Source: Neolewinella agarilytica
GTDB lineage: Bacteria > Bacteroidota > Bacteroidia > Chitinophagales > Saprospiraceae
Assembly: GCF_900110645.1 (NCBI RefSeq)
Contig: NZ_FOFB01000003.1
Location: 186,001-250,000 of the forward strand
Length of the DNA: 64,000 nucleotides
Direction: 5' to 3'
Positions 1 to 64,000 of this stretch are shown one piece after another. Both the position numbers and the translations under genes were made by a program. Under the pieces are notes generated by a model that saw nothing but the letters and a program-made list of their open reading frames with translations, made no database searches and had not been told where the DNA came from. The stretch's first letter is position 1. Every line of letters starts with the position of its first letter.

Positions 1-1215
1 ACTTTCATCCGTTATAATGATTCGGGTAGTTTCCCCTACCGCTCCGTTAAGGATGAAGGGAATGATATCCGGGTTGCCATCCTGTGGGCAAATCCGAACC
101 ATGAAATGGCCATTAGCGGTAGCAATCTGGCCGCCGCTGACAGTGCTGTTAATAACGGTAATGAAGTTGCTGGATAAGCCTGCTCCACAACTTCCCATTC
201 CTTCGAGCGTGCTGACGTTTTCTCCTTGTTCAAGGCTGAAACCCACTACTGCGTAAACCCGGTAGGTGCCTCTGCCCGCCGTTTCGAAGTTGATTTGACC
301 ATTTAAGTTGATGCCAAGAACGGTTCCCTCATCATCGGTAATGACGAAAGTGGGGTTGTCCGCTTGCGCAGAAACAGTGATGAAGTCATTTTCATCATCT
401 CCCTGGCAAAACTCGTAAACATCCTGCTCACTGCTGATGGTAACTGGGTCTCCATTACTTCCGGAGGGCACCGGTGTGTTTACAATGGTGATAAAGTTAA
501 TCGATAAGCCACTGCCACAGGTTCCCGTGCTTTCAAGGGTGCTGATGTTCTCCCCCTGTTCAATGCTCAGGCCCGAAACGGCATAAACCCGGTAGGTACC
601 CCCACCAGCGCTTTCCAGGTTGATGTTGCCATTTTGGTTGAAGCCGAGCACAGTGCCGGCATCGTCAGTAATGACAAAGAGAGCATCGTCTGCATCAGAA
701 GAAACGCTGACATTGTCGTCTTCCCCGTCTCCCTGACAGAATGCGTAGCTGTCTTGCGCGCTGTTGATGACCACATCTCCGCTCCTTCCATTGTTGACGG
801 AGACGAAGTTCGTCGTCAAACCCGCACAGGGAGTTGAAAGCTCAGTAGTAGTGAAATTATCACCAACCGAGGCTGTAAGCCGGCCATAGGTCGAAAAGGC
901 ATATACGCGCAGGCTGCCACTGGGCAGCATGTCAAAGTTTATGAAGTTACTAAAACCGATCGATACGATGATGTCGTCAGAATCAACGACAACGTAGGCG
1001 AAAGCCTGGCGAAAAGGTCGAACCTGAAAACGAATCCGGTCCATCGTGTCATCGTCCGTACAGGTGCTTAATTCAGTTTCGCCAGAAAACGCGAGGCTGA
1101 TCATCGCATCTTCCTGGCAGCTGCGCGGATCGGCCCCCGGCATCTGTCCAAAAAGAGAAAAAGAGAAAGCAAATAAAAGAAGAGAAACCAGTAAAGCGTA
1201 TCGATTTAAGATCAT
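1..1215 (-). CDS. Secreted surface protein with ~110-residue tandem repeats (3' end outside window)
   Basis: An open frame of 405 codons begins at the ATG at 1215 and runs off the left edge without a stop. Residues 1-22 look like a signal peptide (MILNRY, a hydrophobic stretch, then FGQ). The mature part carries at least four copies of a unit repeating every 330 bp. Each has the pattern FVITDDxGTVLGxN, then GTYRVYAVxG, then GENxSTL, with paired Cys residues near CQGD and GTCGSG. I do not recognise a named family. Such repeat proteins in Bacteroidota usually end in a T9SS sorting domain, but that end is outside the window. Surface adhesin or filament is inference. Confidence 0.85.
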   Translation of the reverse strand, partial: MILNRYALLVSLLLFAFSFSLFGQMPGADPRSCQEDAMISLAFSGETELSTCTDDDTMDRIRFQVRPFRQAFAYVVVDSDDIIVSIGFSNFINFDMLPSGSLRVYAFSTYGRLTASVGDNFTTTELSTPCAGLTTNFVSVNNGRSGDVVINSAQDSYAFCQGDGEDDNVSVSSDADDALFVITDDAGTVLGFNQNGNINLESAGGGTYRVYAVSGLSIEQGENISTLESTGTCGSGLSINFITIVNTPVPSGSNGDPVTISSEQDVYEFCQGDDENDFITVSAQADNPTFVITDDEGTVLGINLNGQINFETAGRGTYRVYAVVGFSLEQGENVSTLEGMGSCGAGLSSNFITVINSTVSGGQIATANGHFMVRICPQDGNPDIIPFILNGAVGETTRIIITDES

Positions 1216-1262
1216 CTGTGTAGTTTTTGAGAAGCAGGGAGAAGCAATCAATGTACAACACC

Positions 1263-1270
1263 CAAATGTA
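1263..1270 (-). promoter_or_regulatory. Putative -7 box of the repeat-protein gene
   Basis: On the minus strand this reads TACATTTG, matching the Bacteroidota -7 consensus TAnnTTTG, 47 bases before the ATG at 1215. No clear TTG -33 element was found at the usual spacing, so the assignment is tentative. Confidence 0.4.
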
Positions 1271-1395
1271 AGCCATGAGATTATCTGGTAAATTTACGTA
1301 ATTGCCTCCGATCACAATAAAAATTATATGTTAGTCATTCACATAAGCGTACTTTTAACTTAAAAAAGGCAATTTTGCAGCCTGGCGATTTTTTT

Positions 1396-1494
1396 GCGCG
1401 GACGCCGGTGCAATGTGAAACGCCAGGGAGCAAGGAGTCGCCCGTTGTTTCCCTTGCTGTTTTGTTCCCCAACTCTGCACCTGCGGTTGCGCCC
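1396..1494. repeat. Inverted pair of the dispersed TGCACCTGCG motif
   Basis: Two copies of the window-wide motif face each other in the gap between divergent genes. 1396-1412 is a minus-strand copy with one changed core base (TGCACCGGCGTCCGCGC). 1476-1494 is a plus-strand copy (TGCACCTGCGGTTGCGCCC). No gene lies between them. See the finding on the dispersed motif. Confidence 0.6.
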
Positions 1495-1563
1495 TCTCTT
1501 TCCCTATGATGTTTTGACTGGTTTTGCTGTACTTATTTACTGGAATTATCCCAAAAACACTAC

Positions 1564-4209
1564 ATGCGTTCTCTCTTACTTTCACTGGTTTTACTACCAG
1601 GATTGGCCTACAGCCAAATGCTGGAACTAGACACCAACTACGACGCCGAGCGCCTCGTAAAGGAAGTCTTTGCCTCCGGCGAGTGCGAAACGATCTTCAA
1701 CATCCGCCGCATCGGTGCAAACCCCGAGGGAATTGGTTTTTTCTCCGGGCCGGACACCATCGTGGGCTTCAACCGGGGCATTATTCTGTCAACGGGAAAA
1801 ATCACGGATGCCGCAGGCCCTAATTCCGACACTAACGTTGGTAGTGAGCTGGAAGGCCTTACGCCGGACCCTGACCTCAGCCTGGCTTCCACCGGGGATA
1901 TCTACGACCGCAGCGGGATAGAATTCGACTTTATCCCCCTGCAGCCTACGGTTACTTTTCGCTACGTTTTTGCTTCTGAGGAATACTGTGAGTTTGTTGA
2001 CGAGGCTTTCAACGATATTTTCGGGTTCTTTATCAGCGGACCCGGCATCAGCGGTCGTTTTGATAACGATGCCATTAACGTGGCCAGAGTACCGGGCACT
2101 AACCGCCCGGTGAGCATCAACAACGTGAACTACGCCCGGAACTCCAACTTTTATCTGGACAATGAATTTCCCACCGTCCGGCAAGTAGCCAGTTGTGGCG
2201 GCGGCAGCGGTACCGGGCCGCGTTTTGACCTGATTGAGTATGACGGGCAGACCGTCATTCTTACCGCAACCGTGGAGTTGGAGCTTTGCCAAACTTACCA
2301 CATCCGGCTGTTGGTCGGTGATGTGCAGGACAGCGACCTGGACTCGGCGGTATTTCTCGAAGCAGGCAGCTTCGACCTCGGGGGCAGTGTCAGCCTGGAA
2401 GGAGACGGTGATTCTACCGGAACGACCGTGGTTTATGAAGGCTGCGCACCCACCAATTTCCGGGTACAGCGCGGTGAAGACAGCAACCCGGCCCGACCGC
2501 AGACGATTGCTTACCGGATAGGAGCTAACTCCACGGCAGAAGAAGGGCTCGACTTTACCGCGGGCAGCGGTCAGGTCATAATCCCTGCAGGGGAGACCTT
2601 CGCCGAAATTCCGCTGGTTGCTTTTGCTGACGGAGTCACCGAAGGCCGGGAAAACGTCTGGCTCTACCTGGATATTCCCTGTGCCTGCTACACCGATTCC
2701 ATCGAGCTGTTTATTGACGAACCCGAGCCCCTGATTGTCGGGCTGGACGAAGCCTACTACTGCCCCAATGAAACGGCCGTTCTCAACCCGGAAGTAAGCG
2801 GCGGTGCGCCGCCCTACGACTATCGCTGGAGCTTTGGCAGCAGCGATCCGATGCCCGAGCTAACTCCGCCACTACCTACCTCCATCCAACTACGGGTAAC
2901 GGATGCCTGCGGACAGATGATTGACCGGTCTATCGCCACCTTCAGTAGCGTTCCTCCGGCGCTGAGTTTGCCTCCTCAGAATTTGATCGGTTGCCGGAAT
3001 GAGGCGCAGTCAATTACCGTTGATCTGCAGGGCAATGCGCCGATCACCCTAACCTATACCTTAAATAACGGGCCGGCTGAAACGATCAGCTTCGCCGATA
3101 ATGGCCGGCAGGCCTGGCCGATTGACCGGGGAGGGGACTACCGCATCGTCACAGTAGAAGATCGGGCCTGCCAAATTAGCGTAGACGAAAGCCTGCGCGC
3201 AGATTTTTTTCAGCCCGCCATTAACCCACGCCTCGTTAACCCCAGCTGTGCGAACTTAAACGACGGTAGCATCAGTGTTACTCATTTGCCAACCGTGCCT
3301 CCTTATCGATACGAATGGTCAGGGGTTACCCCTAACGGGCTAACGGTAGAGAACCTGCCCGCCGGAAATTATTCCCTGCGCGTGACGGACGCCCTGGGCT
3401 GCTGGGATGAGCGTAGCCTGAATCTTCGGGACCCGGATGCGTTAACGCCGGTTCTCATCAGTTGTACTGACGTTCGTCGCCCGCCGCTGATGCCTTCGGC
3501 GGGCGGTGGCCGCCCGCCCTATGAGTACAGTATCGATGGCATAAACTACTTCGGGGCCGAGGGCTTTGATCAACTGGAAGTAGGGCGTTACTATCCATTG
3601 CGCATCCGGGATGCATCGGGCTGTGCTATCGAACAGGACGATTTCTTCTGGCCGGAAGCGACGCGGAGACCGGTACGCCTGCCTACGTTTGTGCCCCAGG
3701 AACTGGCGGGTAGTGCTAAGGTGGAACCGGACTTACGGGTGCCGCCCGATCAGATAGCGGCGTACAGCTGGTATCCGGCAGCGTTATTTGACTGTGCTAC
3801 TTGTCCGACACCAACTGTAAGTGCACCCCGTAGCCAGACGATCAGTCTGGTCGTTGATAATATCTATGGTTGCCGGGACAGCCTGGTGACTTTTGTAGCC
3901 GTTGACGGCCGGGTGCCGGTCTACGTTCCAAATGTGTTTACCCCGAACGGAGATGGCACGAACGATTACGTGGCCATTTACGCCAGCCCGCTGCAAGTGG
4001 AAAGAATTCTGTCCTTTAAACTCTTCACCCGTTGGGGGGAGCAGGTGTGGGAAGATGAAGACTTTGCCCCCAACGATGGCCGCCGTGGGTGGGATGGTTA
4101 CCTGAATGGCCGCCTTGGCAGTGCGGCTGCTTACGTCTGGGTGGCGGAAGTCCGACTGACGACGGGAGAGCTGCAATCAGAATCCGGGACGGTGGTGCTG
4201 ATGCGATGA
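1564..4209 (+). CDS. Choice-of-anchor L surface protein with T9SS type B sorting domain
   Basis: 881 residues. A signal peptide (about residues 1-18, ending AYSQ) is followed by a choice-of-anchor L domain at about 35-240, with the typical stretches GFFSGPDTIVGFNRGIILSTG and FRYVFASEEYCEFV. A Calx-beta-like region lies at about 275-375. One SprB-type repeat lies at about 555-620 (NPSC, NDGSISV, LPAGNYSLRVTDALGC). The C-terminus (about 790-881) has the gliding-motility CHU_C signature: VPNVFTPNGDGTND, then FTRWGEQVWE, then GWDGYLNG. This places it as cargo exported by the type IX system and attached to or released from the cell surface. Binding target is unknown. Confidence 0.9.
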   Translation: MRSLLLSLVLLPGLAYSQMLELDTNYDAERLVKEVFASGECETIFNIRRIGANPEGIGFFSGPDTIVGFNRGIILSTGKITDAAGPNSDTNVGSELEGLTPDPDLSLASTGDIYDRSGIEFDFIPLQPTVTFRYVFASEEYCEFVDEAFNDIFGFFISGPGISGRFDNDAINVARVPGTNRPVSINNVNYARNSNFYLDNEFPTVRQVASCGGGSGTGPRFDLIEYDGQTVILTATVELELCQTYHIRLLVGDVQDSDLDSAVFLEAGSFDLGGSVSLEGDGDSTGTTVVYEGCAPTNFRVQRGEDSNPARPQTIAYRIGANSTAEEGLDFTAGSGQVIIPAGETFAEIPLVAFADGVTEGRENVWLYLDIPCACYTDSIELFIDEPEPLIVGLDEAYYCPNETAVLNPEVSGGAPPYDYRWSFGSSDPMPELTPPLPTSIQLRVTDACGQMIDRSIATFSSVPPALSLPPQNLIGCRNEAQSITVDLQGNAPITLTYTLNNGPAETISFADNGRQAWPIDRGGDYRIVTVEDRACQISVDESLRADFFQPAINPRLVNPSCANLNDGSISVTHLPTVPPYRYEWSGVTPNGLTVENLPAGNYSLRVTDALGCWDERSLNLRDPDALTPVLISCTDVRRPPLMPSAGGGRPPYEYSIDGINYFGAEGFDQLEVGRYYPLRIRDASGCAIEQDDFFWPEATRRPVRLPTFVPQELAGSAKVEPDLRVPPDQIAAYSWYPAALFDCATCPTPTVSAPRSQTISLVVDNIYGCRDSLVTFVAVDGRVPVYVPNVFTPNGDGTNDYVAIYASPLQVERILSFKLFTRWGEQVWEDEDFAPNDGRRGWDGYLNGRLGSAAAYVWVAEVRLTTGELQSESGTVVLMR

Positions 4210-4251
4210 GGAAAAGGCCATTCCTGGGAATTATCCTATTTTACCCACCCA

Positions 4252-5658
4252 ATGGAAAGACTCCGCGATATAAACCTGTTTGAATTAGAGATGATGAGTG
4301 TTAATCTCTATCAGGTAGTGCTTATTGCATTGGCGCTTCTGGGCGTATTTGTTCTGGGGTGGTTACTGTTAGAAAAGCTCTTGCCCCTGTATTTTCATCG
4401 GGAAACAACTTCCGAACAAAATCATGGGCGCACCCGGCGCGTAATACGCTTCGTATTGGTGAGCTTTTTTCTGATGAGCGTGCTGCGGATTCTGGAAATT
4501 GACTTTACTTTCTTTGACGGAATAATACAAAGAGACTACAATTGCGATGACTGCCCGCCGGTCTATTTTACGGTTCGGATCAGCACTATTGTGAAAGCCC
4601 TGGTGGCCTTCATTATCGCTAATGTACTTGACCTGATTCTTGAAGAATTTCTGACCCAGCGCTATCATCGTTCGGGGCAGGTTAGTAGCACAACGGGAGG
4701 GGCGACTGCTCAGCCTATTGCCGGAGACCGGTTTAAATCCGCCCGCCCCTTGATGTATACACTGGCGCTGCTCTTCGTTGCGCAGGACACGGGAGCGGCC
4801 AAATTCGTATTCCATAAGTTCAATGAAGGGCTGAGCGGAGAGGTCGCCCTGACCTTGGGCCGGATTTTATATGCGATTGCCATCTTTTTTGTGGTGAAAC
4901 TGGTGCTTAATATTTTTACGACCCTGATTATGCGGAGTTACTACTCCCGTAGTAAGATCGATTCGGGGAGCCAGTTTGCCATTAACCGACTGCTGACTTA
5001 TTTCGCTTATCTCATTGGCGTTTTACTGGTCATTCAGGCAGCGGGCTTCAACCTGGTCGTCATCTGGACGGGGGCGGCGGCACTGTTGGTCGGCATTGGT
5101 ATTGGTCTGCAGCAGACCTTCAATGACCTGATTTGTGGCGTCATCATACTCTTCGAAAGATCCGTGAAAGTGGGAGACGTCGTAGAGCTGTCTGGCCATC
5201 AGGTAGGCACCGTCCGTAAAATCGGCACGCGTACAAGCGTGCTGGAAACCCGGGACGACATCATCATCTTCGTGCCCAACTCTAAGCTCATCGGGGAAAA
5301 CGTGACCAACTGGAGCCAGGTAGAACGAAAAGCACGATTTCACGTCAAAGTTGGTGTCGCCTATGGTTCCGATACCGAACTGGTGAAAAACCTCCTGCTG
5401 GAGGTGGCCAAAGATCACCCGCGTGTGCTGGACTCTCCACGGCCAATCGTCCGGCTGCTGGACTTTGGAGATTCTTCCCTTGATTTTGATCTCATCTTCT
5501 GGACGCGGGACTTCGTCCGCGTCGAAGATACCCGCAGTGATCTTCGCTTCGCCATTGACGCAGCTTTCCGGGCGCGTAAGGTGGAAATACCCTTCCCTCA
5601 GCGGGATGTGTGGATGCGGAGCCCCACAAGGGAAGGGGAATTGCCGGAGGAAGGATAA
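4252..5658 (+). CDS. MscS-family mechanosensitive channel
   Basis: 468 residues. About five hydrophobic segments precede the MscS pore and beta domain. The pore helix stretch IWTGAAALLVGIGIGLQQTFNDL is followed by GVIILFERSVKVGDVVELSG, a hallmark of the family (residues about 265-320). The C-terminal domain (about 340-450) matches the MscS alpha/beta vestibule. Family members open under membrane tension to release solutes during hypo-osmotic shock. The start at 4252 is 42 bp after the upstream stop; an internal ATG-ATG at 4291 is an alternative. The last residues (PTREGELPEEG) are a poorly conserved tail. Confidence 0.9.
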   Translation: MERLRDINLFELEMMSVNLYQVVLIALALLGVFVLGWLLLEKLLPLYFHRETTSEQNHGRTRRVIRFVLVSFFLMSVLRILEIDFTFFDGIIQRDYNCDDCPPVYFTVRISTIVKALVAFIIANVLDLILEEFLTQRYHRSGQVSSTTGGATAQPIAGDRFKSARPLMYTLALLFVAQDTGAAKFVFHKFNEGLSGEVALTLGRILYAIAIFFVVKLVLNIFTTLIMRSYYSRSKIDSGSQFAINRLLTYFAYLIGVLLVIQAAGFNLVVIWTGAAALLVGIGIGLQQTFNDLICGVIILFERSVKVGDVVELSGHQVGTVRKIGTRTSVLETRDDIIIFVPNSKLIGENVTNWSQVERKARFHVKVGVAYGSDTELVKNLLLEVAKDHPRVLDSPRPIVRLLDFGDSSLDFDLIFWTRDFVRVEDTRSDLRFAIDAAFRARKVEIPFPQRDVWMRSPTREGELPEEG

Positions 5659-5668
5659 TTCTCTCTTT

Positions 5669-6133
5669 GCTGCCGACTGAAGTCGGTGCTGTGTTACGAA
5701 GCTCTGCGAGCTACTCTTCCTGTACTACAGCCCTTACCTTTGAGCTAGTGCCAGCAACAAATAATGACTTCGCGGACCGTGATCCAGTAACCGGAGACCC
5801 CGTCTCCGAACCCTCAATAGTGACGTCCCCCGTGACTTTTTATCTGCACGATCACCTGGGTAATACTCGCGTCACCTTCCGGGCCGATAGCCCTTCTGAT
5901 ATCGCCATTGAATACGCCGCCGACTATTACCCCTACGGCAAAATTCTCCGCGAATACCGCCCCTGCCACCCCAACCGCTACCTCTCCACCCACCACGAAC
6001 GAGACGCCGAAACCGGATACGACAACCGCGGCGCGCGCTTGTATGATAGTGAGTTGGGACGGTTCTTGGGGGTGGATCCGTTGGCTTCTAAGTTCCCGGG
6101 ATGGTCACCCTTTAATTATGTGGTTGGGAATCC
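5669..6133 (+). repeat. Rhs-core direct repeat, copy A
   Basis: About 465 bp that recur at 7735-8199 with a constant offset of 2,066 bp, no indels and roughly 95% identity by hand alignment. The shared block covers a short leader and the Rhs-associated core up to the GNP motif. Homology stops abruptly after that, where the two variable C-termini begin. Confidence 0.9.
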
Positions 6134-6485
6134 AAATAGCTTAATCGATCCGGATGGCAGAATGCCTTCGGGGCCAGGTGATCCACCTTCTAAAACTCGT
6201 TTAAATTTCGAGTTGAAACTGGGCTTTGGTGGCACTTTCGGTGGAGAAGTCGAAGTATTTGGAATGAAGGTCGGGTTCTTAGCCGATTTTGGTACGAAAC
6301 AAACAGTTCTTTCTATGGATGGCCTTACAACTGAAAGAACAAGCGGAGCTGAAGTCGATATCGGGGTTCTAGGAGTAGGTTATGAATCAGTTGAAGATCA
6401 CTCTAAGATGGATTGGGATGGAAACAGTGGCGCACCAGCGCAGGACTATGATGGCGAAAACAAGAGTACTTCAAAATTCACGTAA
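5691..6485 (+). CDS. Orphan Rhs tip A: Rhs-associated core plus variable C-terminus
   Basis: The frame has the Rhs-associated core (FYLHDHLGNTRVTF, YYPYGKILREY, YDNRGARLYDSELGRFLGVDPLA, WSPFNYVVGNP, DPDG) without the long YD-repeat barrel or a signal peptide. The start is uncertain. GTG at 5691 matches the start of copy B; an ATG at 5610 inside the channel gene is open but makes no Rhs sense. After the core the C-terminus is Gly-rich (LGFGGTFGGEVEVFGMKVGF) and unrecognised. It ends at 6485, one base before the Hint fragment. Probably a displaced tip left by recombination, perhaps silent; a polymorphic-toxin origin is inference from the family. Confidence 0.7.
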   Translation: MLRSSASYSSCTTALTFELVPATNNDFADRDPVTGDPVSEPSIVTSPVTFYLHDHLGNTRVTFRADSPSDIAIEYAADYYPYGKILREYRPCHPNRYLSTHHERDAETGYDNRGARLYDSELGRFLGVDPLASKFPGWSPFNYVVGNPNSLIDPDGRMPSGPGDPPSKTRLNFELKLGFGGTFGGEVEVFGMKVGFLADFGTKQTVLSMDGLTTERTSGAEVDIGVLGVGYESVEDHSKMDWDGNSGAPAQDYDGENKSTSKFT

Positions 6486-6486
6486 C

Positions 6487-6849
6487 ATGAGAGTTGTAGT
6501 CGATACCGTTAGAGAAATACCATCCAAAGTGAAAAGGTATAGAAAAATTAGCATGACAACTTCACAAGGTCCACAAATACAATTTTCCCCAGCTCATCCA
6601 TTTTGGGTTGTTGGGAAGGGGTGGAGTGTATTCGATACAGAAGAAGCTTTATCAGAGTTAGTCTTTAGTGTTCAAGCAATGAGGGTAGGTGATACCCTCT
6701 TAGTTTATGAGAAAGGGGAACTAGTACCTGTTACAATTATGAAAATTGTTGATACTGGTGAGTGGGTCGAAATGTACAATGTCGAAAGTGTAGAGCGCTA
6801 TCATTCTTTTTTTGCAAATAACATATTAGTTCACAACAAAAGACTATAA
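6487..6849 (+). CDS. Truncated Hint domain (C-terminal half)
   Basis: 120 residues from the ATG at 6487, one base after the Rhs tip stop and in another frame. It shows the second half of an intein-like Hint domain: SPAHPFWVVGKGW, then VQAMRVGDTLLV, then EMYNVESVERYHSFFANNILVHN near the end. The N-terminal half with the nucleophilic Cys is absent, and only three residues follow VHN, so no toxin domain is attached. In full-length polymorphic toxins Hint domains release the toxic tip by autocleavage. Here that reaction should be impossible. It is either a remnant or one side of a frameshift. The stop overlaps the next start as TAATG. Confidence 0.65.
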   Translation: MRVVVDTVREIPSKVKRYRKISMTTSQGPQIQFSPAHPFWVVGKGWSVFDTEEALSELVFSVQAMRVGDTLLVYEKGELVPVTIMKIVDTGEWVEMYNVESVERYHSFFANNILVHNKRL

Positions 6850-7235
6850 TGAATTTGATTGTCAGACGGGCATTAGCTCTTTTTATAGACGCAGCAATTG
6901 TGGGCATGCTACTAAGTCCAGCAGCATTTTTGATTAGCTACTTTAGTTTAGAGTCGAGCGGAGGTGTTTTTTTTACTTTGGTAGGCGCAATGATGTTTAT
7001 CTTCAAAGACTTCTATTCTTCTGATGGATCCGTAGGGAAGAAATATTCAGGAATAAAATTGTCTTTTAATGCCTCCTTGGATAAGGGAGAAACTAATTAC
7101 TGTAGATTGATCCGAAATCTCCCCCTTTTTCTATGGCCATTAGAAGGTTTAATTGCGGTTGTAAACAATGGTAAACGGCTAGGTGATATTTTAGGAAAAT
7201 CTAAGGTGACTTTAAAGTCTCTCCAAATGGATTAA
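6849..7235 (+). CDS. RDD-family small membrane protein
   Basis: 128 residues. It matches the RDD family: RRALALFIDAAIVGML at the N-terminus with the Arg and Asp, a KDFYSSDGSVGKKYSGIKL loop, and RNLPLFLWPLEGLIAVVNNGKRLGDIL near the end. Three hydrophobic segments are visible. Its start overlaps the Hint fragment stop by one base, which suggests translational coupling. It could be a partner or immunity protein of the lost toxin. RDD proteins otherwise have poorly defined, possibly transport-related roles. Confidence 0.75.
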   Translation: MNLIVRRALALFIDAAIVGMLLSPAAFLISYFSLESSGGVFFTLVGAMMFIFKDFYSSDGSVGKKYSGIKLSFNASLDKGETNYCRLIRNLPLFLWPLEGLIAVVNNGKRLGDILGKSKVTLKSLQMD

Positions 7236-7546
7236 GCCACATGCCCATCAAACTTAGCCTTAAAAATCAGTGCATCGATCACGTGTAGCACCTGATCCCG
7301 TGCCGCCTCCGGCATAGCGGCGATCCCTTCCAATCTAGAAACCATTTTAGTGTCCTTGATGGCCATCGGGGAGTTGCCAGCGAGATAATCCAAACTTACA
7401 TCGAGTTCCTTAGCGATCTTGGCGGCCACTTCTATTGAAGGGGTCATCTCATCACGTTCGTAGCGACCAACAATAGCACTGGATGTACCGAGTAAGTCAG
7501 CAAATTCAGTGCGGGAAAGGCTTTTATCCTTTCTGGCTTGAGTCAT
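7232..7546 (-). CDS. XRE-family HTH transcriptional regulator
   Basis: 104 residues. Residues 1-58 form a Cro/C1-type helix-turn-helix (SLSRTEFADLLGTSSAIVGRYERDEMTPSIEVAAKIAKELDVSLDYLAG). A short helical tail follows (MVSRLEGIAAMPEAARDQVLHVIDALI), as in repressors that dimerise through the C-terminus. Its last four bases overlap the convergent RDD gene. The open frame continues upstream without an ATG (reading FADK just before the Met, a usual start of such domains), so the true N-terminus may be a non-ATG start further up. Location between two Rhs tips suggests local regulation; this is not shown. Confidence 0.85.
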   Translation of the reverse strand: MTQARKDKSLSRTEFADLLGTSSAIVGRYERDEMTPSIEVAAKIAKELDVSLDYLAGNSPMAIKDTKMVSRLEGIAAMPEAARDQVLHVIDALIFKAKFDGHVA

Positions 7547-7681
7547 TTTGTCGGCGAACGTTATACGAAAAAGTGCTTTCTGATATATAAGTTTAAGTCT
7601 TCCCCCAATGAATAGCTACCCACAGGCGCCTTAGCACTTACCGGGAAGCGGCAAATGGACGAGGCTAGCCCAAACGCCTTT

Positions 7682-7735
7682 CCCCTTTTATCAAATGTCG
7701 TCGCCTGGAGAGTAAGATTCTTAGGATGCTAAAAG
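7682..7735 (+). repeat. 54-bp direct repeat, left copy
   Basis: Matches 9746-9799 at 50 of 54 positions by eye, beginning CCCCTTTTATCAAAT and ending TTAGGATGCTAAAAG. It abuts the start of Rhs copy B exactly, and its partner lies after the gene that follows the tip. The two copies bracket a ~2-kb cassette. Confidence 0.8.
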
Positions 7736-8199
7736 CTGCCAACTGAAGTCGGTGCTGTGTTACGAAGCTCTGCGAGCTACTCTTCCTGTACTACAGCCCT
7801 TACCTTTGAGCTAGTGCCAGCAACAAATAATGACTTCGCGGACCGTGATCCAGTAACTGGAGACCCCATCTCCGAACCATCACCAGTGACGTCCCCCGTG
7901 ACTTTCTATCTGCACGATCACCTGGGTAATACTCGCGTCACCTTCCGGGCCGATAGCCCTTCTGATATCGCCATTGAATATGCCGCCGACTACTACCCCT
8001 ACGGTAAAATTCTCCGCGAATACCGCCCCTGCTCCCCCAACCGCTACCTCTCCACACACCACGAACGAGACGCCGAGACCGGATACGACAACCGCGGCGC
8101 GCGCTTGTATGATAGTGAGTTGGGACGGTTCTTGGGTGTGGATCCGCTGGCCTCTAAGTTCTCGGGATGGTCGCCTTATAATTATGTGATGGGGAATCC
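7735..8199 (+). repeat. Rhs-core direct repeat, copy B
   Basis: Second copy of the 5669-6133 block. Most differences from copy A fall at third codon positions, so both copies have stayed under coding constraint or diverged recently. Confidence 0.9.
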
Positions 8200-8917
8200 G
8201 ATTTCTTTGGTGGATCCCGATGGGATGGCTGCATCTGATCCTCCAATACATGAAGCTTTTGCTTTTATGGTCGCTCAGCGAAATTCCACGAGTGAGATGA
8301 ATATTGCTCTTTCTCGTACTCATACGAAGACTTCTTTTTCCGGAGGCCGTAAGATTACGGAGACAAGAACTAGCCAACAGTTATTACGGACTAACGATAG
8401 AGGTGAAATACTCGAATTTTCCTCTACTTGGACAAAAAGTATTGAGACCGAAGAAATTAAATTTCCCAATAGTCGAACCACGAAAACAGAACAAGGGTCT
8501 AGTACTGATTTTAGCTCAGATGGCGATCTTCAGCTTAAGCAAGCTGTCCGAATTATAGAGGGGATTCACAATGAAGGTTCGAAGCAAGGGGGACAAGAGT
8601 CTGTTCTAAATATTGTTGGAATGTCTAATAATCCAGTAGGCAGCAGAGGCGATGCTGCTAAGGCTGTTGCAACTGCAATAGTGAGAAAGACGGCTCATCC
8701 TGTTATTTCTACAGTTTTTTCAATGCTAGTGTCTGCAAATGGAGGGAGTGACGGATTTAATCTTAGTAATACAGCTGTATTAGTAGATGAGCACATGAAA
8801 ACAGGCTCTCCTGTGTATGGAGTTGAAGGGAGTCAATACCAAAGTCGCCCAGCTGTAAGTGAAAGAGATGGTGCTTTACATGATTCAAATATCAATGTAT
8901 ATGAAGATAAAGATTAA
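7757..8917 (+). CDS. Orphan Rhs tip B: Rhs-associated core plus a different variable C-terminus
   Basis: 386 residues from a GTG at 7757. Residues 1-155 are the same Rhs core as copy A (HDHLGNTRVTF, GARLYDSELGRFLGVDPLA, GNPISLVDPDGM). After DPDG the sequence changes completely to a 230-residue tail of unknown fold, rich in Ser and Thr (TKTSFSGGRKITETRTSQQL). A small-residue segment (SRGDAAKAVATAIVRKTAHPVISTVFSML) lies in its middle. It lacks an Rhs barrel and a secretion signal. The next gene starts inside its last codons. Architecture and coupling fit a polymorphic-toxin tip with its immunity gene; toxicity and expression are not shown. Confidence 0.75.
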   Translation: MLRSSASYSSCTTALTFELVPATNNDFADRDPVTGDPISEPSPVTSPVTFYLHDHLGNTRVTFRADSPSDIAIEYAADYYPYGKILREYRPCSPNRYLSTHHERDAETGYDNRGARLYDSELGRFLGVDPLASKFSGWSPYNYVMGNPISLVDPDGMAASDPPIHEAFAFMVAQRNSTSEMNIALSRTHTKTSFSGGRKITETRTSQQLLRTNDRGEILEFSSTWTKSIETEEIKFPNSRTTKTEQGSSTDFSSDGDLQLKQAVRIIEGIHNEGSKQGGQESVLNIVGMSNNPVGSRGDAAKAVATAIVRKTAHPVISTVFSMLVSANGGSDGFNLSNTAVLVDEHMKTGSPVYGVEGSQYQSRPAVSERDGALHDSNINVYEDKD

Positions 8918-9632
8918 ATTTAGGAAAATAGCAACTTTAACTTGTCTAGTGTTTTTTGCTTTGATTTCTTGTACTTCCATAGACTATACAAATGTTCAAC
9001 GGGAGGATAGAATCGAGGTCGAACTTAGAGCAGATAGTGTTTTGATAGTAACTGATTGTAATACGATTAAATATGGATTGCCCGAACATATTAATTATCA
9101 CATATTTTTTCCCCAAGGATTTGATCAAAACACCCTGCATTTTGCAAACGAATGCTTTTACGAATTTATTAGTAGCAGTGAGATTCTTGTTGACTTTGGG
9201 AGTTTAAAGAATATGCATTCTTATGTACTGTTTGACATAGTGAATGGGCAGGGGGCTTTTTTCTACTTTACTGATATGAATACATACGACGGTAGGTACT
9301 GGTTTAAATATGGGGCTTTGACTAAGACTAATGAAGCAAGCGTAGAATATAATTTAAAAAAGAATAATTTGGAATTGAATATCGAAGCTAAGTTCAGTAG
9401 GCCAATATTTAAAAAAGACGATTTGGATATGTCTGATTCACTTGGCGATGTGCTACACACGATCTCTGGCTGTACAACTTGTGTCAATAGTGATTCAACG
9501 GTTAAAAGAGTTGTTAATGCAGAAATGGATTATTTAGTAAAGCATAGAGGAGCAATTAAAGATGAACCAAATTTTAGAAGAGAGTTACTTGAAAGATTGA
9601 ATAAAGACAATTTCTATAATCTTCTTTACTAA
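8901..9632 (+). CDS. Lipoprotein of unknown function, candidate immunity protein
   Basis: 243 residues from the ATG at 8901, giving a basic start (MKIKIKFRK), a hydrophobic core and a lipobox ending ISC at about residue 21. An upstream ATG at 8895 is in frame. The first 17 bases overlap the end of Rhs tip B. The mature protein has no recognised domain; two Cys pairs stand out (TDCN and SGCTTC). The gene is AT-rich compared with its housekeeping neighbours. Position directly after and overlapping an Rhs tip is where immunity genes lie, and a lipid-anchored immunity protein would suit a toxin acting in the periplasm or membrane. Confidence 0.7.
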   Translation: MKIKIKFRKIATLTCLVFFALISCTSIDYTNVQREDRIEVELRADSVLIVTDCNTIKYGLPEHINYHIFFPQGFDQNTLHFANECFYEFISSSEILVDFGSLKNMHSYVLFDIVNGQGAFFYFTDMNTYDGRYWFKYGALTKTNEASVEYNLKKNNLELNIEAKFSRPIFKKDDLDMSDSLGDVLHTISGCTTCVNSDSTVKRVVNAEMDYLVKHRGAIKDEPNFRRELLERLNKDNFYNLLY

Positions 9633-9745
9633 GCCTAACTTCAATTTTGCAGGAGCTGTTGTAAGGGTCTCGTGACTGCTAGGAAACATTGTACACTTCC
9701 CAATCCGACCTACCGTGAGTTAGTAGAAGTAAATCCTTAATTTGA

Positions 9746-9799
9746 CCCCTTTTATCAAATATCGTCGCGGGGAGCGTAAGATTCTTAGGATGCTAAAAG
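9746..9799 (+). repeat. 54-bp direct repeat, right copy
   Basis: Partner of 7682-7735. Here no Rhs core follows; the next bases are a non-coding stretch full of AATCCTAA-like words. The left copy is followed directly by the Rhs core, so this may mark where another tip once joined. Confidence 0.8.
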
Positions 9800-9945
9800 T
9801 ATTACCAAAATACCTCCTAAAAATCCTCCCTTCTTATCCTAAGAATCCAACTCCCCCGGGATGTTACCAAAAGTGCGGCTTTCCTCTTTTTCCAACCAAT
9901 AGATTCACTTCGTGGCTACTACGCGGTAGAATTAATAAAATTAGA

Positions 9946-9996
9946 TAGAATTAATAGGATTCAAGCCTCACCTCATCCTGAATCCTAAAAATTCTA
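9946..9996. terminator. Stem-loop between convergent genes
   Basis: TAGAATT..AGGATTCA pairs with TGAATCCT..AATTCTA across a 15-base loop, with an internal bulge of A-rich bases. It lies between the lipoprotein gene and the convergent sugar-dehydrogenase gene. There is no clean T-run, so terminator is a tentative label. The surrounding 9633-10051 gap holds no convincing gene. Confidence 0.4.
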
Positions 9997-10051
9997 CCCC
10001 TAATCCCATTAATCCTAATCCCCTTTACCCCTTCCCCCTTTTCCCTTTTTT

Positions 10052-13000
10052 CTACTCCACCCCCATCACATCCACCCACCCCAAATCCCCCGGCCGGTGG
10101 TGCCCCATGTCATCACTCACGACGCCACCTTCGCCCTTCCAGACGAGGTAGAGGTCAGCGGCCGTGCGCGTGCCGGCGGGTAGGGGTAGGCGCACCCGCT
10201 CCGTCTCGTTCCAACCTTCGGTCGGGGAGGTTTTGGTTTGGGCGAGGAGCTCACCTTCCGGACTGCCGTAGCGCAGCTCCAGCTCGCCGGGAGCGTTAGC
10301 GTGCAGGTCGAAGGTGAAGGCGCGTAGCCCGCTCAGGTCGATATCCGCCAGGCGCATCCAGCCGCCGGGGCGGAAGCTGACGACTTTGAAGGCCATATTT
10401 TGCCCGCTGCCGGGCACGGCAGCGCGGTAAAGACCGTCGTGGGCGTGCTCGGCTTCCAGGCGGGTGGGGCGCAGCACTACGGTCCGTTGGCCGGTCAGCG
10501 GCGGCGTGCTTTTGCCGCCGTTGTCGCGGTAGCTGGCCGCCAGCACGTAGCTGCCGCTGCCGTCGCCCGGGCGCACCGCGCCCGCCAGCGGCAGGCCGCC
10601 GTTGTTCAGGCTCAGGATGTAGCCAACCATCGTCTCGGCGTCAGACTGGCTCAGGGCCGGGTGGCCGCTCATCAGCCGTTCGCCCCAGTTACCGTTGCCA
10701 CCTTTGATGACCTTGCCGGCCAGCATCGTGATGTTCGCTGGCGTGTCTTCATAGCGTTCGGCGACGGCCAGGTAGGCCGGGCCTACGTTCTCCGCCCGTT
10801 CCTTATGGCAGGTGTAGCAATCACTGCCTTCGATCAGAGAGGCACCTGCGGAGTAGGCCAAGTCGCCACTCGGCAGCTGGGCTTCGCCCCGCCGCAGGCC
10901 GTCGGCCAGTTGGGGATCTTCGACCCAGGTGGCGTTGACCAACACTTTCGACTCGTCAAGCTTACCGGCAGCCCGGTCTTCCGGGTCGCTAACGGAGGCG
11001 GTATAGGTCAGCTGATTCCGGCCCGGCAGCAGGAAGGATCGGTTGCCGTTCAGGGCCAGCGTCAGCTCCGGGCGGGCGTTGCCCACCGCCAGTACCGTGC
11101 TGGATTCGGAGGTGCTACCCGCCAGGTCGCTCACTTCCAGGCGGAGAGAATGGCTGCCCGCCTGGGTAATCATCGGGGAGTACTCCATCGTTTCCGCCAT
11201 CAGCTTACCGTCCAGAAACCAGCGGTAACTCAGGCTGTCCTCCGGGTCGGGGTCGCTGCTGCCCGCAGCGGAGAGGGTAGGGCGGAAGGGGATGCCGCCG
11301 GCCGTTTCGTCGGCCAGCAAATTCGCCACCGGCGGACGGTTTTTAGCCGAATAGCTAATCCGAATCAGCCGCGCGTCCGGGTTGTTCAGGAAGTAATCGT
11401 TGCCGTATTCGAGCAGGTAGATGGAGCCGTCCGGGCCGAACTTGAAGTCGATCGGCTTCGAGATGGTCAGCTCCGGCAGGAAGTCTTCCATCTGCACGAT
11501 CTCCTGCCGGGCGGAGTCGAGCGTAACCACCTTGATCCAACTCCGCGCCCACTCGTAGATGAACCACTTGCCGTGGTAATATTCCGGCAGGGCGCTGTTG
11601 GTGATCGGCACAAGGTTATCTTTATCAAAAAACGGACCGGCCATCGCCGAGCGGCTGCCCTGACCGAGGACGGGGAACTCCTCACTCGGTCCGTAAGGAT
11701 ACCAGATAAAGGCTGGTCGCGCTGGTGGCAAATTGCGGGCACCGTAATTGTTTGGTGAGGCGTTCACGGGAGCATCGGGGTTGAAGGGCGCGCCGACTTC
11801 GTCCGTCGCAAAGTCCCGCTCATTGAAGGCATAGTTGTCGCCCACGAAATAGGGCCAGCCGAAATTGCCGGCCGTTCGTGCCTGGTTCCACTCATCGTAG
11901 CTCTCGGGGCCGTACTTGCCGGGCTGACCGACGTCGGGGCCCACGTCTCCCCAGTAGAGATAATTCGTCCACGGATCGATGGCAATGCGGAAGGGATTGC
12001 GGCAGCCCATGGTGTAAATTTCGGGGCGGCCGCCTTCGCCGTCCGCGAAGAGATTGCCTTCGGGGATTTCGTAAGTGCCATCGGGCATCGGCCGGATGCG
12101 TAGAATTTTTCCGCGCAGGTCGGCGGTGTTTCCGCTCGACTTCTGGGCGTCGAAGGGGCCACGGCCGGGGCGCTCATCGAGTGGGCTGTAGCCGTCGCTT
12201 TCCTTACTGCTGGTGTTGTCTCCGGTGCTGAGATAGAGCAGTCCGTTACGGTCGAATTCCAGTCCACCGCCGCTGTGGCAACACTTGTCGCGCTGTACGG
12301 TAACGCGCAGCATCACGACTTCACTGGCGGTGTCGATCACGCCGTTTTTGTAGTCGAAGCGACTCAGCAGTTGGTCCAGTGAATCACAGGGCGCGGGCGT
12401 GTAGTAGAGGTAAATCCAGTCGTTATCCTGCCCGTAGCCGGGGTCGAGTGCCAGGCCGTGCAGCCCGTCTTCGTAGTTGCCTTCAATGCAAACATCAAAA
12501 TCGTGTACAAGCCGGGTGCTTCCCTTGCTCCAGAGCTTCATTTTGCCGCGGCGTTCCAGGAACAGGACGCTGCCGTTGGGCAGCACTTCCATTTCCATGG
12601 GCTCGTAGATGTTGTCGTCCAGTACCTGCATTTGAAAGCGGTCGTCTTTCGGGGCGGAGAGGGGCAATTGGGGCGCGGACGCAGGTGCAGGGGGAAGCTC
12701 GGCGGTAAAAAAAGTCTGCATCTCCGGGCTTTTGTCCGCTACGGCGAGCACCTGCCCGTTGCCCAGCGTGGAGCTTGGTGGCGCAGCGGAGCGAGCGCTT
12801 TCGTACCAGGCCCAGGCGTAGGGTACCGCCGGGCGCTCATCAATGATGAGCAGTCGGCCACCGCTCATCACGAATCGCTCGACCGATGTCCGGCGGTGTG
12901 CCGTCAGGCTGTCATAGTCCGGCCGCAGCAGGGTGAGGTTACGGTATTGAAAGAGGCTGTCTTCCTCCAGCATTCGGTAAGCCGCTACGTTGGAGGGCTT

Positions 13001-13159
13001 GCCCATCGCCTGCCGCAAAGCCTCCAGTGGCCCGCTGTTCGCTTCTCCTACAAGCAACACCGGGCCGTCGGCCGGTAGCGCGATCAGCTCTTTCATGGCG
13101 CCATCGTCACAACTGCTCAGCAATAGAATAAAGGGAAGTAGGAGTAAAAGCCTGGCCAT
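10052..13159 (-). CDS. Multidomain lipoprotein: glucose/sorbosone-dehydrogenase propeller, PKD, cytochrome c and carbohydrate-binding domains
   Basis: 1,035 residues. A lipoprotein signal ends LLSSC at about residue 17. Residues 20-130 resemble a ThuA/glutamine-amidotransferase-like fold fragment. About 180-600 is a six-bladed propeller of the glucose/sorbosone dehydrogenase family (EPMEMEVLPNGSVLFLERRGKM, GLHGLALDPGY, CCHSGGGLEFDRNGLLYLSTGDN, GRPEIYTMGCRNPFR). A PKD domain lies at about 610-700 (AAGSSDPDPEDSLSYRWFLDG). A class I cytochrome c follows (CYTCH haem site, probable axial Met in RLMSGHP). A CBM6-like C-terminus follows it (RLEAEHAHDG, GGWMRLADIDLSG). The layout suggests sugar or polyol oxidation with electron transfer to the attached haem at the outer membrane. 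Substrate unknown. Confidence 0.85.
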   Translation of the reverse strand: MARLLLLLPFILLLSSCDDGAMKELIALPADGPVLLVGEANSGPLEALRQAMGKPSNVAAYRMLEEDSLFQYRNLTLLRPDYDSLTAHRRTSVERFVMSGGRLLIIDERPAVPYAWAWYESARSAAPPSSTLGNGQVLAVADKSPEMQTFFTAELPPAPASAPQLPLSAPKDDRFQMQVLDDNIYEPMEMEVLPNGSVLFLERRGKMKLWSKGSTRLVHDFDVCIEGNYEDGLHGLALDPGYGQDNDWIYLYYTPAPCDSLDQLLSRFDYKNGVIDTASEVVMLRVTVQRDKCCHSGGGLEFDRNGLLYLSTGDNTSSKESDGYSPLDERPGRGPFDAQKSSGNTADLRGKILRIRPMPDGTYEIPEGNLFADGEGGRPEIYTMGCRNPFRIAIDPWTNYLYWGDVGPDVGQPGKYGPESYDEWNQARTAGNFGWPYFVGDNYAFNERDFATDEVGAPFNPDAPVNASPNNYGARNLPPARPAFIWYPYGPSEEFPVLGQGSRSAMAGPFFDKDNLVPITNSALPEYYHGKWFIYEWARSWIKVVTLDSARQEIVQMEDFLPELTISKPIDFKFGPDGSIYLLEYGNDYFLNNPDARLIRISYSAKNRPPVANLLADETAGGIPFRPTLSAAGSSDPDPEDSLSYRWFLDGKLMAETMEYSPMITQAGSHSLRLEVSDLAGSTSESSTVLAVGNARPELTLALNGNRSFLLPGRNQLTYTASVSDPEDRAAGKLDESKVLVNATWVEDPQLADGLRRGEAQLPSGDLAYSAGASLIEGSDCYTCHKERAENVGPAYLAVAERYEDTPANITMLAGKVIKGGNGNWGERLMSGHPALSQSDAETMVGYILSLNNGGLPLAGAVRPGDGSGSYVLAASYRDNGGKSTPPLTGQRTVVLRPTRLEAEHAHDGLYRAAVPGSGQNMAFKVVSFRPGGWMRLADIDLSGLRAFTFDLHANAPGELELRYGSPEGELLAQTKTSPTEGWNETERVRLPLPAGTRTAADLYLVWKGEGGVVSDDMGHHRPGDLGWVDVMGVE
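12671..12689 (-). repeat. Dispersed TGCACCTGCG motif, in the sugar-dehydrogenase gene
   Basis: Minus-strand TGCACCTGCGTCCGCGCCC, among the closest copies to the consensus. It is read as PAPASAP in a linker before the propeller. Confidence 0.6.
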
Positions 13160-13277
13160 CGGGGAGTATATCTGTATGATCGAAAAACGAAGGGTAAGAT
13201 ACTAGCAAATTCCGGTTGAGGCACTGAAGATTTGTGCTAAGCGACGGAGTGCCGCTGTTATCATCATCACCAGTTGC

Positions 13278-13304
13278 CTCCGGTTGAAGAGCTCCGCTCC
13301 GAAA
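13278..13304 (+). repeat. GGTTGAGGAGCTCCGCTCCG-type repeat, copy 1
   Basis: Differs from copy 3 (21814) by a single G-to-A. It contains an internal GAGCTC/CGCTC partial palindrome. It forms an inverted pair with copy 2. Confidence 0.7.
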
Positions 13305-13444
13305 GCACGAGGCGCAAGCCGAGAAAGCGTATAAAGCAACAAAAGACAGGCGGGGTAGTGCCTCCTTGCCATTCGGCAACCAAAGCATTTGGTCAGAGAG
13401 TCTACCGCACATACCCGCTCCGGGAGCCTGCGGCCCCGGTCGCG

Positions 13445-13470
13445 TTCGGAGCGGAGCTCCTCAACCGGAG
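13445..13470 (-). repeat. GGTTGAGGAGCTCCGCTCCG-type repeat, copy 2 (inverted)
   Basis: Reverse complement of copies 1 and 3, 140 bp from copy 1. Together they could form a long-stem hairpin or be the ends of a miniature element. Confidence 0.7.
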
Positions 13471-13888
13471 CTTACCCGCTCCGATAAGGTGCTTTATAAA
13501 ACTTATTGCTTCGTCATGGGCTCCAACTTCTCACTCTTAAGCCCTTTTTAACACTGCTGCCCAACACCTTCCTTTTTCCGTTGTCATTGAGGAAACGGTA
13601 GTTGTATCCCCATAAAAGGGCGTCTTTGTGGGCTAAACTCCGTAACAATCGCTGAATTGTCTATCTTTATGACGTTAAAGCAGATTGTGATTCCTGCTCC
13701 CATCGAAGTGACTACAGTGCATTATATACGTCAGGCTTTATGGGAAAGGAGTACTACTGCTTTTTCAAAATGGCCTACGGAAATCAACTTTCCCGCAGGT
13801 CAACTATGAACCACTACATGTTTTAGCTCCGACGACCGATTACGGAGTTTGCCTATCTACCGATTTTTGACTTCCCATAATCCCGACT

Positions 13889-16800
13889 ATGTTCTGCAAC
13901 TTTACATCAGGTATTCTACTCATTCTATTCTCCTTAGTGTCTGTTTCGCTCTCCGCGCAGGAGCAGTTGATCTGGCCGGGTGATGTTAATGATAACGGAC
14001 AGGTTAACGGCGCGGATATGCTCTACTGGGCCCGCGCGTACGGTGTCCGTGGCTTCGAGCGACCCGACGCAACTACCGACTGGGTCGGGCAAAAGATGGG
14101 TACGCCCTGGGACCTCAAATTCCCTGACGAACGAAACCTGGCCTACGCCGATATGGATGGTGACGGTCGCATCTCTGGTTTCGACCTCCCCGTGCTCTTT
14201 CAAAACCAACACCGCACCCGCGTCAGCGCCCAAACGGATGACGCCTACGAACTTCCCGATACCTCGGCGAACTACGATGCGAAACTTCTCCTGGTCCCCG
14301 CTGGTGTCGAACTCACCGCAACGGGTACTTTCCTCAATTTCGAGGTGCAGCTTACCGGCCGGGATTCGAGCTTCGACCGCTTCCATGGCATCAGCTTTTA
14401 CGCTTCTTTCTCCGATGGACTTTTCAAAGACTATTCCTACGGAGAAGAAACGAGCGCCGAAGCTGCCCTGAGCGGCGGGAAAGCCATGCTGAACTGGTTG
14501 ACCGTAGACAGTAGCGCACAAATCATCAATTATACCCTCACGGCCATCCACCACCGCGCCCTGCGCGCTGATGGCATCATCGGTCGAGTGGCGATTCCGT
14601 TCTCTCCTGGCTTTAATATTGACCAGCTGGACACTGCCGCCGTGGTTATTGACAGCATCGTGCTGCATGACCCCTCCATGAATTCCTACCGGGTGGCGAC
14701 TGATCCCATTGTGCTGTCCGGAGATACGGGTTGTTCGCTCACCGTCAGCCCCGTCTGCGGAAACGACGGCCGCACCTACCTGAACAGTTGTTTTGCGGAG
14801 GCCGCCGGTATTACGGTTTACACCGCCGGTGCCTGCTGGAACCCCGGTCTGGATCCCTTCGCCATGAATCCGGACGCTAACTGTCCTTCTTCCTATGAGC
14901 CGGTCTGTGGTTTCAATGGCGTTACCTATGCCAACGCCTGTGCTGCCGAGGCTGCCGGAGTTACCAATTACAGTGTTGGCGTCTGTAACCCCAGCGACCT
15001 TTCCTGTTACGATCCCACGCTGATTGCCATCAGCAGTGGTACGAGCGTTAACCAGGACAACGGAATTATCAGTTTTTACTGCGACAATGCCAGCGGCCCG
15101 GTTTGTGGCTGTGACGGCCAGCAATACCCCAGCGCCTGTGCAGCGGAAGCTTCCGGTGTCCGGAGCTACGTCAGTGGTGGTTGTGGTGACGGCTGTGTGG
15201 ATCCCACTATGATCGGGATAGCGGAAGACTGTGGAACTACTCCAGACTATGTCTGTGGTTGTAACGACGAGACTTACATCAACGCCTGTTTCGCTGAGGC
15301 GGCCGGTGTGATGAACTACACCTCCGGGCCCTGTAACGGTGCTTCCGGCTGGTGTAATGAGGCAACGGTAATTAGCTGTGGCGATTACCTGCCGAACGAA
15401 ACGACCATTGGTGCCGGTAACCAGATTACGGATTACCCCGGTGCCACCAGCGTTCGTATGCAGGGTACGGACCGGGTATACGTTTTTGAAAAGACCTCCG
15501 CAGGTGACCTGCAGATTGGCCTTGAGATCATGACTCCCGGCCTGAACATGGATATCTTCCTGCTCACCGGAGACTGCAGTAATTACCAGGTCGTGGGCCA
15601 CAGTACTACTTCTAACTCTCAAACGAATAATGAGGGTATCGTGCTGGAAGATGCGCCTAACGGTACCTACTACATCATTGTGGACGCACCTTATGCTGGT
15701 CCTGGTGGCGATTACCGCCTGGAACTCAGCTGTGGTTACCTCGATTGTAGCGAGCGTGTTCCCCTGAGCTGTGGCGTTACTTATAATGGTACCAACGCTG
15801 GCGGTACGGACGATGTGAGTACGTACACTTGCGGGCCTCAGCTCAACGTAGAAAATAACGGTCCGGAGATCGTCCACACTTTTACCATCACGGAAGAAGG
15901 CCCGGTCAGCATCCACCTGACTGGAATGACGGCCAACCTGGAGCTCTTCCTGCTCAGCGAATGTAGCCGGCGGTCTTGCCTCACGTTCAGCCAGAACTCC
16001 GGCACCAATAATGAAAGAATTGATATTGCCTGGTTGCCAGCGGGTACCTATTATGTGGTAGTTGACGGGTACAATGGTGCCATCTCCAACTACTCCCTCC
16101 GGGTAGACTGTGAAGCCAGCTGTGCGCTGGAAACACAAATCCTGAGCCAGTCCGGTACGGCCTGCGGGCAAAGCGGTGGCTCCATCCAGCTCAGCGTTAC
16201 GGGTGGCAGCCCGACTTATACGGCTCACTACGTCGGGCCGGTTTGTCGCACGGCGACCAGCTACGATGGCCACTTTACTTTCGCTAACCTCCCTCCCGGA
16301 ACGTACACGACCTGGATCGAAGACGCTAACGGCTGTGAAACGGAACTCGTCTTCACCATCACCGCCGGAGACGGCGGCCTGGATGCCACCTTTACTCCCA
16401 TCGACGCAGGTTGTGGTGAGGAAGGCAGTATTCGGGTCAACATGACCAACCCGGGAACGGCTCCTTACACCGTTTACCTGAGTGGCCGGATCAATACTAC
16501 GCTTACGACCAGCCGGACCAGCTTCGGCATTTCCCCGCTGCCTACAGGCCAGTATACGGTGGCCATCGCGGATGCTTCCGGTTGTAGCGTATCCAGAACA
16601 CTGACCGTTGGTCAGTCCAACGGCAACCTCGACGTAACGGTCAGCAGCGAACCCGTTGGCTGTGACGGTAGCCTCGGCGAAATCGTGGTCGATACCGATA
16701 GTGGTACGCTTCCCTACACTGTTCGTCTGGCAACTGGCCCGGTCACGGGTGCTCAGGTGGTAAACGGCTATGATTTCCGGATTCACGATCTGCCCGCCGG

Positions 16801-19800
16801 GCAATACAGCTTCATCCTCACGGACGCTACCGGCTGTAGCTTCGAGCAGCAGGTTGTTGTTGGTAACAGTGAGCTGGAAGCAACGGTATCCGCCACACCC
16901 GCAAACTGTGGTGTTGCGGGCGCCGCCCGGGTCAACGTCAGCACGGGAACAGCTCCCTACACCATTAACTACAGTGGCCCGACCTCGGGAACCGTAACGG
17001 CTGACGAGGCCGTGACCGTGATCAACGGCCTGGCCTCCGGTACTTACACTTTCTCCATCTGGAGTGCGGATGGCTGTGATGCTTCCGAAACCGTTTTCGT
17101 TGATGACAACGGCGGCAGCCTCGGCTTCACCGTTACCCAGATGACGGCCGCCTGTGGCGACAACAATTCTGATCTTCAACTGATCGTCAGTGGCGGAACA
17201 CCGAACTACAGCGTCAGCTGGACGGGAACTTTCTCCGGTACCGCTGATGTAGGCGGCAACGGCGTTGCGACGGTAGATCTGCCACCGGGCAACTACACCT
17301 TCGTCGCTACCGATTTCGGCGGCTGTACGGCTACCCGGGAAATAAACATCAACGGTGGCCTTTCGGGCGCCAACCAACAGAGCTTCGTGTTTGGTGCCGG
17401 CTGTGGTCAGGTGGATAATATTCGTACCCTGCTCAATGGCGGAGAAGCACCCTTCGATGTAGTGGTGACCGCCGCCAGCTGTCCTGATCAGAACCAGAGC
17501 TTCCGCGTCTTTGAGAATACTTTCGATCTGATGGGGCTGCCCAACTGCGATTATACCATTCAGGTAACCGACGCTGCGGGCTGTCAGAGCACCCGGCAGG
17601 TTACCGTAGATGTAGACCCTGACGCAGACATTCTGGTATTGTCTACCGACGGAGGCTCCTGTGGAGGTACCGGCGCGATCGACCTGGATATCACCGCTGG
17701 TGATACGCCTTACTTCATTGAATGGACCGGCCCGGAGAGTGGCAACGTCAACCTCGTTTCTCAGGAGTACCGGGTCACGGATCTGCCCGCCGGAACCTAC
17801 ACCTTTACCCTGACGAACAACGATGGTTGTGAAGACACGCAAACCATTACCCTCAATAACGACGGTAGCCTGGAGGTCATCTCCAGCGTGGTAGCGGATG
17901 ATTGTGGCCGTCCGGATCAAATCTGGAACGACATCGAAGGTGGCTCCGGCCCCTATGACGTACAGGTTACCCGCGTATGTGGGGAAGAAGAAAGCCCCGT
18001 GACGGTAGAAATGTCTGGCAACGGATTTGAGATCGTCGGCCTGCAGCCTTGCTGCTATGAGATGGTCGTTACGGATGCCAACGGCTGTAGTACCACTACG
18101 ACGGTTTGTGTGGAGGCTTATAATTTCTTCAACGTTATTCCTAATGACGGAGTCTGTGGTCAGGACGGTGGCGTTGTAGTAGAAATAATGAACAGCAACG
18201 CCGTAGGGCCTTTCAGCGTAAGCTACCGCGGACCGGAATCAGCGGACCTGACGACCAACGGTACTACCTTCGAACTGGACGATCTAACGCCCGGGCAGTA
18301 CACCTTCACCGTTACCGATGCCAACGGTTGTATGGAAACGGAGACGGTGATGATCGATGATATCCCCAGCGATCTCAGCCTAAGCACCGCAGTTATCAAC
18401 AATGATTGCGGCCAATACAACCAACTCTGGAATGATGTGATTGGCGGAGTGCTACCCTACAGCGTAGTGGTGACCCGCCTCTGTGACGGCGCCATCGATA
18501 CCAGCTTCAGCCTGAATGTTTCCGGCTTTGAGCTGGAGGACCTCGACGAATGTTGCTACGAAGTAAAAGTTACCGATGCCCTTGGCTGTATGGTGACAAC
18601 GGAAAGCTGTGTGGAAGACGAGTCTCCGGAGCTGTTCACGCCAACGCCCGTAAGCGGCCCCTGTGGACAAGACGGTCGTATCGATCTTGACTTTACCCGG
18701 GGTACGACGCCTTATCAGGTGACGTATACCGGCCCGATTTCCGGAGACAATACCGTAAACGGCAACGCACTTTCCATCAACGACGCACCCGCAGGTACCT
18801 ATACTTTCACGGTGACGGATGCCGCCGGTTGTACGGAAACCGAAAGTGTTACCGTAGTGGCTACCACCAGTGACCTGGTACTGACCGCCGCACTGATCTA
18901 CAATGAGTGTGGACAGTACAACCAGATTTGGGTCGACATTTTCAACGGTACCGGACCTTACTCCATCGAAGTTGTCCGCCTCTGTGACGGAACGACGATG
19001 ACGGACTTTGTAACCGGAGACCTGGGCTTCGAACTCATGGACCTGCCTCCCTGTGATTATAAAATCATCGTCACCGACGCAGCGGGCTGTATGCACATGG
19101 ACGTCATTACCGTCTTCCCCGCTCCGGTCAACCTGTTCGATATCGACTTCGGCTCCGGCGAGTGTAATGAACTGGGTTTCTTCTCCCTCGATATCGTTCG
19201 TGGCACAGCCCCCTTCACCATCACTTATGAAGGCCCCGTATCCGGTAGCTTTGAAACCGATGACACGGACTACGCCCGTGGCGATTTGCCCAGCGGAGAC
19301 TATACCGTCTTCGTAACGGACAGCATCGGTTGTATTGAAACGGCGCAGTTCACGATCAATAATACGACGACGGACCTCGACCTCGTCACCTCCCTGATCT
19401 TCAACGACTGTAATCAACTCAACCAACTCTGGAGTGATATCAACGGCGGTGTACCTCCCTTCAACGTAGAGGTTACCCGACTGTGTGATAATACAGTAGA
19501 TACCACCTTCACCCTCAGTGAACGAATCTTTGAGCTGGTTAACCGGGAACCCTGTGAGTATAAACTCAAAGTGACCGACGCAACTGGCTGCATGGATATG
19601 GAAACCATCAACGTACAGTCTTCTTCGGCTAACCTCTTTGACGTTACGATTGATAACAGCTGTGACAGTAGTGGCTTCCACCTCGACTTCATCGGCGGCA
19701 ATGGCCCGTACCGCGTCGTACTGGCTGGTCCGTTATCCGATCAGTTTTTGGACGTGATGGACGAACTCTACATTGCCGCTCCTCCCGGAGACTACATGAT

Positions 19801-21742
19801 CCGCGCCTTCAGCGCAGATGGTTGCTCTGAGATGAACTTCAACGGTGTCGTTGGTGGCGGAACGGGCGACCTGCCCTTCGTCGGCTTCAACGCCGAAGTG
19901 AATGGATTAACCGCTACGCTGGTGAATAATTCCGGATCGGGAGCTGTCAGCTGGGATTTTGGCGATGGAAACACTTCCGATGAGCCTAACCCTCTACACG
20001 TTTACGCTACCGGAGGAACGTACAACGTTTGCCTGACGATAACCAATGAGTGTGGCGATGCGACCTTCTGCCAGGAGGTTGAAGCAATCGCTTCGGATAA
20101 TGTACAGATCATCGTCGGTAGCGCTACCAGCTTCGGCGGCAACTCCGTATCGGTGCCGGTCTCCATCCAGGGAATGGAAAACCTGGCGACGATCTCCGGT
20201 ACCTTTGAACTCGTTGATGGAAACGTAGCGACCATGACCCACGTCAGCGCCGGCGCCATCCTGCCGCAGTTCAACACGAGCAACAACAGCTTCACCTTCG
20301 TCGCCAACGGCTCCGAAGGAATCGATCTGGAGGGTAACGTCAATGTCTTGTTCTACCTGCACTTCGATCTTGGTATGTCAACGGGTAGTTCAGACATTAT
20401 GCTGGCCGAAGGTCCCGTCAGCCTTGAGGTAAGCGCGATCCAGAATGGTGTGCCCGTACTGGTGCCAACGACCTACATTCCCGGCTTCGTAACCGTAGCG
20501 GACAATGTATTAGGTAACATCAGCTCCATGGCCTATAACCTGGATGATGAGACCATTGAACCGGTCATCTTCGAATTGTCAGAGCCTAACGGTAGCTACA
20601 TCTTTGAACTGCCGGATAATGCAGACGGCATCGCCTCAACGCCCGCAGGCCTGCTGATGGGACGGATGTACTACCTGGAGCCGGTGAAGAACACCGATCC
20701 GCGTAACGGTTTGTCGTCTTTCGAAATCTTCCTCGGCCAGCGTCTCCTGCTGGGCTACGAAGTACCGCAGATTGTAGACCCGCGCCAGATTCTTTCCCTT
20801 GACGCTAACTGCAGCCAGAGCTTCACTAACCTGGACCTCTACCTGCTGCAACGACTGCTGATTGACGACCTGGAAGAAGTGCCCGGTTGTAATAGCTGGA
20901 CCTTCATCCCTGATTCGCACGAGTTCCCCGCTGACTGGAACCAGAATAACGTCTTCCCCGCGCCGCGCCGCGCGGAAGTCGTGCTGGAAAGCGATTCAAT
21001 GGTGATGTTTACCGGCGTCAAAATCGGTGACCTCATCGGTGATGCTGACCCCGGTCGTAGCACCGGCGAACTGGCACTTGAGCTGGCGCTTCCCGAAAAT
21101 CCGCAAGTAGGGGAGACCTACACGCTACGCCTTGATCTGGCCGATGCGCAGGAGCTGGTTTCCTTCCAGGGTGGCCTGCAGTTGGCGGACGGACTGGAGC
21201 TCGTAAGCGTTGCCGGAGCAAGCCTTCCTGAACTGGTGATCGGCGATCGCCTGAGCGAACGTGGCCAACTCCTACTGAGCTGGTTTAGCGAAACGGGAGA
21301 GGCGCAGGCGCTCACCGCAGGTGCAAGCCTGGTTGAAGTAGCCGTGCGCGTCACGGACCGCTTCCGCTCCACGGACGCCTGGCTAAGCTTCGACCCCAAC
21401 GCCATGGACGCTGCGGCGCACAACGCTACCGCCAGCCGCCTGATTCCAACGATCAATGAGATGGCTCCCGCAGTAGCGACTTCGGCCTTCCGCCTCTACC
21501 CGGCGGTGCCTAACCCAGCGGCAGACTTCACCGATCTCCGCTTCGACCTGCCGGAGGCAGGTGCTACCGAGCTCCTCCTCTTCGACGCTCTCGGCCGGCA
21601 GATCGCCCGCCGCCTCCAGAACCTGGACGCTGGCAGCCAGTCGCTCCGCCTCGACACCCGGGCGCTGCCCGCCGGAACCTACCACTATCAACTGCGCGCA
21701 GCCGGTGAGCTGGGGAGCGGTAAGCTGGTGGTACGGAGATAG
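13889..21742 (+). CDS. Giant T9SS type A adhesin with Kazal, PPC, SprB-like, PKD, dockerin-like and cohesin-like modules
   Basis: 2,617 residues. A signal peptide ends SLSAQ at about residue 24. A dockerin-like pair follows at about 30-115 (GDVNDNGQVNGADMLYW and ADMDGDGRISGFDLPVL). Four Kazal-type inhibitor domains lie at about 280-482 (for example VCGNDGRTYLNSC, VCGFNGVTYANAC). Two pre-peptidase C-terminal (PPC) domains lie at about 490-740. Some 14-16 SprB-like repeats fill about 745-1990, each with a conserved Cys-Gly near the start and LPxGxYTFTVTDAxGC near the end. A PKD domain (VSWDFGDGNTSDEPNPLHVY) is at about 2000-2067. Cohesin-like regions lie at about 2070-2205 and 2390-2510 with a degenerate dockerin-like region between. 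The end (LYPAVPNPAADFTDLRF to GKLVVRR) is a type A sorting domain. Function in adhesion or gliding is inferred from SprB. Confidence 0.92.
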   Translation: MFCNFTSGILLILFSLVSVSLSAQEQLIWPGDVNDNGQVNGADMLYWARAYGVRGFERPDATTDWVGQKMGTPWDLKFPDERNLAYADMDGDGRISGFDLPVLFQNQHRTRVSAQTDDAYELPDTSANYDAKLLLVPAGVELTATGTFLNFEVQLTGRDSSFDRFHGISFYASFSDGLFKDYSYGEETSAEAALSGGKAMLNWLTVDSSAQIINYTLTAIHHRALRADGIIGRVAIPFSPGFNIDQLDTAAVVIDSIVLHDPSMNSYRVATDPIVLSGDTGCSLTVSPVCGNDGRTYLNSCFAEAAGITVYTAGACWNPGLDPFAMNPDANCPSSYEPVCGFNGVTYANACAAEAAGVTNYSVGVCNPSDLSCYDPTLIAISSGTSVNQDNGIISFYCDNASGPVCGCDGQQYPSACAAEASGVRSYVSGGCGDGCVDPTMIGIAEDCGTTPDYVCGCNDETYINACFAEAAGVMNYTSGPCNGASGWCNEATVISCGDYLPNETTIGAGNQITDYPGATSVRMQGTDRVYVFEKTSAGDLQIGLEIMTPGLNMDIFLLTGDCSNYQVVGHSTTSNSQTNNEGIVLEDAPNGTYYIIVDAPYAGPGGDYRLELSCGYLDCSERVPLSCGVTYNGTNAGGTDDVSTYTCGPQLNVENNGPEIVHTFTITEEGPVSIHLTGMTANLELFLLSECSRRSCLTFSQNSGTNNERIDIAWLPAGTYYVVVDGYNGAISNYSLRVDCEASCALETQILSQSGTACGQSGGSIQLSVTGGSPTYTAHYVGPVCRTATSYDGHFTFANLPPGTYTTWIEDANGCETELVFTITAGDGGLDATFTPIDAGCGEEGSIRVNMTNPGTAPYTVYLSGRINTTLTTSRTSFGISPLPTGQYTVAIADASGCSVSRTLTVGQSNGNLDVTVSSEPVGCDGSLGEIVVDTDSGTLPYTVRLATGPVTGAQVVNGYDFRIHDLPAGQYSFILTDATGCSFEQQVVVGNSELEATVSATPANCGVAGAARVNVSTGTAPYTINYSGPTSGTVTADEAVTVINGLASGTYTFSIWSADGCDASETVFVDDNGGSLGFTVTQMTAACGDNNSDLQLIVSGGTPNYSVSWTGTFSGTADVGGNGVATVDLPPGNYTFVATDFGGCTATREININGGLSGANQQSFVFGAGCGQVDNIRTLLNGGEAPFDVVVTAASCPDQNQSFRVFENTFDLMGLPNCDYTIQVTDAAGCQSTRQVTVDVDPDADILVLSTDGGSCGGTGAIDLDITAGDTPYFIEWTGPESGNVNLVSQEYRVTDLPAGTYTFTLTNNDGCEDTQTITLNNDGSLEVISSVVADDCGRPDQIWNDIEGGSGPYDVQVTRVCGEEESPVTVEMSGNGFEIVGLQPCCYEMVVTDANGCSTTTTVCVEAYNFFNVIPNDGVCGQDGGVVVEIMNSNAVGPFSVSYRGPESADLTTNGTTFELDDLTPGQYTFTVTDANGCMETETVMIDDIPSDLSLSTAVINNDCGQYNQLWNDVIGGVLPYSVVVTRLCDGAIDTSFSLNVSGFELEDLDECCYEVKVTDALGCMVTTESCVEDESPELFTPTPVSGPCGQDGRIDLDFTRGTTPYQVTYTGPISGDNTVNGNALSINDAPAGTYTFTVTDAAGCTETESVTVVATTSDLVLTAALIYNECGQYNQIWVDIFNGTGPYSIEVVRLCDGTTMTDFVTGDLGFELMDLPPCDYKIIVTDAAGCMHMDVITVFPAPVNLFDIDFGSGECNELGFFSLDIVRGTAPFTITYEGPVSGSFETDDTDYARGDLPSGDYTVFVTDSIGCIETAQFTINNTTTDLDLVTSLIFNDCNQLNQLWSDINGGVPPFNVEVTRLCDNTVDTTFTLSERIFELVNREPCEYKLKVTDATGCMDMETINVQSSSANLFDVTIDNSCDSSGFHLDFIGGNGPYRVVLAGPLSDQFLDVMDELYIAAPPGDYMIRAFSADGCSEMNFNGVVGGGTGDLPFVGFNAEVNGLTATLVNNSGSGAVSWDFGDGNTSDEPNPLHVYATGGTYNVCLTITNECGDATFCQEVEAIASDNVQIIVGSATSFGGNSVSVPVSIQGMENLATISGTFELVDGNVATMTHVSAGAILPQFNTSNNSFTFVANGSEGIDLEGNVNVLFYLHFDLGMSTGSSDIMLAEGPVSLEVSAIQNGVPVLVPTTYIPGFVTVADNVLGNISSMAYNLDDETIEPVIFELSEPNGSYIFELPDNADGIASTPAGLLMGRMYYLEPVKNTDPRNGLSSFEIFLGQRLLLGYEVPQIVDPRQILSLDANCSQSFTNLDLYLLQRLLIDDLEEVPGCNSWTFIPDSHEFPADWNQNNVFPAPRRAEVVLESDSMVMFTGVKIGDLIGDADPGRSTGELALELALPENPQVGETYTLRLDLADAQELVSFQGGLQLADGLELVSVAGASLPELVIGDRLSERGQLLLSWFSETGEAQALTAGASLVEVAVRVTDRFRSTDAWLSFDPNAMDAAAHNATASRLIPTINEMAPAVATSAFRLYPAVPNPAADFTDLRFDLPEAGATELLLFDALGRQIARRLQNLDAGSQSLRLDTRALPAGTYHYQLRAAGELGSGKLVVRR

Positions 21743-21770
21743 ACGGTAGTATTGTAGTCGGTAGTAATGT

Positions 21771-21802
21771 AGGCCCGTCACATAGGTAAGTGTGACGGGC
21801 CT
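21771..21802 (+). terminator. Terminator hairpin after the giant adhesin
   Basis: AGGCCCGTCACA pairs perfectly with TGTGACGGGCCT across an 8-base loop, 28 bp after the adhesin stop. The following bases (GCGTTGTT) are only partly T-rich. Confidence 0.7.
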
Positions 21803-21813
21803 GCGTTGTTAGT

Positions 21814-21840
21814 CTCCGGTTGAGGAGCTCCGCTCCGAAA
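21814..21840 (+). repeat. GGTTGAGGAGCTCCGCTCCG-type repeat, copy 3
   Basis: Same 26-bp sequence as at 13278 and 13445, lying just after the adhesin terminator. The three copies therefore flank the adhesin gene on both sides. Confidence 0.7.
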
Positions 21841-21909
21841 AGCCAGCCGTTTAAAGCGTGAGTGAAATAGAAGTGCAATTGAAGGTCGCCCTACCCAAGG
21901 CCCATTCTC

Positions 21910-23178
21910 TCATTCCTCCATTCCCTCATTCTCTTCCTCCTCCACCAAGTACTCCACCTCACTCAACAATTCCTCCCGTAAATATTCCCGTGCCACGCGG
22001 TTGACGTCTTCGACGGTAACGGAGAGGTAGCGGTCCAGTTCGGTATTGATCATCTCCGGCTGCCCGAGTGAAGCGTAGAACGCCAGCTCCGTGGCCCGGC
22101 TGACCACACTAATGGTTTTGTAGTGGTTAGACTGCTCCAGGCGGTTGATCACTTTGTCCAGTTGTTCCTGACTTACACCGTTCTCTTTCATCTCACGGAT
22201 GGTGGAGAAGAGCGCCGCACGGGCGTCAGCGTAGTCAGCGTCCTCGGCGGGGCGGGCGTCGATGAGAATGGCTCCGGAGTCCAGGCTATCGTTGTGACTG
22301 GCGGAGACTTCGGCGAAGAGATCGCCGTCGCGAACAAGCCGGCGATAGAGCAGGCTGGACCGGCCGGTGCCCAGCAGGAAACAGAGAATGTCGATGGCCG
22401 GGAAGTCAGGATGTAACCGTCCGGGAGTGCGGAAGTTGAGGTAAATGACGGGGCTGGGAACATCAGCCCTCACGGTTTTGCGGCGGGTTTCTTTTTGCTC
22501 GGGCTCCACGGGGAGTTCCGGGCGTAGATGATCCGGCGAAGAGGCGGGGATGTCCGCAAACCACTCCGCTATTTGCTCGCGGATGCGATCGGGCTGGAAC
22601 CCGCCAGCGACGCTCAGCACGGCGTTGTCCGGGCGGTAATAGCGGTAGAAGAAGTCCTTCACGTCCGCCAAAGTAGCTTCCTCGATGTGTTCGAATTTTT
22701 CACCAATGACCGGCCAGCGGTAGGGGTGGACTTTATAAACCAGCTCATTGAGGTGGTGGTAAAGATCACCGTAGGGCTCCTCCAGACAGGTTTCTTTGAA
22801 TTCTTCGACGACAACCTTTTTCTGCGTCTTCAGCGATTTCTCGCTGAAGAGGAGTTGCCGCATCCGGTCGCTCTCCAGCCATAGGGCGGTTTCCAGGTTA
22901 GCGGCGGGAAGCGTCTCGTGGTAGAGCGTGTAATCTGCGCTGGTGAAAGCATTATTCTCGCCGCCGGCGAGTTGTAGGGCATCGTCGAAGTCCGGCACGT
23001 TTTCGCTGCCGGCGAACATGAGGTGCTCGAACAGGTGAGCGAAGCCCGTCCGCCCCGGCGGGTCATTACGGCTGCCTACTTTATAAAGAACATTGACGGC
23101 AACGACGGTCCGCTTGGGATCGTGATGTAGCACGACCGTCAGGCCGTTGTCAAGGGTATATGTTTCGTATTTGATCAA
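21910..23178 (-). CDS. M16-family zinc metallopeptidase
   Basis: 422 residues if started at the TTG at 23178 (LIKYETYTLDNGL, the usual family start). An ATG at 23271 is in frame but would overlap the divergent lipoprotein gene. The inverted zinc motif HLFEH is at about residue 48, with the third ligand in the VVVEEFKE segment. The M16 C-terminal domain follows (RYYRPDNAVLSVAGGF, FLLGTGRSSLLYRRL). It is a single ~45-kDa unit, like the catalytic subunit of processing-peptidase-type proteins. No signal peptide is visible with the TTG start, suggesting a cytoplasmic or unconventional location. Likely degrades peptides; substrate unknown. Confidence 0.9.
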   Translation of the reverse strand: MIKYETYTLDNGLTVVLHHDPKRTVVAVNVLYKVGSRNDPPGRTGFAHLFEHLMFAGSENVPDFDDALQLAGGENNAFTSADYTLYHETLPAANLETALWLESDRMRQLLFSEKSLKTQKKVVVEEFKETCLEEPYGDLYHHLNELVYKVHPYRWPVIGEKFEHIEEATLADVKDFFYRYYRPDNAVLSVAGGFQPDRIREQIAEWFADIPASSPDHLRPELPVEPEQKETRRKTVRADVPSPVIYLNFRTPGRLHPDFPAIDILCFLLGTGRSSLLYRRLVRDGDLFAEVSASHNDSLDSGAILIDARPAEDADYADARAALFSTIREMKENGVSQEQLDKVINRLEQSNHYKTISVVSRATELAFYASLGQPEMINTELDRYLSVTVEDVNRVAREYLREELLSEVEYLVEEEENEGMEE

Positions 23179-23259
23179 GGAGCGCAGGATTAATTTTCGG
23201 TACCGGACACCAAAGGGAAACCCATTGGCATCTGTATGGTTGCCGGAATACCCGAGACT

Positions 23260-23712
23260 ATGCCCATTCATTGGTCCATCTTGCTATTTGTTCCATTTCT
23301 ACTGTTTGGATGCAGTGGAGCGGAGCCCGTGATCATCATCTCCGATCTGGATTACGCTGAGATCGAAAATCATACCGGTTGGCACCTGCGTCTGCACGGA
23401 GATGGTAGCGGTAGTTTGCGACACGATCAATTGCCGGCGCACCATTTACACTTCCCTGTTGGGACCTTTGATCTTAGCCCCGCCCGGAGTTTGAGTCAGC
23501 GCTGCCGGGGCAATAAATCCGGGCCGGTTTGTACGGCTTTACGTTACCACGCGGCAATGGAAAATAAAATCAACGAATGCCGCTGCGTCTCCGGAAGCTG
23601 GACGACGGAGATGATGGAAAAAGCCATCGGGAGTATGCAAATGGCCGTGGATGCAGGCAGCAGTGAGCGAAGTTGCCGGATGCTGCGGCGGCAGTGGTTG
23701 GCGGCGAGGTAG
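23260..23712 (+). CDS. Small hypothetical lipoprotein
   Basis: 150 residues from the ATG at 23260, giving MPIHWSILLFVPFLLFGC with a clear lipobox. An upstream in-frame ATG at 23236 lengthens the N-terminus without benefit. The mature part has four further Cys (QRCRG, PVCTA, NECRC) and a C-terminal helix. No family recognised. It is divergent from the M16 gene across an 81-bp gap. Confidence 0.65.
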   Translation: MPIHWSILLFVPFLLFGCSGAEPVIIISDLDYAEIENHTGWHLRLHGDGSGSLRHDQLPAHHLHFPVGTFDLSPARSLSQRCRGNKSGPVCTALRYHAAMENKINECRCVSGSWTTEMMEKAIGSMQMAVDAGSSERSCRMLRRQWLAAR

Positions 23713-23758
23713 TTTTGTGGTTCGGTGGTCTTGTAGGTTGCCGCATTTCGGAAAAACA

Positions 23759-23777
23759 GGGCGCGGTCGCAGGTGCA
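23759..23777 (-). repeat. Dispersed TGCACCTGCG motif, intergenic
   Basis: Minus-strand TGCACCTGCGACCGCGCCC in the gap between convergent genes, so no protein constraint applies here. Confidence 0.6.
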
Positions 23778-23819
23778 AAGAATTGATCTTTTGATAGCGA
23801 TGGACCTTGTTGAGAAGAG

Positions 23820-25025
23820 TTATCTAAATACTTCCTGCATAGAAGTAGTCGTAGCTATAGAAATGACATGAGAACATATGTACCCTTTTTCTCTTTCTGA
23901 AAAAAACTCTTCAGTATCTATGTTCTCATCGAGATTGATGTAATACTTGTAGAGCTCATAATCCATCGAAAAGATCATTTTACCATTTGCATCTATGCCC
24001 GAGAGATTTCTGAGAGGAACTAAGCGATCAATCTGATTTCGTTTTTCATTAAACAGGTTGTATTCAAAGTAGATGGAGCTATTGTTCTTTGTGTCTACAA
24101 AAGCGTAGTATCTTTTCCCAATAGATGTAAAGGTGAAAACAATTATAGTTCCTTTCATGTATGCTTGCTCAATTACAAAGCTCTTTTTTGATTCGAGCAG
24201 CATCATACTGATTTCTTCATTTGTTAATGATCTAATTCTTTCAAGTTCTGTTTTTTCTATCCAAATTTCTTCTGGGAAATCAATACTTATTTTATTCAGT
24301 ACCTTGTAGTTGTCGATAATGTATAAGTCGCTATTGATTAAATCTGTATAAAGAGTCAAGTTTTTTTTGTCAGTATAATGAAAGTTTTCAAAGTACATAA
24401 TATTAGTCCCCATTCCTGGGACATTAACTAGATGGTTTAATTCTTCTATAGGTTTAAGTGATTCTTCATTTGTGTCGTAACTGTAAAGTAATGAAGGTAA
24501 GTTTGAATTGTTTTCGGAAAAATCAACCCGAGCTAATATCTTACTATGGTGAAAAGCTATATTTTTTAAACCAATACTAGATGGTGTTAGTTTTTTTTCT
24601 AGTAAATTAAATGAGTGGTCTAATAAATAAACGGAGGATGTGTATGTGTCTGTAAGGTATAGGCCACTATCATTGACTATAAAATCAGAAACACTGTATA
24701 ATTTAAATTTGCCAACACTTCCATTGAGGAAACTCTTTAATTTTCCATCATAACTAAATTTGTATAAGAAAATGCCCAAATCTTTTTCTTGAAGAATATA
24801 TATATTGTTATTGTATAGTCTTATTTTATCGATGCTATGCAAGTATTCAACATCACTGCTCAGATAAAGTGGGATGTGCTCGATGCTACTAATTACATCT
24901 TCGAGCTCCAATTTGTCAGAAAATGCAGCATTCGTTATGTTTGTTTTCATGCCAACTTCACGATTGTCTTGGCTGCAACTACTTAAGAGGAGCAGTGTCA
25001 CTAAGATAGAAATGAAATTTTTCAT
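23820..25025 (-). CDS. 6-bladed beta-propeller lipoprotein
   Basis: 401 residues. A lipoprotein signal ends LLLLSSC at about residue 17. The rest resembles the 6-bladed beta-propeller family common in Bacteroidota: an early LELEDVISSIEHIPL strand, repeated hydrophobic blade strands with NDSGLYLTD and YDTNEE turns, and a late ISGIDANGKMIFS. The gene is clearly more AT-rich than its neighbours, suggesting transfer. In gut Bacteroidota such proteins often sit beside genes for small secreted peptides, and here a 72-residue secreted peptide gene lies immediately upstream in the same direction. Function of the pair is unknown. Confidence 0.7.
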   Translation of the reverse strand: MKNFISILVTLLLLSSCSQDNREVGMKTNITNAAFSDKLELEDVISSIEHIPLYLSSDVEYLHSIDKIRLYNNNIYILQEKDLGIFLYKFSYDGKLKSFLNGSVGKFKLYSVSDFIVNDSGLYLTDTYTSSVYLLDHSFNLLEKKLTPSSIGLKNIAFHHSKILARVDFSENNSNLPSLLYSYDTNEESLKPIEELNHLVNVPGMGTNIMYFENFHYTDKKNLTLYTDLINSDLYIIDNYKVLNKISIDFPEEIWIEKTELERIRSLTNEEISMMLLESKKSFVIEQAYMKGTIIVFTFTSIGKRYYAFVDTKNNSSIYFEYNLFNEKRNQIDRLVPLRNLSGIDANGKMIFSMDYELYKYYINLDENIDTEEFFSEREKGYICSHVISIATTTSMQEVFR

Positions 25026-25037
25026 AATAAGTAGAAA

Positions 25038-25067
25038 GCATCCCTCAATTTTTATATTGAGGGATGC
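25038..25067 (-). terminator. Hairpin between the small peptide and propeller genes
   Basis: GCATCCCTCAAT pairs perfectly with ATTGAGGGATGC across a 6-base AT loop, 12 bp after the peptide gene stop on the minus strand, followed by TTTCTACTTATT. It may terminate or attenuate transcription so that the peptide mRNA is more abundant than the propeller mRNA. Confidence 0.7.
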
Positions 25068-25079
25068 AACTTTATTTTA

Positions 25080-25298
25080 CTAATATTCTTGTCCAGGGCA
25101 TGGTAATTGAAGAAAAGGTTGGCAAATACCTTCTCCAAAACCACAGCGTATGACAAAAGTGCCATCAGGGCACTTTTTAAGCCCATATTTTTTTGCAGGT
25201 ACAGGAGGGCCAACTTGAATAGTCTGTGTTGATACTTGTGCGAAAGTAAACATAAACAAGATGGCTAATAAACTAATCCTAATTGAATGTTTTCTCAT
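25080..25298 (-). CDS. Small secreted Cys-rich peptide
   Basis: 72 residues: a signal peptide (MRKHSIRISLLAILFMFTFAQVSTQ) and a mature part of about 47 residues with four Cys in the order KKCPDG, IRCGFG, GICQPF, LPCPGQ. Four Cys allow two disulfides. No named family is recognised; it differs from NVEALA-type peptides, though its position next to a propeller lipoprotein is analogous. Strongly AT-rich surroundings fit recent acquisition. Confidence 0.65.
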   Translation of the reverse strand: MRKHSIRISLLAILFMFTFAQVSTQTIQVGPPVPAKKYGLKKCPDGTFVIRCGFGEGICQPFLQLPCPGQEY

Positions 25299-25657
25299 GA
25301 TGGTGAGTTTGTTGAATATCAGTATTGATCTACCGATAATAGGTGAATAAATTTTATAAGTATCCTTTAGAGGTTGGATTTTTAATAGGGAACAATAGGA
25401 CCGTTGAAAAACACAGTAAGTTGGTTTTTGTTTTTAAAAAAAAACACTACGGTGTTACATTGTAAAATGCCTCGAAGAGTAAAATTACTCTAGTTTTCTG
25501 TGCTTAACTAAGTAACTTTAAAATAAAGTTAAGGAGTAATGGTGAGATATCAAAATATACAATTTGTTAATTGCTATCCGTGCTACCATTGCCTTACCAT
25601 AATATGAGTTGAGAATTGGAACCATACGTCTGACAGGTGAGTGAGAATATGGCTCAC
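25299..25657. other. AT-rich gap without a gene
   Basis: About 360 bp upstream of the small peptide gene and after ruvC. Only short AT-rich words and A/T runs (for example the A-run near 25434) are visible. It probably holds the promoter of the peptide gene, but no convincing TAnnTTTG box was seen. Confidence 0.5.
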
Positions 25658-26239
25658 CTACTTCTTCACCCGCCCCGAGTTAGCCTTGATGAATCCTTCC
25701 CAACCGCTAAATTTTTTCCCGCCTCCGAGCCCCTTTGTCTGGTAATAATGGCACATGGCCGCCCCAAGGGCGTCGGTAGCATCATCGAGCACACGGGAAA
25801 GGTCCAACGCAAACTCATTTTGCAGCATGGCCGCTACCTGCTCTTTACTGGCATTACCGTTGCCGGCGATGGACTGTTTTATCTTTCGTGGAGCGTATTC
25901 CGTTACCTCAAGGCCCTGTCCCATGGCAGCGGCCATACAGACGCCCTGTGCGCGCCCCAGCTTGAGCATAGACTGTGGGTTTTTGCCAAAGAACGGACTC
26001 TCGATGGCCATCACGGATGGCTTGTGTGTGCCGATCACCTGGGTCAACCGCCGGTGAATAGTCGCAAGTCGCTCTGCATGGTCCGGGAATTTCGCCAGCT
26101 TTAGCGTTCCTAACTCAAGGATGCGCCGGGAGCGGGGGTGAATCTCCACTACCGCAAAGCCTAATACTACCGTTCCCGGGTCAACGCCGAGGATGCGGTA
26201 GACCGGTGTTTCTTTTTTAGTGGACTTGGGGGTGGGCAA
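25658..26239 (-). CDS. ruvC: Crossover junction endodeoxyribonuclease RuvC
   Basis: 193 residues. The RNase H-like fold has the four acidic positions: GVDPGT near residue 20, AIESPFF near 80, and the pair in LDDATDALGAAMCH near 152-155. RuvC cleaves Holliday junctions symmetrically, working with RuvAB; ruvA and ruvB are not in this window. The C-terminal tail after CHYYQTKG (about 25 residues, Lys-rich) is longer than in Proteobacteria, as often in Bacteroidota. Confidence 0.95.
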   Translation of the reverse strand: MPTPKSTKKETPVYRILGVDPGTVVLGFAVVEIHPRSRRILELGTLKLAKFPDHAERLATIHRRLTQVIGTHKPSVMAIESPFFGKNPQSMLKLGRAQGVCMAAAMGQGLEVTEYAPRKIKQSIAGNGNASKEQVAAMLQNEFALDLSRVLDDATDALGAAMCHYYQTKGLGGGKKFSGWEGFIKANSGRVKK

Positions 26240-26399
26240 TGTTGTAGTTTTGTGCGGTAAACCCCTTCCCCAACTCCTTCCCGCAAGACTGCGGGAGAGG
26301 GGCTCTGGAAAACGCTTCGCGTTTTAGTCAAAGGTGAAGTAAACCCTTAGGTAGACTGCTCAACAAAGTACGATTACCTAAAGGAAACAAACAAATAAT

Positions 26400-27374
26400 T
26401 TGACGTCATCCCGGAATAAAATATTTAGTGCGACGACCCGGAAGTGGGGCCTGCGACTACTGACGGTGGTGGTATTGATGGCTTTTGCCTGGCATTTTCG
26501 CAGGTTGAGCGAGCAGTTGGACTGGGCCGCCTTTGGTGCTGCTTTGGCCCGACCAGGCCAGTGGAAGTATTTATTCCTGGCCGTCATCCTGATGCCCTTG
26601 AACTGGTGGATCGAAGCCCGTAAATGGTTCCTGCTGTTAAGGGCCTTTCTTCCCTGGAGCTTTCCCCGCACGCTACGGGCTACGCTGGCTGGCGTAAGCC
26701 TCTCCGCCGCCACCCCGAACCGGATCGGAGAGATTGGGGGCCGACTGCTGGTGGCCGATCGGCACGAATGGCCCGGCGTCCTTACCAGCTCCGTGCTGGG
26801 CAGTGCCTGCCAGTGGGTGGCCTTTCTGCTGCTGGCCTGGCCAGCACTGATGTGGACGGCTGACGGTCTGCTGCGCGAGCGCCTCCCCTTTGCCGTGGCC
26901 TGGCTGTGGCCCATCGGGCCACTGCTCTTAGCCGCCGGCTGGTGGGGCGGAAAGCCCTTGCTGCTAAAACTGATTGCCTGGGCCGAAAAACGCTTCGGGC
27001 TGGCCAACACCCAGCTGAAAGAAGGGCTTGAACACGTTAAAACCGGGTTAATGCTGCGGGCCGGAGGCTACGCTTGTCTGCGGTTTACCGTTTACTGTAC
27101 ACAGCTCTACCTCTTACTCTGGTTCTTCGGCCTGGAGTTGCCCTTGCTGGAAGGACTGGCAGGAATTGCCGGTATTTATCTGGTGCAGGCAGGCATTCCG
27201 CTGCCGCCCGGCGTTAATCTTGTAACCCGAACGGAACTTGGGCTGTTATTATGGGGAGACTCCCCGGAAGCAGCCGTAGCTACCCTGGCTGCTTTCACCA
27301 CCCTGTTCGCGGTTAATGTTCTGTTACCGGCGTTACCCGGCTACTGGCTGATCGTCAAAAAAGAAAAACGATGA
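26400..27374 (+). CDS. Lysylphosphatidylglycerol synthase-type transmembrane (UPF0104-like) protein
   Basis: 324 residues, mostly hydrophobic with about eight membrane segments. The start is a TTG at 26400; the first in-frame ATG (26481) would remove part of the first helix. Family features include LMPLNWWIEARKWFLLL, LAGVSLSAATPNRIGEIGGR (the conserved TPNRIGE-type loop) and QAGIPLPPGVNLVTRTELG. Homologues are integral membrane proteins related to the flippase part of MprF, lacking the synthase domain. The gene overlaps the next by four bases, indicating an operon. Confidence 0.8.
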   Translation: MTSSRNKIFSATTRKWGLRLLTVVVLMAFAWHFRRLSEQLDWAAFGAALARPGQWKYLFLAVILMPLNWWIEARKWFLLLRAFLPWSFPRTLRATLAGVSLSAATPNRIGEIGGRLLVADRHEWPGVLTSSVLGSACQWVAFLLLAWPALMWTADGLLRERLPFAVAWLWPIGPLLLAAGWWGGKPLLLKLIAWAEKRFGLANTQLKEGLEHVKTGLMLRAGGYACLRFTVYCTQLYLLLWFFGLELPLLEGLAGIAGIYLVQAGIPLPPGVNLVTRTELGLLLWGDSPEAAVATLAAFTTLFAVNVLLPALPGYWLIVKKEKR

Positions 27375-28285
27375 AATTTCTCTTACGCCTTGCTCTTTTG
27401 TTCGCCTTACCGGCAGGACTGTTGCTGAACACGGCAGCAGTGGATTTCAGCGGAGGGGAATACCTTGCTCCTTTGACCTCCACGGCACCTGCGTCCGCGC
27501 CTGCTCCCTCAGCATTTCATCCGCCGATGGCTCTGCCCGCTGATGTGTGTGAAACGGAAAACAACGTCTTTCAGGCAGGCGAAAAAATCGTTTACAAACT
27601 TTACTACAATTGGAACTTCGTTTGGCTCGCCGCCGGTGAAGTCACCTTTCTCGTACACGATCTGCCGAACCAATATCACGTGATGGTGAGGGGACGCACT
27701 TATGAAAGCTACGAGTGGTTTTACAGCGTTCGGGATAACTACGAAAGCTACCTCGACAAAAAAACGCTCTTGCCCAAAATTCACATTAAGGACATTCAGG
27801 AAGGCGGCTACACCCGCTATGACCGGACGACTTTTTACCAGGACAAAGGCCGGGCCGTCAGTGCCCGCGGTAAAACCCGTGATGATCTCAAAGAAAAAGA
27901 AATTCCCCTGGAAGAATGTATGCACGATCTGATTTCAATCGTCTACTACGCCCGGAATCTTGACTATGAAGAGATGACGGTTGACCAGAAAATCCCCATT
28001 AAAATTCTGATGGACCAGGAAATCTATCCGCTCTCTCTAAAGTATCTCGGCCCGGAAGAAGATACCAAAGTAAAGGGTGTTGGTCGCTTCAGGACGCAGA
28101 AATTCAGCCCGCAGCTCATCGCCGGAGACGTGTTTAAAGAAGGGGATGAAATGAAAATTTACGTGACCGACGACGAGAATAAAATTCCCGTCCTGATCGA
28201 ATCTCCGGTAAGCGTTGGCAGCGTTAAGGCGGTGCTGAAGAGCTATAAGGGGCTGAAGTATCCGATGACGGCGCAGGTGGAGTAG
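27371..28285 (+). CDS. DUF3108 domain protein
   Basis: 304 residues overlapping the preceding stop by four bases (ATGA). A signal peptide covers about residues 1-22. A low-complexity Ala/Pro/Ser linker at about 36-52 contains a copy of the dispersed DNA motif. The DUF3108 domain follows from about 60: FQAGEKIVYKLYYNWNFVWLAAGEVTF, RTYESYEWFYSVRDNYESYLDKKTLLP, GVGRFRTQKF. Family members are periplasmic or outer-membrane-facing beta-rich proteins of unknown role. Pairing with a membrane flippase-like protein suggests an envelope lipid task, by inference only. Confidence 0.85.
   Translation: MKFLLRLALLFALPAGLLLNTAAVDFSGGEYLAPLTSTAPASAPAPSAFHPPMALPADVCETENNVFQAGEKIVYKLYYNWNFVWLAAGEVTFLVHDLPNQYHVMVRGRTYESYEWFYSVRDNYESYLDKKTLLPKIHIKDIQEGGYTRYDRTTFYQDKGRAVSARGKTRDDLKEKEIPLEECMHDLISIVYYARNLDYEEMTVDQKIPIKILMDQEIYPLSLKYLGPEEDTKVKGVGRFRTQKFSPQLIAGDVFKEGDEMKIYVTDDENKIPVLIESPVSVGSVKAVLKSYKGLKYPMTAQVE
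27484..27501 (+). repeat. Dispersed TGCACCTGCG motif, in the DUF3108 gene
   Basis: GGCACCTGCGTCCGCGCC, read as APASAP in the N-terminal linker. The protein reading is the same as at 12671. Confidence 0.6.
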
Positions 28286-28426
28286 TCTGTTGGTTCGTTG
28301 GTCTTTTGGGCTACTGCACTTTGGAGGTGTTACAGAAATAGCCCCGAGAGATTCTTTTGGCTACCTGAAGATACTGCTCGTCGAGTATTAGAGCTCTTCT
28401 TTCGGAGCTTCCCTTAACTTACGGAT

Positions 28427-29062
28427 ATGAAAAAGTTATCAACAACCCTGATTGCCGTTGTCATTGCCTTCCTGTTGGGCATGGCCGCCTTCTGGGGTTT
28501 TAGCCGGGATCGTAGTCCGGAACTGAGCACGGAGGAGCAATCTACCATCCTGCTGCAGCAAGTCCGTAAGGTGATGAAGCTGGTGACGGTAGAAGGCGAT
28601 ATTGCGGAGATTTTCGACTCGAAGCAAACCAAAACTTACACCCTCTACCTGCCGCTGCCTACGCCGATTGCCTTCGTGAAGGAAGCGGCCGTAGAGGTAA
28701 GCGGGAAGGTGCTGGTGGGCTATGACCTGGAAGAAGTCCGGCTGGACATCGATGAGGAAAGCCGGACCCTGCGCATCAGCAATTTGCCGGAGCCTGAGGT
28801 GCTGGCCATTGACCACCAAGTCAAGTTCAAGCACGTGAAGGAAAGCTGGTGGAATGTCTTCTCCTCCGACGATTACAGTAAACTCAACGAGCGGGCCAAA
28901 GCCCGCCTGCATGACAAAGCCCTGGAAAGCCACCTGGTGGAAGAAGCCCGGCAGCAGGGTAACGGCCTGATCGAGACGATTGAGCTGCTGGCGAAAGCCT
29001 CCGGCTTTACGGTGGAAGTGGAGGGGAGAGAGAAGGAGAGAATTGTTGAAGGAGAGAATTGA
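28427..29062 (+). CDS. DUF4230 domain protein
   Basis: 211 residues. One N-terminal membrane helix (LIAVVIAFLLGMAAFWGF) is followed by the DUF4230 domain: KLVTVEGDIAEIFDSKQ, then EVSGKVLVGYDLEEVRLDIDEESRTLRISNLPEPEVLAIDHQVKF, then a C-terminal amphipathic helix (EEARQQGNGLIETIELLAKASGF). Length and order are typical. Function unknown. It is separated from the DUF3108 gene by 141 bp, so co-transcription is uncertain. Confidence 0.85.
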   Translation: MKKLSTTLIAVVIAFLLGMAAFWGFSRDRSPELSTEEQSTILLQQVRKVMKLVTVEGDIAEIFDSKQTKTYTLYLPLPTPIAFVKEAAVEVSGKVLVGYDLEEVRLDIDEESRTLRISNLPEPEVLAIDHQVKFKHVKESWWNVFSSDDYSKLNERAKARLHDKALESHLVEEARQQGNGLIETIELLAKASGFTVEVEGREKERIVEGEN

Positions 29063-29085
29063 TGAGGGAGGGGCAAACATTCCCG

Positions 29086-29108
29086 CATTCTCTCATTCCC
29101 CATTCCCT
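29086..29108 (+). repeat. CATTCTCTCATTCC-type intergenic repeat
   Basis: CATTCTCTCATTCC followed by CCATTCCCT. Nearly the same words occur at 21903-21926. Both copies sit at or just beyond the 3' end of a minus-strand gene (dnaB here, the M16 peptidase there). Confidence 0.5.
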
Positions 29109-30648
29109 AAAAAGGAATATCCTCATCCGTATTCATCTTGGACGGGATGGTCGTTGAGCCGTAAGCTGGTCCTGACTGGCTGGAGATCGCATCGTCTGGC
29201 AGCAGGTTAAAGTCCGGATCATCGAGGTCACTGAATTTAGCGAAGTCATTCTGGAAGGCCAGGCGAATATCTTTTGCTTCACCATGACGGTTTTTACCCA
29301 CAATGACGGTAGCGGTGCCCTTCAGGGAGTTGCCCTGCTCGTCCTCTTCGATTCCGTAGTATTCGGGGCGGTAGAGGAACATAACCATGTCGGCATCCTG
29401 CTCGATCGACCCCGACTCCCTCAAGTCACTCAACTGCGGTCGCTTATCCCCACCCCGCGTCTCTACTGCACGCGATAGCTGTGAGAGGGCGATGACGGGC
29501 ACCTCCAGTTCTTTGGCTAAGCCCTTCAGCGCCCGGCTGATACCGGAGACTTCCTGCTCCCGGTTCATCCCTTTGTTGGATTCTCCGGTGCCGGACATCA
29601 GCTGCAGGTAATCGATGATGACCATCGAAATGTCTTTTTCCAGTTTGAGGCGACGGCATTTGGCGCGTAGCTCGAAAACGTTGATGCCGGCTGTATCGTC
29701 GATGTAGATTGGTGCTTCGCCGATGCGGTTCATGGCATCTACGAGGCGCTCCCACTCGTCGTCGGTAAACTTACCGTTACGCATCTTCTGGCCGTTGACT
29801 TCGGCGTCCTGACTGAAAATACGGCCGGCCAGCTGGGCGGCACTCATCTCCAGACTGAAGAGCGCAACGCCCCTGCCGTATTCCGCCGCCGCGTTGCGGG
29901 CCAGGCTAAGCACGAAACTCGTCTTACCCATGGCCGGACGGGCGGCAATGATGATGAGGTCAGAAGGCTGCAGGCCGGAGGTTAATCGATCCAACTCGGT
30001 GAAGCCGGTGGGTACTCCCGTCAGACCATCCTCTTTGTCCCGCAGCATAGTGAGCTGCTCCAGCAGCTGGTTGGCCAGGGAGCCCATATCGGCCACCTGC
30101 TTGCCCATGTTTTTTTCGGTGATCTCGAAGACGAAGTTGCCGGCTTTGTCCAGCAGGTCCAGCACATCTGTACTGTCTTCGTAGGCTTCTTTGATGACCT
30201 CCGTGCTGGTACGGATGAGTTCGCGCTGGATGAATTTCTCCGTCACGATCCGCGCGTGGTACTCGATGTTGGCGGAGCTGGTTACCTTACTCGTCAATTG
30301 GGCCAGATAGGCCGCGCCACCGATAACTTCCAGCTCTTCGGCCTTCTTCAAATCTTCCATCACCATCAAAAGGTCAATGGGCTGGCTGCGCTCAAACAGA
30401 CGGCGCATGCTACGATAGATGGCCTGGTGAGCGGGCTTGTAGAAAGACTCCGGAGCGAGGATGTCGAGCACCTTCGTCATAGCTTCTTTCTCAATGAGAA
30501 TAGCACTCAGGATGGCCTCCTCCAGATCGGGAGCCTGGGGTGGGAGTTTGCTGTATTCAGGGAGGTTCGCTTCCCGAAGGCGCGAGCGGTTGGAATACGC
30601 GGGTCCGGAAGCATTGTCTCGCCGGTCTTGGATTTTGTTCTTGGCCAT
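29107..30648 (-). CDS. dnaB: Replicative DNA helicase DnaB
   Basis: 513 residues, full length. The N-terminal DnaB domain starts at about 33 (PPQAPDLEEAILSAILIEKEA). The RecA-like ATPase has Walker A AARPAMGKTSFVLSLA at about 230, Walker B MVIIDYLQLMSG, and SQLSRAVETRGGDKRPQLSDLRESGSIEQDAD with the arginine finger region. No intein is present. The hexamer unwinds DNA at replication forks, loaded at oriC and bound by DnaG primase. The Asp/Ser-rich C-terminal tail (SKMNTDEDIPF) ends in an acidic-hydrophobic DIPF. Confidence 0.97.
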   Translation of the reverse strand: MAKNKIQDRRDNASGPAYSNRSRLREANLPEYSKLPPQAPDLEEAILSAILIEKEAMTKVLDILAPESFYKPAHQAIYRSMRRLFERSQPIDLLMVMEDLKKAEELEVIGGAAYLAQLTSKVTSSANIEYHARIVTEKFIQRELIRTSTEVIKEAYEDSTDVLDLLDKAGNFVFEITEKNMGKQVADMGSLANQLLEQLTMLRDKEDGLTGVPTGFTELDRLTSGLQPSDLIIIAARPAMGKTSFVLSLARNAAAEYGRGVALFSLEMSAAQLAGRIFSQDAEVNGQKMRNGKFTDDEWERLVDAMNRIGEAPIYIDDTAGINVFELRAKCRRLKLEKDISMVIIDYLQLMSGTGESNKGMNREQEVSGISRALKGLAKELEVPVIALSQLSRAVETRGGDKRPQLSDLRESGSIEQDADMVMFLYRPEYYGIEEDEQGNSLKGTATVIVGKNRHGEAKDIRLAFQNDFAKFSDLDDPDFNLLPDDAISSQSGPAYGSTTIPSKMNTDEDIPF

Positions 30649-31036
30649 GTCTGTTTACAAAGGTAAGGAGAGGTGAGTTGCCAAAGCGGAAAAGTTCCTA
30701 CAAAAAGTGGTGGAAAAAGGGCTGGAAAACGATGTGGAAAGCGGTGGAGAAGACTGTTAGGAACGGTGGAAAAGGGTGAAATTTGCTGTATTGATGGAGA
30801 TTATGGGATGAAGGGTACTTTAGAAGAGTTCGCACCAGACTCTTCCGACCGCCTCGGACGGGCGCTACGCGCCGTCTTCGAGCGTTCCGACGAGCGGGTG
30901 CTATCAGTCCCCGTTCATCGGAACAGTAAATCTTCGGCGGGCGGTAGCCCGACAAGAAGATTTTTGGTCGGATGAATCTGGGACGCGACCGAAGTAGAAT
31001 TCAGGAGTAATCGATATTGGTATGACAAACGAGTAC
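30649..31036. other. Gap upstream of dnaB with iterated GGAAA words and a hairpin
   Basis: Between about 30685 and 30775 six related G(T/C)GGAAA or GTGGAGA words recur in one direction, with a GTTCCTA...TAGGAAC inverted pair around them. At 30928-30963 AAATCTTC pairs with GAAGATTT around an inner GGGC/GCCC stem, followed by TT; this may end transcription after the CotH gene. No gene is evident. Confidence 0.5.
30658..30665 (-). promoter_or_regulatory. Putative -7 box of dnaB
   Basis: TACCTTTG on the minus strand, ending nine bases before the dnaB ATG. A CTTTGG word 16 bases further up could be the -33 element. The predicted leader would be only a few bases. Confidence 0.5.
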
Positions 31037-33346
31037 TTACCCCACCCGTGACCGAACCACCACAATCAGCAACAACACCCCAACCCCGATCCCGATCCGC
31101 AGCCAGTAGTCCTGTTGGGTAACGACGGCGGTTTGCAGATAGTCGGGGTTGGCGGCGCAAGGGGTTCCGCTGCCGGACTGGGTGGCCCAGTGGCGGATAT
31201 CGGTATTATCAAGTCCGGGTAAAACGAGAGCGTGCACGAAGGAAGTGTCAGGATCCGCAATAGTGTAGGTTACCTGATTAACGTAGCCGCCGAGGGGGCC
31301 GTAGAGGCCAAGGGTTTCTCCGTCTTTATCGAGGCCGAAACCAAGACCACCAACGACCATGTGGGCGGCAGGGTAGGCCCGCCGGAAGTCGGCTTCTTTT
31401 TCGCAGATGACGAGGTAATCATTTGGGCCGATGGTGACATTGGGTAAGCGGGTGGTGTGGTGGCCGTCGGAAATTTGCCAGCCGAGCAGCTCGACGCTTT
31501 CGGTGGAGCGGTTGTAAAGCTCCAGCCAGTCGCCGCCGGCTTTGCCGCGCGGGCGGATTTCGTTGATTATCACAACGTCAGCCAGTGGGTGGGTGAAGGG
31601 CTCAAAGATGGCTTTGACCTCCCGGTCATTGCCCAGTGAGAGTTCGCTACTCGGGGTTTTGGCGGAGAGGCCCTCCCATTCGACGAAGCGGAAGCCAGGG
31701 TGGGCGACGGCGCGCAGGTGCAGGGGGAAGTTCTCAAAATAGCGGCCACGGAAGCTTTCCTCGTCAACGGTGATGTTGTGGTTTAAGGTTACGTAGCCCC
31801 CGGCGGTAGCTATGATGCTTACCTCCCGGTCAGCGCCCCCTGCGAAGAAGGTGCGCAGTTGCTCGCGCAGGTGAGCGGGGCGCTCCCGGGCGAAGGTGCG
31901 TAGTCGCTCGAAGTGAATGTCCCAGTTCTTCGACTTTCCTTTCCAGCGTTGCAGCTGCCGGGGCATATCGTAGGCCAGGCCGGCGTGCCGCCGCTCAATG
32001 GCGGCCAGCACCACCTCCGCCCGGAAGTCCGTCGCTAAATAGTCCAGGCTCCGGTTGACGAAGCCCCGGCGGTAGCCGGGGTTAGCCAGTAACCGTCGTT
32101 GCAGCAAGGTAGACCAGGGCGGGTTGGGCCAGCTCGGCCCGTTGGCTTCCGTGTAGAAGGCCAGGCTGTTGTTCTCGTACGCCGTAGGATCGTGGAGGCC
32201 GAAACCCTGGTCTACGTCGTATAAAATCCAGCGCCAGCGGCTCTCGGGGTCACTTCGGTCGCGCCAGAAGCGGATGTTGCCGCCTGCATCCCGGTTGTCA
32301 AAATAAGTCTGGGCGATCTGTAAGCGCTGGTAGTTGTCTACGTCCATCCACTCCTGAATGCGGCGGTAGTTAGCCGGCTTGCTTAGGTCATTGTTTTCGA
32401 TGAAGCGGACCAGTTTGCGGTAGTTACCCAGCTGGCCATGCTTAACGGTTTCCTGATGTTCTAGGAGGTCAATCTTGTCTTTATCTGCAATCTCATGCCG
32501 GTCGGCAATGAACTGCGGGTTGATTTTCTCCCGCAGGTGATAGATGCCCCAGTATTTTCCGTTGAGGTAGACCTGGACGGGCCGGCCGGCCTGGTGGTCG
32601 AGGTCCCAGCTTTCGTCTTTCAATAAGCCCGTCAGCAGCGCATCGCGAACGTAAGAGCGGCCCCAGTCGGAGCCACCGTTGCGGGCTACCAGAAACTGGA
32701 AGGACTTGCCGGATGCGCCCTCAAAAATGTCGTGTTTAATTCGCTTTTGGCCGTATTTTTTTCGGGCGGAGAGGGAAAAGGACTTTTGCGGATGCAGGCG
32801 GCTCATGCCGCCGAACATCCGGAAGCCGACGGTGGAAGAATGGACGAGCGCTCCGTCGGCCTCGAAGAGATCGAAGTGAGCGGGGTGCTCCCGCTTCGTC
32901 CACCAGTTCGCACCGGGTTGCTTCCAGTGGCCGGGGTCGGCCCCGGGGCCGGCCCTGAACCAGCCATTGGTGCCATTGAAGAGTCGCCAGTCGTCGATGG
33001 CGATGCTCAGGGTCATAAGCCGGGTGTCAGGCTCGGCGATGAAATAGGTTGCACCATGAATGAAGCCATCCACCTTGCCCGCAGGCGTGAAAGCTGCGTA
33101 ACGAACGACGGTGGTTTGGGTAAGCCTGAAAGCGCCATCTGCGATGGGCGAAGCCGCCGTGGGCGTACTCCCATTGAGTGTATACCTAACGCCCACCGGG
33201 AGGGAAACATCGATGGGCGAAGCATAAAAGCCTGCCGTGGGGTGACACTGCTCTTGCATCCCTTCCATTGCACCCGCGCCCGCGCCCGGAAAAACGAGCA
33301 GCAGGAAGCAAAATAAGTATTTGGAGAAGTGGTATCGTAGGGACAA
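31037..33346 (-). CDS. CotH-kinase-family surface protein with lamin-tail domain and C-terminal membrane anchor
   Basis: 769 residues. A signal peptide covers about residues 1-26. A chitobiase/FN3-like segment lies at about 35-105 (FYASPIDVSLPVGVRYTLNGSTPTA). The CotH domain at about 150-480 shows FRMFGGMSRLHPQKSFSLSARKKYG, GRPVQVYLNGKYWGIYHLREKIN and RWILYDVDQGFGL. A lamin-tail domain at about 625-720 shows VIINEIRPRGKAGGDWLELYNRST and LPNVTIGPNDYLVICEK. The extreme C-terminus (YWLRIGIGVGVLLLIVVVRSRVG) is a single membrane helix with a basic end, unusual where a T9SS domain might be expected. CotH proteins are atypical kinases of secreted proteins; activity here is inference. Confidence 0.9.
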   Translation of the reverse strand: MSLRYHFSKYLFCFLLLVFPGAGAGAMEGMQEQCHPTAGFYASPIDVSLPVGVRYTLNGSTPTAASPIADGAFRLTQTTVVRYAAFTPAGKVDGFIHGATYFIAEPDTRLMTLSIAIDDWRLFNGTNGWFRAGPGADPGHWKQPGANWWTKREHPAHFDLFEADGALVHSSTVGFRMFGGMSRLHPQKSFSLSARKKYGQKRIKHDIFEGASGKSFQFLVARNGGSDWGRSYVRDALLTGLLKDESWDLDHQAGRPVQVYLNGKYWGIYHLREKINPQFIADRHEIADKDKIDLLEHQETVKHGQLGNYRKLVRFIENNDLSKPANYRRIQEWMDVDNYQRLQIAQTYFDNRDAGGNIRFWRDRSDPESRWRWILYDVDQGFGLHDPTAYENNSLAFYTEANGPSWPNPPWSTLLQRRLLANPGYRRGFVNRSLDYLATDFRAEVVLAAIERRHAGLAYDMPRQLQRWKGKSKNWDIHFERLRTFARERPAHLREQLRTFFAGGADREVSIIATAGGYVTLNHNITVDEESFRGRYFENFPLHLRAVAHPGFRFVEWEGLSAKTPSSELSLGNDREVKAIFEPFTHPLADVVIINEIRPRGKAGGDWLELYNRSTESVELLGWQISDGHHTTRLPNVTIGPNDYLVICEKEADFRRAYPAAHMVVGGLGFGLDKDGETLGLYGPLGGYVNQVTYTIADPDTSFVHALVLPGLDNTDIRHWATQSGSGTPCAANPDYLQTAVVTQQDYWLRIGIGVGVLLLIVVVRSRVG

Positions 33347-33445
33347 GGGGAAGGAATCTCAGGCCTGAAAAACGCCGTAGCAACAGTAAGGTAACGATGC
33401 CCGCTGACTTTTCTATCTTTAGCGCCGTAAGTCCAACTACAACAT

Positions 33446-34324
33446 ATGCGCCACGCCCTCGAAAACCATCGCCTGAGCATCTCCATCAACGAAATCGGAG
33501 CCGAACTCGCCAGTATTGTAAACCTTGATTCGGGGCGGGAATACGTTTGGCAGGCTGACCCCGATGTGTGGGGCAGCAGCGCACCGGTTCTTTTCCCGAT
33601 TATTGGCATGCTGGCTGATGGGAAGACGATGATCGACGGGCAGGAATACCGCATCCCGAAGCACGGTATGGTGCGTAATAACCCCAACCTGGAGCTGTTT
33701 TATCACTCGGAAGACCGGCTGACTTTCCGGCTCTGCTACAGTGAAGAAACGCTGAAGCTGTATCCTTATAAGTTTGACTTTCGCATCACCTACCGGCTGC
33801 GTAACGAACACATCATCGTCTATCATGAGGTCATGAATGTGGACGACAAGCCCATGTTTTTTAATCTCGGTGCGCACCCCGCTTTTCGTGTCCCTTTTAT
33901 TGATGGAGAAGACTACAGCGATTACTTTTTGCGCTTTGAGCACAAAGAAGCCGCTGGTCGTTATTCCGTTTTGCCCAACGGGACGGTTGGTGATGTTACC
34001 CGGCCAGTGCCCTGGCAAGACGGAAATATTCTGCCCCTTACGCACGAGCTTTTTGCTAAAGACGCGCTCGTCTTTAAAGATCTTAGCTCCCGTAGCATTA
34101 CGCTGGAGAGTAAGATTACCGGCCCGGTCCTGAAAATGGACTACGCCGGCTGGACCCACCTGGGCATCTGGGCCAAGCCGAACGGAGATTTCGTCTGCAT
34201 TGAACCCTGGATCGGACTGGCGGATACGCCGGCAACCGGGGGGCAGTTTATGAACAAAGAAGGGCTCATAGAACTGGAGCCGGGGCAGACCTATGAGATG
34301 AGTTATGATATTAAGGTTTTGTAG
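33446..34324 (+). CDS. Aldose 1-epimerase-family protein (LacX-like)
   Basis: 292 residues with the galactose-mutarotase-like beta fold. RIPKHGMVRN carries the first conserved His, FFNLGAHPAFRVP the second (catalytic His-Pro), and VCIEPWIGLADT the catalytic Glu. It resembles the LacX/YeaD-like branch rather than canonical GalM. It likely interconverts anomers of a hexose or hexose phosphate in the cytoplasm. A TATCTTTA word at 33414-33421 may be its -7 box. Confidence 0.85.
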   Translation: MRHALENHRLSISINEIGAELASIVNLDSGREYVWQADPDVWGSSAPVLFPIIGMLADGKTMIDGQEYRIPKHGMVRNNPNLELFYHSEDRLTFRLCYSEETLKLYPYKFDFRITYRLRNEHIIVYHEVMNVDDKPMFFNLGAHPAFRVPFIDGEDYSDYFLRFEHKEAAGRYSVLPNGTVGDVTRPVPWQDGNILPLTHELFAKDALVFKDLSSRSITLESKITGPVLKMDYAGWTHLGIWAKPNGDFVCIEPWIGLADTPATGGQFMNKEGLIELEPGQTYEMSYDIKVL

Positions 34325-34398
34325 AAACCCCAAATCGGTGGTCTGCTACCCAAGTCCGGCGAACGTCCTCCGCTATCGTTACAAGCCGGTCGACGGCT

Positions 34399-34434
34399 AA
34401 AAAAGCCAGTACCCAAAACATTTGGATACTGGCT
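34399..34434 (-). terminator. Rho-independent terminator of rny
   Basis: On the minus strand AGCCAGTATCC pairs with GGGTACTGGCT (one mismatch) around a short A/T-rich loop, followed by a T-run, 65 bp after the rny stop. Confidence 0.8.
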
Positions 34435-34498
34435 CTTTACCTTATTCTACTTTCCTTTCAGGGGAAATTCTGCTTCGCCCGGCGGACGACCTTATGCA

Positions 34499-36178
34499 CT
34501 ACCGCGCAAAAGCCACCGCCCGCTTCTCCCGGATAACCATCACTTTGATCTGGCCGGGGTACTGCATGGATTCCTGGATTTCCTGGCTGATCTTGAAGCT
34601 CAGTTCATCAGCGTGCTGATCGCTCACCTTGTCGGCTTCCACGATGACGCGAAGCTCCCGACCCGCCTGCATGGCGAAGGCGGAGGTGACGCCCTGATTC
34701 TTCTTAGCGATCGTTTCGAGCTCCTTGATGCGATTGATGTAACCGTCGAGGATTTCCCGGCGGGCACCCGGCCGGGCGCCACTGATGGCATCACAGGCCT
34801 GGACGATGGGCGAGATGATGTTGTTCATCTCAATCTCATCGTGGTGGGCGCCAACGGCATTTACCACAATAGGGTTTTCCTTCAGCTTTTCACAGAGAGC
34901 TTTGCCGTAAAGGGCGTGGCTCAGCTCGGTATCTTCTTCGGCTACTTTACCGATGTCATGCAGCAAGCCGGCGCGTTTGGCCAGTTTGATCTGCTTTTTG
35001 TTGAGGCCCATCTCTGCGGCCATGGTAGCACAAAGGTGTGCCGTCTCGATGGAGTGTTTGAGCAGGTTCTGTCCGTAGCTGCTCCGGAAGCGCATCCGGC
35101 CAACGTAGCGAACGAGTTCAGACGGTAAGCCGTGGATGTCGAGCTGAACGACGGTCTTCTGACCAATTTCCTGGATCTGCTGTTTGAGTTCTTTCTTTAC
35201 CTTATTGACCACTTCTTCTACCCGGGCAGGGTGGATGCGGCCGTCGCTGACGAGTCGCTTCAGGGAGAGGCGGGCAATTTCGCGGCGAATGGGGTCAAAG
35301 CTCGAGATCACGATGGTCTCCGGGGTGTCGTCAACGACCAGCTCAGCGCCGGTGGCAGATTCGATGGCGCGGATGTTACGTCCTTCGCGGCCAATGATCT
35401 GCCCCTTCACGTTGTCATTGTCCAGCGGGAAAACAGATACCGTATTCTCAATGGTCATTTCGGCACACATCCGCTGGATGGTGTTGATGACGACTTTGCG
35501 GGCATCCTTTGCGGCATCGGTTTTGGCCTCTTCGAGTAGCTCGCGCTTCAGGTTGAGGGCCTCGTTGGCTGTCTTGTTTTTTACTTCCTCCAGCAGGCGG
35601 GCCTTAGCATCGGCCTGACTGAGGCCAGCGATTTTTTCCAGTTCGCTGGTGAAGCGATCGTGCTGAGTATCCAGTTCCTCCTGCTTCTTGCGGGCCAGGG
35701 CCAGTTCCTGATCCAGCGTCTTGTTACGCTCGTTGAGCTTCTGCTCTTCTTGTACCAGCGCTTTCTGCTGCTTAGCGATTTCGGCGCGCTCCGCATTGAA
35801 GCCCGTGCGCTCTTCTTTCATGCTGGCGGCTTCCTCCTTAAGGGCCTGCCGCTTTTCTTTCAGCTCTACGAGCTCATCCGCTTTCTCTTGCTTGAATTCA
35901 TCTTTGAAGCGCTGGAATTTAGCCCGGCTCTCCTTAATTTTCTCCTGCTTAAAGGCTTCCTGCTTCTCTTTGAATTGGTTGAAGGTCTTCTCCGCTTTAA
36001 GCTTAGCCTCGCTAACGGTCTTTTCTGCGGTTAACTTAGCCTCCGCCAGAATTTTCTCGGCTTCCCGCTTATGCGACTCGTCCTGAACCGCACCTGCTTG
36101 TTTTTGCTTGCCACCAACTACAAAGTAGGTGCCAATGACACCGATTACCAGAGCGGCAACCGCGTATATAATATCCAT
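34499..36178 (-). CDS. rny: Ribonuclease Y
   Basis: 559 residues with the full RNase Y order. An N-terminal membrane helix ([19 protein letters not shown]) is followed by a long Lys/Glu/Ala coiled coil at about 35-225, a KH domain ([30 protein letters not shown]) and an HD domain with the metal motif HDIGK and HHDEIE downstream. It is a membrane-bound endoribonuclease that starts mRNA decay. The start ATG at 36178 gives the helix directly. It lies downstream of zapA in the same direction with a 97-bp gap. Confidence 0.96.
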
Positions 36179-36275
36179 TGTTTAACGATTATAATGAGTT
36201 AAAAAAGAACCCAAAAAAATCAACAAAAGATAAACTTGAACGGAGCATTCTATCAACCCGGAGGTTAAAGATTTA

Positions 36276-36578
36276 CTACAGCATACCTTCCACCAGCACG
36301 TTAAGTGCTTCCAGTCGTTTGGCGAGTTCGCCGCCCTGGGAGGTGTTGGCCATATTGCGGGCGCTACGAAGTTCGTCTGCGTAGGTCAGCAAGGTCATGA
36401 CCAGGCAGTCCTGTTTGTCACGGTCGCTGTACTTCACCTGGAAATCATTGAATCGATCATTGATTTCAGAGACGAGTACCCGCAGACCTTCCTCATCCCG
36501 GGCCGCAACGCGGAGAGGGTAGGGGCGGCCGGCGATGACCACGATGATGGGATTATTTTCCTGGCCTTGTTGTGCCAT
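36276..36578 (-). CDS. zapA: Cell division protein ZapA
   Basis: 100 residues, the normal length. ZapA features are PIIVVIAGRPYPLRVAARDEEGLRVLVSEINDRF at the N-terminus and a C-terminal coiled coil (LLTYADELRSARNMANTSQGGELAKRLEALN). It binds FtsZ filaments and promotes Z-ring bundling. Three bases separate it from the upstream coiled-coil gene, so the two are probably translated together. Confidence 0.88.
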   Translation of the reverse strand: MAQQGQENNPIIVVIAGRPYPLRVAARDEEGLRVLVSEINDRFNDFQVKYSDRDKQDCLVMTLLTYADELRSARNMANTSQGGELAKRLEALNVLVEGML

Positions 36579-36581
36579 AGT

Positions 36582-36887
36582 TTAGTTCCGTTGCAGCCAG
36601 TCGAGGCATCGATCAATTTCGCGAATGCAAAATTCGATAGTTGCCCGTTGATCATCGGTAGCGGAGACAGAAGGCCCGGAGCCTTCATTCGCCTCATCGG
36701 TGACCAGATGACTGCGTTCTAATTTATCCTTTAGCGAGCTCACGATACCAGTTTGGCGATCAAGCTCCCGCTTTAGTTGTTGATTTTCGGCTATTACCCG
36801 CTCATAGTCCGCCCGTTGGCGGTCTGCGGCGGCGCTAAGTTGCCGGAGTTTTATTTCAAGACCATCTAGTAAGGCTAGAGGTTCCAT
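36582..36887 (-). CDS. Small coiled-coil protein upstream of zapA
   Basis: 101 residues from the ATG at 36887 (MEPLALLDGLEIKLRQL). The frame is open further upstream, but the extra 56 residues are not coil-like and lie opposite a pseudogene remnant. Residues 8-60 are heptad-like (RADYERVIAENQQLKRELDRQTGIVSSLKDKLE). A C-terminal helix follows an Asp/Ser linker. Position and coil suggest a ZapB-like division partner of ZapA; no sequence family was recognised. Confidence 0.7.
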   Translation of the reverse strand: MEPLALLDGLEIKLRQLSAAADRQRADYERVIAENQQLKRELDRQTGIVSSLKDKLERSHLVTDEANEGSGPSVSATDDQRATIEFCIREIDRCLDWLQRN

Positions 36888-36976
36888 TTGGGTTTGAGTT
36901 TCGGTATTAATAGCTAGTGTTTGCTTGTTAGCTATATATCTGGCACAAGATACTACGATTTGATGATTAATGATAA

Positions 36977-37228
36977 GTAGATGGGAAGATTGCGAACGTT
37001 GCCCAGCCCGGGCCAGCCTCGGTATGGGAATTTGGCGTACAGGACCAACTACCAACCATACCCATTCCGCTCAACCCCCTCGATCGCCCCGTTGTGCTGG
37101 ACCTACAGCGTGCCTTCACCGAACTGTATGCTTACAGCACCTACCCTAAGCGGAGGGTAGAGGAACTTGAGATGCTCCGGCCGGCTTTAGCGGAGGATGA
37201 ACTGGATGCTTTGCGGGCATTTTTGTAA
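36977..37228 (+). pseudogene. C-terminal remnant resembling DUF4058
   Basis: The plus strand is open from 36977 to a TAA at 37226-37228. From about 37019 it reads SVWEFGVQDQLPTIPIPLN, then RPVVLDLQRAFTELYAYSTY, matching the usual end of DUF4058 proteins. The N-terminal ~200 residues are missing and no start codon or promoter fits. It looks like the 3' scar of a deleted gene. Confidence 0.5.
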
Positions 37229-37237
37229 AAATTTATT

Positions 37238-37256
37238 GGGCGCGGACGCAGGTGCC
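37238..37256 (-). repeat. Dispersed TGCACCTGCG motif, intergenic
   Basis: Minus-strand GGCACCTGCGTCCGCGCCC, ten bases after the pseudogene stop and 29 bases from the exporter gene end. Confidence 0.6.
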
Positions 37257-37284
37257 AGGGGGAGGTCGGGGCTGAGCAATGGAG

Positions 37285-39459
37285 CTATACCATAAGATCA
37301 CCCCAGGCCAATGCGTACAGATTATTTTTGTGGTCCAGCAACTCCCGATGATTACCGCTGACGAGCGTAGCTCCGTCCTCAAGCACAAAAATTTTATCGC
37401 TCTGCCGCGCGGTAGATAGTCGATGGGTGAGCACCAAGATCCCCATATCTGCCTTTAGTTTGCTTAGCAAAGACAGCAGAAAAGCCTCCGTATTTCGATC
37501 AAGTGCCGCAGTAGGCTCATCGAGGAGGAGCAATGAGGGCTTTCGCCACAGAGCGCGGGCGATCCCTAATATCTGTTTTTGCCCTCCGGAGAGATTGATA
37601 CCCTGCTCCCCGACGATGGTCGCGTAGCCATTTGGTAGTTGCATAAAATAATCGTCGAGCCCGTAACCTTTGAGCATCGCTTCCAGATCAGCGGGGGACT
37701 CCGGGGCTTCCCCGACGAGGATGTTGTCGAGCACCGTGCCGTTAAACAACTTGATCTCCTGCGGCAATACACCCAAGTGGGTGCGCCAGTCCGCAAAGTC
37801 GAGCAGGTCGAAGTCGATGCCGTTGATCTTGACCGACCCACCTTCCGGAGTGTAGAATTTTTGTAGCAGTTGTAGCAGCGTGGATTTCCCCATACCGCTT
37901 TCCCCCATCAGCGTGACCCACTCGCCGCGCCGCACCCGAAAGTTTACGTCCTTCAGCAGCAGAGGGCGGCCGGGGAAGCGGAACATCAGCCCTTCCACTC
38001 GCAGTTCCTCAAAACGATCCGTCAGCGAGCGGGGTTGGTGCGTTTCCCGCTCCGCCTCACTGGGGATGCTGACGAACTCGTGCATCCGGTCAAAGGCAAC
38101 CCGCGCCTCCTGTAACTGGATGTTGGCCGAGGCCAGCGTAGTGGCCGAAGCCATCAGCAGACCGACCATCTGGAGAATAGCAATCAACTCTCCCGTCGTC
38201 ATGTCCTCGTGCAGCACCTTGACCGCACTCCACAGGATGATGCCGACGACGAATAACACGGAAGTAGCCTGCGCCCACAGTTGGTAACGGATGGCCACCT
38301 TGCCCAACGCCAGTGCTGCGTCCTGAAACATCCGGTAGACGGCGTTGGTGATTTTGCTAAAAACACCTTCCTTACCGTGCAGCTTGATGACCCCGACACC
38401 CTGAATCGTATCGACGTAGTTGCTCTCGTTAGCCGCGTAGCCCTTCATCACCGCCCGCTGCCCGGCAAGGATGAGCGGATGAAAACGGTACACGATGATA
38501 CCAAAAACCGGTAACCACGCCAGGCTCACCAACCCGATCCGCCAGTCGAACCAGATGATTGCCCCGGAAGCGACCAATACCATCAGCGCATCGATCACCA
38601 CCGATGCGAGAATGTTCGATACCGCACGTTGAATGCGCTGAGTATCGTTCATACGGGCGATCAGGTCACCCGTTTTCCGGTTGTCGAAAAACGACTTGGG
38701 CAGCCGCAATAGCCGCCCGTAGAAGTTGTCGATGATGCGCAGATTGAAATCAAAACTTTGCCGGAGTAGCAGCAACGTCCGGAGATACTGAATACCCGCC
38801 CGCGCCAACAGCAATAGTAGCAATAAACCGGCACCGACAAATAATCGGCTGCGGTCTGCTTCCGGCAGAATGCTGTCGAGAAGTTGCTGAGAAAAGATAG
38901 CGGTGGCCAGCCCGAGCACCGCCAGCACGACGCCCATGACCAGTGCGATGGAAAGCAGTGGGGTATCCTCTTCGACCAACCCTTTGATCCAGTCCCACTG
39001 ACTGCGGCGTTCCGTTTCGACCGCATCAGCTACCGCGTTCTTTTTGAGCAACAACAGTGCTTTGCTTTGCCAGACCTCCAACAGTTCCGCCTCCGTCCAC
39101 TCCTCGGTGGCCGGGTTGGCGGGGTCGCCGATCAGGAAGCGGTCGGTTTTTTCGTCGTAGCCGTAGTACACCACGTAGTGTAGCAGCTTTTCATCTTTTA
39201 CGATGTGCAGAACGCAAAGGTCCGTACATTCTTTCAGGCTCGGCAGGTCGGCCTCGAACCCTTCGGCCGTCATGCCGACCTCGTTTGCGGCTTGCAGCAA
39301 ACCGAGCATCGTCGTGCCGGTCAGCGACGTCCCACTTAGCTCCCGCAGCCGCTCGAAGGAAATCGTGGATAGATCAAAATGGTTCAACGCGGCTTTCAGG
39401 CAGGCAACGCCGCAGTCCGTTTGGTCCTGCTGGCGGACGTGGGCTTTATTCGGTGTCAT
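37285..39459 (-). CDS. C39-peptidase ABC exporter (PCAT) for double-glycine peptides
   Basis: 724 residues from the ATG at 39459, which puts the peptidase at the N-terminus. An upstream ATG at 39561 would add 34 residues of poor quality over the neighbouring gene. The C39 domain (1-130) has catalytic Cys16 (QTDCGVACL), His94 (KLLHYVVYYG) and Asp112 (GDPANP). Six membrane helices follow at about 165-440. The ATPase has Walker A GESGMGKST, signature LSGGQKQ, and Walker B LLLLDEPTAALD. Such proteins cut leader peptides after Gly-Gly and export the mature peptide. A matching substrate is encoded at 40588. The ATG overlaps the thioredoxin-like gene by 14 bases. Confidence 0.95.
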   Translation of the reverse strand: MTPNKAHVRQQDQTDCGVACLKAALNHFDLSTISFERLRELSGTSLTGTTMLGLLQAANEVGMTAEGFEADLPSLKECTDLCVLHIVKDEKLLHYVVYYGYDEKTDRFLIGDPANPATEEWTEAELLEVWQSKALLLLKKNAVADAVETERRSQWDWIKGLVEEDTPLLSIALVMGVVLAVLGLATAIFSQQLLDSILPEADRSRLFVGAGLLLLLLLARAGIQYLRTLLLLRQSFDFNLRIIDNFYGRLLRLPKSFFDNRKTGDLIARMNDTQRIQRAVSNILASVVIDALMVLVASGAIIWFDWRIGLVSLAWLPVFGIIVYRFHPLILAGQRAVMKGYAANESNYVDTIQGVGVIKLHGKEGVFSKITNAVYRMFQDAALALGKVAIRYQLWAQATSVLFVVGIILWSAVKVLHEDMTTGELIAILQMVGLLMASATTLASANIQLQEARVAFDRMHEFVSIPSEAERETHQPRSLTDRFEELRVEGLMFRFPGRPLLLKDVNFRVRRGEWVTLMGESGMGKSTLLQLLQKFYTPEGGSVKINGIDFDLLDFADWRTHLGVLPQEIKLFNGTVLDNILVGEAPESPADLEAMLKGYGLDDYFMQLPNGYATIVGEQGINLSGGQKQILGIARALWRKPSLLLLDEPTAALDRNTEAFLLSLLSKLKADMGILVLTHRLSTARQSDKIFVLEDGATLVSGNHRELLDHKNNLYALAWGDLMV

Positions 39460-39925
39460 GGAAAAACTTGTAGACGTAGCCGGGCTTGGCTTCCCCGACA
39501 ATGGTTTGCAGATGTACTCCGGCGGTGTCGTAGAGGAACATCGTCGGGTAGCTGGTGACACCCATTTCTCGGGCCAACTTGCCTTCTTCGTCCCAGATAA
39601 ACGCGGTGGTTGCGGTGTCGTACTCGAATTTACTAGCGAAGACTTTCAATGAATCTGGGTGTACGTCGGCGATGAAAGCTAAACGTAAACCTGCTGGCTT
39701 CTTGTCGTGGTCGGAGAGGAGGGCCTGGGTTTGGTAGTGGCAGTGCTCGCAGGAGGGGGAGATGAAAGAGGAAATGCGATTTGATAGGCCTAATGCTCTA
39801 TTCTCTTCAATGAGAATTTGCACTAAATCATGATCAAACTCCTCTTGGCTTTCCACATTACTACAACTTACACAGGTAAAAACAAAAGCAATAAGAAATG
39901 AGCGGGCAATCGAACTGTTAGACAT
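39446..39925 (-). CDS. Thioredoxin-fold lipoprotein with CxxC motif
   Basis: 159 residues. The signal ends CVSC at about residue 21, giving a lipid anchor. The thioredoxin-like fold shows SPSCEHCHYQ (CxxC, redox pair) and the cis-Pro segment SYPTMFLYDTAG. It lies just upstream of, and overlaps, the peptide exporter gene. The candidate exported peptide carries two Cys near its ends, so this protein may oxidise or reshuffle its disulfide in the periplasm. That role is inference. Confidence 0.85.
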   Translation of the reverse strand: MSNSSIARSFLIAFVFTCVSCSNVESQEEFDHDLVQILIEENRALGLSNRISSFISPSCEHCHYQTQALLSDHDKKPAGLRLAFIADVHPDSLKVFASKFEYDTATTAFIWDEEGKLAREMGVTSYPTMFLYDTAGVHLQTIVGEAKPGYVYKFFHDTE

Positions 39926-40587
39926 GGGCTGTTACTTTTATTAAGATTTCAGTTAGCCGGTTTTGAACGCACTTAAACGCTTAACACTTCCCCTTGTAGG
40001 CCTCATAAACACTTGGCTTTGGCATTAAAAATGCTGTCTTTACAAGCCCAAAACTGGTGAGTGAAAAGTTCGATAGAAGGGACACCATAGTGCTAAAGAC
40101 TTAGTACTGTAACCCGTAAAAGTTATTCGGATAAATTTAATGCAGACTTGACGGATGGGTGCCGTATTATGAATACAAGAATTAATATAAAAGAGCCTAA
40201 ACTAACATTACTAAATATGAATGTATCAGTTAGGCTTGTAGTACAAAGAACGGCGACGATTATATTTATTGGCTTCATCGAATTGATAAAATTATTTGTG
40301 CTGGTGACTCAGCTAATTTTGTAGATGATTTAATAGGTCGCACAGATGCACATAAATAGTCTTGTGTGCACCTGTGCAACCATATCCAAATTATGTTGAT
40401 GCTGTTACCGCTCAACATCCAACCGTGACTACTGCCGTAATCGTAGCGGCAGTTCCAGTGATCGGGTTAGAGAATAAACCAAGAGGGCACAAATCAAATT
40501 GCCGCGATTGCTCCTTCCCAGCGCAGTGGCACTTGGATTAAGCAAGTCAGTCGAGCTACATTTTGGTTTGTGCCCTAGTGAGAGCTA
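39926..40587. other. AT-rich gap inside the peptide-export locus
   Basis: About 660 bp without a convincing gene. At 40234-40359 a plus-strand stretch begins right after an in-frame stop and has no ATG, but reads like protein (NGDDYIYWLHRIDKIICAGD), possibly a decayed gene. An ATG frame at 40169-40324 gives 51 hydrophobic residues of doubtful reality. A long inverted repeat lies at 40484-40576. Confidence 0.5.
40484..40576 (-). terminator. Long inverted repeat after the double-glycine peptide gene
   Basis: AGGGCACAAAxCAAA pairs with TTTGxTTTGTGCCCT around a ~60-base middle. It starts 12 bases after the peptide stop on the minus strand. It could terminate or stabilise the peptide mRNA. Confidence 0.5.
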
Positions 40588-40776
40588 CTAACTACAAGAT
40601 GCACCAGCGCCATATAGACTTAACATAGTGCCGACACCTCCTAAAATTACTGTGCCAAGACCTGCTGTCGGAGCAGCAATAAGAAACCCAGCCATAGAGA
40701 TATAAAACCCGGCTATAGATGCAGCACAACTACCACCTTCTATTTTTACAGCCTGGGAATAAGATAACGATTTCAT
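40588..40776 (-). CDS. Double-glycine leader peptide (bacteriocin-like) precursor
   Basis: 62 residues from the ATG at 40776. The leader MKSLSYSQAVKIEGG fits the double-glycine consensus (Leu-Ser near the start, a hydrophobic pair, Ile before x-Gly-Gly). The mature 47 residues are hydrophobic and rich in Gly and Ala (GFLIAAPTAGLGTVILGG), with Cys2 and Cys46 almost at the two ends, suggesting a disulfide-closed or hairpin peptide. A longer frame from 40875 would bury the leader and is rejected. It is encoded upstream of the C39 exporter and the CxxC lipoprotein on the same strand. A bacteriocin or signalling peptide is the likely role; activity is not shown. Confidence 0.8.
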   Translation of the reverse strand: MKSLSYSQAVKIEGGSCAASIAGFYISMAGFLIAAPTAGLGTVILGGVGTMLSLYGAGASCS

Positions 40777-40867
40777 ATAATTAAGATTAATAGTTATCAA
40801 TTCAAAATACTTGAACTGAATTTTGCGTGTAAAAGCACACGCTATACTTTTTGACCTCATGACTGAA

Positions 40868-41044
40868 TCAAGCATCCTTCATACGTGCCGTAATGAATAT
40901 TGTTAGGGACACGAGAGAGAAAAAGGCTCCTAGGCCAGTGATTACCTCACTGACTTCAATATCTCCATGTGAAATCCATTTGATGACTAAGTATGACAAC
41001 AACATAGCCAACATAACAATTAAAAACACCATTAATTTCTTCAT
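40868..41044 (-). CDS. Small two-helix membrane protein
   Basis: 58 residues from the ATG at 41044 (MKKLMVFLIVMLAMLL), with two membrane segments (residues about 4-20 and 33-52) and a short charged tail ARMKDA. A longer start at 41089 overlaps the preceding gene by 23 bases. No family recognised. Its place between a larger membrane protein and the peptide gene suggests an immunity or accessory role. Confidence 0.6.
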   Translation of the reverse strand: MKKLMVFLIVMLAMLLSYLVIKWISHGDIEVSEVITGLGAFFSLVSLTIFITARMKDA

Positions 41045-41066
41045 AAAATAGGAATTAAACAACTCA

Positions 41067-41741
41067 TTACTTAAAAACGAATTGCACATACATCAACCCC
41101 ACCCACCAAAGCAAAGTCCCACCTCCATAACCAACAACAGCCGCCCAAGACGTACTATTGTTAGAAAAATAGCGCAACCCAGCGATAAGGCCAGCGATCA
41201 AGAGCACATGGAAAACGTTAACCGCCGCAAGCGGAATTTGCAACCACGGCGCAACGCTATCCCGGTCTACCAAAGCCAGCAACGAGTAGTAATCACTCGT
41301 AAGCAAGTCATCCATCACCGTTACTCCCTGAATCAGTAATACCAACACGGGGATCAAACGGAAAACAGAAATTATGCTAACCATTGTCAGCGTAACGCGA
41401 AACACCTGCTTGAACTTAAGCTTGGAAAGCGACAAGACAACGCCCGTCATCAAACAAACACTGATGGCGAGCACCTGCAACAACACACTTAACGGTATGA
41501 GCGCGTAAGCGATCCATGCGTAGGCCCGTTGGCCATCAAGCATTTTCTCGATGCGATCATAAGCGAGGCGTTCCCCGAGCGTATTATGGTACACCTCATC
41601 AGTGAGAATGAACTCCTGCAACAAATAGATATTCAGGAAGCCTGCTGCTACCGCCAAAAAGAACATTAACCAACCCGAGACCGAAAAAAGATCAGAGAGA
41701 AAGTTATTTTTGTCTGTTTGTGAAGTAAATAAGGTTTCCAC
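41067..41741 (-). CDS. Multi-pass membrane protein of the peptide locus
   Basis: 224 residues with about five hydrophobic segments (GWLMFFLAVAAGFLNIYLL; YALIPLSVLLQVLAISVCLM; VSIISVFRLIPVLVLLI; VNVFHVLLIAGLIAGL; GGGTLLWWVGLMYVQFVF). No family recognised. It is the first gene of a minus-strand run ending in the exporter. A self-immunity or processing protein is plausible from position only. Confidence 0.7.
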   Translation of the reverse strand: METLFTSQTDKNNFLSDLFSVSGWLMFFLAVAAGFLNIYLLQEFILTDEVYHNTLGERLAYDRIEKMLDGQRAYAWIAYALIPLSVLLQVLAISVCLMTGVVLSLSKLKFKQVFRVTLTMVSIISVFRLIPVLVLLIQGVTVMDDLLTSDYYSLLALVDRDSVAPWLQIPLAAVNVFHVLLIAGLIAGLRYFSNNSTSWAAVVGYGGGTLLWWVGLMYVQFVFK

Positions 41742-41909
41742 AATTTGTAGTATAGGTGTTCACCACAGAAGTAGTGACGTTTAATATCCTACAAATATGG
41801 GGGGGCGGGCGATATATGCAAATTTTTGGTAAACTTTTTTTTTGATTTCGGGATAAAATGTGGTGGCGGGATCAATACCGTGGCTTTCCGCTCACAAAAC
41901 CGCTACGAC

Positions 41910-43058
41910 TCACCCCAGCCGCTCCCGCAGTTCCGACAGTACGTCAGCAACATTGGCGGGGTGGACCGTAGCCGTCGCTTCCGGGGCGTAGGCCTCGAGG
42001 AAACTAGCGGGGAAACGACCGTGCTTCTTGGGGTTCGCTTTGATTTCGTAAGCGAAATACTGGCCGTTTACCTGAAGCACCAGGTCTACTTCCGCGCCGT
42101 TGCGACTGCGCCAGAAAAAGAGCCGTCCTCCGCGACCGGCGTAAGCGATCACCTTTTTAAATTCGGCGATGACGTAATTCTCCCACAACTCTCCTCGGTC
42201 GTTGCGGCCTTCGTACGCGCGCAGGTCATCGATAAGTACATTCCGGATGCCGTTGTCATAAAAATAAATCTTGCGGGAGGTTGATAGTTCTTTGCGCGGG
42301 TTCGTCGACAGTGGCGGTAGGCGAAACAGGACGTAACTATCTTCCAACAGACCTATATAGCGGTCTATGGTTTTGGAATCTACACGTACCAGTTTGCTGA
42401 GTTCATGAATGCTTGCGGTACTCCCCACCTGATAGGCCAATGCGCGCAGAAGTTTGACGAGAACCTCCGGTTTTTTGATATTTCCGTACTCTAAGACGTC
42501 TTTGTATAGATAGGAAGAAGCTATTTCCCTTAGCCGGCGCTCGCTTCTGCTCGTGGCCGTAAAGACTTCAGGGTAAGCACCATGAACGAGTAAGTCCGGT
42601 ATCCGGCGTTGTGCAGCCCGTATCCCCAGTTCGGTTTCGAGTTCTCCGTACGCAAACGGGAAGAGCTCGAAGCTCCATTTGCGCCCCGTCAGTGGTTCGG
42701 TGATGGTTGAATTCAGGTTCAGGGAGGAGCTGCCGGAGATGAAAACAGCTTTATTTACTTTGGCGTCGATGATTAATTTGATCGTCAGGCCTATGTTATG
42801 AATCCGTTGGGCTTCGTCAACCACGATGCAGTCGTAGGGAGCTATCTGGCGCAATAAAGCTTCCCGGCCGATATCGTTCCAATCTTCGCGGTCTATAATG
42901 TCATCTCCGTTAACCCATAGAATTTTTTGATAACGCTCGGTCAGTTGCTCGATCAGGGTTGTTTTACCGACTTGTCTACTGCCCTGGATCAAGATAGCTT
43001 TGTCGGTAGGTAGAAAGGAAGCTATGCTATTTAGCAGTATTCGTTGAATCAAATGCAT
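41910..43058 (-). CDS. AAA-family ATPase with DUF4143 domain
   Basis: 382 residues. Walker A ILIQGSRQVGKTTLIEQL is at about residue 22, Walker B DCIVVDEAQRI, and ISGSSSLNL is the sensor-like Ser stretch. The C-terminal DUF4143 part (about 200-382) has a winged-helix-like segment and a PD-(D/E)xK-like end: FFWRSRNGAEVDLVLQVNGQYFAYEIKANPK. This family is widespread, often patchily distributed and near toxin or mobile genes; its biochemical role is unsettled. Its start lies five bases from a perfect 58-bp palindrome. Confidence 0.88.
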   Translation of the reverse strand: MHLIQRILLNSIASFLPTDKAILIQGSRQVGKTTLIEQLTERYQKILWVNGDDIIDREDWNDIGREALLRQIAPYDCIVVDEAQRIHNIGLTIKLIIDAKVNKAVFISGSSSLNLNSTITEPLTGRKWSFELFPFAYGELETELGIRAAQRRIPDLLVHGAYPEVFTATSRSERRLREIASSYLYKDVLEYGNIKKPEVLVKLLRALAYQVGSTASIHELSKLVRVDSKTIDRYIGLLEDSYVLFRLPPLSTNPRKELSTSRKIYFYDNGIRNVLIDDLRAYEGRNDRGELWENYVIAEFKKVIAYAGRGGRLFFWRSRNGAEVDLVLQVNGQYFAYEIKANPKKHGRFPASFLEAYAPEATATVHPANVADVLSELRERLG

Positions 43059-43063
43059 AGCAC

Positions 43064-43121
43064 TAAATTAAGACTTAACTCCCAATTTTACGCGTAAAAT
43101 TGGGAGTTAAGTCTTAATTTA
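43064..43121. repeat. Perfect 58-bp palindrome before the AAA/DUF4143 gene
   Basis: Every one of the 29 base pairs matches, centred on ACGCGT at 43090-43095. The arm contains AAGACTTAACTCCCAATTTT. It lies between the pheT stop and the ATPase start, so it would form a 27-29-bp hairpin in the ATPase mRNA leader or the pheT trailer. Possible roles are terminator, operator, translational lock or mobile-element end. Confidence 0.9.
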
Positions 43122-43184
43122 ACTTATTTTGCAACAGTGACTTGCATAAAGGCGGTGAAACAACAGCCTAAAGGTTGCCGAGCG

Positions 43185-45632
43185 CTACCGCCGAACCTCC
43201 GCCCCCAACTGCTTAGTCAAACTGCCTTCAATAGACCGCATAACCTTATCCACCTGTTTATCATTGAGCGTCTGCTCGTCGCTCTCGAGTTGGAAGCTGA
43301 CAGCGTAGCTTTTCTTGCCGGCACCGAGTTGCTCTTCGTTTTCGTAGACGTCGAAGAGGTTGATATCAGTAAGGAGTTTCTTTTCGGCTTTACGGGCCAG
43401 GCGCTCCACGTCGGCGAAGGTTATGTGCTTGTCCACGATCAGGGCCAGGTCCCGGCGCAAGCTCGGGAACTTGCTCGGGGTTTTGACCTGAACGGGCTTG
43501 CGGGGCAGTACACGCAGGACATTGTCCCAGTTGATGTCCGCAAAGAACACGTCAGATTTTACCTGGCGCGCACGCAGGTGCAATGGATGGACGGCGCCAA
43601 AATCAGCCAGGACCATCGGGCCTTTGTGGTAGCGGAGGCCGTAGCTAAAACCTTCAGCGGGAGCTTCAGCAGTGCGATAATTATCAATTCCGAGCCGCTG
43701 GAACACGAGCTCAACGGCTGCTTTGAGGGTATAGAAACCCGCTTCGTTTTTTCCTTTGGGGCTTGGGTGCCAGCTTTCCGGCTGCCGCTGACCACTGAGG
43801 GTCAGGGTCAGGTGGTTAACCTCTTTGTATTTCTCTCCATCGAGGTGATAAGAGCGGCCGAACTCAAAAAGGCGCAGGTCCTGCTGCTGACGGTTATGGT
43901 TGTGGGCTACGGCTTCCAGCGCACTCATCAGCATCCCGGGCCGCATCACATCGAGGTGAACGTTGCTGGTGTTGTTGATGTAGACGAGGCCTTCGAGCTG
44001 TTTGCCGTCGGAGACATCGCCGTAGTGGCGGCTCTCGTCGAGGGAGAGGGCCATCATTTCGTTGAAGCCGTTGGCGGCCAGGAGGTCGCCGGTGAGTTCC
44101 CGAACGTAGTTCGGGTCCGGACTGGGAGCCACGGTCATCGCCGTGGTTATCATCTGTGGAATCGGAACATTATCGAAGCCGTAGATGCGAAGAATTTCTT
44201 CGATGACGTCGATCTCCCGGAGTACCTCACTTTTGTTGGTGGGTACCGCGACTACGAAGCTATCCGCTCCGGAGGAGACGATCTCCATTCCCATGCTTTT
44301 CAAGATGCTCTGCACCTGCGTCCGCGCCAGATCTGCGCCAATGACATCAACCACCCGCTGGTCACGAACGGTGATCTCGAGCGGCTGAATCGGGTTGGGG
44401 TAGAGGTCAAGTAACTGACTGGTCACTTTTCCTCCGGCCAGCTCCTGCAGCAGGAGTGCGGCCCGCTTCAGGGCATAGACCGTAATGTTGGGGTCGCTGC
44501 CTTTCTCAAAAACCCGGGCGGCATCCGTCCGCAGTGTATGGCGCATGCTGCTGCGCCGGGTCGTGCCCGCCTCAAAGTGGGCAGCTTCCAGGAAAATGCT
44601 GGTCGTGCTGTCACTTACCCCACTGTTGGCTCCGCCGAAAACGCCGGCGATACACATGGGTTGGTGATTGCCGTCGCAGATCATCAAATCGTCGGCGCTG
44701 AGTTGGCGTTCTACCTCGTCGAGGCTCAGGAAGGTAGTGCCTTCCGCTAGTTTTTCTACGTGAATTTCTTTGCCGGCTACCTTGTCCAGATCAAAGGCAT
44801 GTAGCGGCTGCCCAAGCTCGTGCAGAACGAAGTTAGTGATGTCGACCACGTTATTGATCGGGCGAACGCCAATCGCCAGCAGCTGGGTACGCAGCCATTC
44901 GGGGCTCGGGGCTACGGTCAGGTTCTCAATGGTGAGGCCCGCGTAGCGCGGGGCCTGGCTGAGGTCCTGAACGTTTACTTTAATAGCCGGCTGGCTGCCT
45001 TCCTTAAAGGCGCTTACGTCCGGGCGCTTCACGGTTACTTCTTTGCCGTGATTAACGTTGAGGGCGGCCGCTAAATCGTAGGCAACCCCCAGGTGGTTGG
45101 TGGCATCAGAGCGGTTGGGGGTAAGACCGATCTCGTAAACGTAATCTTCCTTGAGGTCAAAGACTTCCGCGGCGGGGGTACCGGGCGCATAGGCTTTATC
45201 CAACACAATGATGCCGTCATGGCTTTCTCCCAGACCTAACTCATCTTCGGCGCAAAGCATCCCGGCGGAGACTTCTCCCCGGATTTTTCCCTTCTTGATT
45301 TTAAAGGGCTCTCCGCTCATGGGGTGGAGCATTGCTCCAACGGTGGCAACAATTACGTGCTGACCGGCAGCTACGTTAGGCGCACCGCAGACGATGGAAA
45401 CGGGCTCTCCCGCTCCGGTGTCTACACTGGTGAGGGACAGGCGGTCGGCACCGGGGTGCTTCCCGCATTCCAGAACGTGACCTACCACTACACCGGCAAG
45501 CCCGCCGGGGATGGACTCTACTTTCTCCATGCCTTCTACTTCCAGGCCAGTGCCCGTAAGTACTTCACCGATGGCGGCTGGCTCCAGATCGATATCAAGA
45601 TACTGGCGCAGCCAGTTGAGGGATACTTTCAT
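43185..45632 (-). CDS. pheT: Phenylalanine--tRNA ligase beta subunit
   Basis: 815 residues, full length. The N-terminal half has a tRNA-binding OB domain at about 40-150 (VVVGHVLECGKHPGADRLSLTSVD). B3/B4 editing domain follows (RYAGLTIENLTVAPSPEWLRTQLLAIGVRPINNVVDITNF). B5 domain contains LARTQVQSILKSMGMEI. The catalytic-like core and the C-terminal anticodon-binding FDX-ACB domain (KFPSLRRDLALIVDKHITFADVE) follow. It pairs with PheS, which is not in the window, to charge tRNA-Phe. Two copies of the dispersed DNA motif lie inside this essential gene. Confidence 0.97.
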   Translation of the reverse strand: MKVSLNWLRQYLDIDLEPAAIGEVLTGTGLEVEGMEKVESIPGGLAGVVVGHVLECGKHPGADRLSLTSVDTGAGEPVSIVCGAPNVAAGQHVIVATVGAMLHPMSGEPFKIKKGKIRGEVSAGMLCAEDELGLGESHDGIIVLDKAYAPGTPAAEVFDLKEDYVYEIGLTPNRSDATNHLGVAYDLAAALNVNHGKEVTVKRPDVSAFKEGSQPAIKVNVQDLSQAPRYAGLTIENLTVAPSPEWLRTQLLAIGVRPINNVVDITNFVLHELGQPLHAFDLDKVAGKEIHVEKLAEGTTFLSLDEVERQLSADDLMICDGNHQPMCIAGVFGGANSGVSDSTTSIFLEAAHFEAGTTRRSSMRHTLRTDAARVFEKGSDPNITVYALKRAALLLQELAGGKVTSQLLDLYPNPIQPLEITVRDQRVVDVIGADLARTQVQSILKSMGMEIVSSGADSFVVAVPTNKSEVLREIDVIEEILRIYGFDNVPIPQMITTAMTVAPSPDPNYVRELTGDLLAANGFNEMMALSLDESRHYGDVSDGKQLEGLVYINNTSNVHLDVMRPGMLMSALEAVAHNHNRQQQDLRLFEFGRSYHLDGEKYKEVNHLTLTLSGQRQPESWHPSPKGKNEAGFYTLKAAVELVFQRLGIDNYRTAEAPAEGFSYGLRYHKGPMVLADFGAVHPLHLRARQVKSDVFFADINWDNVLRVLPRKPVQVKTPSKFPSLRRDLALIVDKHITFADVERLARKAEKKLLTDINLFDVYENEEQLGAGKKSYAVSFQLESDEQTLNDKQVDKVMRSIEGSLTKQLGAEVRR
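43565..43582 (-). repeat. Dispersed TGCACCTGCG motif, in pheT
   Basis: Minus-strand TGCACCTGCGTGCGCGCC, read in the frame giving HLRARQ. Confidence 0.6.
44311..44328 (+). repeat. Dispersed TGCACCTGCG motif, in pheT (opposite strand)
   Basis: TGCACCTGCGTCCGCGCC, the exact consensus, on the strand opposite to the gene; read in pheT as ARTQVQ. Confidence 0.65.
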
Positions 45633-45639
45633 AGGGCGG

Positions 45640-45647
45640 CAAAGATA
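45640..45647 (-). promoter_or_regulatory. Putative -7 box of pheT
   Basis: TATCTTTG on the minus strand, ending seven bases before the pheT ATG. If used, transcription would begin at or within a few bases of the start codon. Confidence 0.5.
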
Positions 45648-45903
45648 ACAAGAGTAAAATTTCTAAAAACCACCCAAGGGTTGGCGTTTGCAACTACGGA
45701 AAGCTATGTTATAGAGGTGTGAAAGGATGTTCTCGGTAAACATATATAAGGTGTTGGTAACCAAATATTAAAGGCTTGTAGTCTAAAAATACCTTAACGA
45801 AAAAAATCTAAGTGACGGTTATGAACCGTTTCGGTCTAAATGACAGGTACGACAATTTTGTCCACACCTGACCTTTGGTTTAACGCTACCTAATTAATCA
45901 TTT

Positions 45904-47094
45904 ATGGATCTTTCCAATTTAAGAGCCACCCTCATAGATAATCTGGGAGAAGGCTTACCCACCATTTTCGCCGCCCTGGTTATCCTGCTGGTCGGTTACT
46001 TCATCGCTAAGCTGCTGCAGCGGATAGCCTATAAACTGCTGAACAAAACGGGGCTGGACAACCGGATTGCTGCCAACGCAGGCAGTACGATGAAGCCAGA
46101 ACGGGCCATTTCGAAAATAGTCTACTACGTAGTGATGGTTATCGTCCTGGTGATGGCCATGGAGACCTTGGGTCTCACGCAGATTCTTGATCCTCTTAAT
46201 GATATGGTGAGCCAGTTCCTTGGTTTCATCCCTAACCTTGTAGCCGCTGGCCTGATTGGTTTCATTGGCTACGTCATTGCTAAAATTGCCTCCAGCCTGG
46301 TTGGTATGGCCGCTGGTTTTCTGGAAAACCTGGGGAAACGGGCCGGATTGAGCGCAGAGATTAATCTCACCTCAATTCTGACGAACGTCGTTTTCATCGT
46401 CGTTTTTATTCCCATTCTCATTGCTGCCCTTGATGCACTGAAGATGACAACGATCACGGATCCGCTTAAGGATATGCTGGCAATGTTCATCTCTTCCATC
46501 CCACGGATCATCGCCGCGGTACTTATTATCGGTCTGTTCTACATTGGTGGTAAGTTTGTTACCGGCCTGCTTCAGCAGTTGTTAGCCAGCCTGGGTATGG
46601 ATAATATGGCTGATAAGCTTCAGCTCAACGCCGTTATTGGTGAAGGAACCAGTCTTTCCAAGCTGTTGGCTAACGTTGCTTTCTTCTTCCTGATGTTCCT
46701 AGGTGTCATCACGGGAATGGAGCGCCTGGAGTTCACGCAGCTGAACCAGATCCTTTCGCAAATTTTCGAAATGACGGGACAGATTGCCTTTGGCCTTGTC
46801 ATCCTCGCTCTTGGTAACTACCTGGCGAACCTTGCTTACACTACAATGTCAAGCGGACGTTCTGATACCTTCATCGCTTCATTAGCACGGATCGTCATCC
46901 TGGGTCTCTTCCTGGCCATTGCTTTACGTACGATGGGAATTGCTGATGATATTGTCAACCTGGCCTTTGGCCTGACTCTGGGGGCCGTTGCGGTTGCCGT
47001 AGCGCTGTCCTTCGGTCTTGGCGGCCGTGAAGCAGCCGGTGAGCAGATGAAGCGCATCCTCGATAAATTCAATAATGACAGCTCCACCAAATAA
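45904..47094 (+). CDS. Mechanosensitive channel-like protein with repeated conserved TM helices
   Basis: 396 residues, about ten membrane segments. The conserved TM-helix unit recurs several times: LPTIFAALVILLVGYFIAKLLQRI, then IPNLVAAGLIGFIGYVIAKI, then IPRIIAAVLIIGLFYIGGKF, and a C-terminal LTLGAVAVAVALSFGLGGREAAG that resembles the MscS pore entry. It matches the CmpX-like group annotated as mechanosensitive channels, without the MscS beta and vestibule domains. It is followed by a strong terminator, so probably monocistronic. Confidence 0.85.
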   Translation: MDLSNLRATLIDNLGEGLPTIFAALVILLVGYFIAKLLQRIAYKLLNKTGLDNRIAANAGSTMKPERAISKIVYYVVMVIVLVMAMETLGLTQILDPLNDMVSQFLGFIPNLVAAGLIGFIGYVIAKIASSLVGMAAGFLENLGKRAGLSAEINLTSILTNVVFIVVFIPILIAALDALKMTTITDPLKDMLAMFISSIPRIIAAVLIIGLFYIGGKFVTGLLQQLLASLGMDNMADKLQLNAVIGEGTSLSKLLANVAFFFLMFLGVITGMERLEFTQLNQILSQIFEMTGQIAFGLVILALGNYLANLAYTTMSSGRSDTFIASLARIVILGLFLAIALRTMGIADDIVNLAFGLTLGAVAVAVALSFGLGGREAAGEQMKRILDKFNNDSSTK

Positions 47095-47170
47095 GGAGCT
47101 TTAGCGATCACCGGATCCTCGCCGTTTTGCCATAAAATAATTTTGTGCTGAAAGGCGGATTCGTTGTACT

Positions 47171-47214
47171 GAAACCCACTCGGGCCTTATGGCTCGGTGG
47201 GTTTCTCCGTTTTT
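47171..47214 (+). terminator. Rho-independent terminator of the channel-like gene
   Basis: GAAACCCAC pairs with GTGGGTTTC, with inner CGGGCC/GGCTCG pairing, followed by CCGTTTTT, 76 bp after the stop. Confidence 0.8.
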
Positions 47215-47297
47215 ACGGGTTGACAAAGGTTAAAAAAGACGATGTGTCCTTAAATTGCTCCAGGCGCTTGAAAATAATATGCCATCTTTGCTAATCT

Positions 47298-47305
47298 TAT
47301 CTTTG
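47298..47305 (+). promoter_or_regulatory. Putative -7 box of the 47363 gene
   Basis: TATCTTTG, 57 bases before the start. No TTG at the expected distance upstream. Confidence 0.4.
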
Positions 47306-47362
47306 GTATAGAGTAGCGCCGGTAAGAATTTTACACGACCCCAGAATGACTTGTTCCCCAGT

Positions 47363-48148
47363 ATGAGAAAAGCACTATTATTTCTTTTGATCACAGCTTT
47401 TAGTGGATGGATTTATTCGCAGAACGAAGTTTTGCGCGTAGAGCCCGCCAATGTGGTGAAAGAGGTTTTGGTGGATGATCTCGACGAGGACTACCAGGAT
47501 ATTACTACCGTTACTGTAACAAATACTTCCCGCCGGACGATTCAACTCGTGCAGAGTCAACGTATTGCTAAGAAGCCGGACGCCTGGTCTTACGGCACTT
47601 TCTCTCGTCGGGCGCGAACCTCCCCTTACGTCCTTTCGGAGGCGGAGCGGGAAAATGGTCGGCCGGTACGGCTGGCTCCCGGGGAGTCCGCCAACTTCGT
47701 TGTTGTATTGCAACCAGATGGAATTAGTGGAATGGGAACCGTAGAGGTTCTCTTTTCGGATTTAACGGTGCCGGGTAAGACCCTGTCCAAGGGGACTTTC
47801 TCCACTAAGATCATGCGTCGCCCGCAGGTAGATGCCAGTGATCCACCCGCTACGGGTAGTCAGACTGCGGCTCCCTCGGAATCAAGACCGGTGGCAACTA
47901 CCGTCCGGCTTTTCCCCAACCCGGCCCGGGAACGTTTCTTTGTGGAAACTCCTCCGGGGACAAAGCTCGGCCGCGTTGAAGTTTCCAATGCACTTGGCAA
48001 TCGTTTACGGAAGTACGATCAGCCCGCTGGCAAGGCAGGTTATGAGATCAAAGATCTGCCCGATGGACTGTACCTGATTACTATTTACGATGAATCAGGC
48101 AACAAGCTGAAAACACTGCGGCTCTTGCACCGGCGGTTTGGCGCGTAA
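47363..48148 (+). CDS. Small secreted protein with T9SS type A sorting domain
   Basis: 261 residues from the ATG at 47363 (MRKALLFLLITAFSGWIYSQ signal peptide); an ATG 12 bases upstream adds four residues. The central domain (about 25-150) is an Ig-like beta fold with TVTVTNTSRRTIQLVQ and LAPGESANFVVVLQPDG, resembling DUF1573/ASPM-type cores. After a Pro/Ser linker the C-terminus (about 178-261) is a type A sorting domain: TVRLFPNPARERFFVE, DLPDGLYLITIYDESG, KTLRLL. Exported by T9SS; function unknown. Confidence 0.8.
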   Translation: MRKALLFLLITAFSGWIYSQNEVLRVEPANVVKEVLVDDLDEDYQDITTVTVTNTSRRTIQLVQSQRIAKKPDAWSYGTFSRRARTSPYVLSEAERENGRPVRLAPGESANFVVVLQPDGISGMGTVEVLFSDLTVPGKTLSKGTFSTKIMRRPQVDASDPPATGSQTAAPSESRPVATTVRLFPNPARERFFVETPPGTKLGRVEVSNALGNRLRKYDQPAGKAGYEIKDLPDGLYLITIYDESGNKLKTLRLLHRRFGA

Positions 48149-48283
48149 GACGGTAGCCATGGCTTACGGCTAATGATTATAAGGAAGTAGCCATTGGACT
48201 TTCTCTTTTTAATGCCCGCCCGTATTCGATAAGAAAGGTTGATCTTTGGGAACTAATTCTCCCCAACGAACTTTCTTACGGCC

Positions 48284-49549
48284 ATGATTGCTGCCAATTT
48301 TACCACCGAAGTACGGGCCGAACTGGCCAACCTCCGCGCCGCCGCCGCGGGGCTGAACCGATTACCCGCCGGGCGATTAAACGATTGTTTGACGACCCTG
48401 GCTGAACTCACGGAGAAAAATATCCTCCCGCTGCTCGGGGCCAACGCTAAAGATCTGGCCCGGATGGATCCGGAGAACCCGAAGTACGATCGGCTGCTGC
48501 TCAACGAAGAGCGTTTGCTGGCCATCGCCGCGGATCTGCGGCGGGTGGCGGCTTTGCCCAGCCCGCTGGACCAAACGCTGGAGCAATCCACCCTGGCCAA
48601 TGGCCTGGAATTGCGCCGGGTGAGCGTCCCCATCGGAGTAGTGGGCATTGTGTTTGAAAGCCGGCCCAATGTAACCTTCGACGTGTTCGCCCTCAACCTG
48701 AAGGCCGGTAATGCCTCCGCTCTTAAGGGGAGCCGGGACGCCCGGGACAGTAACCTGGCCATCAAAAAGCTCATCGACGAGGCCCTCTCCGCCTGTGGGC
48801 TACCCGCTGCCTGCTACCTCGCTCCGGCGGAGCGGGAAGCACTGAAGCCCATCCTGGAAGCGGACGGACTGGTGGACGTCATCATCCCCCGCGGCAGCCA
48901 GGGGTTGATTGACTTCGTGCGGGCAAATGCCTCCGTGCCGGTTATTGAGACGGGAGCGGGGATTTGCCACACCTACGTAGATCAGGAGGCAGAGCTGGAG
49001 TGGGCCAAAACCATCATTACGAATGCCAAGAGCCGGAGGGTCAGTGTTTGTAATTCCCTTGATTGTATACTTATACATCGCACCTGCGCCAGCGCCCTGC
49101 CGCAGCTGTTAGAAGAACTGGGCCAGCAGCACCGCTGTGAAGTCTTCGCTGACGAAGAAGCCTATGCCTCTCTTGACGGGCATTATCCCGAAGTATTACT
49201 TCACCGGGCTACTGAAGAAAGCTTCGGAACGGAGTTCCTCAGCATGAAGTTATCCATAAAAGTTGTGGACGATATCAGCGAAGCTATCGCCCACGTAGAG
49301 CGCTACGGTAGCCGGCACAGTGAAGCCATCGTTAGTAATAACGAGGCCAACATCAGACGGTACCTGAGAGAAATCGATGCCGCCGTCGTCTACGCCAACG
49401 CCAGCACGGCTTTCACCGATGGTGGGCAGTTCGAGCTCGGCGCTGAAATTGGTATCAGCACCCAAAAGCTGCACGCCCGTGGACCAATGGGGCTGGTCGC
49501 ACTCACCAGTTATAAGTGGCTGGTGGAGGGACAGGGACAGGTGAGGTAG
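48284..49549 (+). CDS. proA: Glutamate-5-semialdehyde dehydrogenase
   Basis: 421 residues, full length. The aldehyde-dehydrogenase fold has the ProA-type segments VPIGVVGIVFESRPNVTFDV, ALKGSRDARDSN and VDVIIPRGSQGLIDFV, and the catalytic Cys in RRVSVCNSLDC. It reduces gamma-glutamyl phosphate to glutamate semialdehyde in proline synthesis. The partner kinase gene proB is not adjacent. The stop is followed by a tract of short repeats. Confidence 0.95.
   Translation: MIAANFTTEVRAELANLRAAAAGLNRLPAGRLNDCLTTLAELTEKNILPLLGANAKDLARMDPENPKYDRLLLNEERLLAIAADLRRVAALPSPLDQTLEQSTLANGLELRRVSVPIGVVGIVFESRPNVTFDVFALNLKAGNASALKGSRDARDSNLAIKKLIDEALSACGLPAACYLAPAEREALKPILEADGLVDVIIPRGSQGLIDFVRANASVPVIETGAGICHTYVDQEAELEWAKTIITNAKSRRVSVCNSLDCILIHRTCASALPQLLEELGQQHRCEVFADEEAYASLDGHYPEVLLHRATEESFGTEFLSMKLSIKVVDDISEAIAHVERYGSRHSEAIVSNNEANIRRYLREIDAAVVYANASTAFTDGGQFELGAEIGISTQKLHARGPMGLVALTSYKWLVEGQGQVR
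49079..49096 (+). repeat. Dispersed TGCACCTGCG motif, in proA
   Basis: CGCACCTGCGCCAGCGCC, a variant copy read as RTCASA, a frame different from the 12671 and 44311 copies. Confidence 0.45.
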
Positions 49550-49552
49550 TAT

Positions 49553-49663
49553 TGTAGACGGTAGAGCGGTAGTCTGTAGAACGATAAAGTACCATCTACA
49601 GATTACCGTCTACAGACTACCACCTACAGACTACCGTCTACATCACTACAGACTACCGTCTAC
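49553..49663. repeat. Tract of CTACAGACTACCGT repeats
   Basis: Four copies of CTACAGAxTACC(G/A)(T/C), about 14-23 bases apart, at about 49596-49663. They are preceded by the complementary GGTAGTCTGTAG at 49567-49580, so the tract can fold in several ways. Related words (GACGGTAGTATTGTAG) follow the giant adhesin stop at about 21743. It separates the convergent proA and GNAT genes. Confidence 0.8.
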
Positions 49664-50146
49664 TTAAAGATCCATCACCATCGTCATCGTCTTCCCGTCG
49701 AAGGCGACCGTTCGGAAGCCCATGCGCTGATACCACTGGGCGGCGTGGTTGTCTCCATGAACGGAGAGGGAAACCTGTTTGTCTCCGCGTTCCCGGAGTG
49801 CATTCAGGAAATGATCCATTAGCTGTTGGCCGATTCCTTCTCCCCGCATCCCTTTTTTTACGGCAACGCCAAACTCAGGTACATCGGCACTAACGAAGCC
49901 ATACCCGGGCTCTTCCTGGTCGAAGCGTCGGGACCAAACGATAGCAACGGGCTCTTCCCCGCGCATGGCAACGAAGCCCAGGTCTCCTTCCCGCCCCCAG
50001 TATTCGTAGTAGCGCCTCAACTCCGGCGAGCGGGTAGCTTCAAAGGTGAGGGGTGCCTCCCCGGGAGGGGTGTAGAAAGAAGCATGGAACATCTCGTGAA
50101 AGAAGGCCGTACTGGTACTCTCAAGTGGTTTGAAGCTAAGCGTCAT
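49664..50146 (-). CDS. GNAT-family N-acetyltransferase
   Basis: 160 residues. The acetyl-CoA site is GVAVKKGMRGEGIGQQLMDHFL (RxxGxG motif), followed by SLSVHGDNHAAQWYQRMGF typical of the fold end. The substrate cannot be told from sequence. Confidence 0.88.
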   Translation of the reverse strand: MTLSFKPLESTSTAFFHEMFHASFYTPPGEAPLTFEATRSPELRRYYEYWGREGDLGFVAMRGEEPVAIVWSRRFDQEEPGYGFVSADVPEFGVAVKKGMRGEGIGQQLMDHFLNALRERGDKQVSLSVHGDNHAAQWYQRMGFRTVAFDGKTMTMVMDL

Positions 50147-50249
50147 AGTGGTGGTGGCTAGGGAAAAAGAACAGAATGTTAATCTGAGCCAGGCTCAAAG
50201 GAAGCCCAAAGTGAATAAAAATCATGGAAAGGCCAAACGGCACCTCCGG

Positions 50250-51062
50250 TCAGAAGTCGAAATTGTAGGGATCGGGGCCAAATCGATGACCGCGTTCCAG
50301 TTCATCGATCGCCACCATGTGTTCTTCGGAAATTTCGAAATCGAAAATGTTTCCGTTCTCCTTTATGCGGCTCTGGTTGCTGCTCTTGGGGATAACAATG
50401 ATATCATTTTGCAGGCACCAGCGAAGAATAATCTGCGCGGGAGATTTGCCGTAGTTGGCAGCGATCTCTGCGAAGAGAGGCTCTTCTTTGAATTTACCCT
50501 GCATGAGTGGACTCCAGGCCGTGATGGCAATGTCATGAGCATCACACTCACTGATGGTGTCCGCCTGAACGAGGTAGGGGTGGTATTCAATTTGATTGAC
50601 GGCGGGCAGGATTTCACCCTGTTCCAGAATGTCGGCCATGTGCTCAGGCATAAAGTTACTCAGGCCAATAGCGCGCACTTTGCCGTCCACCAAAGCTTGC
50701 TCCAGCTCCTTCCAGGCAGCTTCGTAGCCATTGACGGGCCAGTGGAGAAGCATCAGGTCCACGTAGTCTGTCTTCAGGCGCTGGAGAGATTCTTCCAGGG
50801 CTGCAGTAGTGCGGCCCGCACGGATGTCGTCGTTCCAGATCTTGGTGGTGAGCCATACCTGATCGCGGGGGACGGAAGCCGTACTTAGTGCCTGGCCGAC
50901 GGCTTCTTCGTTTTTGTACACTTTGGCGGTGTCAATGTGGCGGTAGCCGGCATCGACGGCCCAGTGAATAGCGTCAATGGCTTCCTGGCCATTATCTACC
51001 TGCCAGACGCCGAGGCCAAGTTGGGGCATCTTCAGGCCGTTGTTAAGGGTGATCATTTGCAT
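50250..51062 (-). CDS. Aldo/keto reductase
   Basis: 270 residues. The TIM-barrel reductase shows the catalytic tetrad: Asp in YRHIDTAKVYKNEEAVG, its Tyr, Lys in LTTKIW and His in LMLLHWPVNG. The NADPH-binding end is VIPKSSNQSRIKENGNIFDFEIS. It resembles the 2,5-diketogluconate-reductase-like branch with broad carbonyl substrates. Confidence 0.92.
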   Translation of the reverse strand: MQMITLNNGLKMPQLGLGVWQVDNGQEAIDAIHWAVDAGYRHIDTAKVYKNEEAVGQALSTASVPRDQVWLTTKIWNDDIRAGRTTAALEESLQRLKTDYVDLMLLHWPVNGYEAAWKELEQALVDGKVRAIGLSNFMPEHMADILEQGEILPAVNQIEYHPYLVQADTISECDAHDIAITAWSPLMQGKFKEEPLFAEIAANYGKSPAQIILRWCLQNDIIVIPKSSNQSRIKENGNIFDFEISEEHMVAIDELERGHRFGPDPYNFDF

Positions 51063-51101
51063 ACGTTCTGCAACGCATGGATATTCCCCGTGGTTGTGTT
51101 T

Positions 51102-51120
51102 GGGCGCAGCCGCAGGTGCA
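51102..51120 (-). repeat. Dispersed TGCACCTGCG motif, intergenic
   Basis: Minus-strand TGCACCTGCGGCTGCGCCC in the gap between the reductase start and the next gene's end. Confidence 0.6.
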
Positions 51121-51182
51121 GTTTTTTGTTGGAAGAGCAGGGGATAGAGGCTTTTCCCCCGGGGAGCCTGCGCGAGTTGTCC

Positions 51183-52559
51183 TTACGGTTTCTGGTTCAG
51201 GTACTGGCCAAAACGATCCATCACAATGGTATGCGCTCTGGCCTGAGTCATCACATAGAGGTACCAGGGTAAAGCCGGGACGAATTCGTGGATAGCGGAG
51301 ATGACGAACTCTCCGTTCAGTACCCGCCGAAACTCCAGCCATCCGTAGTCTTTACGGCGAACGAGCCGGCCACCATTAATGTAAAACAACTGCCGGTCAT
51401 CGTCGCTGCGGTCCGGAATAAACTGTAGCTGTAAAAGGGTAGTGGACCCGATGCGGAAGGAGGAAAGGTCTCCTTCGCTGTGGACGTTAATCAGCGTTCG
51501 GAAAAGAATGGGGAGCCACCGTTGATAAATTCTGGCAACGTAGGTTGCCGTATGTCCCATTGGGTTGGGCAATCGCTGAACGCTCCGGACGGTATTTCGC
51601 TCTGCCTTGGGGCCGCGTACGCGCTCGGGCAGAGGGGGAAGTTCTTCTTTCCCAAAGAGTGCTCGTCGGGCAGCCGTGAGGAAATCTTTGCGGTCAGGAA
51701 ATTGATCCAGTAATTTATTAGGGGTGGCCACCAGGTCATGCCGCAGGCTTTCTACCAGAGGGGAGACCAATTCTCGGCTGGTGTCCGTAAACAGAGCAAC
51801 CCAGAATTTTGACAGCCCGGGGCTGAAGAACCGAACCGGCCGGATGATTCTCTTCTTGCCGAGCAGATCCGCTACTGTGCGGATCATGTCCATATAAGTT
51901 GTCGGGTTTGGCCCACCGATATCGTAGTGTTGGTGATAAGTCTCCTCGCGGCCGATGCAATACTCCAGCATCCGCAAGGCATCGTCCAGTTCTACCGGCT
52001 GAGTATCCGACTGGCACCAGGACGGACAGATGAGCACCGGTAATCTTTCTACCAGCTTTCGGATCATGGTGAAAGAGGAGCCCTCCGCACCAACAATGAT
52101 TCCTGCCCGCAGCGCGGTTACGGGGACGCCGGTAGCTCCCAGGGTTACTTCCACTTCATACCGGCTGCGCAGGTGTCGGCTCATGTCTTCTACGGCTTCG
52201 TAATCTGGCAGAATGCCGCCCATAAACAAGATTTGCTTTACCCCGTTGGCTCTCGCGGCCCGGGCGAAGTTGTCGGCTAGTAGCAAGTCGGTATCCTCAA
52301 AGTTTCCCTGGTGCAGGCGGGTGGTTGGCTGCATGGAGTGGACGAGGTAGATGGCGTAGTCTGCTTCGTGGAGCGCTGCTTCGGTACTACTCAGGGAGTA
52401 TAACTCGACCTGCCGCCACTCTGCTTTGTCATAGCCAGCCTCCGGCTTCATCTCACTTCTGCTCAGAGCGATGATGCGAAATTTCTCGTGGAACCGTTCA
52501 ATGAACCAACGACCAATAAATCCGGTAGCTCCGGCAATAACGACTGTAGGACGATGCAT
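51183..52559 (-). CDS. NAD(P)-binding epimerase-like protein with DUF2867-like C-terminus
   Basis: 458 residues. The N-terminal Rossmann domain has VVIAGATGFIGRWFIERF and the family stretches YAIYLVHSM and ILFMGGILPD. Residues about 310-458 (QRWLPILFRTLINV, FIPDRSDDDRQLFYINGG, WLEFRRVL) resemble the C-terminal part of YbjT/DUF2867-type proteins. Oxidoreductase or epimerase activity is assumed from fold; the normal Tyr-x-x-x-Lys pair is not obvious. Confidence 0.8.
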   Translation of the reverse strand: MHRPTVVIAGATGFIGRWFIERFHEKFRIIALSRSEMKPEAGYDKAEWRQVELYSLSSTEAALHEADYAIYLVHSMQPTTRLHQGNFEDTDLLLADNFARAARANGVKQILFMGGILPDYEAVEDMSRHLRSRYEVEVTLGATGVPVTALRAGIIVGAEGSSFTMIRKLVERLPVLICPSWCQSDTQPVELDDALRMLEYCIGREETYHQHYDIGGPNPTTYMDMIRTVADLLGKKRIIRPVRFFSPGLSKFWVALFTDTSRELVSPLVESLRHDLVATPNKLLDQFPDRKDFLTAARRALFGKEELPPLPERVRGPKAERNTVRSVQRLPNPMGHTATYVARIYQRWLPILFRTLINVHSEGDLSSFRIGSTTLLQLQFIPDRSDDDRQLFYINGGRLVRRKDYGWLEFRRVLNGEFVISAIHEFVPALPWYLYVMTQARAHTIVMDRFGQYLNQKP

Positions 52560-52572
52560 ACTCTTCTAAAGA

Positions 52573-52608
52573 GAGCGGGGCCCGGCAATGTTTTGCCGGG
52601 CCCCGCTC
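52573..52608. terminator. Strong GC hairpin between two minus-strand genes
   Basis: GAGCGGGGCCCGGC pairs perfectly with GCCGGGCCCCGCTC across an 8-base loop. A second stem (AGCCCT/AGGGCT) and a T-run lie at about 52611-52640. It probably ends the lolA-like transcript before the epimerase-like gene. Confidence 0.7.
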
Positions 52609-52649
52609 AAAGAATTTTTTTAAAGCCCTGAAGGGCTAATGACCGGAGA

Positions 52650-53336
52650 TCAGAACCTCAGATCTTCCACATGGTAACCGGGGTAGGATGCTTTGTTGAA
52701 AGTGAAAACCTCATCCCCCAGGGCAACGTTGCCGTTCGTTTTATCCAGGTGGAAAGCGAAACTTGACCCGTCACGGCTAAAGGCTTTTACCGTTACTAAC
52801 TCTTTTTTAGCGGCGTCAATCAAAAGACGAAGCTTCGTGAATTCACTGTTGTCACGATCAACGGGCTTTAATTCAATGGTCGTCAGCTTGCGGCCTTTTA
52901 CGGCTTTTTCACCCTGAAAGGCGAGAATAAAGTTATCCCCTTCGTAAAAGCTGAAGAGTGTTTGGGGGGTCAGCATGCCGTTAGTCTCACCGTCTTCTGG
53001 CAGGTTATTGATCATTACTTCTTTGTTTGCGTGCTGAATCAGGTAAGCCGCTTCTGCATTAATGATCCCTTCCTGATCTCCGAGTTTGAAATGGACTTCG
53101 TCTCCACGACGACTTAAGGCGCCTTTTTGCGTCTCCATCGGATTATTGGGCAAGGTGATGTCCAGACGGAAGTCGGCAGACAGGGTTGAGTATGCATCGT
53201 ACTTTTTTCTCAGACTGTTGACCAGTTTAATGGCTTCGGGGTCGCTATCACTGGTAGAGGTGTACTGTTTGTCTTGTGCCTCCAGAGAAAGGGAAGCAAA
53301 CAGGGCAAAAACAAGGGCTAATAAAGTAATGCGCAT
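52650..53336 (-). CDS. LolA-family outer-membrane lipoprotein carrier
   Basis: 228 residues with a signal peptide (ending SLEAQ). The LolA fold shows YSTLSADFRLDITLPN, QKGALSRRGDEVHFKL, TPQTLFSFYEGDNFILAF and IELKPVDRDNSEFTKLRLLIDAAKKELVTVKAF. LolA carries lipoproteins from the LolCDE complex across the periplasm. A LolC/E-like permease is encoded 860 bp away across the MarR gene, fitting a lipoprotein-sorting group. Confidence 0.85.
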   Translation of the reverse strand: MRITLLALVFALFASLSLEAQDKQYTSTSDSDPEAIKLVNSLRKKYDAYSTLSADFRLDITLPNNPMETQKGALSRRGDEVHFKLGDQEGIINAEAAYLIQHANKEVMINNLPEDGETNGMLTPQTLFSFYEGDNFILAFQGEKAVKGRKLTTIELKPVDRDNSEFTKLRLLIDAAKKELVTVKAFSRDGSSFAFHLDKTNGNVALGDEVFTFNKASYPGYHVEDLRF

Positions 53337-53633
53337 GTCAAATTGTGTTATTGGTATACTCTTAAACGCATTACTTCCTCAAGTGATGTCAACTCTTTGG
53401 TTAATGTGTCGTTAAAGCCTGAGATTTTAACTATTCAAAATAAGTGTGTACATTGTTATAGGCTGCACTATTTGTTTGTTCGAACATATTATTTTTATTG
53501 AGAATCAAGCCCTTAGCTACCCTTTAGAGTTGGCTCAGAAATAGGAAATAGTGCCTCCGCTCTCTTTTTTTTACGTGACCTAAGTCCAGCAACAACACAA
53601 GCATTAGTAATATAATATTTTTAAGCAACGTTT
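53337..53633. promoter_or_regulatory. Divergent lolA-like/MarR promoter region
   Basis: A 297-bp AT-rich gap between divergent genes. A perfect TGTTCGAACA palindrome at 53477-53486 sits near the middle and is the best candidate for a MarR-type operator. No clean -7 box seen. Confidence 0.35.
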
Positions 53634-54089
53634 ATGATCTCTGATATGAATCCTGCTGGTGAAACATCCGGTGAAGAGACAAACTTACAGCAGTTACGTT
53701 ATAACCTTTTTCAATCTGCAAGTTGGTTAAACAGTAATATTCGGAAATTTCTTGATCCCTTTGCGATCACCCCCAAGCAGTATAACATTTTGCTGACGCT
53801 GGAAAGCCGCAACCCGGAGTCGTTATCGATTCAGGAGGTTCGGGAAAGCCTGGCGGACAAAATGTCTGATGCCAGTCGGCTTATTGATCGTCTGGAAAAG
53901 AAAAATTACCTTGAAAAGTTTCCGTCTGACTATGACCGCAGGAGCAACCGGGTTCGCATTACGGAAGCTGGCCAGAAACTGCTGGTCCAGATTAACTCCC
54001 GCCGGGAAGCATTAGACGAGGTTTTGCTTCAGCGCTTGAAGCCAGAGGAGGTGGTTCAGTTAAACGAGCTTCTTTCCCGTCTTAAGTAA
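53634..54089 (+). CDS. MarR-family transcriptional regulator
   Basis: 151 residues; an internal ATG at 53646 is an alternative start. The winged helix shows ITPKQYNILLTLESRNPESLSIQEVRESLADKMSDASRLIDRLEKKNYLEKFPSDYDRRSNRVRITEAGQKLL, with the DxRxxxV wing motif. It dimerises through terminal helices and probably controls the divergent LolA-like gene or itself; ligand unknown. Confidence 0.9.
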   Translation: MISDMNPAGETSGEETNLQQLRYNLFQSASWLNSNIRKFLDPFAITPKQYNILLTLESRNPESLSIQEVRESLADKMSDASRLIDRLEKKNYLEKFPSDYDRRSNRVRITEAGQKLLVQINSRREALDEVLLQRLKPEEVVQLNELLSRLK

Positions 54090-54136
54090 CAATTAAAAAC
54101 GCGTGGAGGAGTTAGCTAACTAAAGTTTCTTACCGA

Positions 54137-54173
54137 ACCCGTTTAAAGTTTAAATGGGTACACCGTATACGGT
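54137..54173. promoter_or_regulatory. Two adjacent palindromes before the LolC/E-like gene
   Basis: ACCC-TTTAAA-TTTAAA-GGGT (54137-54159) is followed two bases later by the perfect ACCGTATACGGT (54162-54173), 21 bp before the start at 54195. Neither has a T-run, so operator sites are more likely than a terminator. Confidence 0.45.
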
Positions 54174-54194
54174 ACAAGTTTCTAACTTTAAGCC

Positions 54195-55433
54195 ATGAAT
54201 TTACCGGCTCGGATGGCTTGGCGATATCTTTTCGCCCGCAAGTCTACCAACGCGATTAACATCATTACCCTCATTGCCGCTACGGGCGTAGCGATTGGGG
54301 CGGCGGCGTTAATTCTTTTATTGAGTGTCTTCAATGGGTTTGAAGACATTTTTCTGGGCCTGTTCAACAACCTTAACCCCGATGTTCGGATCGAAGCCGC
54401 TGAAGGCAAATCCTTTGATCTGGATAAGAGCACACTGGAGTCGCTTTACCGGCTGGACGGTGTAGTGGAAGTTTCTCAGACGCTTGAAGAAACGGCCATT
54501 TTCAGCTATGACGGTAAGCAGAGCGCTGGCCGGATCAAAGGGGTCGATAGCCTTTATCCTTTGATTAATGGTATTGATTCAATGGTGAGAGAAGGTAGCT
54601 ACGACCTTGATTTGCCCGAGAGTAAAAGATTTGGCGCATTGGTGGGTAACCAGTTATCTATCGTACTGGGCGTTGACCCCTTAAATCAGTTTCAGCCACT
54701 AACGGTGTTTATGTCCCGGCCTAAGCCCCGTGGAGGAGGTTTTCTGACAACCGGGCGCAGCTCCTACCTCCGGCGTGAGTTTCAGCCAACGGGTATTATC
54801 CGTAGCCAGGAAGCATTCGAAAACCAGGCGGTCCTGATCAAGATCGAAGAGGCCAGAAAACTGCTAAGTCTCTCTGATTCCACCGTAACTTCTTTAGAGG
54901 TGAAACTGGCTCCGGGTTTTGATATTACGGATACTTACGATCGGATTCAGTCGGTCATGGGGCCTGCCTTCAGTGTTAAAGATCGCTATCAGCAGGAGAA
55001 CAGTATTCTGAAGCTCATGCAGGTAGAGAAGTGGGTAGGTTTTGCAATTGTTTCCCTGATGATGATACTGATCAGTTTCAACCTTGTGGGCGCTCTCTGG
55101 ATGATTGTTTTGGAGAAAAAACGGGACATTACTATTCTGCGGAGCCTGGGGATGACGGCTAAAGACATCCGTACGGTCTTCCTGCGGGTAGGGCTTTTGC
55201 TTTGCAGTATTGGCCTGTTGCTGGGTTTTCTGTTGGCCACGGTGCTTTACGTAATCCAGAAGACGACAGGATTGATCAGCCTTCCGGGCACTTTCATGGA
55301 GGCTTATCCCATTTCATTCCGCTGGATGGATTTTCCGGTGGTTGCCATCACGGTATTGGGCATTGGCCTGTTGGCTTCCGTACTTCCTGCTATCCGTGCA
55401 GGAAAGATTGGGGCAGTGGTTTCCGAAGAGTAG
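54195..55433 (+). CDS. LolC/LolE-like ABC transporter permease
   Basis: 412 residues. Four membrane helices: one at about 22-45, then three at about 275-300, 325-350 and 380-400, with a large periplasmic domain between the first two, the FtsX/MacB/LolC plan. MARMAWRYLFARKS-type start and EKKRDITILRSLGMTAKDIRTVFL are family hallmarks. It likely releases lipoproteins from the inner membrane for LolA. The ATPase gene (lolD) is not in this window. Confidence 0.88.
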   Translation: MNLPARMAWRYLFARKSTNAINIITLIAATGVAIGAAALILLLSVFNGFEDIFLGLFNNLNPDVRIEAAEGKSFDLDKSTLESLYRLDGVVEVSQTLEETAIFSYDGKQSAGRIKGVDSLYPLINGIDSMVREGSYDLDLPESKRFGALVGNQLSIVLGVDPLNQFQPLTVFMSRPKPRGGGFLTTGRSSYLRREFQPTGIIRSQEAFENQAVLIKIEEARKLLSLSDSTVTSLEVKLAPGFDITDTYDRIQSVMGPAFSVKDRYQQENSILKLMQVEKWVGFAIVSLMMILISFNLVGALWMIVLEKKRDITILRSLGMTAKDIRTVFLRVGLLLCSIGLLLGFLLATVLYVIQKTTGLISLPGTFMEAYPISFRWMDFPVVAITVLGIGLLASVLPAIRAGKIGAVVSEE

Positions 55434-55588
55434 CTTTACTTCTTCAAGTCCAGCTAAAACCGAAAGAGTGACCGGGTGGGTTGGCCAGGTTGGGCGCTGC
55501 TGGGGAAATGTACAAAGCAACGGTTAGGCTTACTCGCTCGTCGTTAGGGTGTTTCCGTTAGGATTTTCACTAATACACCCCACCTGCC

Positions 55589-57943
55589 ATGCCTTTTACC
55601 CGCCATCGTTACCCTTTGCTGGTAACTACCCTGCTGTTTTTACTCTTCCCCTGCACCTGCATTCGTGCCCAAAACCCCTCAGGTGGGCAGACAGTAAAAG
55701 GAGTGGTTGTTGATAAAGAGTCTTTACTTCCCCTCATTGCCGCATCCATCTATGTTGTCGGGTCAGAACCTCCTCTGGGCGCAACGACAGACGAGAACGG
55801 TCGCTTCCGGATTGAAAATGTCCCACTTGGCCGGCGCAGCCTGATCATCTCCAGTATTGGTTATGAAGATGGCGTAGTGCAGGAAATTGTGGTTGGTAGT
55901 GGTAAGGAGGTTGACCTGAAAGTACAGCTCACAGAATCTCTGATTGACCTTAGTACAATAGAAGTAGTCACTACCCGCCTGAATGGTACCCCAAACGACG
56001 AAATGGCTACTGTTTCGGCACAATCATTCAGTGTGGAACAGACCAAACGCTATGCTGCGGCCATCAATGACCCGGCAAGAATGGCCTTGTCTTTCGCAGG
56101 CGTTGCTTCCGGTGATGATGAGTCTAATGAAATTATTATCCGGGGTAATAGTCCCCGGGGACTGCTTTGGCGAATGGAAGGCATTGAAATACCCAACCCT
56201 AATCACTTCAGTGAAGAGGGCGCCAGTGGTGGAGGCATCAGCGCGCTCAGCGTCAACGTACTGGCCAATAGCGACTTCTATACCGGTGCCTTTCCGGCAC
56301 AGTACGGTAATGCCAGTTCCGGCGTATTTGATCTGCGTTTGCGAGAGGGAAATAGCGACAAACGGGAGTATGCCTTTCAAGCGGGTGTTCTGGGGATTGA
56401 TGTAGCAGCTGAAGGGCCAATCGGGCCGAAGGGAGGTGCTTCTTATCTGGCGAACTATCGTTATTCTACCCTGGCTGTTCTGGAGAGTTTTGGGGTGACC
56501 ATAACCGGAGAGGGGAGTAGGACGACTTTCCAGGACGCTACTTTTAAGCTTCATTTTCCGAATAAGAAAGGCGGCTATTTGTCCGTATGGGGGCTGGGAG
56601 GCATCAGTGGTGACCGGTTTCAACTGGAGGGAGACCCGGAAACATCAAGCTTCCAATCTAATCGGGGCGTTGTGGGGGTGAACTATTTTCACCGGCTGAG
56701 TGAAAAGAGCTATCTCGAAAGCATCGTCAGTTACTCCGCTACGCGCAGTGACGACGATTATAATAGTGGGCGGGGCTTTGTGTTTGATGATCGCTTCGTG
56801 AACCGGGCGCTGAGAGGAAGTCTGCGCTACAACCAAAAGGTAAACGCCCGGCAAACCTTCCAGGCAGGAATAATCGGTCATCAGCTTGGCTATGAATTGC
56901 TGGAAGAAATCGTGAGTAACGGAGAGCGAACGACTAATTTATCTCAGGATGGAAACACCTATTTCTTACAGGGCTACGCGCAGTATAAATACCGACTTGG
57001 AACAAACGTGACGGCTACCGGCGGAATTCATGCCAGCTACTTTGGGCTGGAGGGGCAACAGAGCGTGGAGCCACGTCTCGGGCTACGATGGAATTATAAG
57101 CCAGGCCATTCTGTTAATTTCGGGGCGGGCCTGCATAGTCGACTGGAAGCGCTCTCCGTCTATCTGGCTGAGGTGGAACAGCCCGACGGTAGCAGGCAAC
57201 GTCTTAACCGGGGATTACCCCTTCAGCAGGCCGCTCACCTGGTGGTGGGGCATAATTGGAGGTTCCACAAAAACTGGCGCTGGAAGGTGGAAGCTTACTA
57301 TCAGGAGATTAGTAAAGTCGCAATTGCAACGGCAGAGGTTACGGATCCGTATGGTGTGACGGAGTCATCCATCAATTTCTCTGATGGCTTTGAGACTGCG
57401 GAGCTTGCCCCGGACGGAACGGGGCGCAACTTTGGTGTCGAAAGCACCGTAGAGCGATTCTTTACCGGCGGGTGGTACGCGCTGGCGGCGACCTCTCTTT
57501 TTCGTTCGCGCTATACTCCCAGGGATGGAATTGAGCGACCAACCCGGTTTGCGTCAGACTTTGTGCAGACTGTACTGGCGGGTAAGGAATGGACCATCGG
57601 TAAGCAAAAGATCAACACCATTGGCCTGAACCTGCGGCTGAGTTGGTCCGGCAATAACCGCGAAGCGCCCATCGATCTGGCAGCGTCCCGGGCCGCAGGG
57701 AATACCGTCAGAGACTGGGCCAATAACTATGGATACAGTCTGCCAAATTACTTCCGCTTTGATACGGGCATCCGTTATCGGAAAAACAAAGGGAGTCGGA
57801 GTTGGGTACTCTCGTTGGATATTCAGAATGTGACGAACAGAGACAATGTCTTCCGGCAATTTTACAACCCCCGGCTTGATCAAGTCAGCTCCCTGACTCA
57901 ACTGGGGTTGATCCCGATCATTAACTACCGGCTGGAGTTTTAG
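55589..57943 (+). CDS. TonB-dependent receptor with CarboxypepD_reg-like domain
   Basis: 784 residues. Signal peptide to about residue 26 (CIRAQ), then a carboxypeptidase-regulatory-like domain at about 33-115 (VKGVVVDKESLLPLIAASIYVVG, GRFRIENVPLGRRSLIISSIGYE). The plug follows (PARMALSFAGVASGDDESNEIIIRGNSPRGLLWRMEGIEIPNPNHF), then a beta-barrel ending in an aromatic residue (NYRLEF). It imports a nutrient or acts with a partner lipoprotein; no SusD-like gene is adjacent, so glycan uptake is not indicated. A weaker copy of the dispersed DNA motif lies at 55652-55670, inside the signal-peptide region. Confidence 0.92.
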   Translation: MPFTRHRYPLLVTTLLFLLFPCTCIRAQNPSGGQTVKGVVVDKESLLPLIAASIYVVGSEPPLGATTDENGRFRIENVPLGRRSLIISSIGYEDGVVQEIVVGSGKEVDLKVQLTESLIDLSTIEVVTTRLNGTPNDEMATVSAQSFSVEQTKRYAAAINDPARMALSFAGVASGDDESNEIIIRGNSPRGLLWRMEGIEIPNPNHFSEEGASGGGISALSVNVLANSDFYTGAFPAQYGNASSGVFDLRLREGNSDKREYAFQAGVLGIDVAAEGPIGPKGGASYLANYRYSTLAVLESFGVTITGEGSRTTFQDATFKLHFPNKKGGYLSVWGLGGISGDRFQLEGDPETSSFQSNRGVVGVNYFHRLSEKSYLESIVSYSATRSDDDYNSGRGFVFDDRFVNRALRGSLRYNQKVNARQTFQAGIIGHQLGYELLEEIVSNGERTTNLSQDGNTYFLQGYAQYKYRLGTNVTATGGIHASYFGLEGQQSVEPRLGLRWNYKPGHSVNFGAGLHSRLEALSVYLAEVEQPDGSRQRLNRGLPLQQAAHLVVGHNWRFHKNWRWKVEAYYQEISKVAIATAEVTDPYGVTESSINFSDGFETAELAPDGTGRNFGVESTVERFFTGGWYALAATSLFRSRYTPRDGIERPTRFASDFVQTVLAGKEWTIGKQKINTIGLNLRLSWSGNNREAPIDLAASRAAGNTVRDWANNYGYSLPNYFRFDTGIRYRKNKGSRSWVLSLDIQNVTNRDNVFRQFYNPRLDQVSSLTQLGLIPIINYRLEF
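55652..55670 (+). repeat. Dispersed TGCACCTGCG motif (weak copy), in the TonB receptor gene
   Basis: TGCACCTGCATTCGTGCCC, matching the first nine bases and diverging after; read as CTCIRA in the signal peptide. Confidence 0.4.
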
Positions 57944-57977
57944 GAGCTTGCTGAAATAGTAGCGTGGATATAATACA

Positions 57978-58038
57978 AAAGCGACCTGCCATCAGGATTC
58001 AGGCTATGGTAGCGCCGGATACTGGTGGCAGGTCGCTT
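57978..58038. terminator. Long hairpin between convergent genes
   Basis: AAGCGACCTGCCA and TGGCAGGTCGCTT pair perfectly, extended by CCATCAG/CTGGTGG, around a ~27-base loop. On the minus strand TTTT follows. It probably ends both the receptor and the desaturase transcripts. Confidence 0.75.
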
Positions 58039-58084
58039 AAGTTCCTGTTGAAAGGAATAAAGGCCTGATGGGGCAGATGAAAAA

Positions 58085-59137
58085 TCAGGCAGCCGTCATG
58101 CCTGCTTCTCCGCGGTAAAACTCACGGAAGCTGATCATACGTTGCTTTTCCTCATCCCAAAGCTTGTTGAACATCATGGGGAGGCTCTCAAAGAAAGAGA
58201 TCTTGGTTACGTAGCGCTGTAGTACGGGGTTCTCCTTTGCACAACGGCGAAGGTTGTAGTTAGGAATACGGCTGCTGAGGTGGTGAATATGGTGGTAGCC
58301 AATATTACCCGTCAGGAAGTGTAGTACCCTTGGTAGCTTATAAAAGGTAGCTCCTTTGATGGCTGCGGCGAGGTAGTCCCAATTCTTAGTCCACTGCATA
58401 TAAGTGTGCTCGTGCTGGTGCTGTACGTAGAAGAACCAGAAAGCAATAATGCCGAAGAAGAAAATGATGGAGCCCTGTACGATCAGGAAGGCTTTCCAGC
58501 CAAGCAGGAAGCCCAGGCCTACGTAAACCAGTCCGATCAAAATATTATTGATGTGCTGTTTGCGGTGAATGGGGTTCCAGCCTTCAAAGCTGATCCGTGG
58601 AATACGGAGTACAACCCCAAGGTAGATGACCGGTACGATCATGAATAGAACTACGGGAGAGCGGAACAAGCGGTACTTAAAGCGGCCCCATTTAGAAAGT
58701 TCCCGGTATTCATCAACGGTAAGGAAGTCGATATCGCCGATGTCCCGATGCTCTAATTGGCCGGTATGGCCATGGTGATAGCTATGCACCCGGGCCCAAT
58801 AGGTGTAGGGGATGGAGCTGAAAAAGGAACAAACGAAACCAATGACATCGTTGACCTTACGCTTTTTCAGAAAAGAGTAGTGGCCGCAATCATGCTGAAT
58901 GATGAAGATACGGACCAGGAAAAAGGCATTAAGCGCACCAAGAGCGAGCGTAAGCCAGATAGAGTAATCTACGCTGAAGTACATAGCAATCCACAGGGCA
59001 ACAAAAGGCCCGAAGCTGCTGAATAACTGGCCAATGGCGCGACCAGTGTCCGCTTTTTGATATTTGGCGACGATTGATTTCCAGTTCCGAAGACCCTGGT
59101 TAATCTCTTCTGCACCTGTCTTGATGGAGTTCTCCAC
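58085..59137 (-). CDS. Membrane fatty acid desaturase
   Basis: 350 residues, about four membrane helices. Three histidine boxes bind a di-iron centre: QHDCGHYSF, HSYHHGHTG and GYHHIHHLS. It inserts a double bond into membrane lipid acyl chains, using ferredoxin- or cytochrome-type electron donors. TATCTTGCGG at about 59198 on the minus strand resembles the local -7 box. Confidence 0.9.
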   Translation of the reverse strand: MENSIKTGAEEINQGLRNWKSIVAKYQKADTGRAIGQLFSSFGPFVALWIAMYFSVDYSIWLTLALGALNAFFLVRIFIIQHDCGHYSFLKKRKVNDVIGFVCSFFSSIPYTYWARVHSYHHGHTGQLEHRDIGDIDFLTVDEYRELSKWGRFKYRLFRSPVVLFMIVPVIYLGVVLRIPRISFEGWNPIHRKQHINNILIGLVYVGLGFLLGWKAFLIVQGSIIFFFGIIAFWFFYVQHQHEHTYMQWTKNWDYLAAAIKGATFYKLPRVLHFLTGNIGYHHIHHLSSRIPNYNLRRCAKENPVLQRYVTKISFFESLPMMFNKLWDEEKQRMISFREFYRGEAGMTAA

Positions 59138-59256
59138 GCTTTGGATAGTTTTGAGTATGAATGGTTAAGGTAGCCTAGGTGTAATTCAAAAACACCGCAA
59201 GATACAACTACACTACGGCACCTTCCAACTGATTGTTGTGCCTGAAACAAAATAGT

Positions 59257-59293
59257 GACCCCGGAATGACGGACAAACCATCATTCCGGGGTC
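59257..59293 (-). terminator. Terminator of the Spy-like gene
   Basis: GACCCCGGAATGA pairs perfectly with TCATTCCGGGGTC across an 11-base loop, followed on the minus strand by ACTATTTTGTTTC, 29 bp after the stop. Confidence 0.8.
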
Positions 59294-59321
59294 GGAAATT
59301 AAGGCAAAGGAGACTTGATGG

Positions 59322-60206
59322 CTAAGACTTCATCAGCAAAAAGCCAACTGCTTTCCTTCCTTGTCCCTTTTCTTTGGAAGCGTCAGGAGCGTCTGCACGG
59401 TGAGAACCGCCTCGCTTACCTTTCTTTCCTTTTGCAGCTCTGCCCTTGCCTTTTGCCATGCCTTCCGGGAGGTAAGATTCGACCACATCTCGCTTCTGCT
59501 GTTCCCACTTTTTCATTTGTGGAGCTAACTTTTCCCGGATGCGTGCCATTTCTTCCGCGTACTTATCAGCAAGTGCCTGGGCTTCAGCAATGTCAGCTTT
59601 GTGGGCTTCTTTCCACTCAGTTACCGCCGCTTTGTGAGCTTCCCGGTCCGGGCGATCTGCCTGGTTTCCCCGGTCAGGACGCTGGCCTCTTGTGCCTTTC
59701 TCTCTTTTCTGTACCATTGGATTAGTGGCGTACACCGCACGCAGCCGATCAATAGCCACCTTGTCCTCTTCGCTGATGAACTGGTCCAGCTGGCCGCGGG
59801 CAGCGGAAACTACCTGCCGGGCTTCTTCCTGTATCTTTTTGAGGTCAGCTTTAAGCGCTTCTCTATCTACGTTAGCCATGGCTTCCTTGCGGGCTTCCTT
59901 AAGTTCGGTAAGCTTAGTACGCTGCTCCGGAGTAAGGATGCTTTCCATCTCGGTGCGGGATTCTTCCCGTAGCTTTTTCATTTCTTCCCGGCTGGGACGT
60001 TGCTCGGGGTTAGCCTTGCGGAGAGCCTCCATTTTTTTTCGATCTTCCTGGCGCAGCTCCTTTAATTTTTGCTGCTGTTCCGCCGTCAGCTCAAGCTCGG
60101 CAAAGGGAACTTTCGCCTCGCCACCTTTTCCATGGCGTTCCTGAGCACTTAAGGCTGTTGTGACCAATAGGAGTAACATGGTCGTGATCATCATCAATTT
60201 ACGCAT
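59322..60206 (-). CDS. Spy/CpxP-like periplasmic protein with long basic tail
   Basis: 294 residues. Signal peptide ends ALSAQ at about 21. Two LTxxQ-type motifs (LTAEQQQKLKELRQEDRKKM and LTPEQRTKLTELKEARKEAM) are typical of Spy/CpxP chaperones. The rest is helical and highly charged, ending in a Lys/Gly-rich tail (GKGRAAKGKKGKRGG). It is longer than Spy (~160) and Lys/Arg-rich, so surface or lipid binding is possible. Expression under envelope stress is inferred from the family. Confidence 0.75.
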   Translation of the reverse strand: MRKLMMITTMLLLLVTTALSAQERHGKGGEAKVPFAELELTAEQQQKLKELRQEDRKKMEALRKANPEQRPSREEMKKLREESRTEMESILTPEQRTKLTELKEARKEAMANVDREALKADLKKIQEEARQVVSAARGQLDQFISEEDKVAIDRLRAVYATNPMVQKREKGTRGQRPDRGNQADRPDREAHKAAVTEWKEAHKADIAEAQALADKYAEEMARIREKLAPQMKKWEQQKRDVVESYLPEGMAKGKGRAAKGKKGKRGGSHRADAPDASKEKGQGRKAVGFLLMKS

Positions 60207-60256
60207 AACATCTTTATTTATGGTTCGATGATTGGACGGTACAAAAGCTCAGGCGT

Positions 60257-61456
60257 TTAATCGAAGGCAAATAATTTTTTCATCTTGTCGAAAATAGCAG
60301 TGTTCTCAAAGATGCCGGAAAAATGCTCTGACCCCGGCCCGTAAGCAAAGACAGGAATAAGGTCTGCCGTATGGTAATCAGAAGTAAAAGCCCCGTCGAT
60401 ATTGTTGAGGGAAGAACCGTTTTGGATGGCGTAACCGCCGGTCTCATGATCCGCCGTTACGATTACCAGGGTCTCTCCATCAGCTTTGGCAAACTTAAGA
60501 ACTTCACCAATTGCCTCGTTGAATTCAAGCATCTCCGAAATGATATATTCGCTGTCATTAGCATGACCTCCCCAGTCAATCTGTGCACCCTCGATCATCA
60601 GGAAGAAGCCCTTGTTATTACGGTCGCGCTTGTCCAGAAAATCCGGAGCAATTTTGACAGCAGGCAGCAGGTAGTCTCTGCCCTGAGCAACGGGAAGGGG
60701 CTCTCCGTCAGCGGTGAGGTATGCATAGTTTCTGGCGGGATCCGGCCGAAGGTCCTTAGCGTCCTTTTCCACAAAATTGTCAACTACGTAGTTACGCTTC
60801 TCCAGCTCTTTGGTCAGTTTTCGGTCGTCGCTTTTGCGCCGGTCAAAGAATTTAGCCCCACCACCAATTAAAAGGTCAACTTCCGTTTTAAGAAAATCGG
60901 TAGCAATCTCTTCATAGTTTTTCCGCTGGCGGTTGTGGGCAACGAAGCTGGCGGGAGTAGCATGAACGATTGAACAGGTGGCAACCAGTCCGGTGGGCAA
61001 ACCGGCCGCTTCTGCCAACTCAAGAATGGTGACTACCGGCATCGTATCCATTCCTACACCAACAGCACCATTATAGGTCTTTACGCCAGCACTGAAGGCC
61101 GTCGCTCCAGCAGCGGAGTCCGTGATCAGGTTGTCTCCGCTGTAGGACTTATGCAGGCCAACTACCGGAAACTGCTCCAGGTTCAACTTATTATTGTTGC
61201 TGTACATCCCGGCGGAAATTTGGGTCACTCCCATGCCATCACCGATCATCAGGATGATGTTTTTCGGCCTGCGGGCTTTTGCGGCCGTTTCAACCTGCGG
61301 AGTATTGGGCGCAACCGCAGGTGCAGTGTCCGGCTCAGCGGGCAGTGTGGATGCATCCGTTCGGCCGGCTGCCGGCAATGTGTCCTGCGGAACGGGAGGG
61401 CAGGCGGTCAACAGCAGGCAAAAAACGGACAGTAGCGGGAAGACTCTTTTATTCAT
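60257..61456 (-). CDS. Alkaline phosphatase (lipoprotein)
   Basis: 399 residues from the ATG at 61456, which gives a lipoprotein signal (MNKRVFPLLSVFCLLLTAC). A longer start at 61549 is rejected because it buries this signal. The metal site and nucleophile are IILMIGDGMG and NLITDSAAGATAF (Ser). Other ligands are in VHATPASFVAHN, FLMIEGAQIDWGGHAND and IVTADHETGGYA. A linker at about 38-50 contains the dispersed motif (APAVAP). It hydrolyses phosphomonoesters at the cell surface or periplasm. Confidence 0.93.
   Translation of the reverse strand: MNKRVFPLLSVFCLLLTACPPVPQDTLPAAGRTDASTLPAEPDTAPAVAPNTPQVETAAKARRPKNIILMIGDGMGVTQISAGMYSNNNKLNLEQFPVVGLHKSYSGDNLITDSAAGATAFSAGVKTYNGAVGVGMDTMPVVTILELAEAAGLPTGLVATCSIVHATPASFVAHNRQRKNYEEIATDFLKTEVDLLIGGGAKFFDRRKSDDRKLTKELEKRNYVVDNFVEKDAKDLRPDPARNYAYLTADGEPLPVAQGRDYLLPAVKIAPDFLDKRDRNNKGFFLMIEGAQIDWGGHANDSEYIISEMLEFNEAIGEVLKFAKADGETLVIVTADHETGGYAIQNGSSLNNIDGAFTSDYHTADLIPVFAYGPGSEHFSGIFENTAIFDKMKKLFAFD
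61307..61325 (-). repeat. Dispersed TGCACCTGCG motif, in the alkaline phosphatase gene
   Basis: Minus-strand TGCACCTGCGGTTGCGCCC, the same bases as the copy at 1476, read as APAVAPN in a linker. Confidence 0.6.
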
Positions 61457-61508
61457 GGCGGCAAGATACGGAGGGTGCATCCTTATTAAGGTTAAGGGAA
61501 GGTAAACT

Positions 61509-62606
61509 TCAGCAGCATAGCCGGTACCGGTGCCCGGGTAATGCTGCAATGATTCCTTTCATTTCCAACATCAGTAAGGTGCCGGCCAGCTTGGCTGGCG
61601 GCTCCCGAAGGAGTTGGTGGAGCTCGTCAATTTCTACCCCCTCACGGTCCCGTAAATGGGCAACGACCGCCTGCTCCGCCGGTTCAAGATCATCAAAAAG
61701 GCGGCGCTGCCGCCCGGGGGCAACGCCCTTCCAGCCGAGGAGGTCGACGACGTCCTGCCCCGCCTCAATCAGATGGGCCTTACCATTTTTGACGAGCAGG
61801 TTACAACCTTCCGTCAGGGGGTCTCCGCCCCGTCCGGGGCAGGCGCCAACATGGCGACCCAACTCATGAGCCATCCGGGCTGTAATCATGGAACCGCCTC
61901 TGGCGGCAGATTCTACCACAACGGTTATGTCAGACAGCATAGCGACCACCCGGTTGCGGGCCGGAAAGTGATCCTTCTCCGGCTTCATCCAAAAAGGATA
62001 GGCGGTAAGCACACCTCCGCCACCCTCCGCCAGTTGCCGGGCCGTTTTGGCGTGTGCTGAGGGGTAGATGTGGCCAAAACCACTGCCCATTACCGCCAGG
62101 GTAGGTAAGCCCGCTTGTAAGGAGCGGCGGTGAGCGTATATGTCTACTCCGTAGGCAAGGCCGCTAACGATCAGGGGGTTAAAATCCACCATCGGGTCAA
62201 TCAGACGATCTACTTGCCGGGCACCGGCTGAGCTCATTTCCCGGGTGCCGACAATGCCGACAGTACGAGGGTTGTTCAAATCAGCGGCACCAGCGTAGTA
62301 AAGAATGGGCTGAGCGCCGGTGAAGGCCTTTAAGCGGCTGGGAAAATCATCATCAAGACAGCAGAGGATGCGAATGTCGTAGCGCTCGGCGTGCTCCAGA
62401 ATGGCCTGGGCTTCCCGCTCGTGTCGCTCGCCGGCGAAGCTGGCGGCCGTTCGTTCGGCAATGCCGTCCACCGCACACAGCTCCTGCGTTCGCGCCCGGA
62501 AAACCTCTTCGGCTGTTCCAAAATGATGAATTAATGCCCGAAACAATTTCGGCCCGATATTGGGCACACGGCTAAGGGCTACCCGGGAGAATGTATCCGG
62601 ATGCAT
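61509..62606 (-). CDS. dprA: DNA-processing protein DprA
   Basis: 365 residues from the ATG at 62606 (MHPDTFSRVALSRVPNIGPKLFRAL). The region upstream in frame lacks family similarity. The Rossmann-like SMF domain is clear: VGTREMSSAGARQVDRL, IVSGLAYGVDIYAHRRSL, LAVMGSGFGHIYPSAHAKTARQLAEGGGG, and ARNRVVAMLSDITVVVESAARGGSMITARMAHELGR. A winged-helix C-terminus follows (REGVEIDELHQLLREPPAKLAGTLLMLEMKGII). It loads RecA onto incoming ssDNA in natural transformation. This makes the DNA-uptake hypothesis for the dispersed motif worth testing. Confidence 0.95.
   Translation of the reverse strand: MHPDTFSRVALSRVPNIGPKLFRALIHHFGTAEEVFRARTQELCAVDGIAERTAASFAGERHEREAQAILEHAERYDIRILCCLDDDFPSRLKAFTGAQPILYYAGAADLNNPRTVGIVGTREMSSAGARQVDRLIDPMVDFNPLIVSGLAYGVDIYAHRRSLQAGLPTLAVMGSGFGHIYPSAHAKTARQLAEGGGGVLTAYPFWMKPEKDHFPARNRVVAMLSDITVVVESAARGGSMITARMAHELGRHVGACPGRGGDPLTEGCNLLVKNGKAHLIEAGQDVVDLLGWKGVAPGRQRRLFDDLEPAEQAVVAHLRDREGVEIDELHQLLREPPAKLAGTLLMLEMKGIIAALPGHRYRLCC
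62479..62497 (+). repeat. Dispersed TGCACCTGCG motif variant, in dprA
   Basis: AGCTCCTGCGTTCGCGCCC on the strand opposite to the gene, read in dprA as RARTQE. Confidence 0.4.
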
Positions 62607-62787
62607 ATGATATTTCTTATTGTAAGAAAGAAAATGCCGTGAAAAGGTAATTAAAGGATGGGAGGGCTTAGAAAAGTTTGAACTTGCGCACGACAAAACA
62701 AATGTACGAAAAAGCAACAACATCTATTGCTGAGACAATAAAATTCTGTTAAGTCCGTAAATTTCGGAGCCTGACCGAAGGAAATGG

Positions 62788-62795
62788 TATATTTG
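62788..62795 (+). promoter_or_regulatory. Putative -7 box of the peroxidase gene
   Basis: TATATTTG, 88 bases before the start at 62884. Confidence 0.4.
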
Positions 62796-62883
62796 TGCGT
62801 CTTTAAAAGGTAACTTTTCGACTTTGTAGCGTCTATACCATACGTCTTTCCATCCCCACTGAACAGTTTGAATTGTAATCTCG

Positions 62884-64000
62884 ATGAATTTTTTTTCTCC
62901 ACTTCTTGCTTGTCTGGCCTTCCTGTTGGTGTTCTCCACGGGCTGTGTCCGTGATGAAGTTGTCTCCATGGAAGACACCGAGCTGGAGCGTACCCTGATC
63001 CGGTTAAGTGAAGACAATAGCCTGGAGTCTTACATGCTTCCCGATGGCAGTAACCTGGCGGGTATTCCTGCCGGAACGGGCAACCCCCTGACCGCCGAAA
63101 AAATAGAACTCGGCAAGCTCCTGTTTTATGAAACGGCCCTTGGCCGGGATGCCATTCAGGAAGGAAGCCTTCGCACGTTCAGTTGTTCTACCTGCCACGT
63201 ACCCGAAGCGGCCTTTACGGCTGGTGCTGCCCAGGGAATTGCTGACGGAGGTGCCGGCTTTGGTGAGTTTGGCAGTGGCCGGGAAATGGACAGCAACTAC
63301 GATGAAGAAGATATTGATGCTCAGGGAGCCCGCCCGCTATCAATGCTGGGCGTTGCTTACGTAACGAACTCCATGTGGGCCGGTCGCTTTGGCGCCAACG
63401 GCGCCAACGCCGAAGTAGAAGAGGTCTGGGGTGTATTTGACCCGGACACTGAAGTAAATCATCTCGGCCTTGACGGCCTGGAAGCGCAAAATATCGAAGG
63501 AACGGTGACCCACCGTATGAGTACGGACGAGTACCTGCTCGATACCCTGGGCTACCGCCGCTATTTCGATCGCGCATTTCCCGAGTTCGAAGGCGAAGCC
63601 CGCTATGGCCGCGTTGCCATGAGCTTTGCGCTCTCCGCTTATATCCGCACACTACTGCCGAGTGATGCGCCCTGGCAGAAATGGCTCAAGGGAGATAAGG
63701 ATGCCCTCACGGAAGTGCAAAAACGCGGAGCGACCCTGTTTTTCGGTAAAGCTGGCTGCTACCGTTGCCACAATGGCCCCGCCCTGAACGGTAACACCTT
63801 CCATGCCATTGGCGTCAATGACCTCTGCGATATCCCCGGTGCCCGCCGCACGGGAATCGATGATACCCGAAACCTCGGACGCGGAGACTTCACGCGCCGC
63901 AATGAAGACATGTTCAAGTTTAAAGTGCCCCAGGTTTATAACGTAAAAGACATGCCCTTCTTCTTCCACGGCAGCAGTAAGCAGAGCCTGCGTGAAGTAG
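62884..64000 (+). CDS. Di-haem cytochrome c peroxidase-like lipoprotein (3' end outside window)
   Basis: 372 codons to the right edge without a stop. A lipoprotein signal ends FSTGC at about residue 21. Two haem-c sites are present: SCSTCHVPE at about 103 and CYRCHNGPALNG at about 293. The segments PLTAEKIELGKLLFYETALGRD and RPLSMLGVAYVTNSMWAGRFG are typical of the CCP/MauG family. It probably reduces peroxide or modifies a substrate at the outer membrane; the full C-terminus is not seen. Confidence 0.9.
   Translation, partial: MNFFSPLLACLAFLLVFSTGCVRDEVVSMEDTELERTLIRLSEDNSLESYMLPDGSNLAGIPAGTGNPLTAEKIELGKLLFYETALGRDAIQEGSLRTFSCSTCHVPEAAFTAGAAQGIADGGAGFGEFGSGREMDSNYDEEDIDAQGARPLSMLGVAYVTNSMWAGRFGANGANAEVEEVWGVFDPDTEVNHLGLDGLEAQNIEGTVTHRMSTDEYLLDTLGYRRYFDRAFPEFEGEARYGRVAMSFALSAYIRTLLPSDAPWQKWLKGDKDALTEVQKRGATLFFGKAGCYRCHNGPALNGNTFHAIGVNDLCDIPGARRTGIDDTRNLGRGDFTRRNEDMFKFKVPQVYNVKDMPFFFHGSSKQSLREV

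Follow-up and report, generated by a model that had tools for sequence, protein, structure and literature searches.

The locus and its repeated motif

The window analysed here is a 64-kb stretch of the 6.2-Mb genome of Neolewinella agarilytica, from the Neolewinella/Lewinella group of the Bacteroidota. Among and within its genes, which include pheT and dprA, lie copies of a short DNA motif (Table 1). A preliminary description had counted about 15 of these, each of ~18 bp, dispersed over both strands and several frames. Here, a score matrix was derived from 464 kb of this genome, window included, and window sites were counted at a score of 10 or more. The matrix recovers 17 sites: all 15 of those first listed, on the strands first given, and two that are new.

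Exact matches in the window number nine for TGCACCTGCG and 14 for GCACCTGCG. When up to one mismatch is allowed, TGCACCTGCG occurs 24 times, against a mean of 4.5 and a maximum of 10 in 100 dinucleotide shuffles. A search of the window against Rfam at the gathering threshold gave no match.

Table 1. Motif copies in the 64-kb window, with matrix scores, surroundings and copies in congeneric genomes (G numbers).
Copy	Position	Strand	Score	Surroundings and relatives
GCACCGGCG variant	1395..1411	-	22.4	Intergenic; left half of head-to-head pair (82 bp)
Motif	1477..1493	+	29.9	Right half of the pair; ~70 bp upstream of ORF at 1564
Motif	12672..12688	-	38.2	ORF 10052-13159(-), GSDH/CBM6 protein (Pfam); same position in G014
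Motif, new	14214..14230	+	27.5	ORF 13889-21742(+)
Weak, new, 4-base spacer	21308..21324	-	12.8	ORF 13889-21742(+); stronger (21.6) at same position in G014
Motif	23760..23776	-	32.5	Intergenic
Motif	27485..27501	+	29.8	ORF 27371-28285(+), DUF3108; G014 copy (34.2) at about the same position, gappy alignment
Longer spacer	31705..31721	-	24.8	ORF 31037-33346(-), CotH; also G004, G002, G014
GCACCCGCG variant	33270..33286	+	32.5	ORF 31037-33346(-); also G004
Motif	37239..37255	-	33.0	Intergenic
Motif	43565..43581	-	32.2	pheT 43185-45632(-), translated LHLRARQ
Motif	44312..44328	+	30.5	pheT, antisense, translated ARTQVQ
Motif	49080..49096	+	26.3	ORF 48284-49549(+), Aldedh family; also G002, G014
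Motif	51103..51119	-	28.9	Intergenic
Motif	55653..55669	+	25.9	Signal-peptide-coding stretch, FPCTCIRAQ
Motif	61308..61324	-	29.3	5' part of ORF 60257-61549(-), alkaline phosphatase; absent in G005, gappy alignment
GCTCCTGCG variant	62480..62496	+	23.4	dprA 61509-62723(-), DprA by Pfam; same position in G013, G005, G004, G002, G014

A three-part element

The ~18 bp first described are a genuinely overrepresented core, but the element itself is asymmetric and runs to ~45 bp. It consists of a TGCTY box, the sequence YTGCACCTGCG and GCGCC, joined by flexible spacers; the part beyond the 18 bp comprises the upstream TGCTY box and pyrimidine stretches, and the boxes stand about two helical turns apart. 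The spacer ahead of GCGCC is variable: it measures 3 nt in 73 of 111 exact GCACCTGCG sites, 4 nt in 11 and 5 nt in seven, while GCGCC is missing within 13 nt in the other 20. Forms with one mismatch are enriched about 2-fold and those with two not at all. A subset of copies forms head-to-head pairs at a distance of 74-85 bp, with 24 exact pairs in the whole genome.

Abundance and placement in the genome

Genome-wide, exact GCACCTGCGNNNGCGCC (that is, GCACCTGCG-N3-GCGCC) occurs 820 times, 387 on the plus strand and 433 on the minus strand, against a single occurrence of the reversed-pattern control. This is the overrepresentation on both strands that characterises the DNA uptake sequences (DUS and USS) of other bacteria. 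The corresponding counts for TGCACCTGCG are 1098 and 7. The matrix finds 145 sites in the 464 kb, or about one per 3.2 kb, where an order-3 Markov sequence yields five.

The strands are balanced locally as well, at 20/19, 14/14, 23/20 and 19/16 (plus/minus) in four sampled stretches of 100-124 kb; strand polarity, sought in these stretches with the position of the origin not fixed, was not seen. This lack of polarity bears on one of the candidates first proposed, a recombination or segregation signal, which is weakened by it and still stands among the rivals. A Chi-like hotspot, at which enzymes of the RecBCD/AddAB class would initiate recombination, might well be frequent and lie both within and between genes, as the element does. 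It would not be expected to have three parts and flexible spacers, or to lack polarity over 100-124 kb, and the prospect that the element is such a hotspot is quite remote. Known Chi sites are, of course, far shorter.

Sites between genes make up 67 of the 145, where 15% would be expected, a 3-fold enrichment that bears out the earlier impression of intergenic preference. About half of the sites are intragenic; these occupy either strand and every reading frame. Gaps longer than 400 bp are more regular than random (coefficient of variation 0.65, against 0.89 in simulation, with only one of 2000 simulations as low). Shorter gaps account for 19 of the 141 between neighbours, and most sites are therefore solitary.

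Such a distribution might also be produced by a nucleoid, segregation or replication-linked protein that binds chromosome-wide, with even spacing under selection and dialects (below) that track drift of the protein. This putative chromosome protein is the main rival to the reading preferred here, and an unlikely one. Even spacing and intergenic preference suit it, as do a long asymmetric site with boxes about two helical turns apart, the head-to-head pairs and the existence of dialects. The balance of strands over 100-124 kb argues against it, and further difficulties come from the relatives.

The surroundings of genes raise a different possibility, that the element is regulatory, promoter-proximal or in 5' untranslated regions, and has spread through selection on expression. 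Between -50 and +150 of gene starts, 33 sites lie on the same strand as the gene and nine on the opposite strand. Among long intergenic regions, 12 of 18 divergent ones contain sites, compared with seven of 31 tandem and three of 15 convergent. However, part of the sense bias consists of signal-peptide codons, site density just past stops (1.1-1.3 per kb) resembles the 1.0-1.3 per kb seen ahead of starts, and a regulatory role would not account for the intragenic half of the sites, which are found in either orientation and every frame. A regulatory origin is improbable.

Ten proteins scanned in three of the five largest site-free gaps all have ordinary domains, and this sample contained no prophage or plasmid. 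Contigs C1-C18 lack the 17-mer; being short (1.2-6.1 kb in the ten measured), they are uninformative. In a scan of viral contigs that gave at least 120 stretches, the 80 stretches listed had one or two motif matches each, which is compatible with chance.

Gain and loss among relatives

Two copies lie in the essential gene pheT, as had been noted. At the first, 43565(-), GCACCTGCG stands at the same place in seven congeners (G014, G004, G007, G002, G015, G005 and G018), five of which have the full 17-mer; in G013 and G019 it is missing from an ungapped alignment. At the second, 44312(+), the core is conserved in eight genomes and all five third codon positions are invariant, compared with 11.5% across the gene. 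The earlier argument that protein need does not explain the motif is upheld. The copy at 49080 is missing at zero net length change in G004, G015 and G005, and also in G013, where the region is 3 bases shorter. At these three cleanly comparable sites, copies are gained and lost in place, by point substitution and without insertion, and are conserved at the DNA level. The alignments at 27485, at 61308 and at a site found only in G019 are gappy and do not decide between insertion and substitution.

Columns of pheT that carry sites also differ by clade: 1307 and 2123 in one, 2106 in another, and 1379 for the dialect of G010. Sites in conserved protein genes are accompanied by amino acid changes, which counts against the chromosome-protein explanation.

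A tiny mobile repeat had been among the first candidates. REP elements with RAYT transposases are enriched between genes and form inverted pairs, and the element does both. If the head-to-head pair were the mobile unit, as in a REP- or MITE-like repeat, the 24 exact pairs and the Y1 transposase genes in 20 of 21 genomes would find a place. Yet the three clean coding comparisons show no insertion of the kind that a transposase makes, about half of the sites are intragenic, most are solitary, and motif and Y1 transposase counts are unrelated (675 motifs and no hits in G018; 480 motifs and one weak hit in G007). For the cleanly compared coding copies the mobile repeat is rejected on the first of these grounds and on the transposase counts, with intergenic pairs outside the comparison; overall it is barely plausible.

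Dialects within the genus

The genus shares the element in the form of dialects. The exact canonical pattern ranges from 0 to 1176 copies among congeners, partly because of dialect change, a range that also counts against a chromosome protein. The dialect TTGCTACTTTG has 826 copies in G010 and at most nine in each of 59 other genomes; CCTGCGCYCCGNCGC has 599 in G001 and 269 in G006.

These dialects bear on the suggestion that the element is a restriction-modification or orphan-methylase word, either AarI-like, since it contains CACCTGC, or HIP1-like. HIP1 is a methyltransferase-linked palindrome, GCGATCGC, and restriction sites are normally avoided rather than enriched. The element, in contrast, is a three-part asymmetric sequence with flexible spacers and much longer than HIP1, and the abundant G010 dialect lacks CACCTGC. 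A methylation origin is scarcely credible, and both forms of the idea are rejected on the asymmetry and the G010 dialect. What the element has in common with HIP1 is genome-wide enrichment, described for HIP1 in one cyanobacterial lineage (PMC4390886).

A candidate signal for uptake of self DNA

Among the candidates first put forward, a DNA-uptake-like signal fits best. With a probability of roughly 55%, judged from sequence comparisons, the motif is a self-DNA uptake signal of the DUS/USS type, with dialects. Here, a trans-acting receptor would recognise the ~45-bp element during uptake of DNA from the same or a near species. Copies would originate by mutation and would then spread and be retained by molecular drive and recombination, because fragments that carry them would be taken up and recombined more often. 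Receptor specificity would drift, and whole genomes would therefore move to a new dialect. We infer both the trans-acting reader and its identity as an uptake receptor rather than another DNA-binding protein.

In favour of this reading are the overrepresentation, balanced strands, intergenic excess, even gaps, gain and loss in place, pheT conservation, dialects and clade-specific pheT positions, together with ComEC (in 21 of 21 genomes), the DprA of the window and a precedent in Riemerella columbina. ComEC and DprA are, of course, widespread and no proof of an uptake role. Against it count the modest enrichment of single-mismatch forms and its absence for double mismatches, and the lack of a convincing pilus ATPase; the head-to-head pairs, the sense bias at gene starts and the excess in divergent regions are not predicted by uptake alone.

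Type IV pilus machinery with a pilin receptor was sought through its ATPase, PF00437, and no convincing one was found in the 21 genomes. In 20 of them the matches are fragmentary and low-scoring, none above 25.5 bits, and they barely exceed the cut-off of 24.9 bits in 11 of the 21. The strongest, and the only match protein identified, is a ClpB/ClpC-type AAA+ protein. With ComEC and DprA present and no convincing pilus ATPase, the receptor would therefore be of another kind; if the element serves uptake, its receptor is probably not on a known kind of type IV pilus.

Comparison with known signals

Pasteurellaceae USS combine a short strong core, AAGTGCGGT, with less conserved tracts to its side, at distances of about one and two turns of the helix. 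The element resembles them in this layout and in its overrepresentation, but its sequence is unrelated, its flanking boxes are not AT tracts, no pilus-type machinery was found, and its function is putative. Judged by its consensus and by the G010 core, it does not share a known uptake-signal core: the USS core is not present, and the G010 dialect is without the CTG of DUS.

For Neisseriaceae DUS, whose receptor is ComP, PMC3630211 describes great numbers of copies, within coding DNA and outside it, with dialects that track phylogeny, many dyad pairs in one species and a CTG core in all dialects. The element is likewise abundant in coding and other DNA, with dialects and dyad-type pairs. It differs from DUS, as described there, in sequence and length, in its three parts and flexible spacers, in the G010 dialect without CTG in its core, and in a genus without a convincing type IV pilus ATPase; its uptake role is putative. 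Within the phylum, the passages on Riemerella columbina in PMC7965970 report preferential uptake of its own DNA. They name AAAAATAAAA and other 10-mers as putative signals, without settling what these do, and contain nothing that resembles the element. No description of the element was found in a literature search that left preprints and most subscription papers outside its scope.

Dialected uptake signals are known from Neisseriaceae and Pasteurellaceae, with pilus-type uptake. It is close to an even bet, falling just short of one, that a genus of Bacteroidota has independently evolved a dialected self-DNA signal, read by a receptor other than a type IV pilin, with dialect change limiting the genes that species of the genus exchange with one another. 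A signal this strong in Bacteroidota, for which a single genus has at least three dialects, is a natural experiment on how signal and reader change together, and a handle for finding a DNA receptor in the outer membrane of these bacteria. Should the reader instead be a chromosome protein, its site would be an unusual asymmetric one of 45 bp under very fast concerted evolution.

Range beyond the element's dialects

In 39 genomes of other genera the element is at background level. G003 shows a weak enrichment of the canonical 10-mer (61 against 15) and has a possible form of its own, CTCCCGCG-N-CCCGCC. A k-mer search of pheT loci from other genera, of low power at ~15-22 kb each, returned GCCGAAAGGC at six places in 16 kb of L046, the sole clear dispersed word there and unrelated in sequence to the element.

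Abundance and anatomy of the element

The 18-mer of the preliminary description is real, with counts in the window and in the whole genome that lie far above controls. In the window, TGCACCTGCG is found 24 times when one mismatch is allowed, whereas 100 shuffles average 4.5 and never exceed 10, and the most frequent 9-mer is GCACCTGCG (14 copies). Genome-wide, GCACCTGCGNNNGCGCC has 820 copies (387 on the plus strand, 433 on the minus strand), while the pattern read backwards has one. A position matrix was refined on the window and 20 further stretches of 20 kb from this genome, 464 kb in all. It gives 145 sites at a score of at least 10, a density of about one per 3.2 kb; order-3 Markov sequence gives 5. 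Here, of course, the matrix was tested on its own training stretches, and the independent measure is the exact-pattern counts. The exact 10-mer occurs 99 times in this sample, where 1.1 copies are expected. Its near-forms are just mildly raised, as indicated by 64 one-mismatch copies against 34 expected, and 420 two-mismatch copies against 449.

A TGCTY-type box, a core and a GCGCC stand at varying distances from one another, and the element is therefore an asymmetric one of about 45 bp, made of three parts with flexible spacers. Conservation is strongest in YTGCACCTGCG, which is followed by mostly three (up to five) free bases, GCGCC and usually a further C. Among 111 exact GCACCTGCG sites, the spacer is 3 in 73, 4 in 11 and 5 in 7, and GCGCC is absent within 13 nt in 20. 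Upstream of the core lies a pyrimidine stretch. The TGCTC or TGCTT box, also upstream, starts 18-23 bases before GCACC; the 145 sites have 60 occurrences in those six positions, against 0-3 per position elsewhere.

Distribution and dialects

Named relatives, retrieved through pheT, put the genome in the Neolewinella/Lewinella group, with N. persica at 86 percent. A search of 60 genomes finds the 17-base pattern in this genome and 19 of its 20 congeners (3 to 1176 copies). Of the 16 genomes from the family's other genera, one has 3 copies, and of 23 further genomes at order level, one has a single copy.

The 10-base core is near control in two congeners, G001 (28 vs 15) and G010 (11 vs 11), and weakly enriched in G003 (61 vs 15). 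Both G001 and G010 have dialects with the layout of the element. That of G010 reads CA-YTGCTACTTTG, a short spacer, then AGYCAAAA; exact TTGCTACTTTG has 826 copies there against 4, and none of the other 59 genomes has more than 9. Across 120 kb of G010, 88 percent of bases are called coding, yet 15 of 38 sites fall between genes. The G001 dialect is TTTA-CCTGCGC-YCC-GNCGCC, and exact CCTGCGCYCCGNCGC has 599 copies in G001 against 1, 269 in G006, and 57 in the window's genome; of the 39 genomes from outside the genus, one has a single copy and 38 have none. Three more congeners (G019, G012 and G016) tend toward GCACCCGCG. This pattern, the same layout in different letters across species of one genus, leads us to infer a trans-acting reader whose specificity drifts.

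Origin and conservation of copies

The pheT gene carries two copies, and the alignment is free of gaps at both; the data cover 19 genomes for the first copy and 20 for the second. At site 44312 the core is kept in 8 genomes, picked for carrying the site, in which its third codon positions are invariant in 5 of 5 cases, against 11.5 percent gene-wide; 4 of 810 windows match this. In G015, a tree neighbour of these carriers, the copy is broken. Site 43565, translated LHLRARQ where distant congeners have, for example, ARLEQAD, is missing without gaps in G013 and G019; its third positions are invariant in 4 of 5 cases in 5 genomes, compared with 21.5 percent. In the distant congeners G016, G012 and G020, pheT has copies elsewhere, at column 2106 on the opposite strand, and G010 has a copy of its own dialect at column 1379.

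Outside pheT, G002 and G014 carry site 49080. It is missing with unchanged net length in G004, G015 and G005; G013 lacks it too, in an aligned stretch shorter by 3 bases. The relatives' alignments at sites 27485 and 61308 are gappy.

Placement, pairs and the chief rival

Based on gene calls from a home-made script, 75 of the 145 sites are genic, 67 intergenic and 3 at edges, where random positions give 83, 15 and 2 percent. Genic sites use all frames on both strands (17/17/13 on the same strand, 13/3/12 on the opposite). Long divergent intergenic regions have an excess of sites (12 of 18; tandem regions 7 of 31, convergent regions 3 of 15), and sites near gene starts are biased toward sense (33 vs 9).

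Several sites fall in signal-peptide codons, translated CTCVRAQ or similar. At sampled N-terminal sites, the motif occupies signal-peptide codons and so gives these peptides the ending CTCVRAQ or CTSVSAQ. Exported proteins are thus shaped by a DNA signal.

Head-to-head pairs, whose 5' ends face each other, number 10 within 110 bp in the 464-kb sample, against 1.5 in simulations that preserve genic and intergenic site numbers, and 8 of these are at 74-85 bp, against 0.2; neither count was reached in 2000 simulations. Exact pairs, with 50-75 bases between halves, were counted genome-wide in all 21 genomes. G000 (the window's genome) has 24, G005 27, G009 13, G018 9, G004 8, G007 6, G002 4, G014 3, G013 and G019 one each, and the remaining 11 none. 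Pair numbers differ in this way (G000, G005 and G009 against G014 and G013) though single-element copy numbers are similar. Gaps above 400 bp between sites are evener than simulated (CV 0.65 vs 0.89; 1 of 2000 as low).

The head-to-head pairs, the divergent-intergenic excess and the sense bias at gene starts may suggest a chromosome-organising protein with the element as its sites, or an added role. Such a protein, the chief rival explanation, accounts for most of the same facts.

A proposed uptake-like signal

The reading that we favour is that the element would work like an uptake signal, among the candidates of the preliminary description. Taken together, birth by substitution, conservation at the DNA level, even spacing, use of both strands and clade dialects liken the element to the uptake sequences of Neisseriaceae (PMC3630211). 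PMC1939737 explains the spread of uptake sequences by mutation plus uptake bias, an account that the element's features also resemble. ComEC is encoded in 21 of 21 genomes, and the window holds a dprA gene with one copy inside it. The type IV pilus ATPase has no convincing match in the 21 genomes: matches are partial, reach at most 25.5 bits and lie marginally above the cut-off of 24.9 in 11, the strongest being a ClpB/ClpC-type protein. What we favour is thus an uptake-like function; identity with the DUS or USS of Neisseriaceae and Pasteurellaceae does not hold for the sequence nor, within what was tested, for the machinery.

Among the matches listed by a literature search, such a motif is reported in neither this genus nor this phylum. 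Riemerella columbina is reported to prefer its own DNA, in the excerpt of PMC7965970 without a signal comparable to the element.

Other repeats

Four further repeats were met. One stretch of about 90 bp has an inverted repeat at its ends, GGGCACAAATCAAA / TTTGGTTTGTGCCC. More than 30 places in G014 match the initial 45 bp of the stretch at about 84-90 percent, which gives it the look of a MITE-like repeat, not related to the motif. In L046, a pheT-locus stretch of an uncultured member of the Saprospiraceae, a dispersed word of its own, TTTGCCGAAAGGCA or the reverse of it, recurs at six places within 16 kb, where 0.04 are expected; it may represent terminators or another genome-wide word. Runs of the 7-base TGCAACC on both strands are a heptamer repeat, not related to the motif. 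The CTGGAGCTCC repeats clustered in L103, from congener G001, many with a period of about 93 bp, are probably a repetitive gene.

Locations of the signal-peptide example and of other repeats
Feature	Sequence	Location
Signal-peptide example	window	55589-55700
MITE-like stretch	window	40484-40577
TTTGCCGAAAGGCA word	L046	e.g. 2005, 4106, 5661, 7031, 10893, 13200
TGCAACC runs	G000, contig C19	about 81200-81370, 107130-107290
TGCAACC runs	G000, contig C20	11182-11270
CTGGAGCTCC cluster	L103	3736-5508
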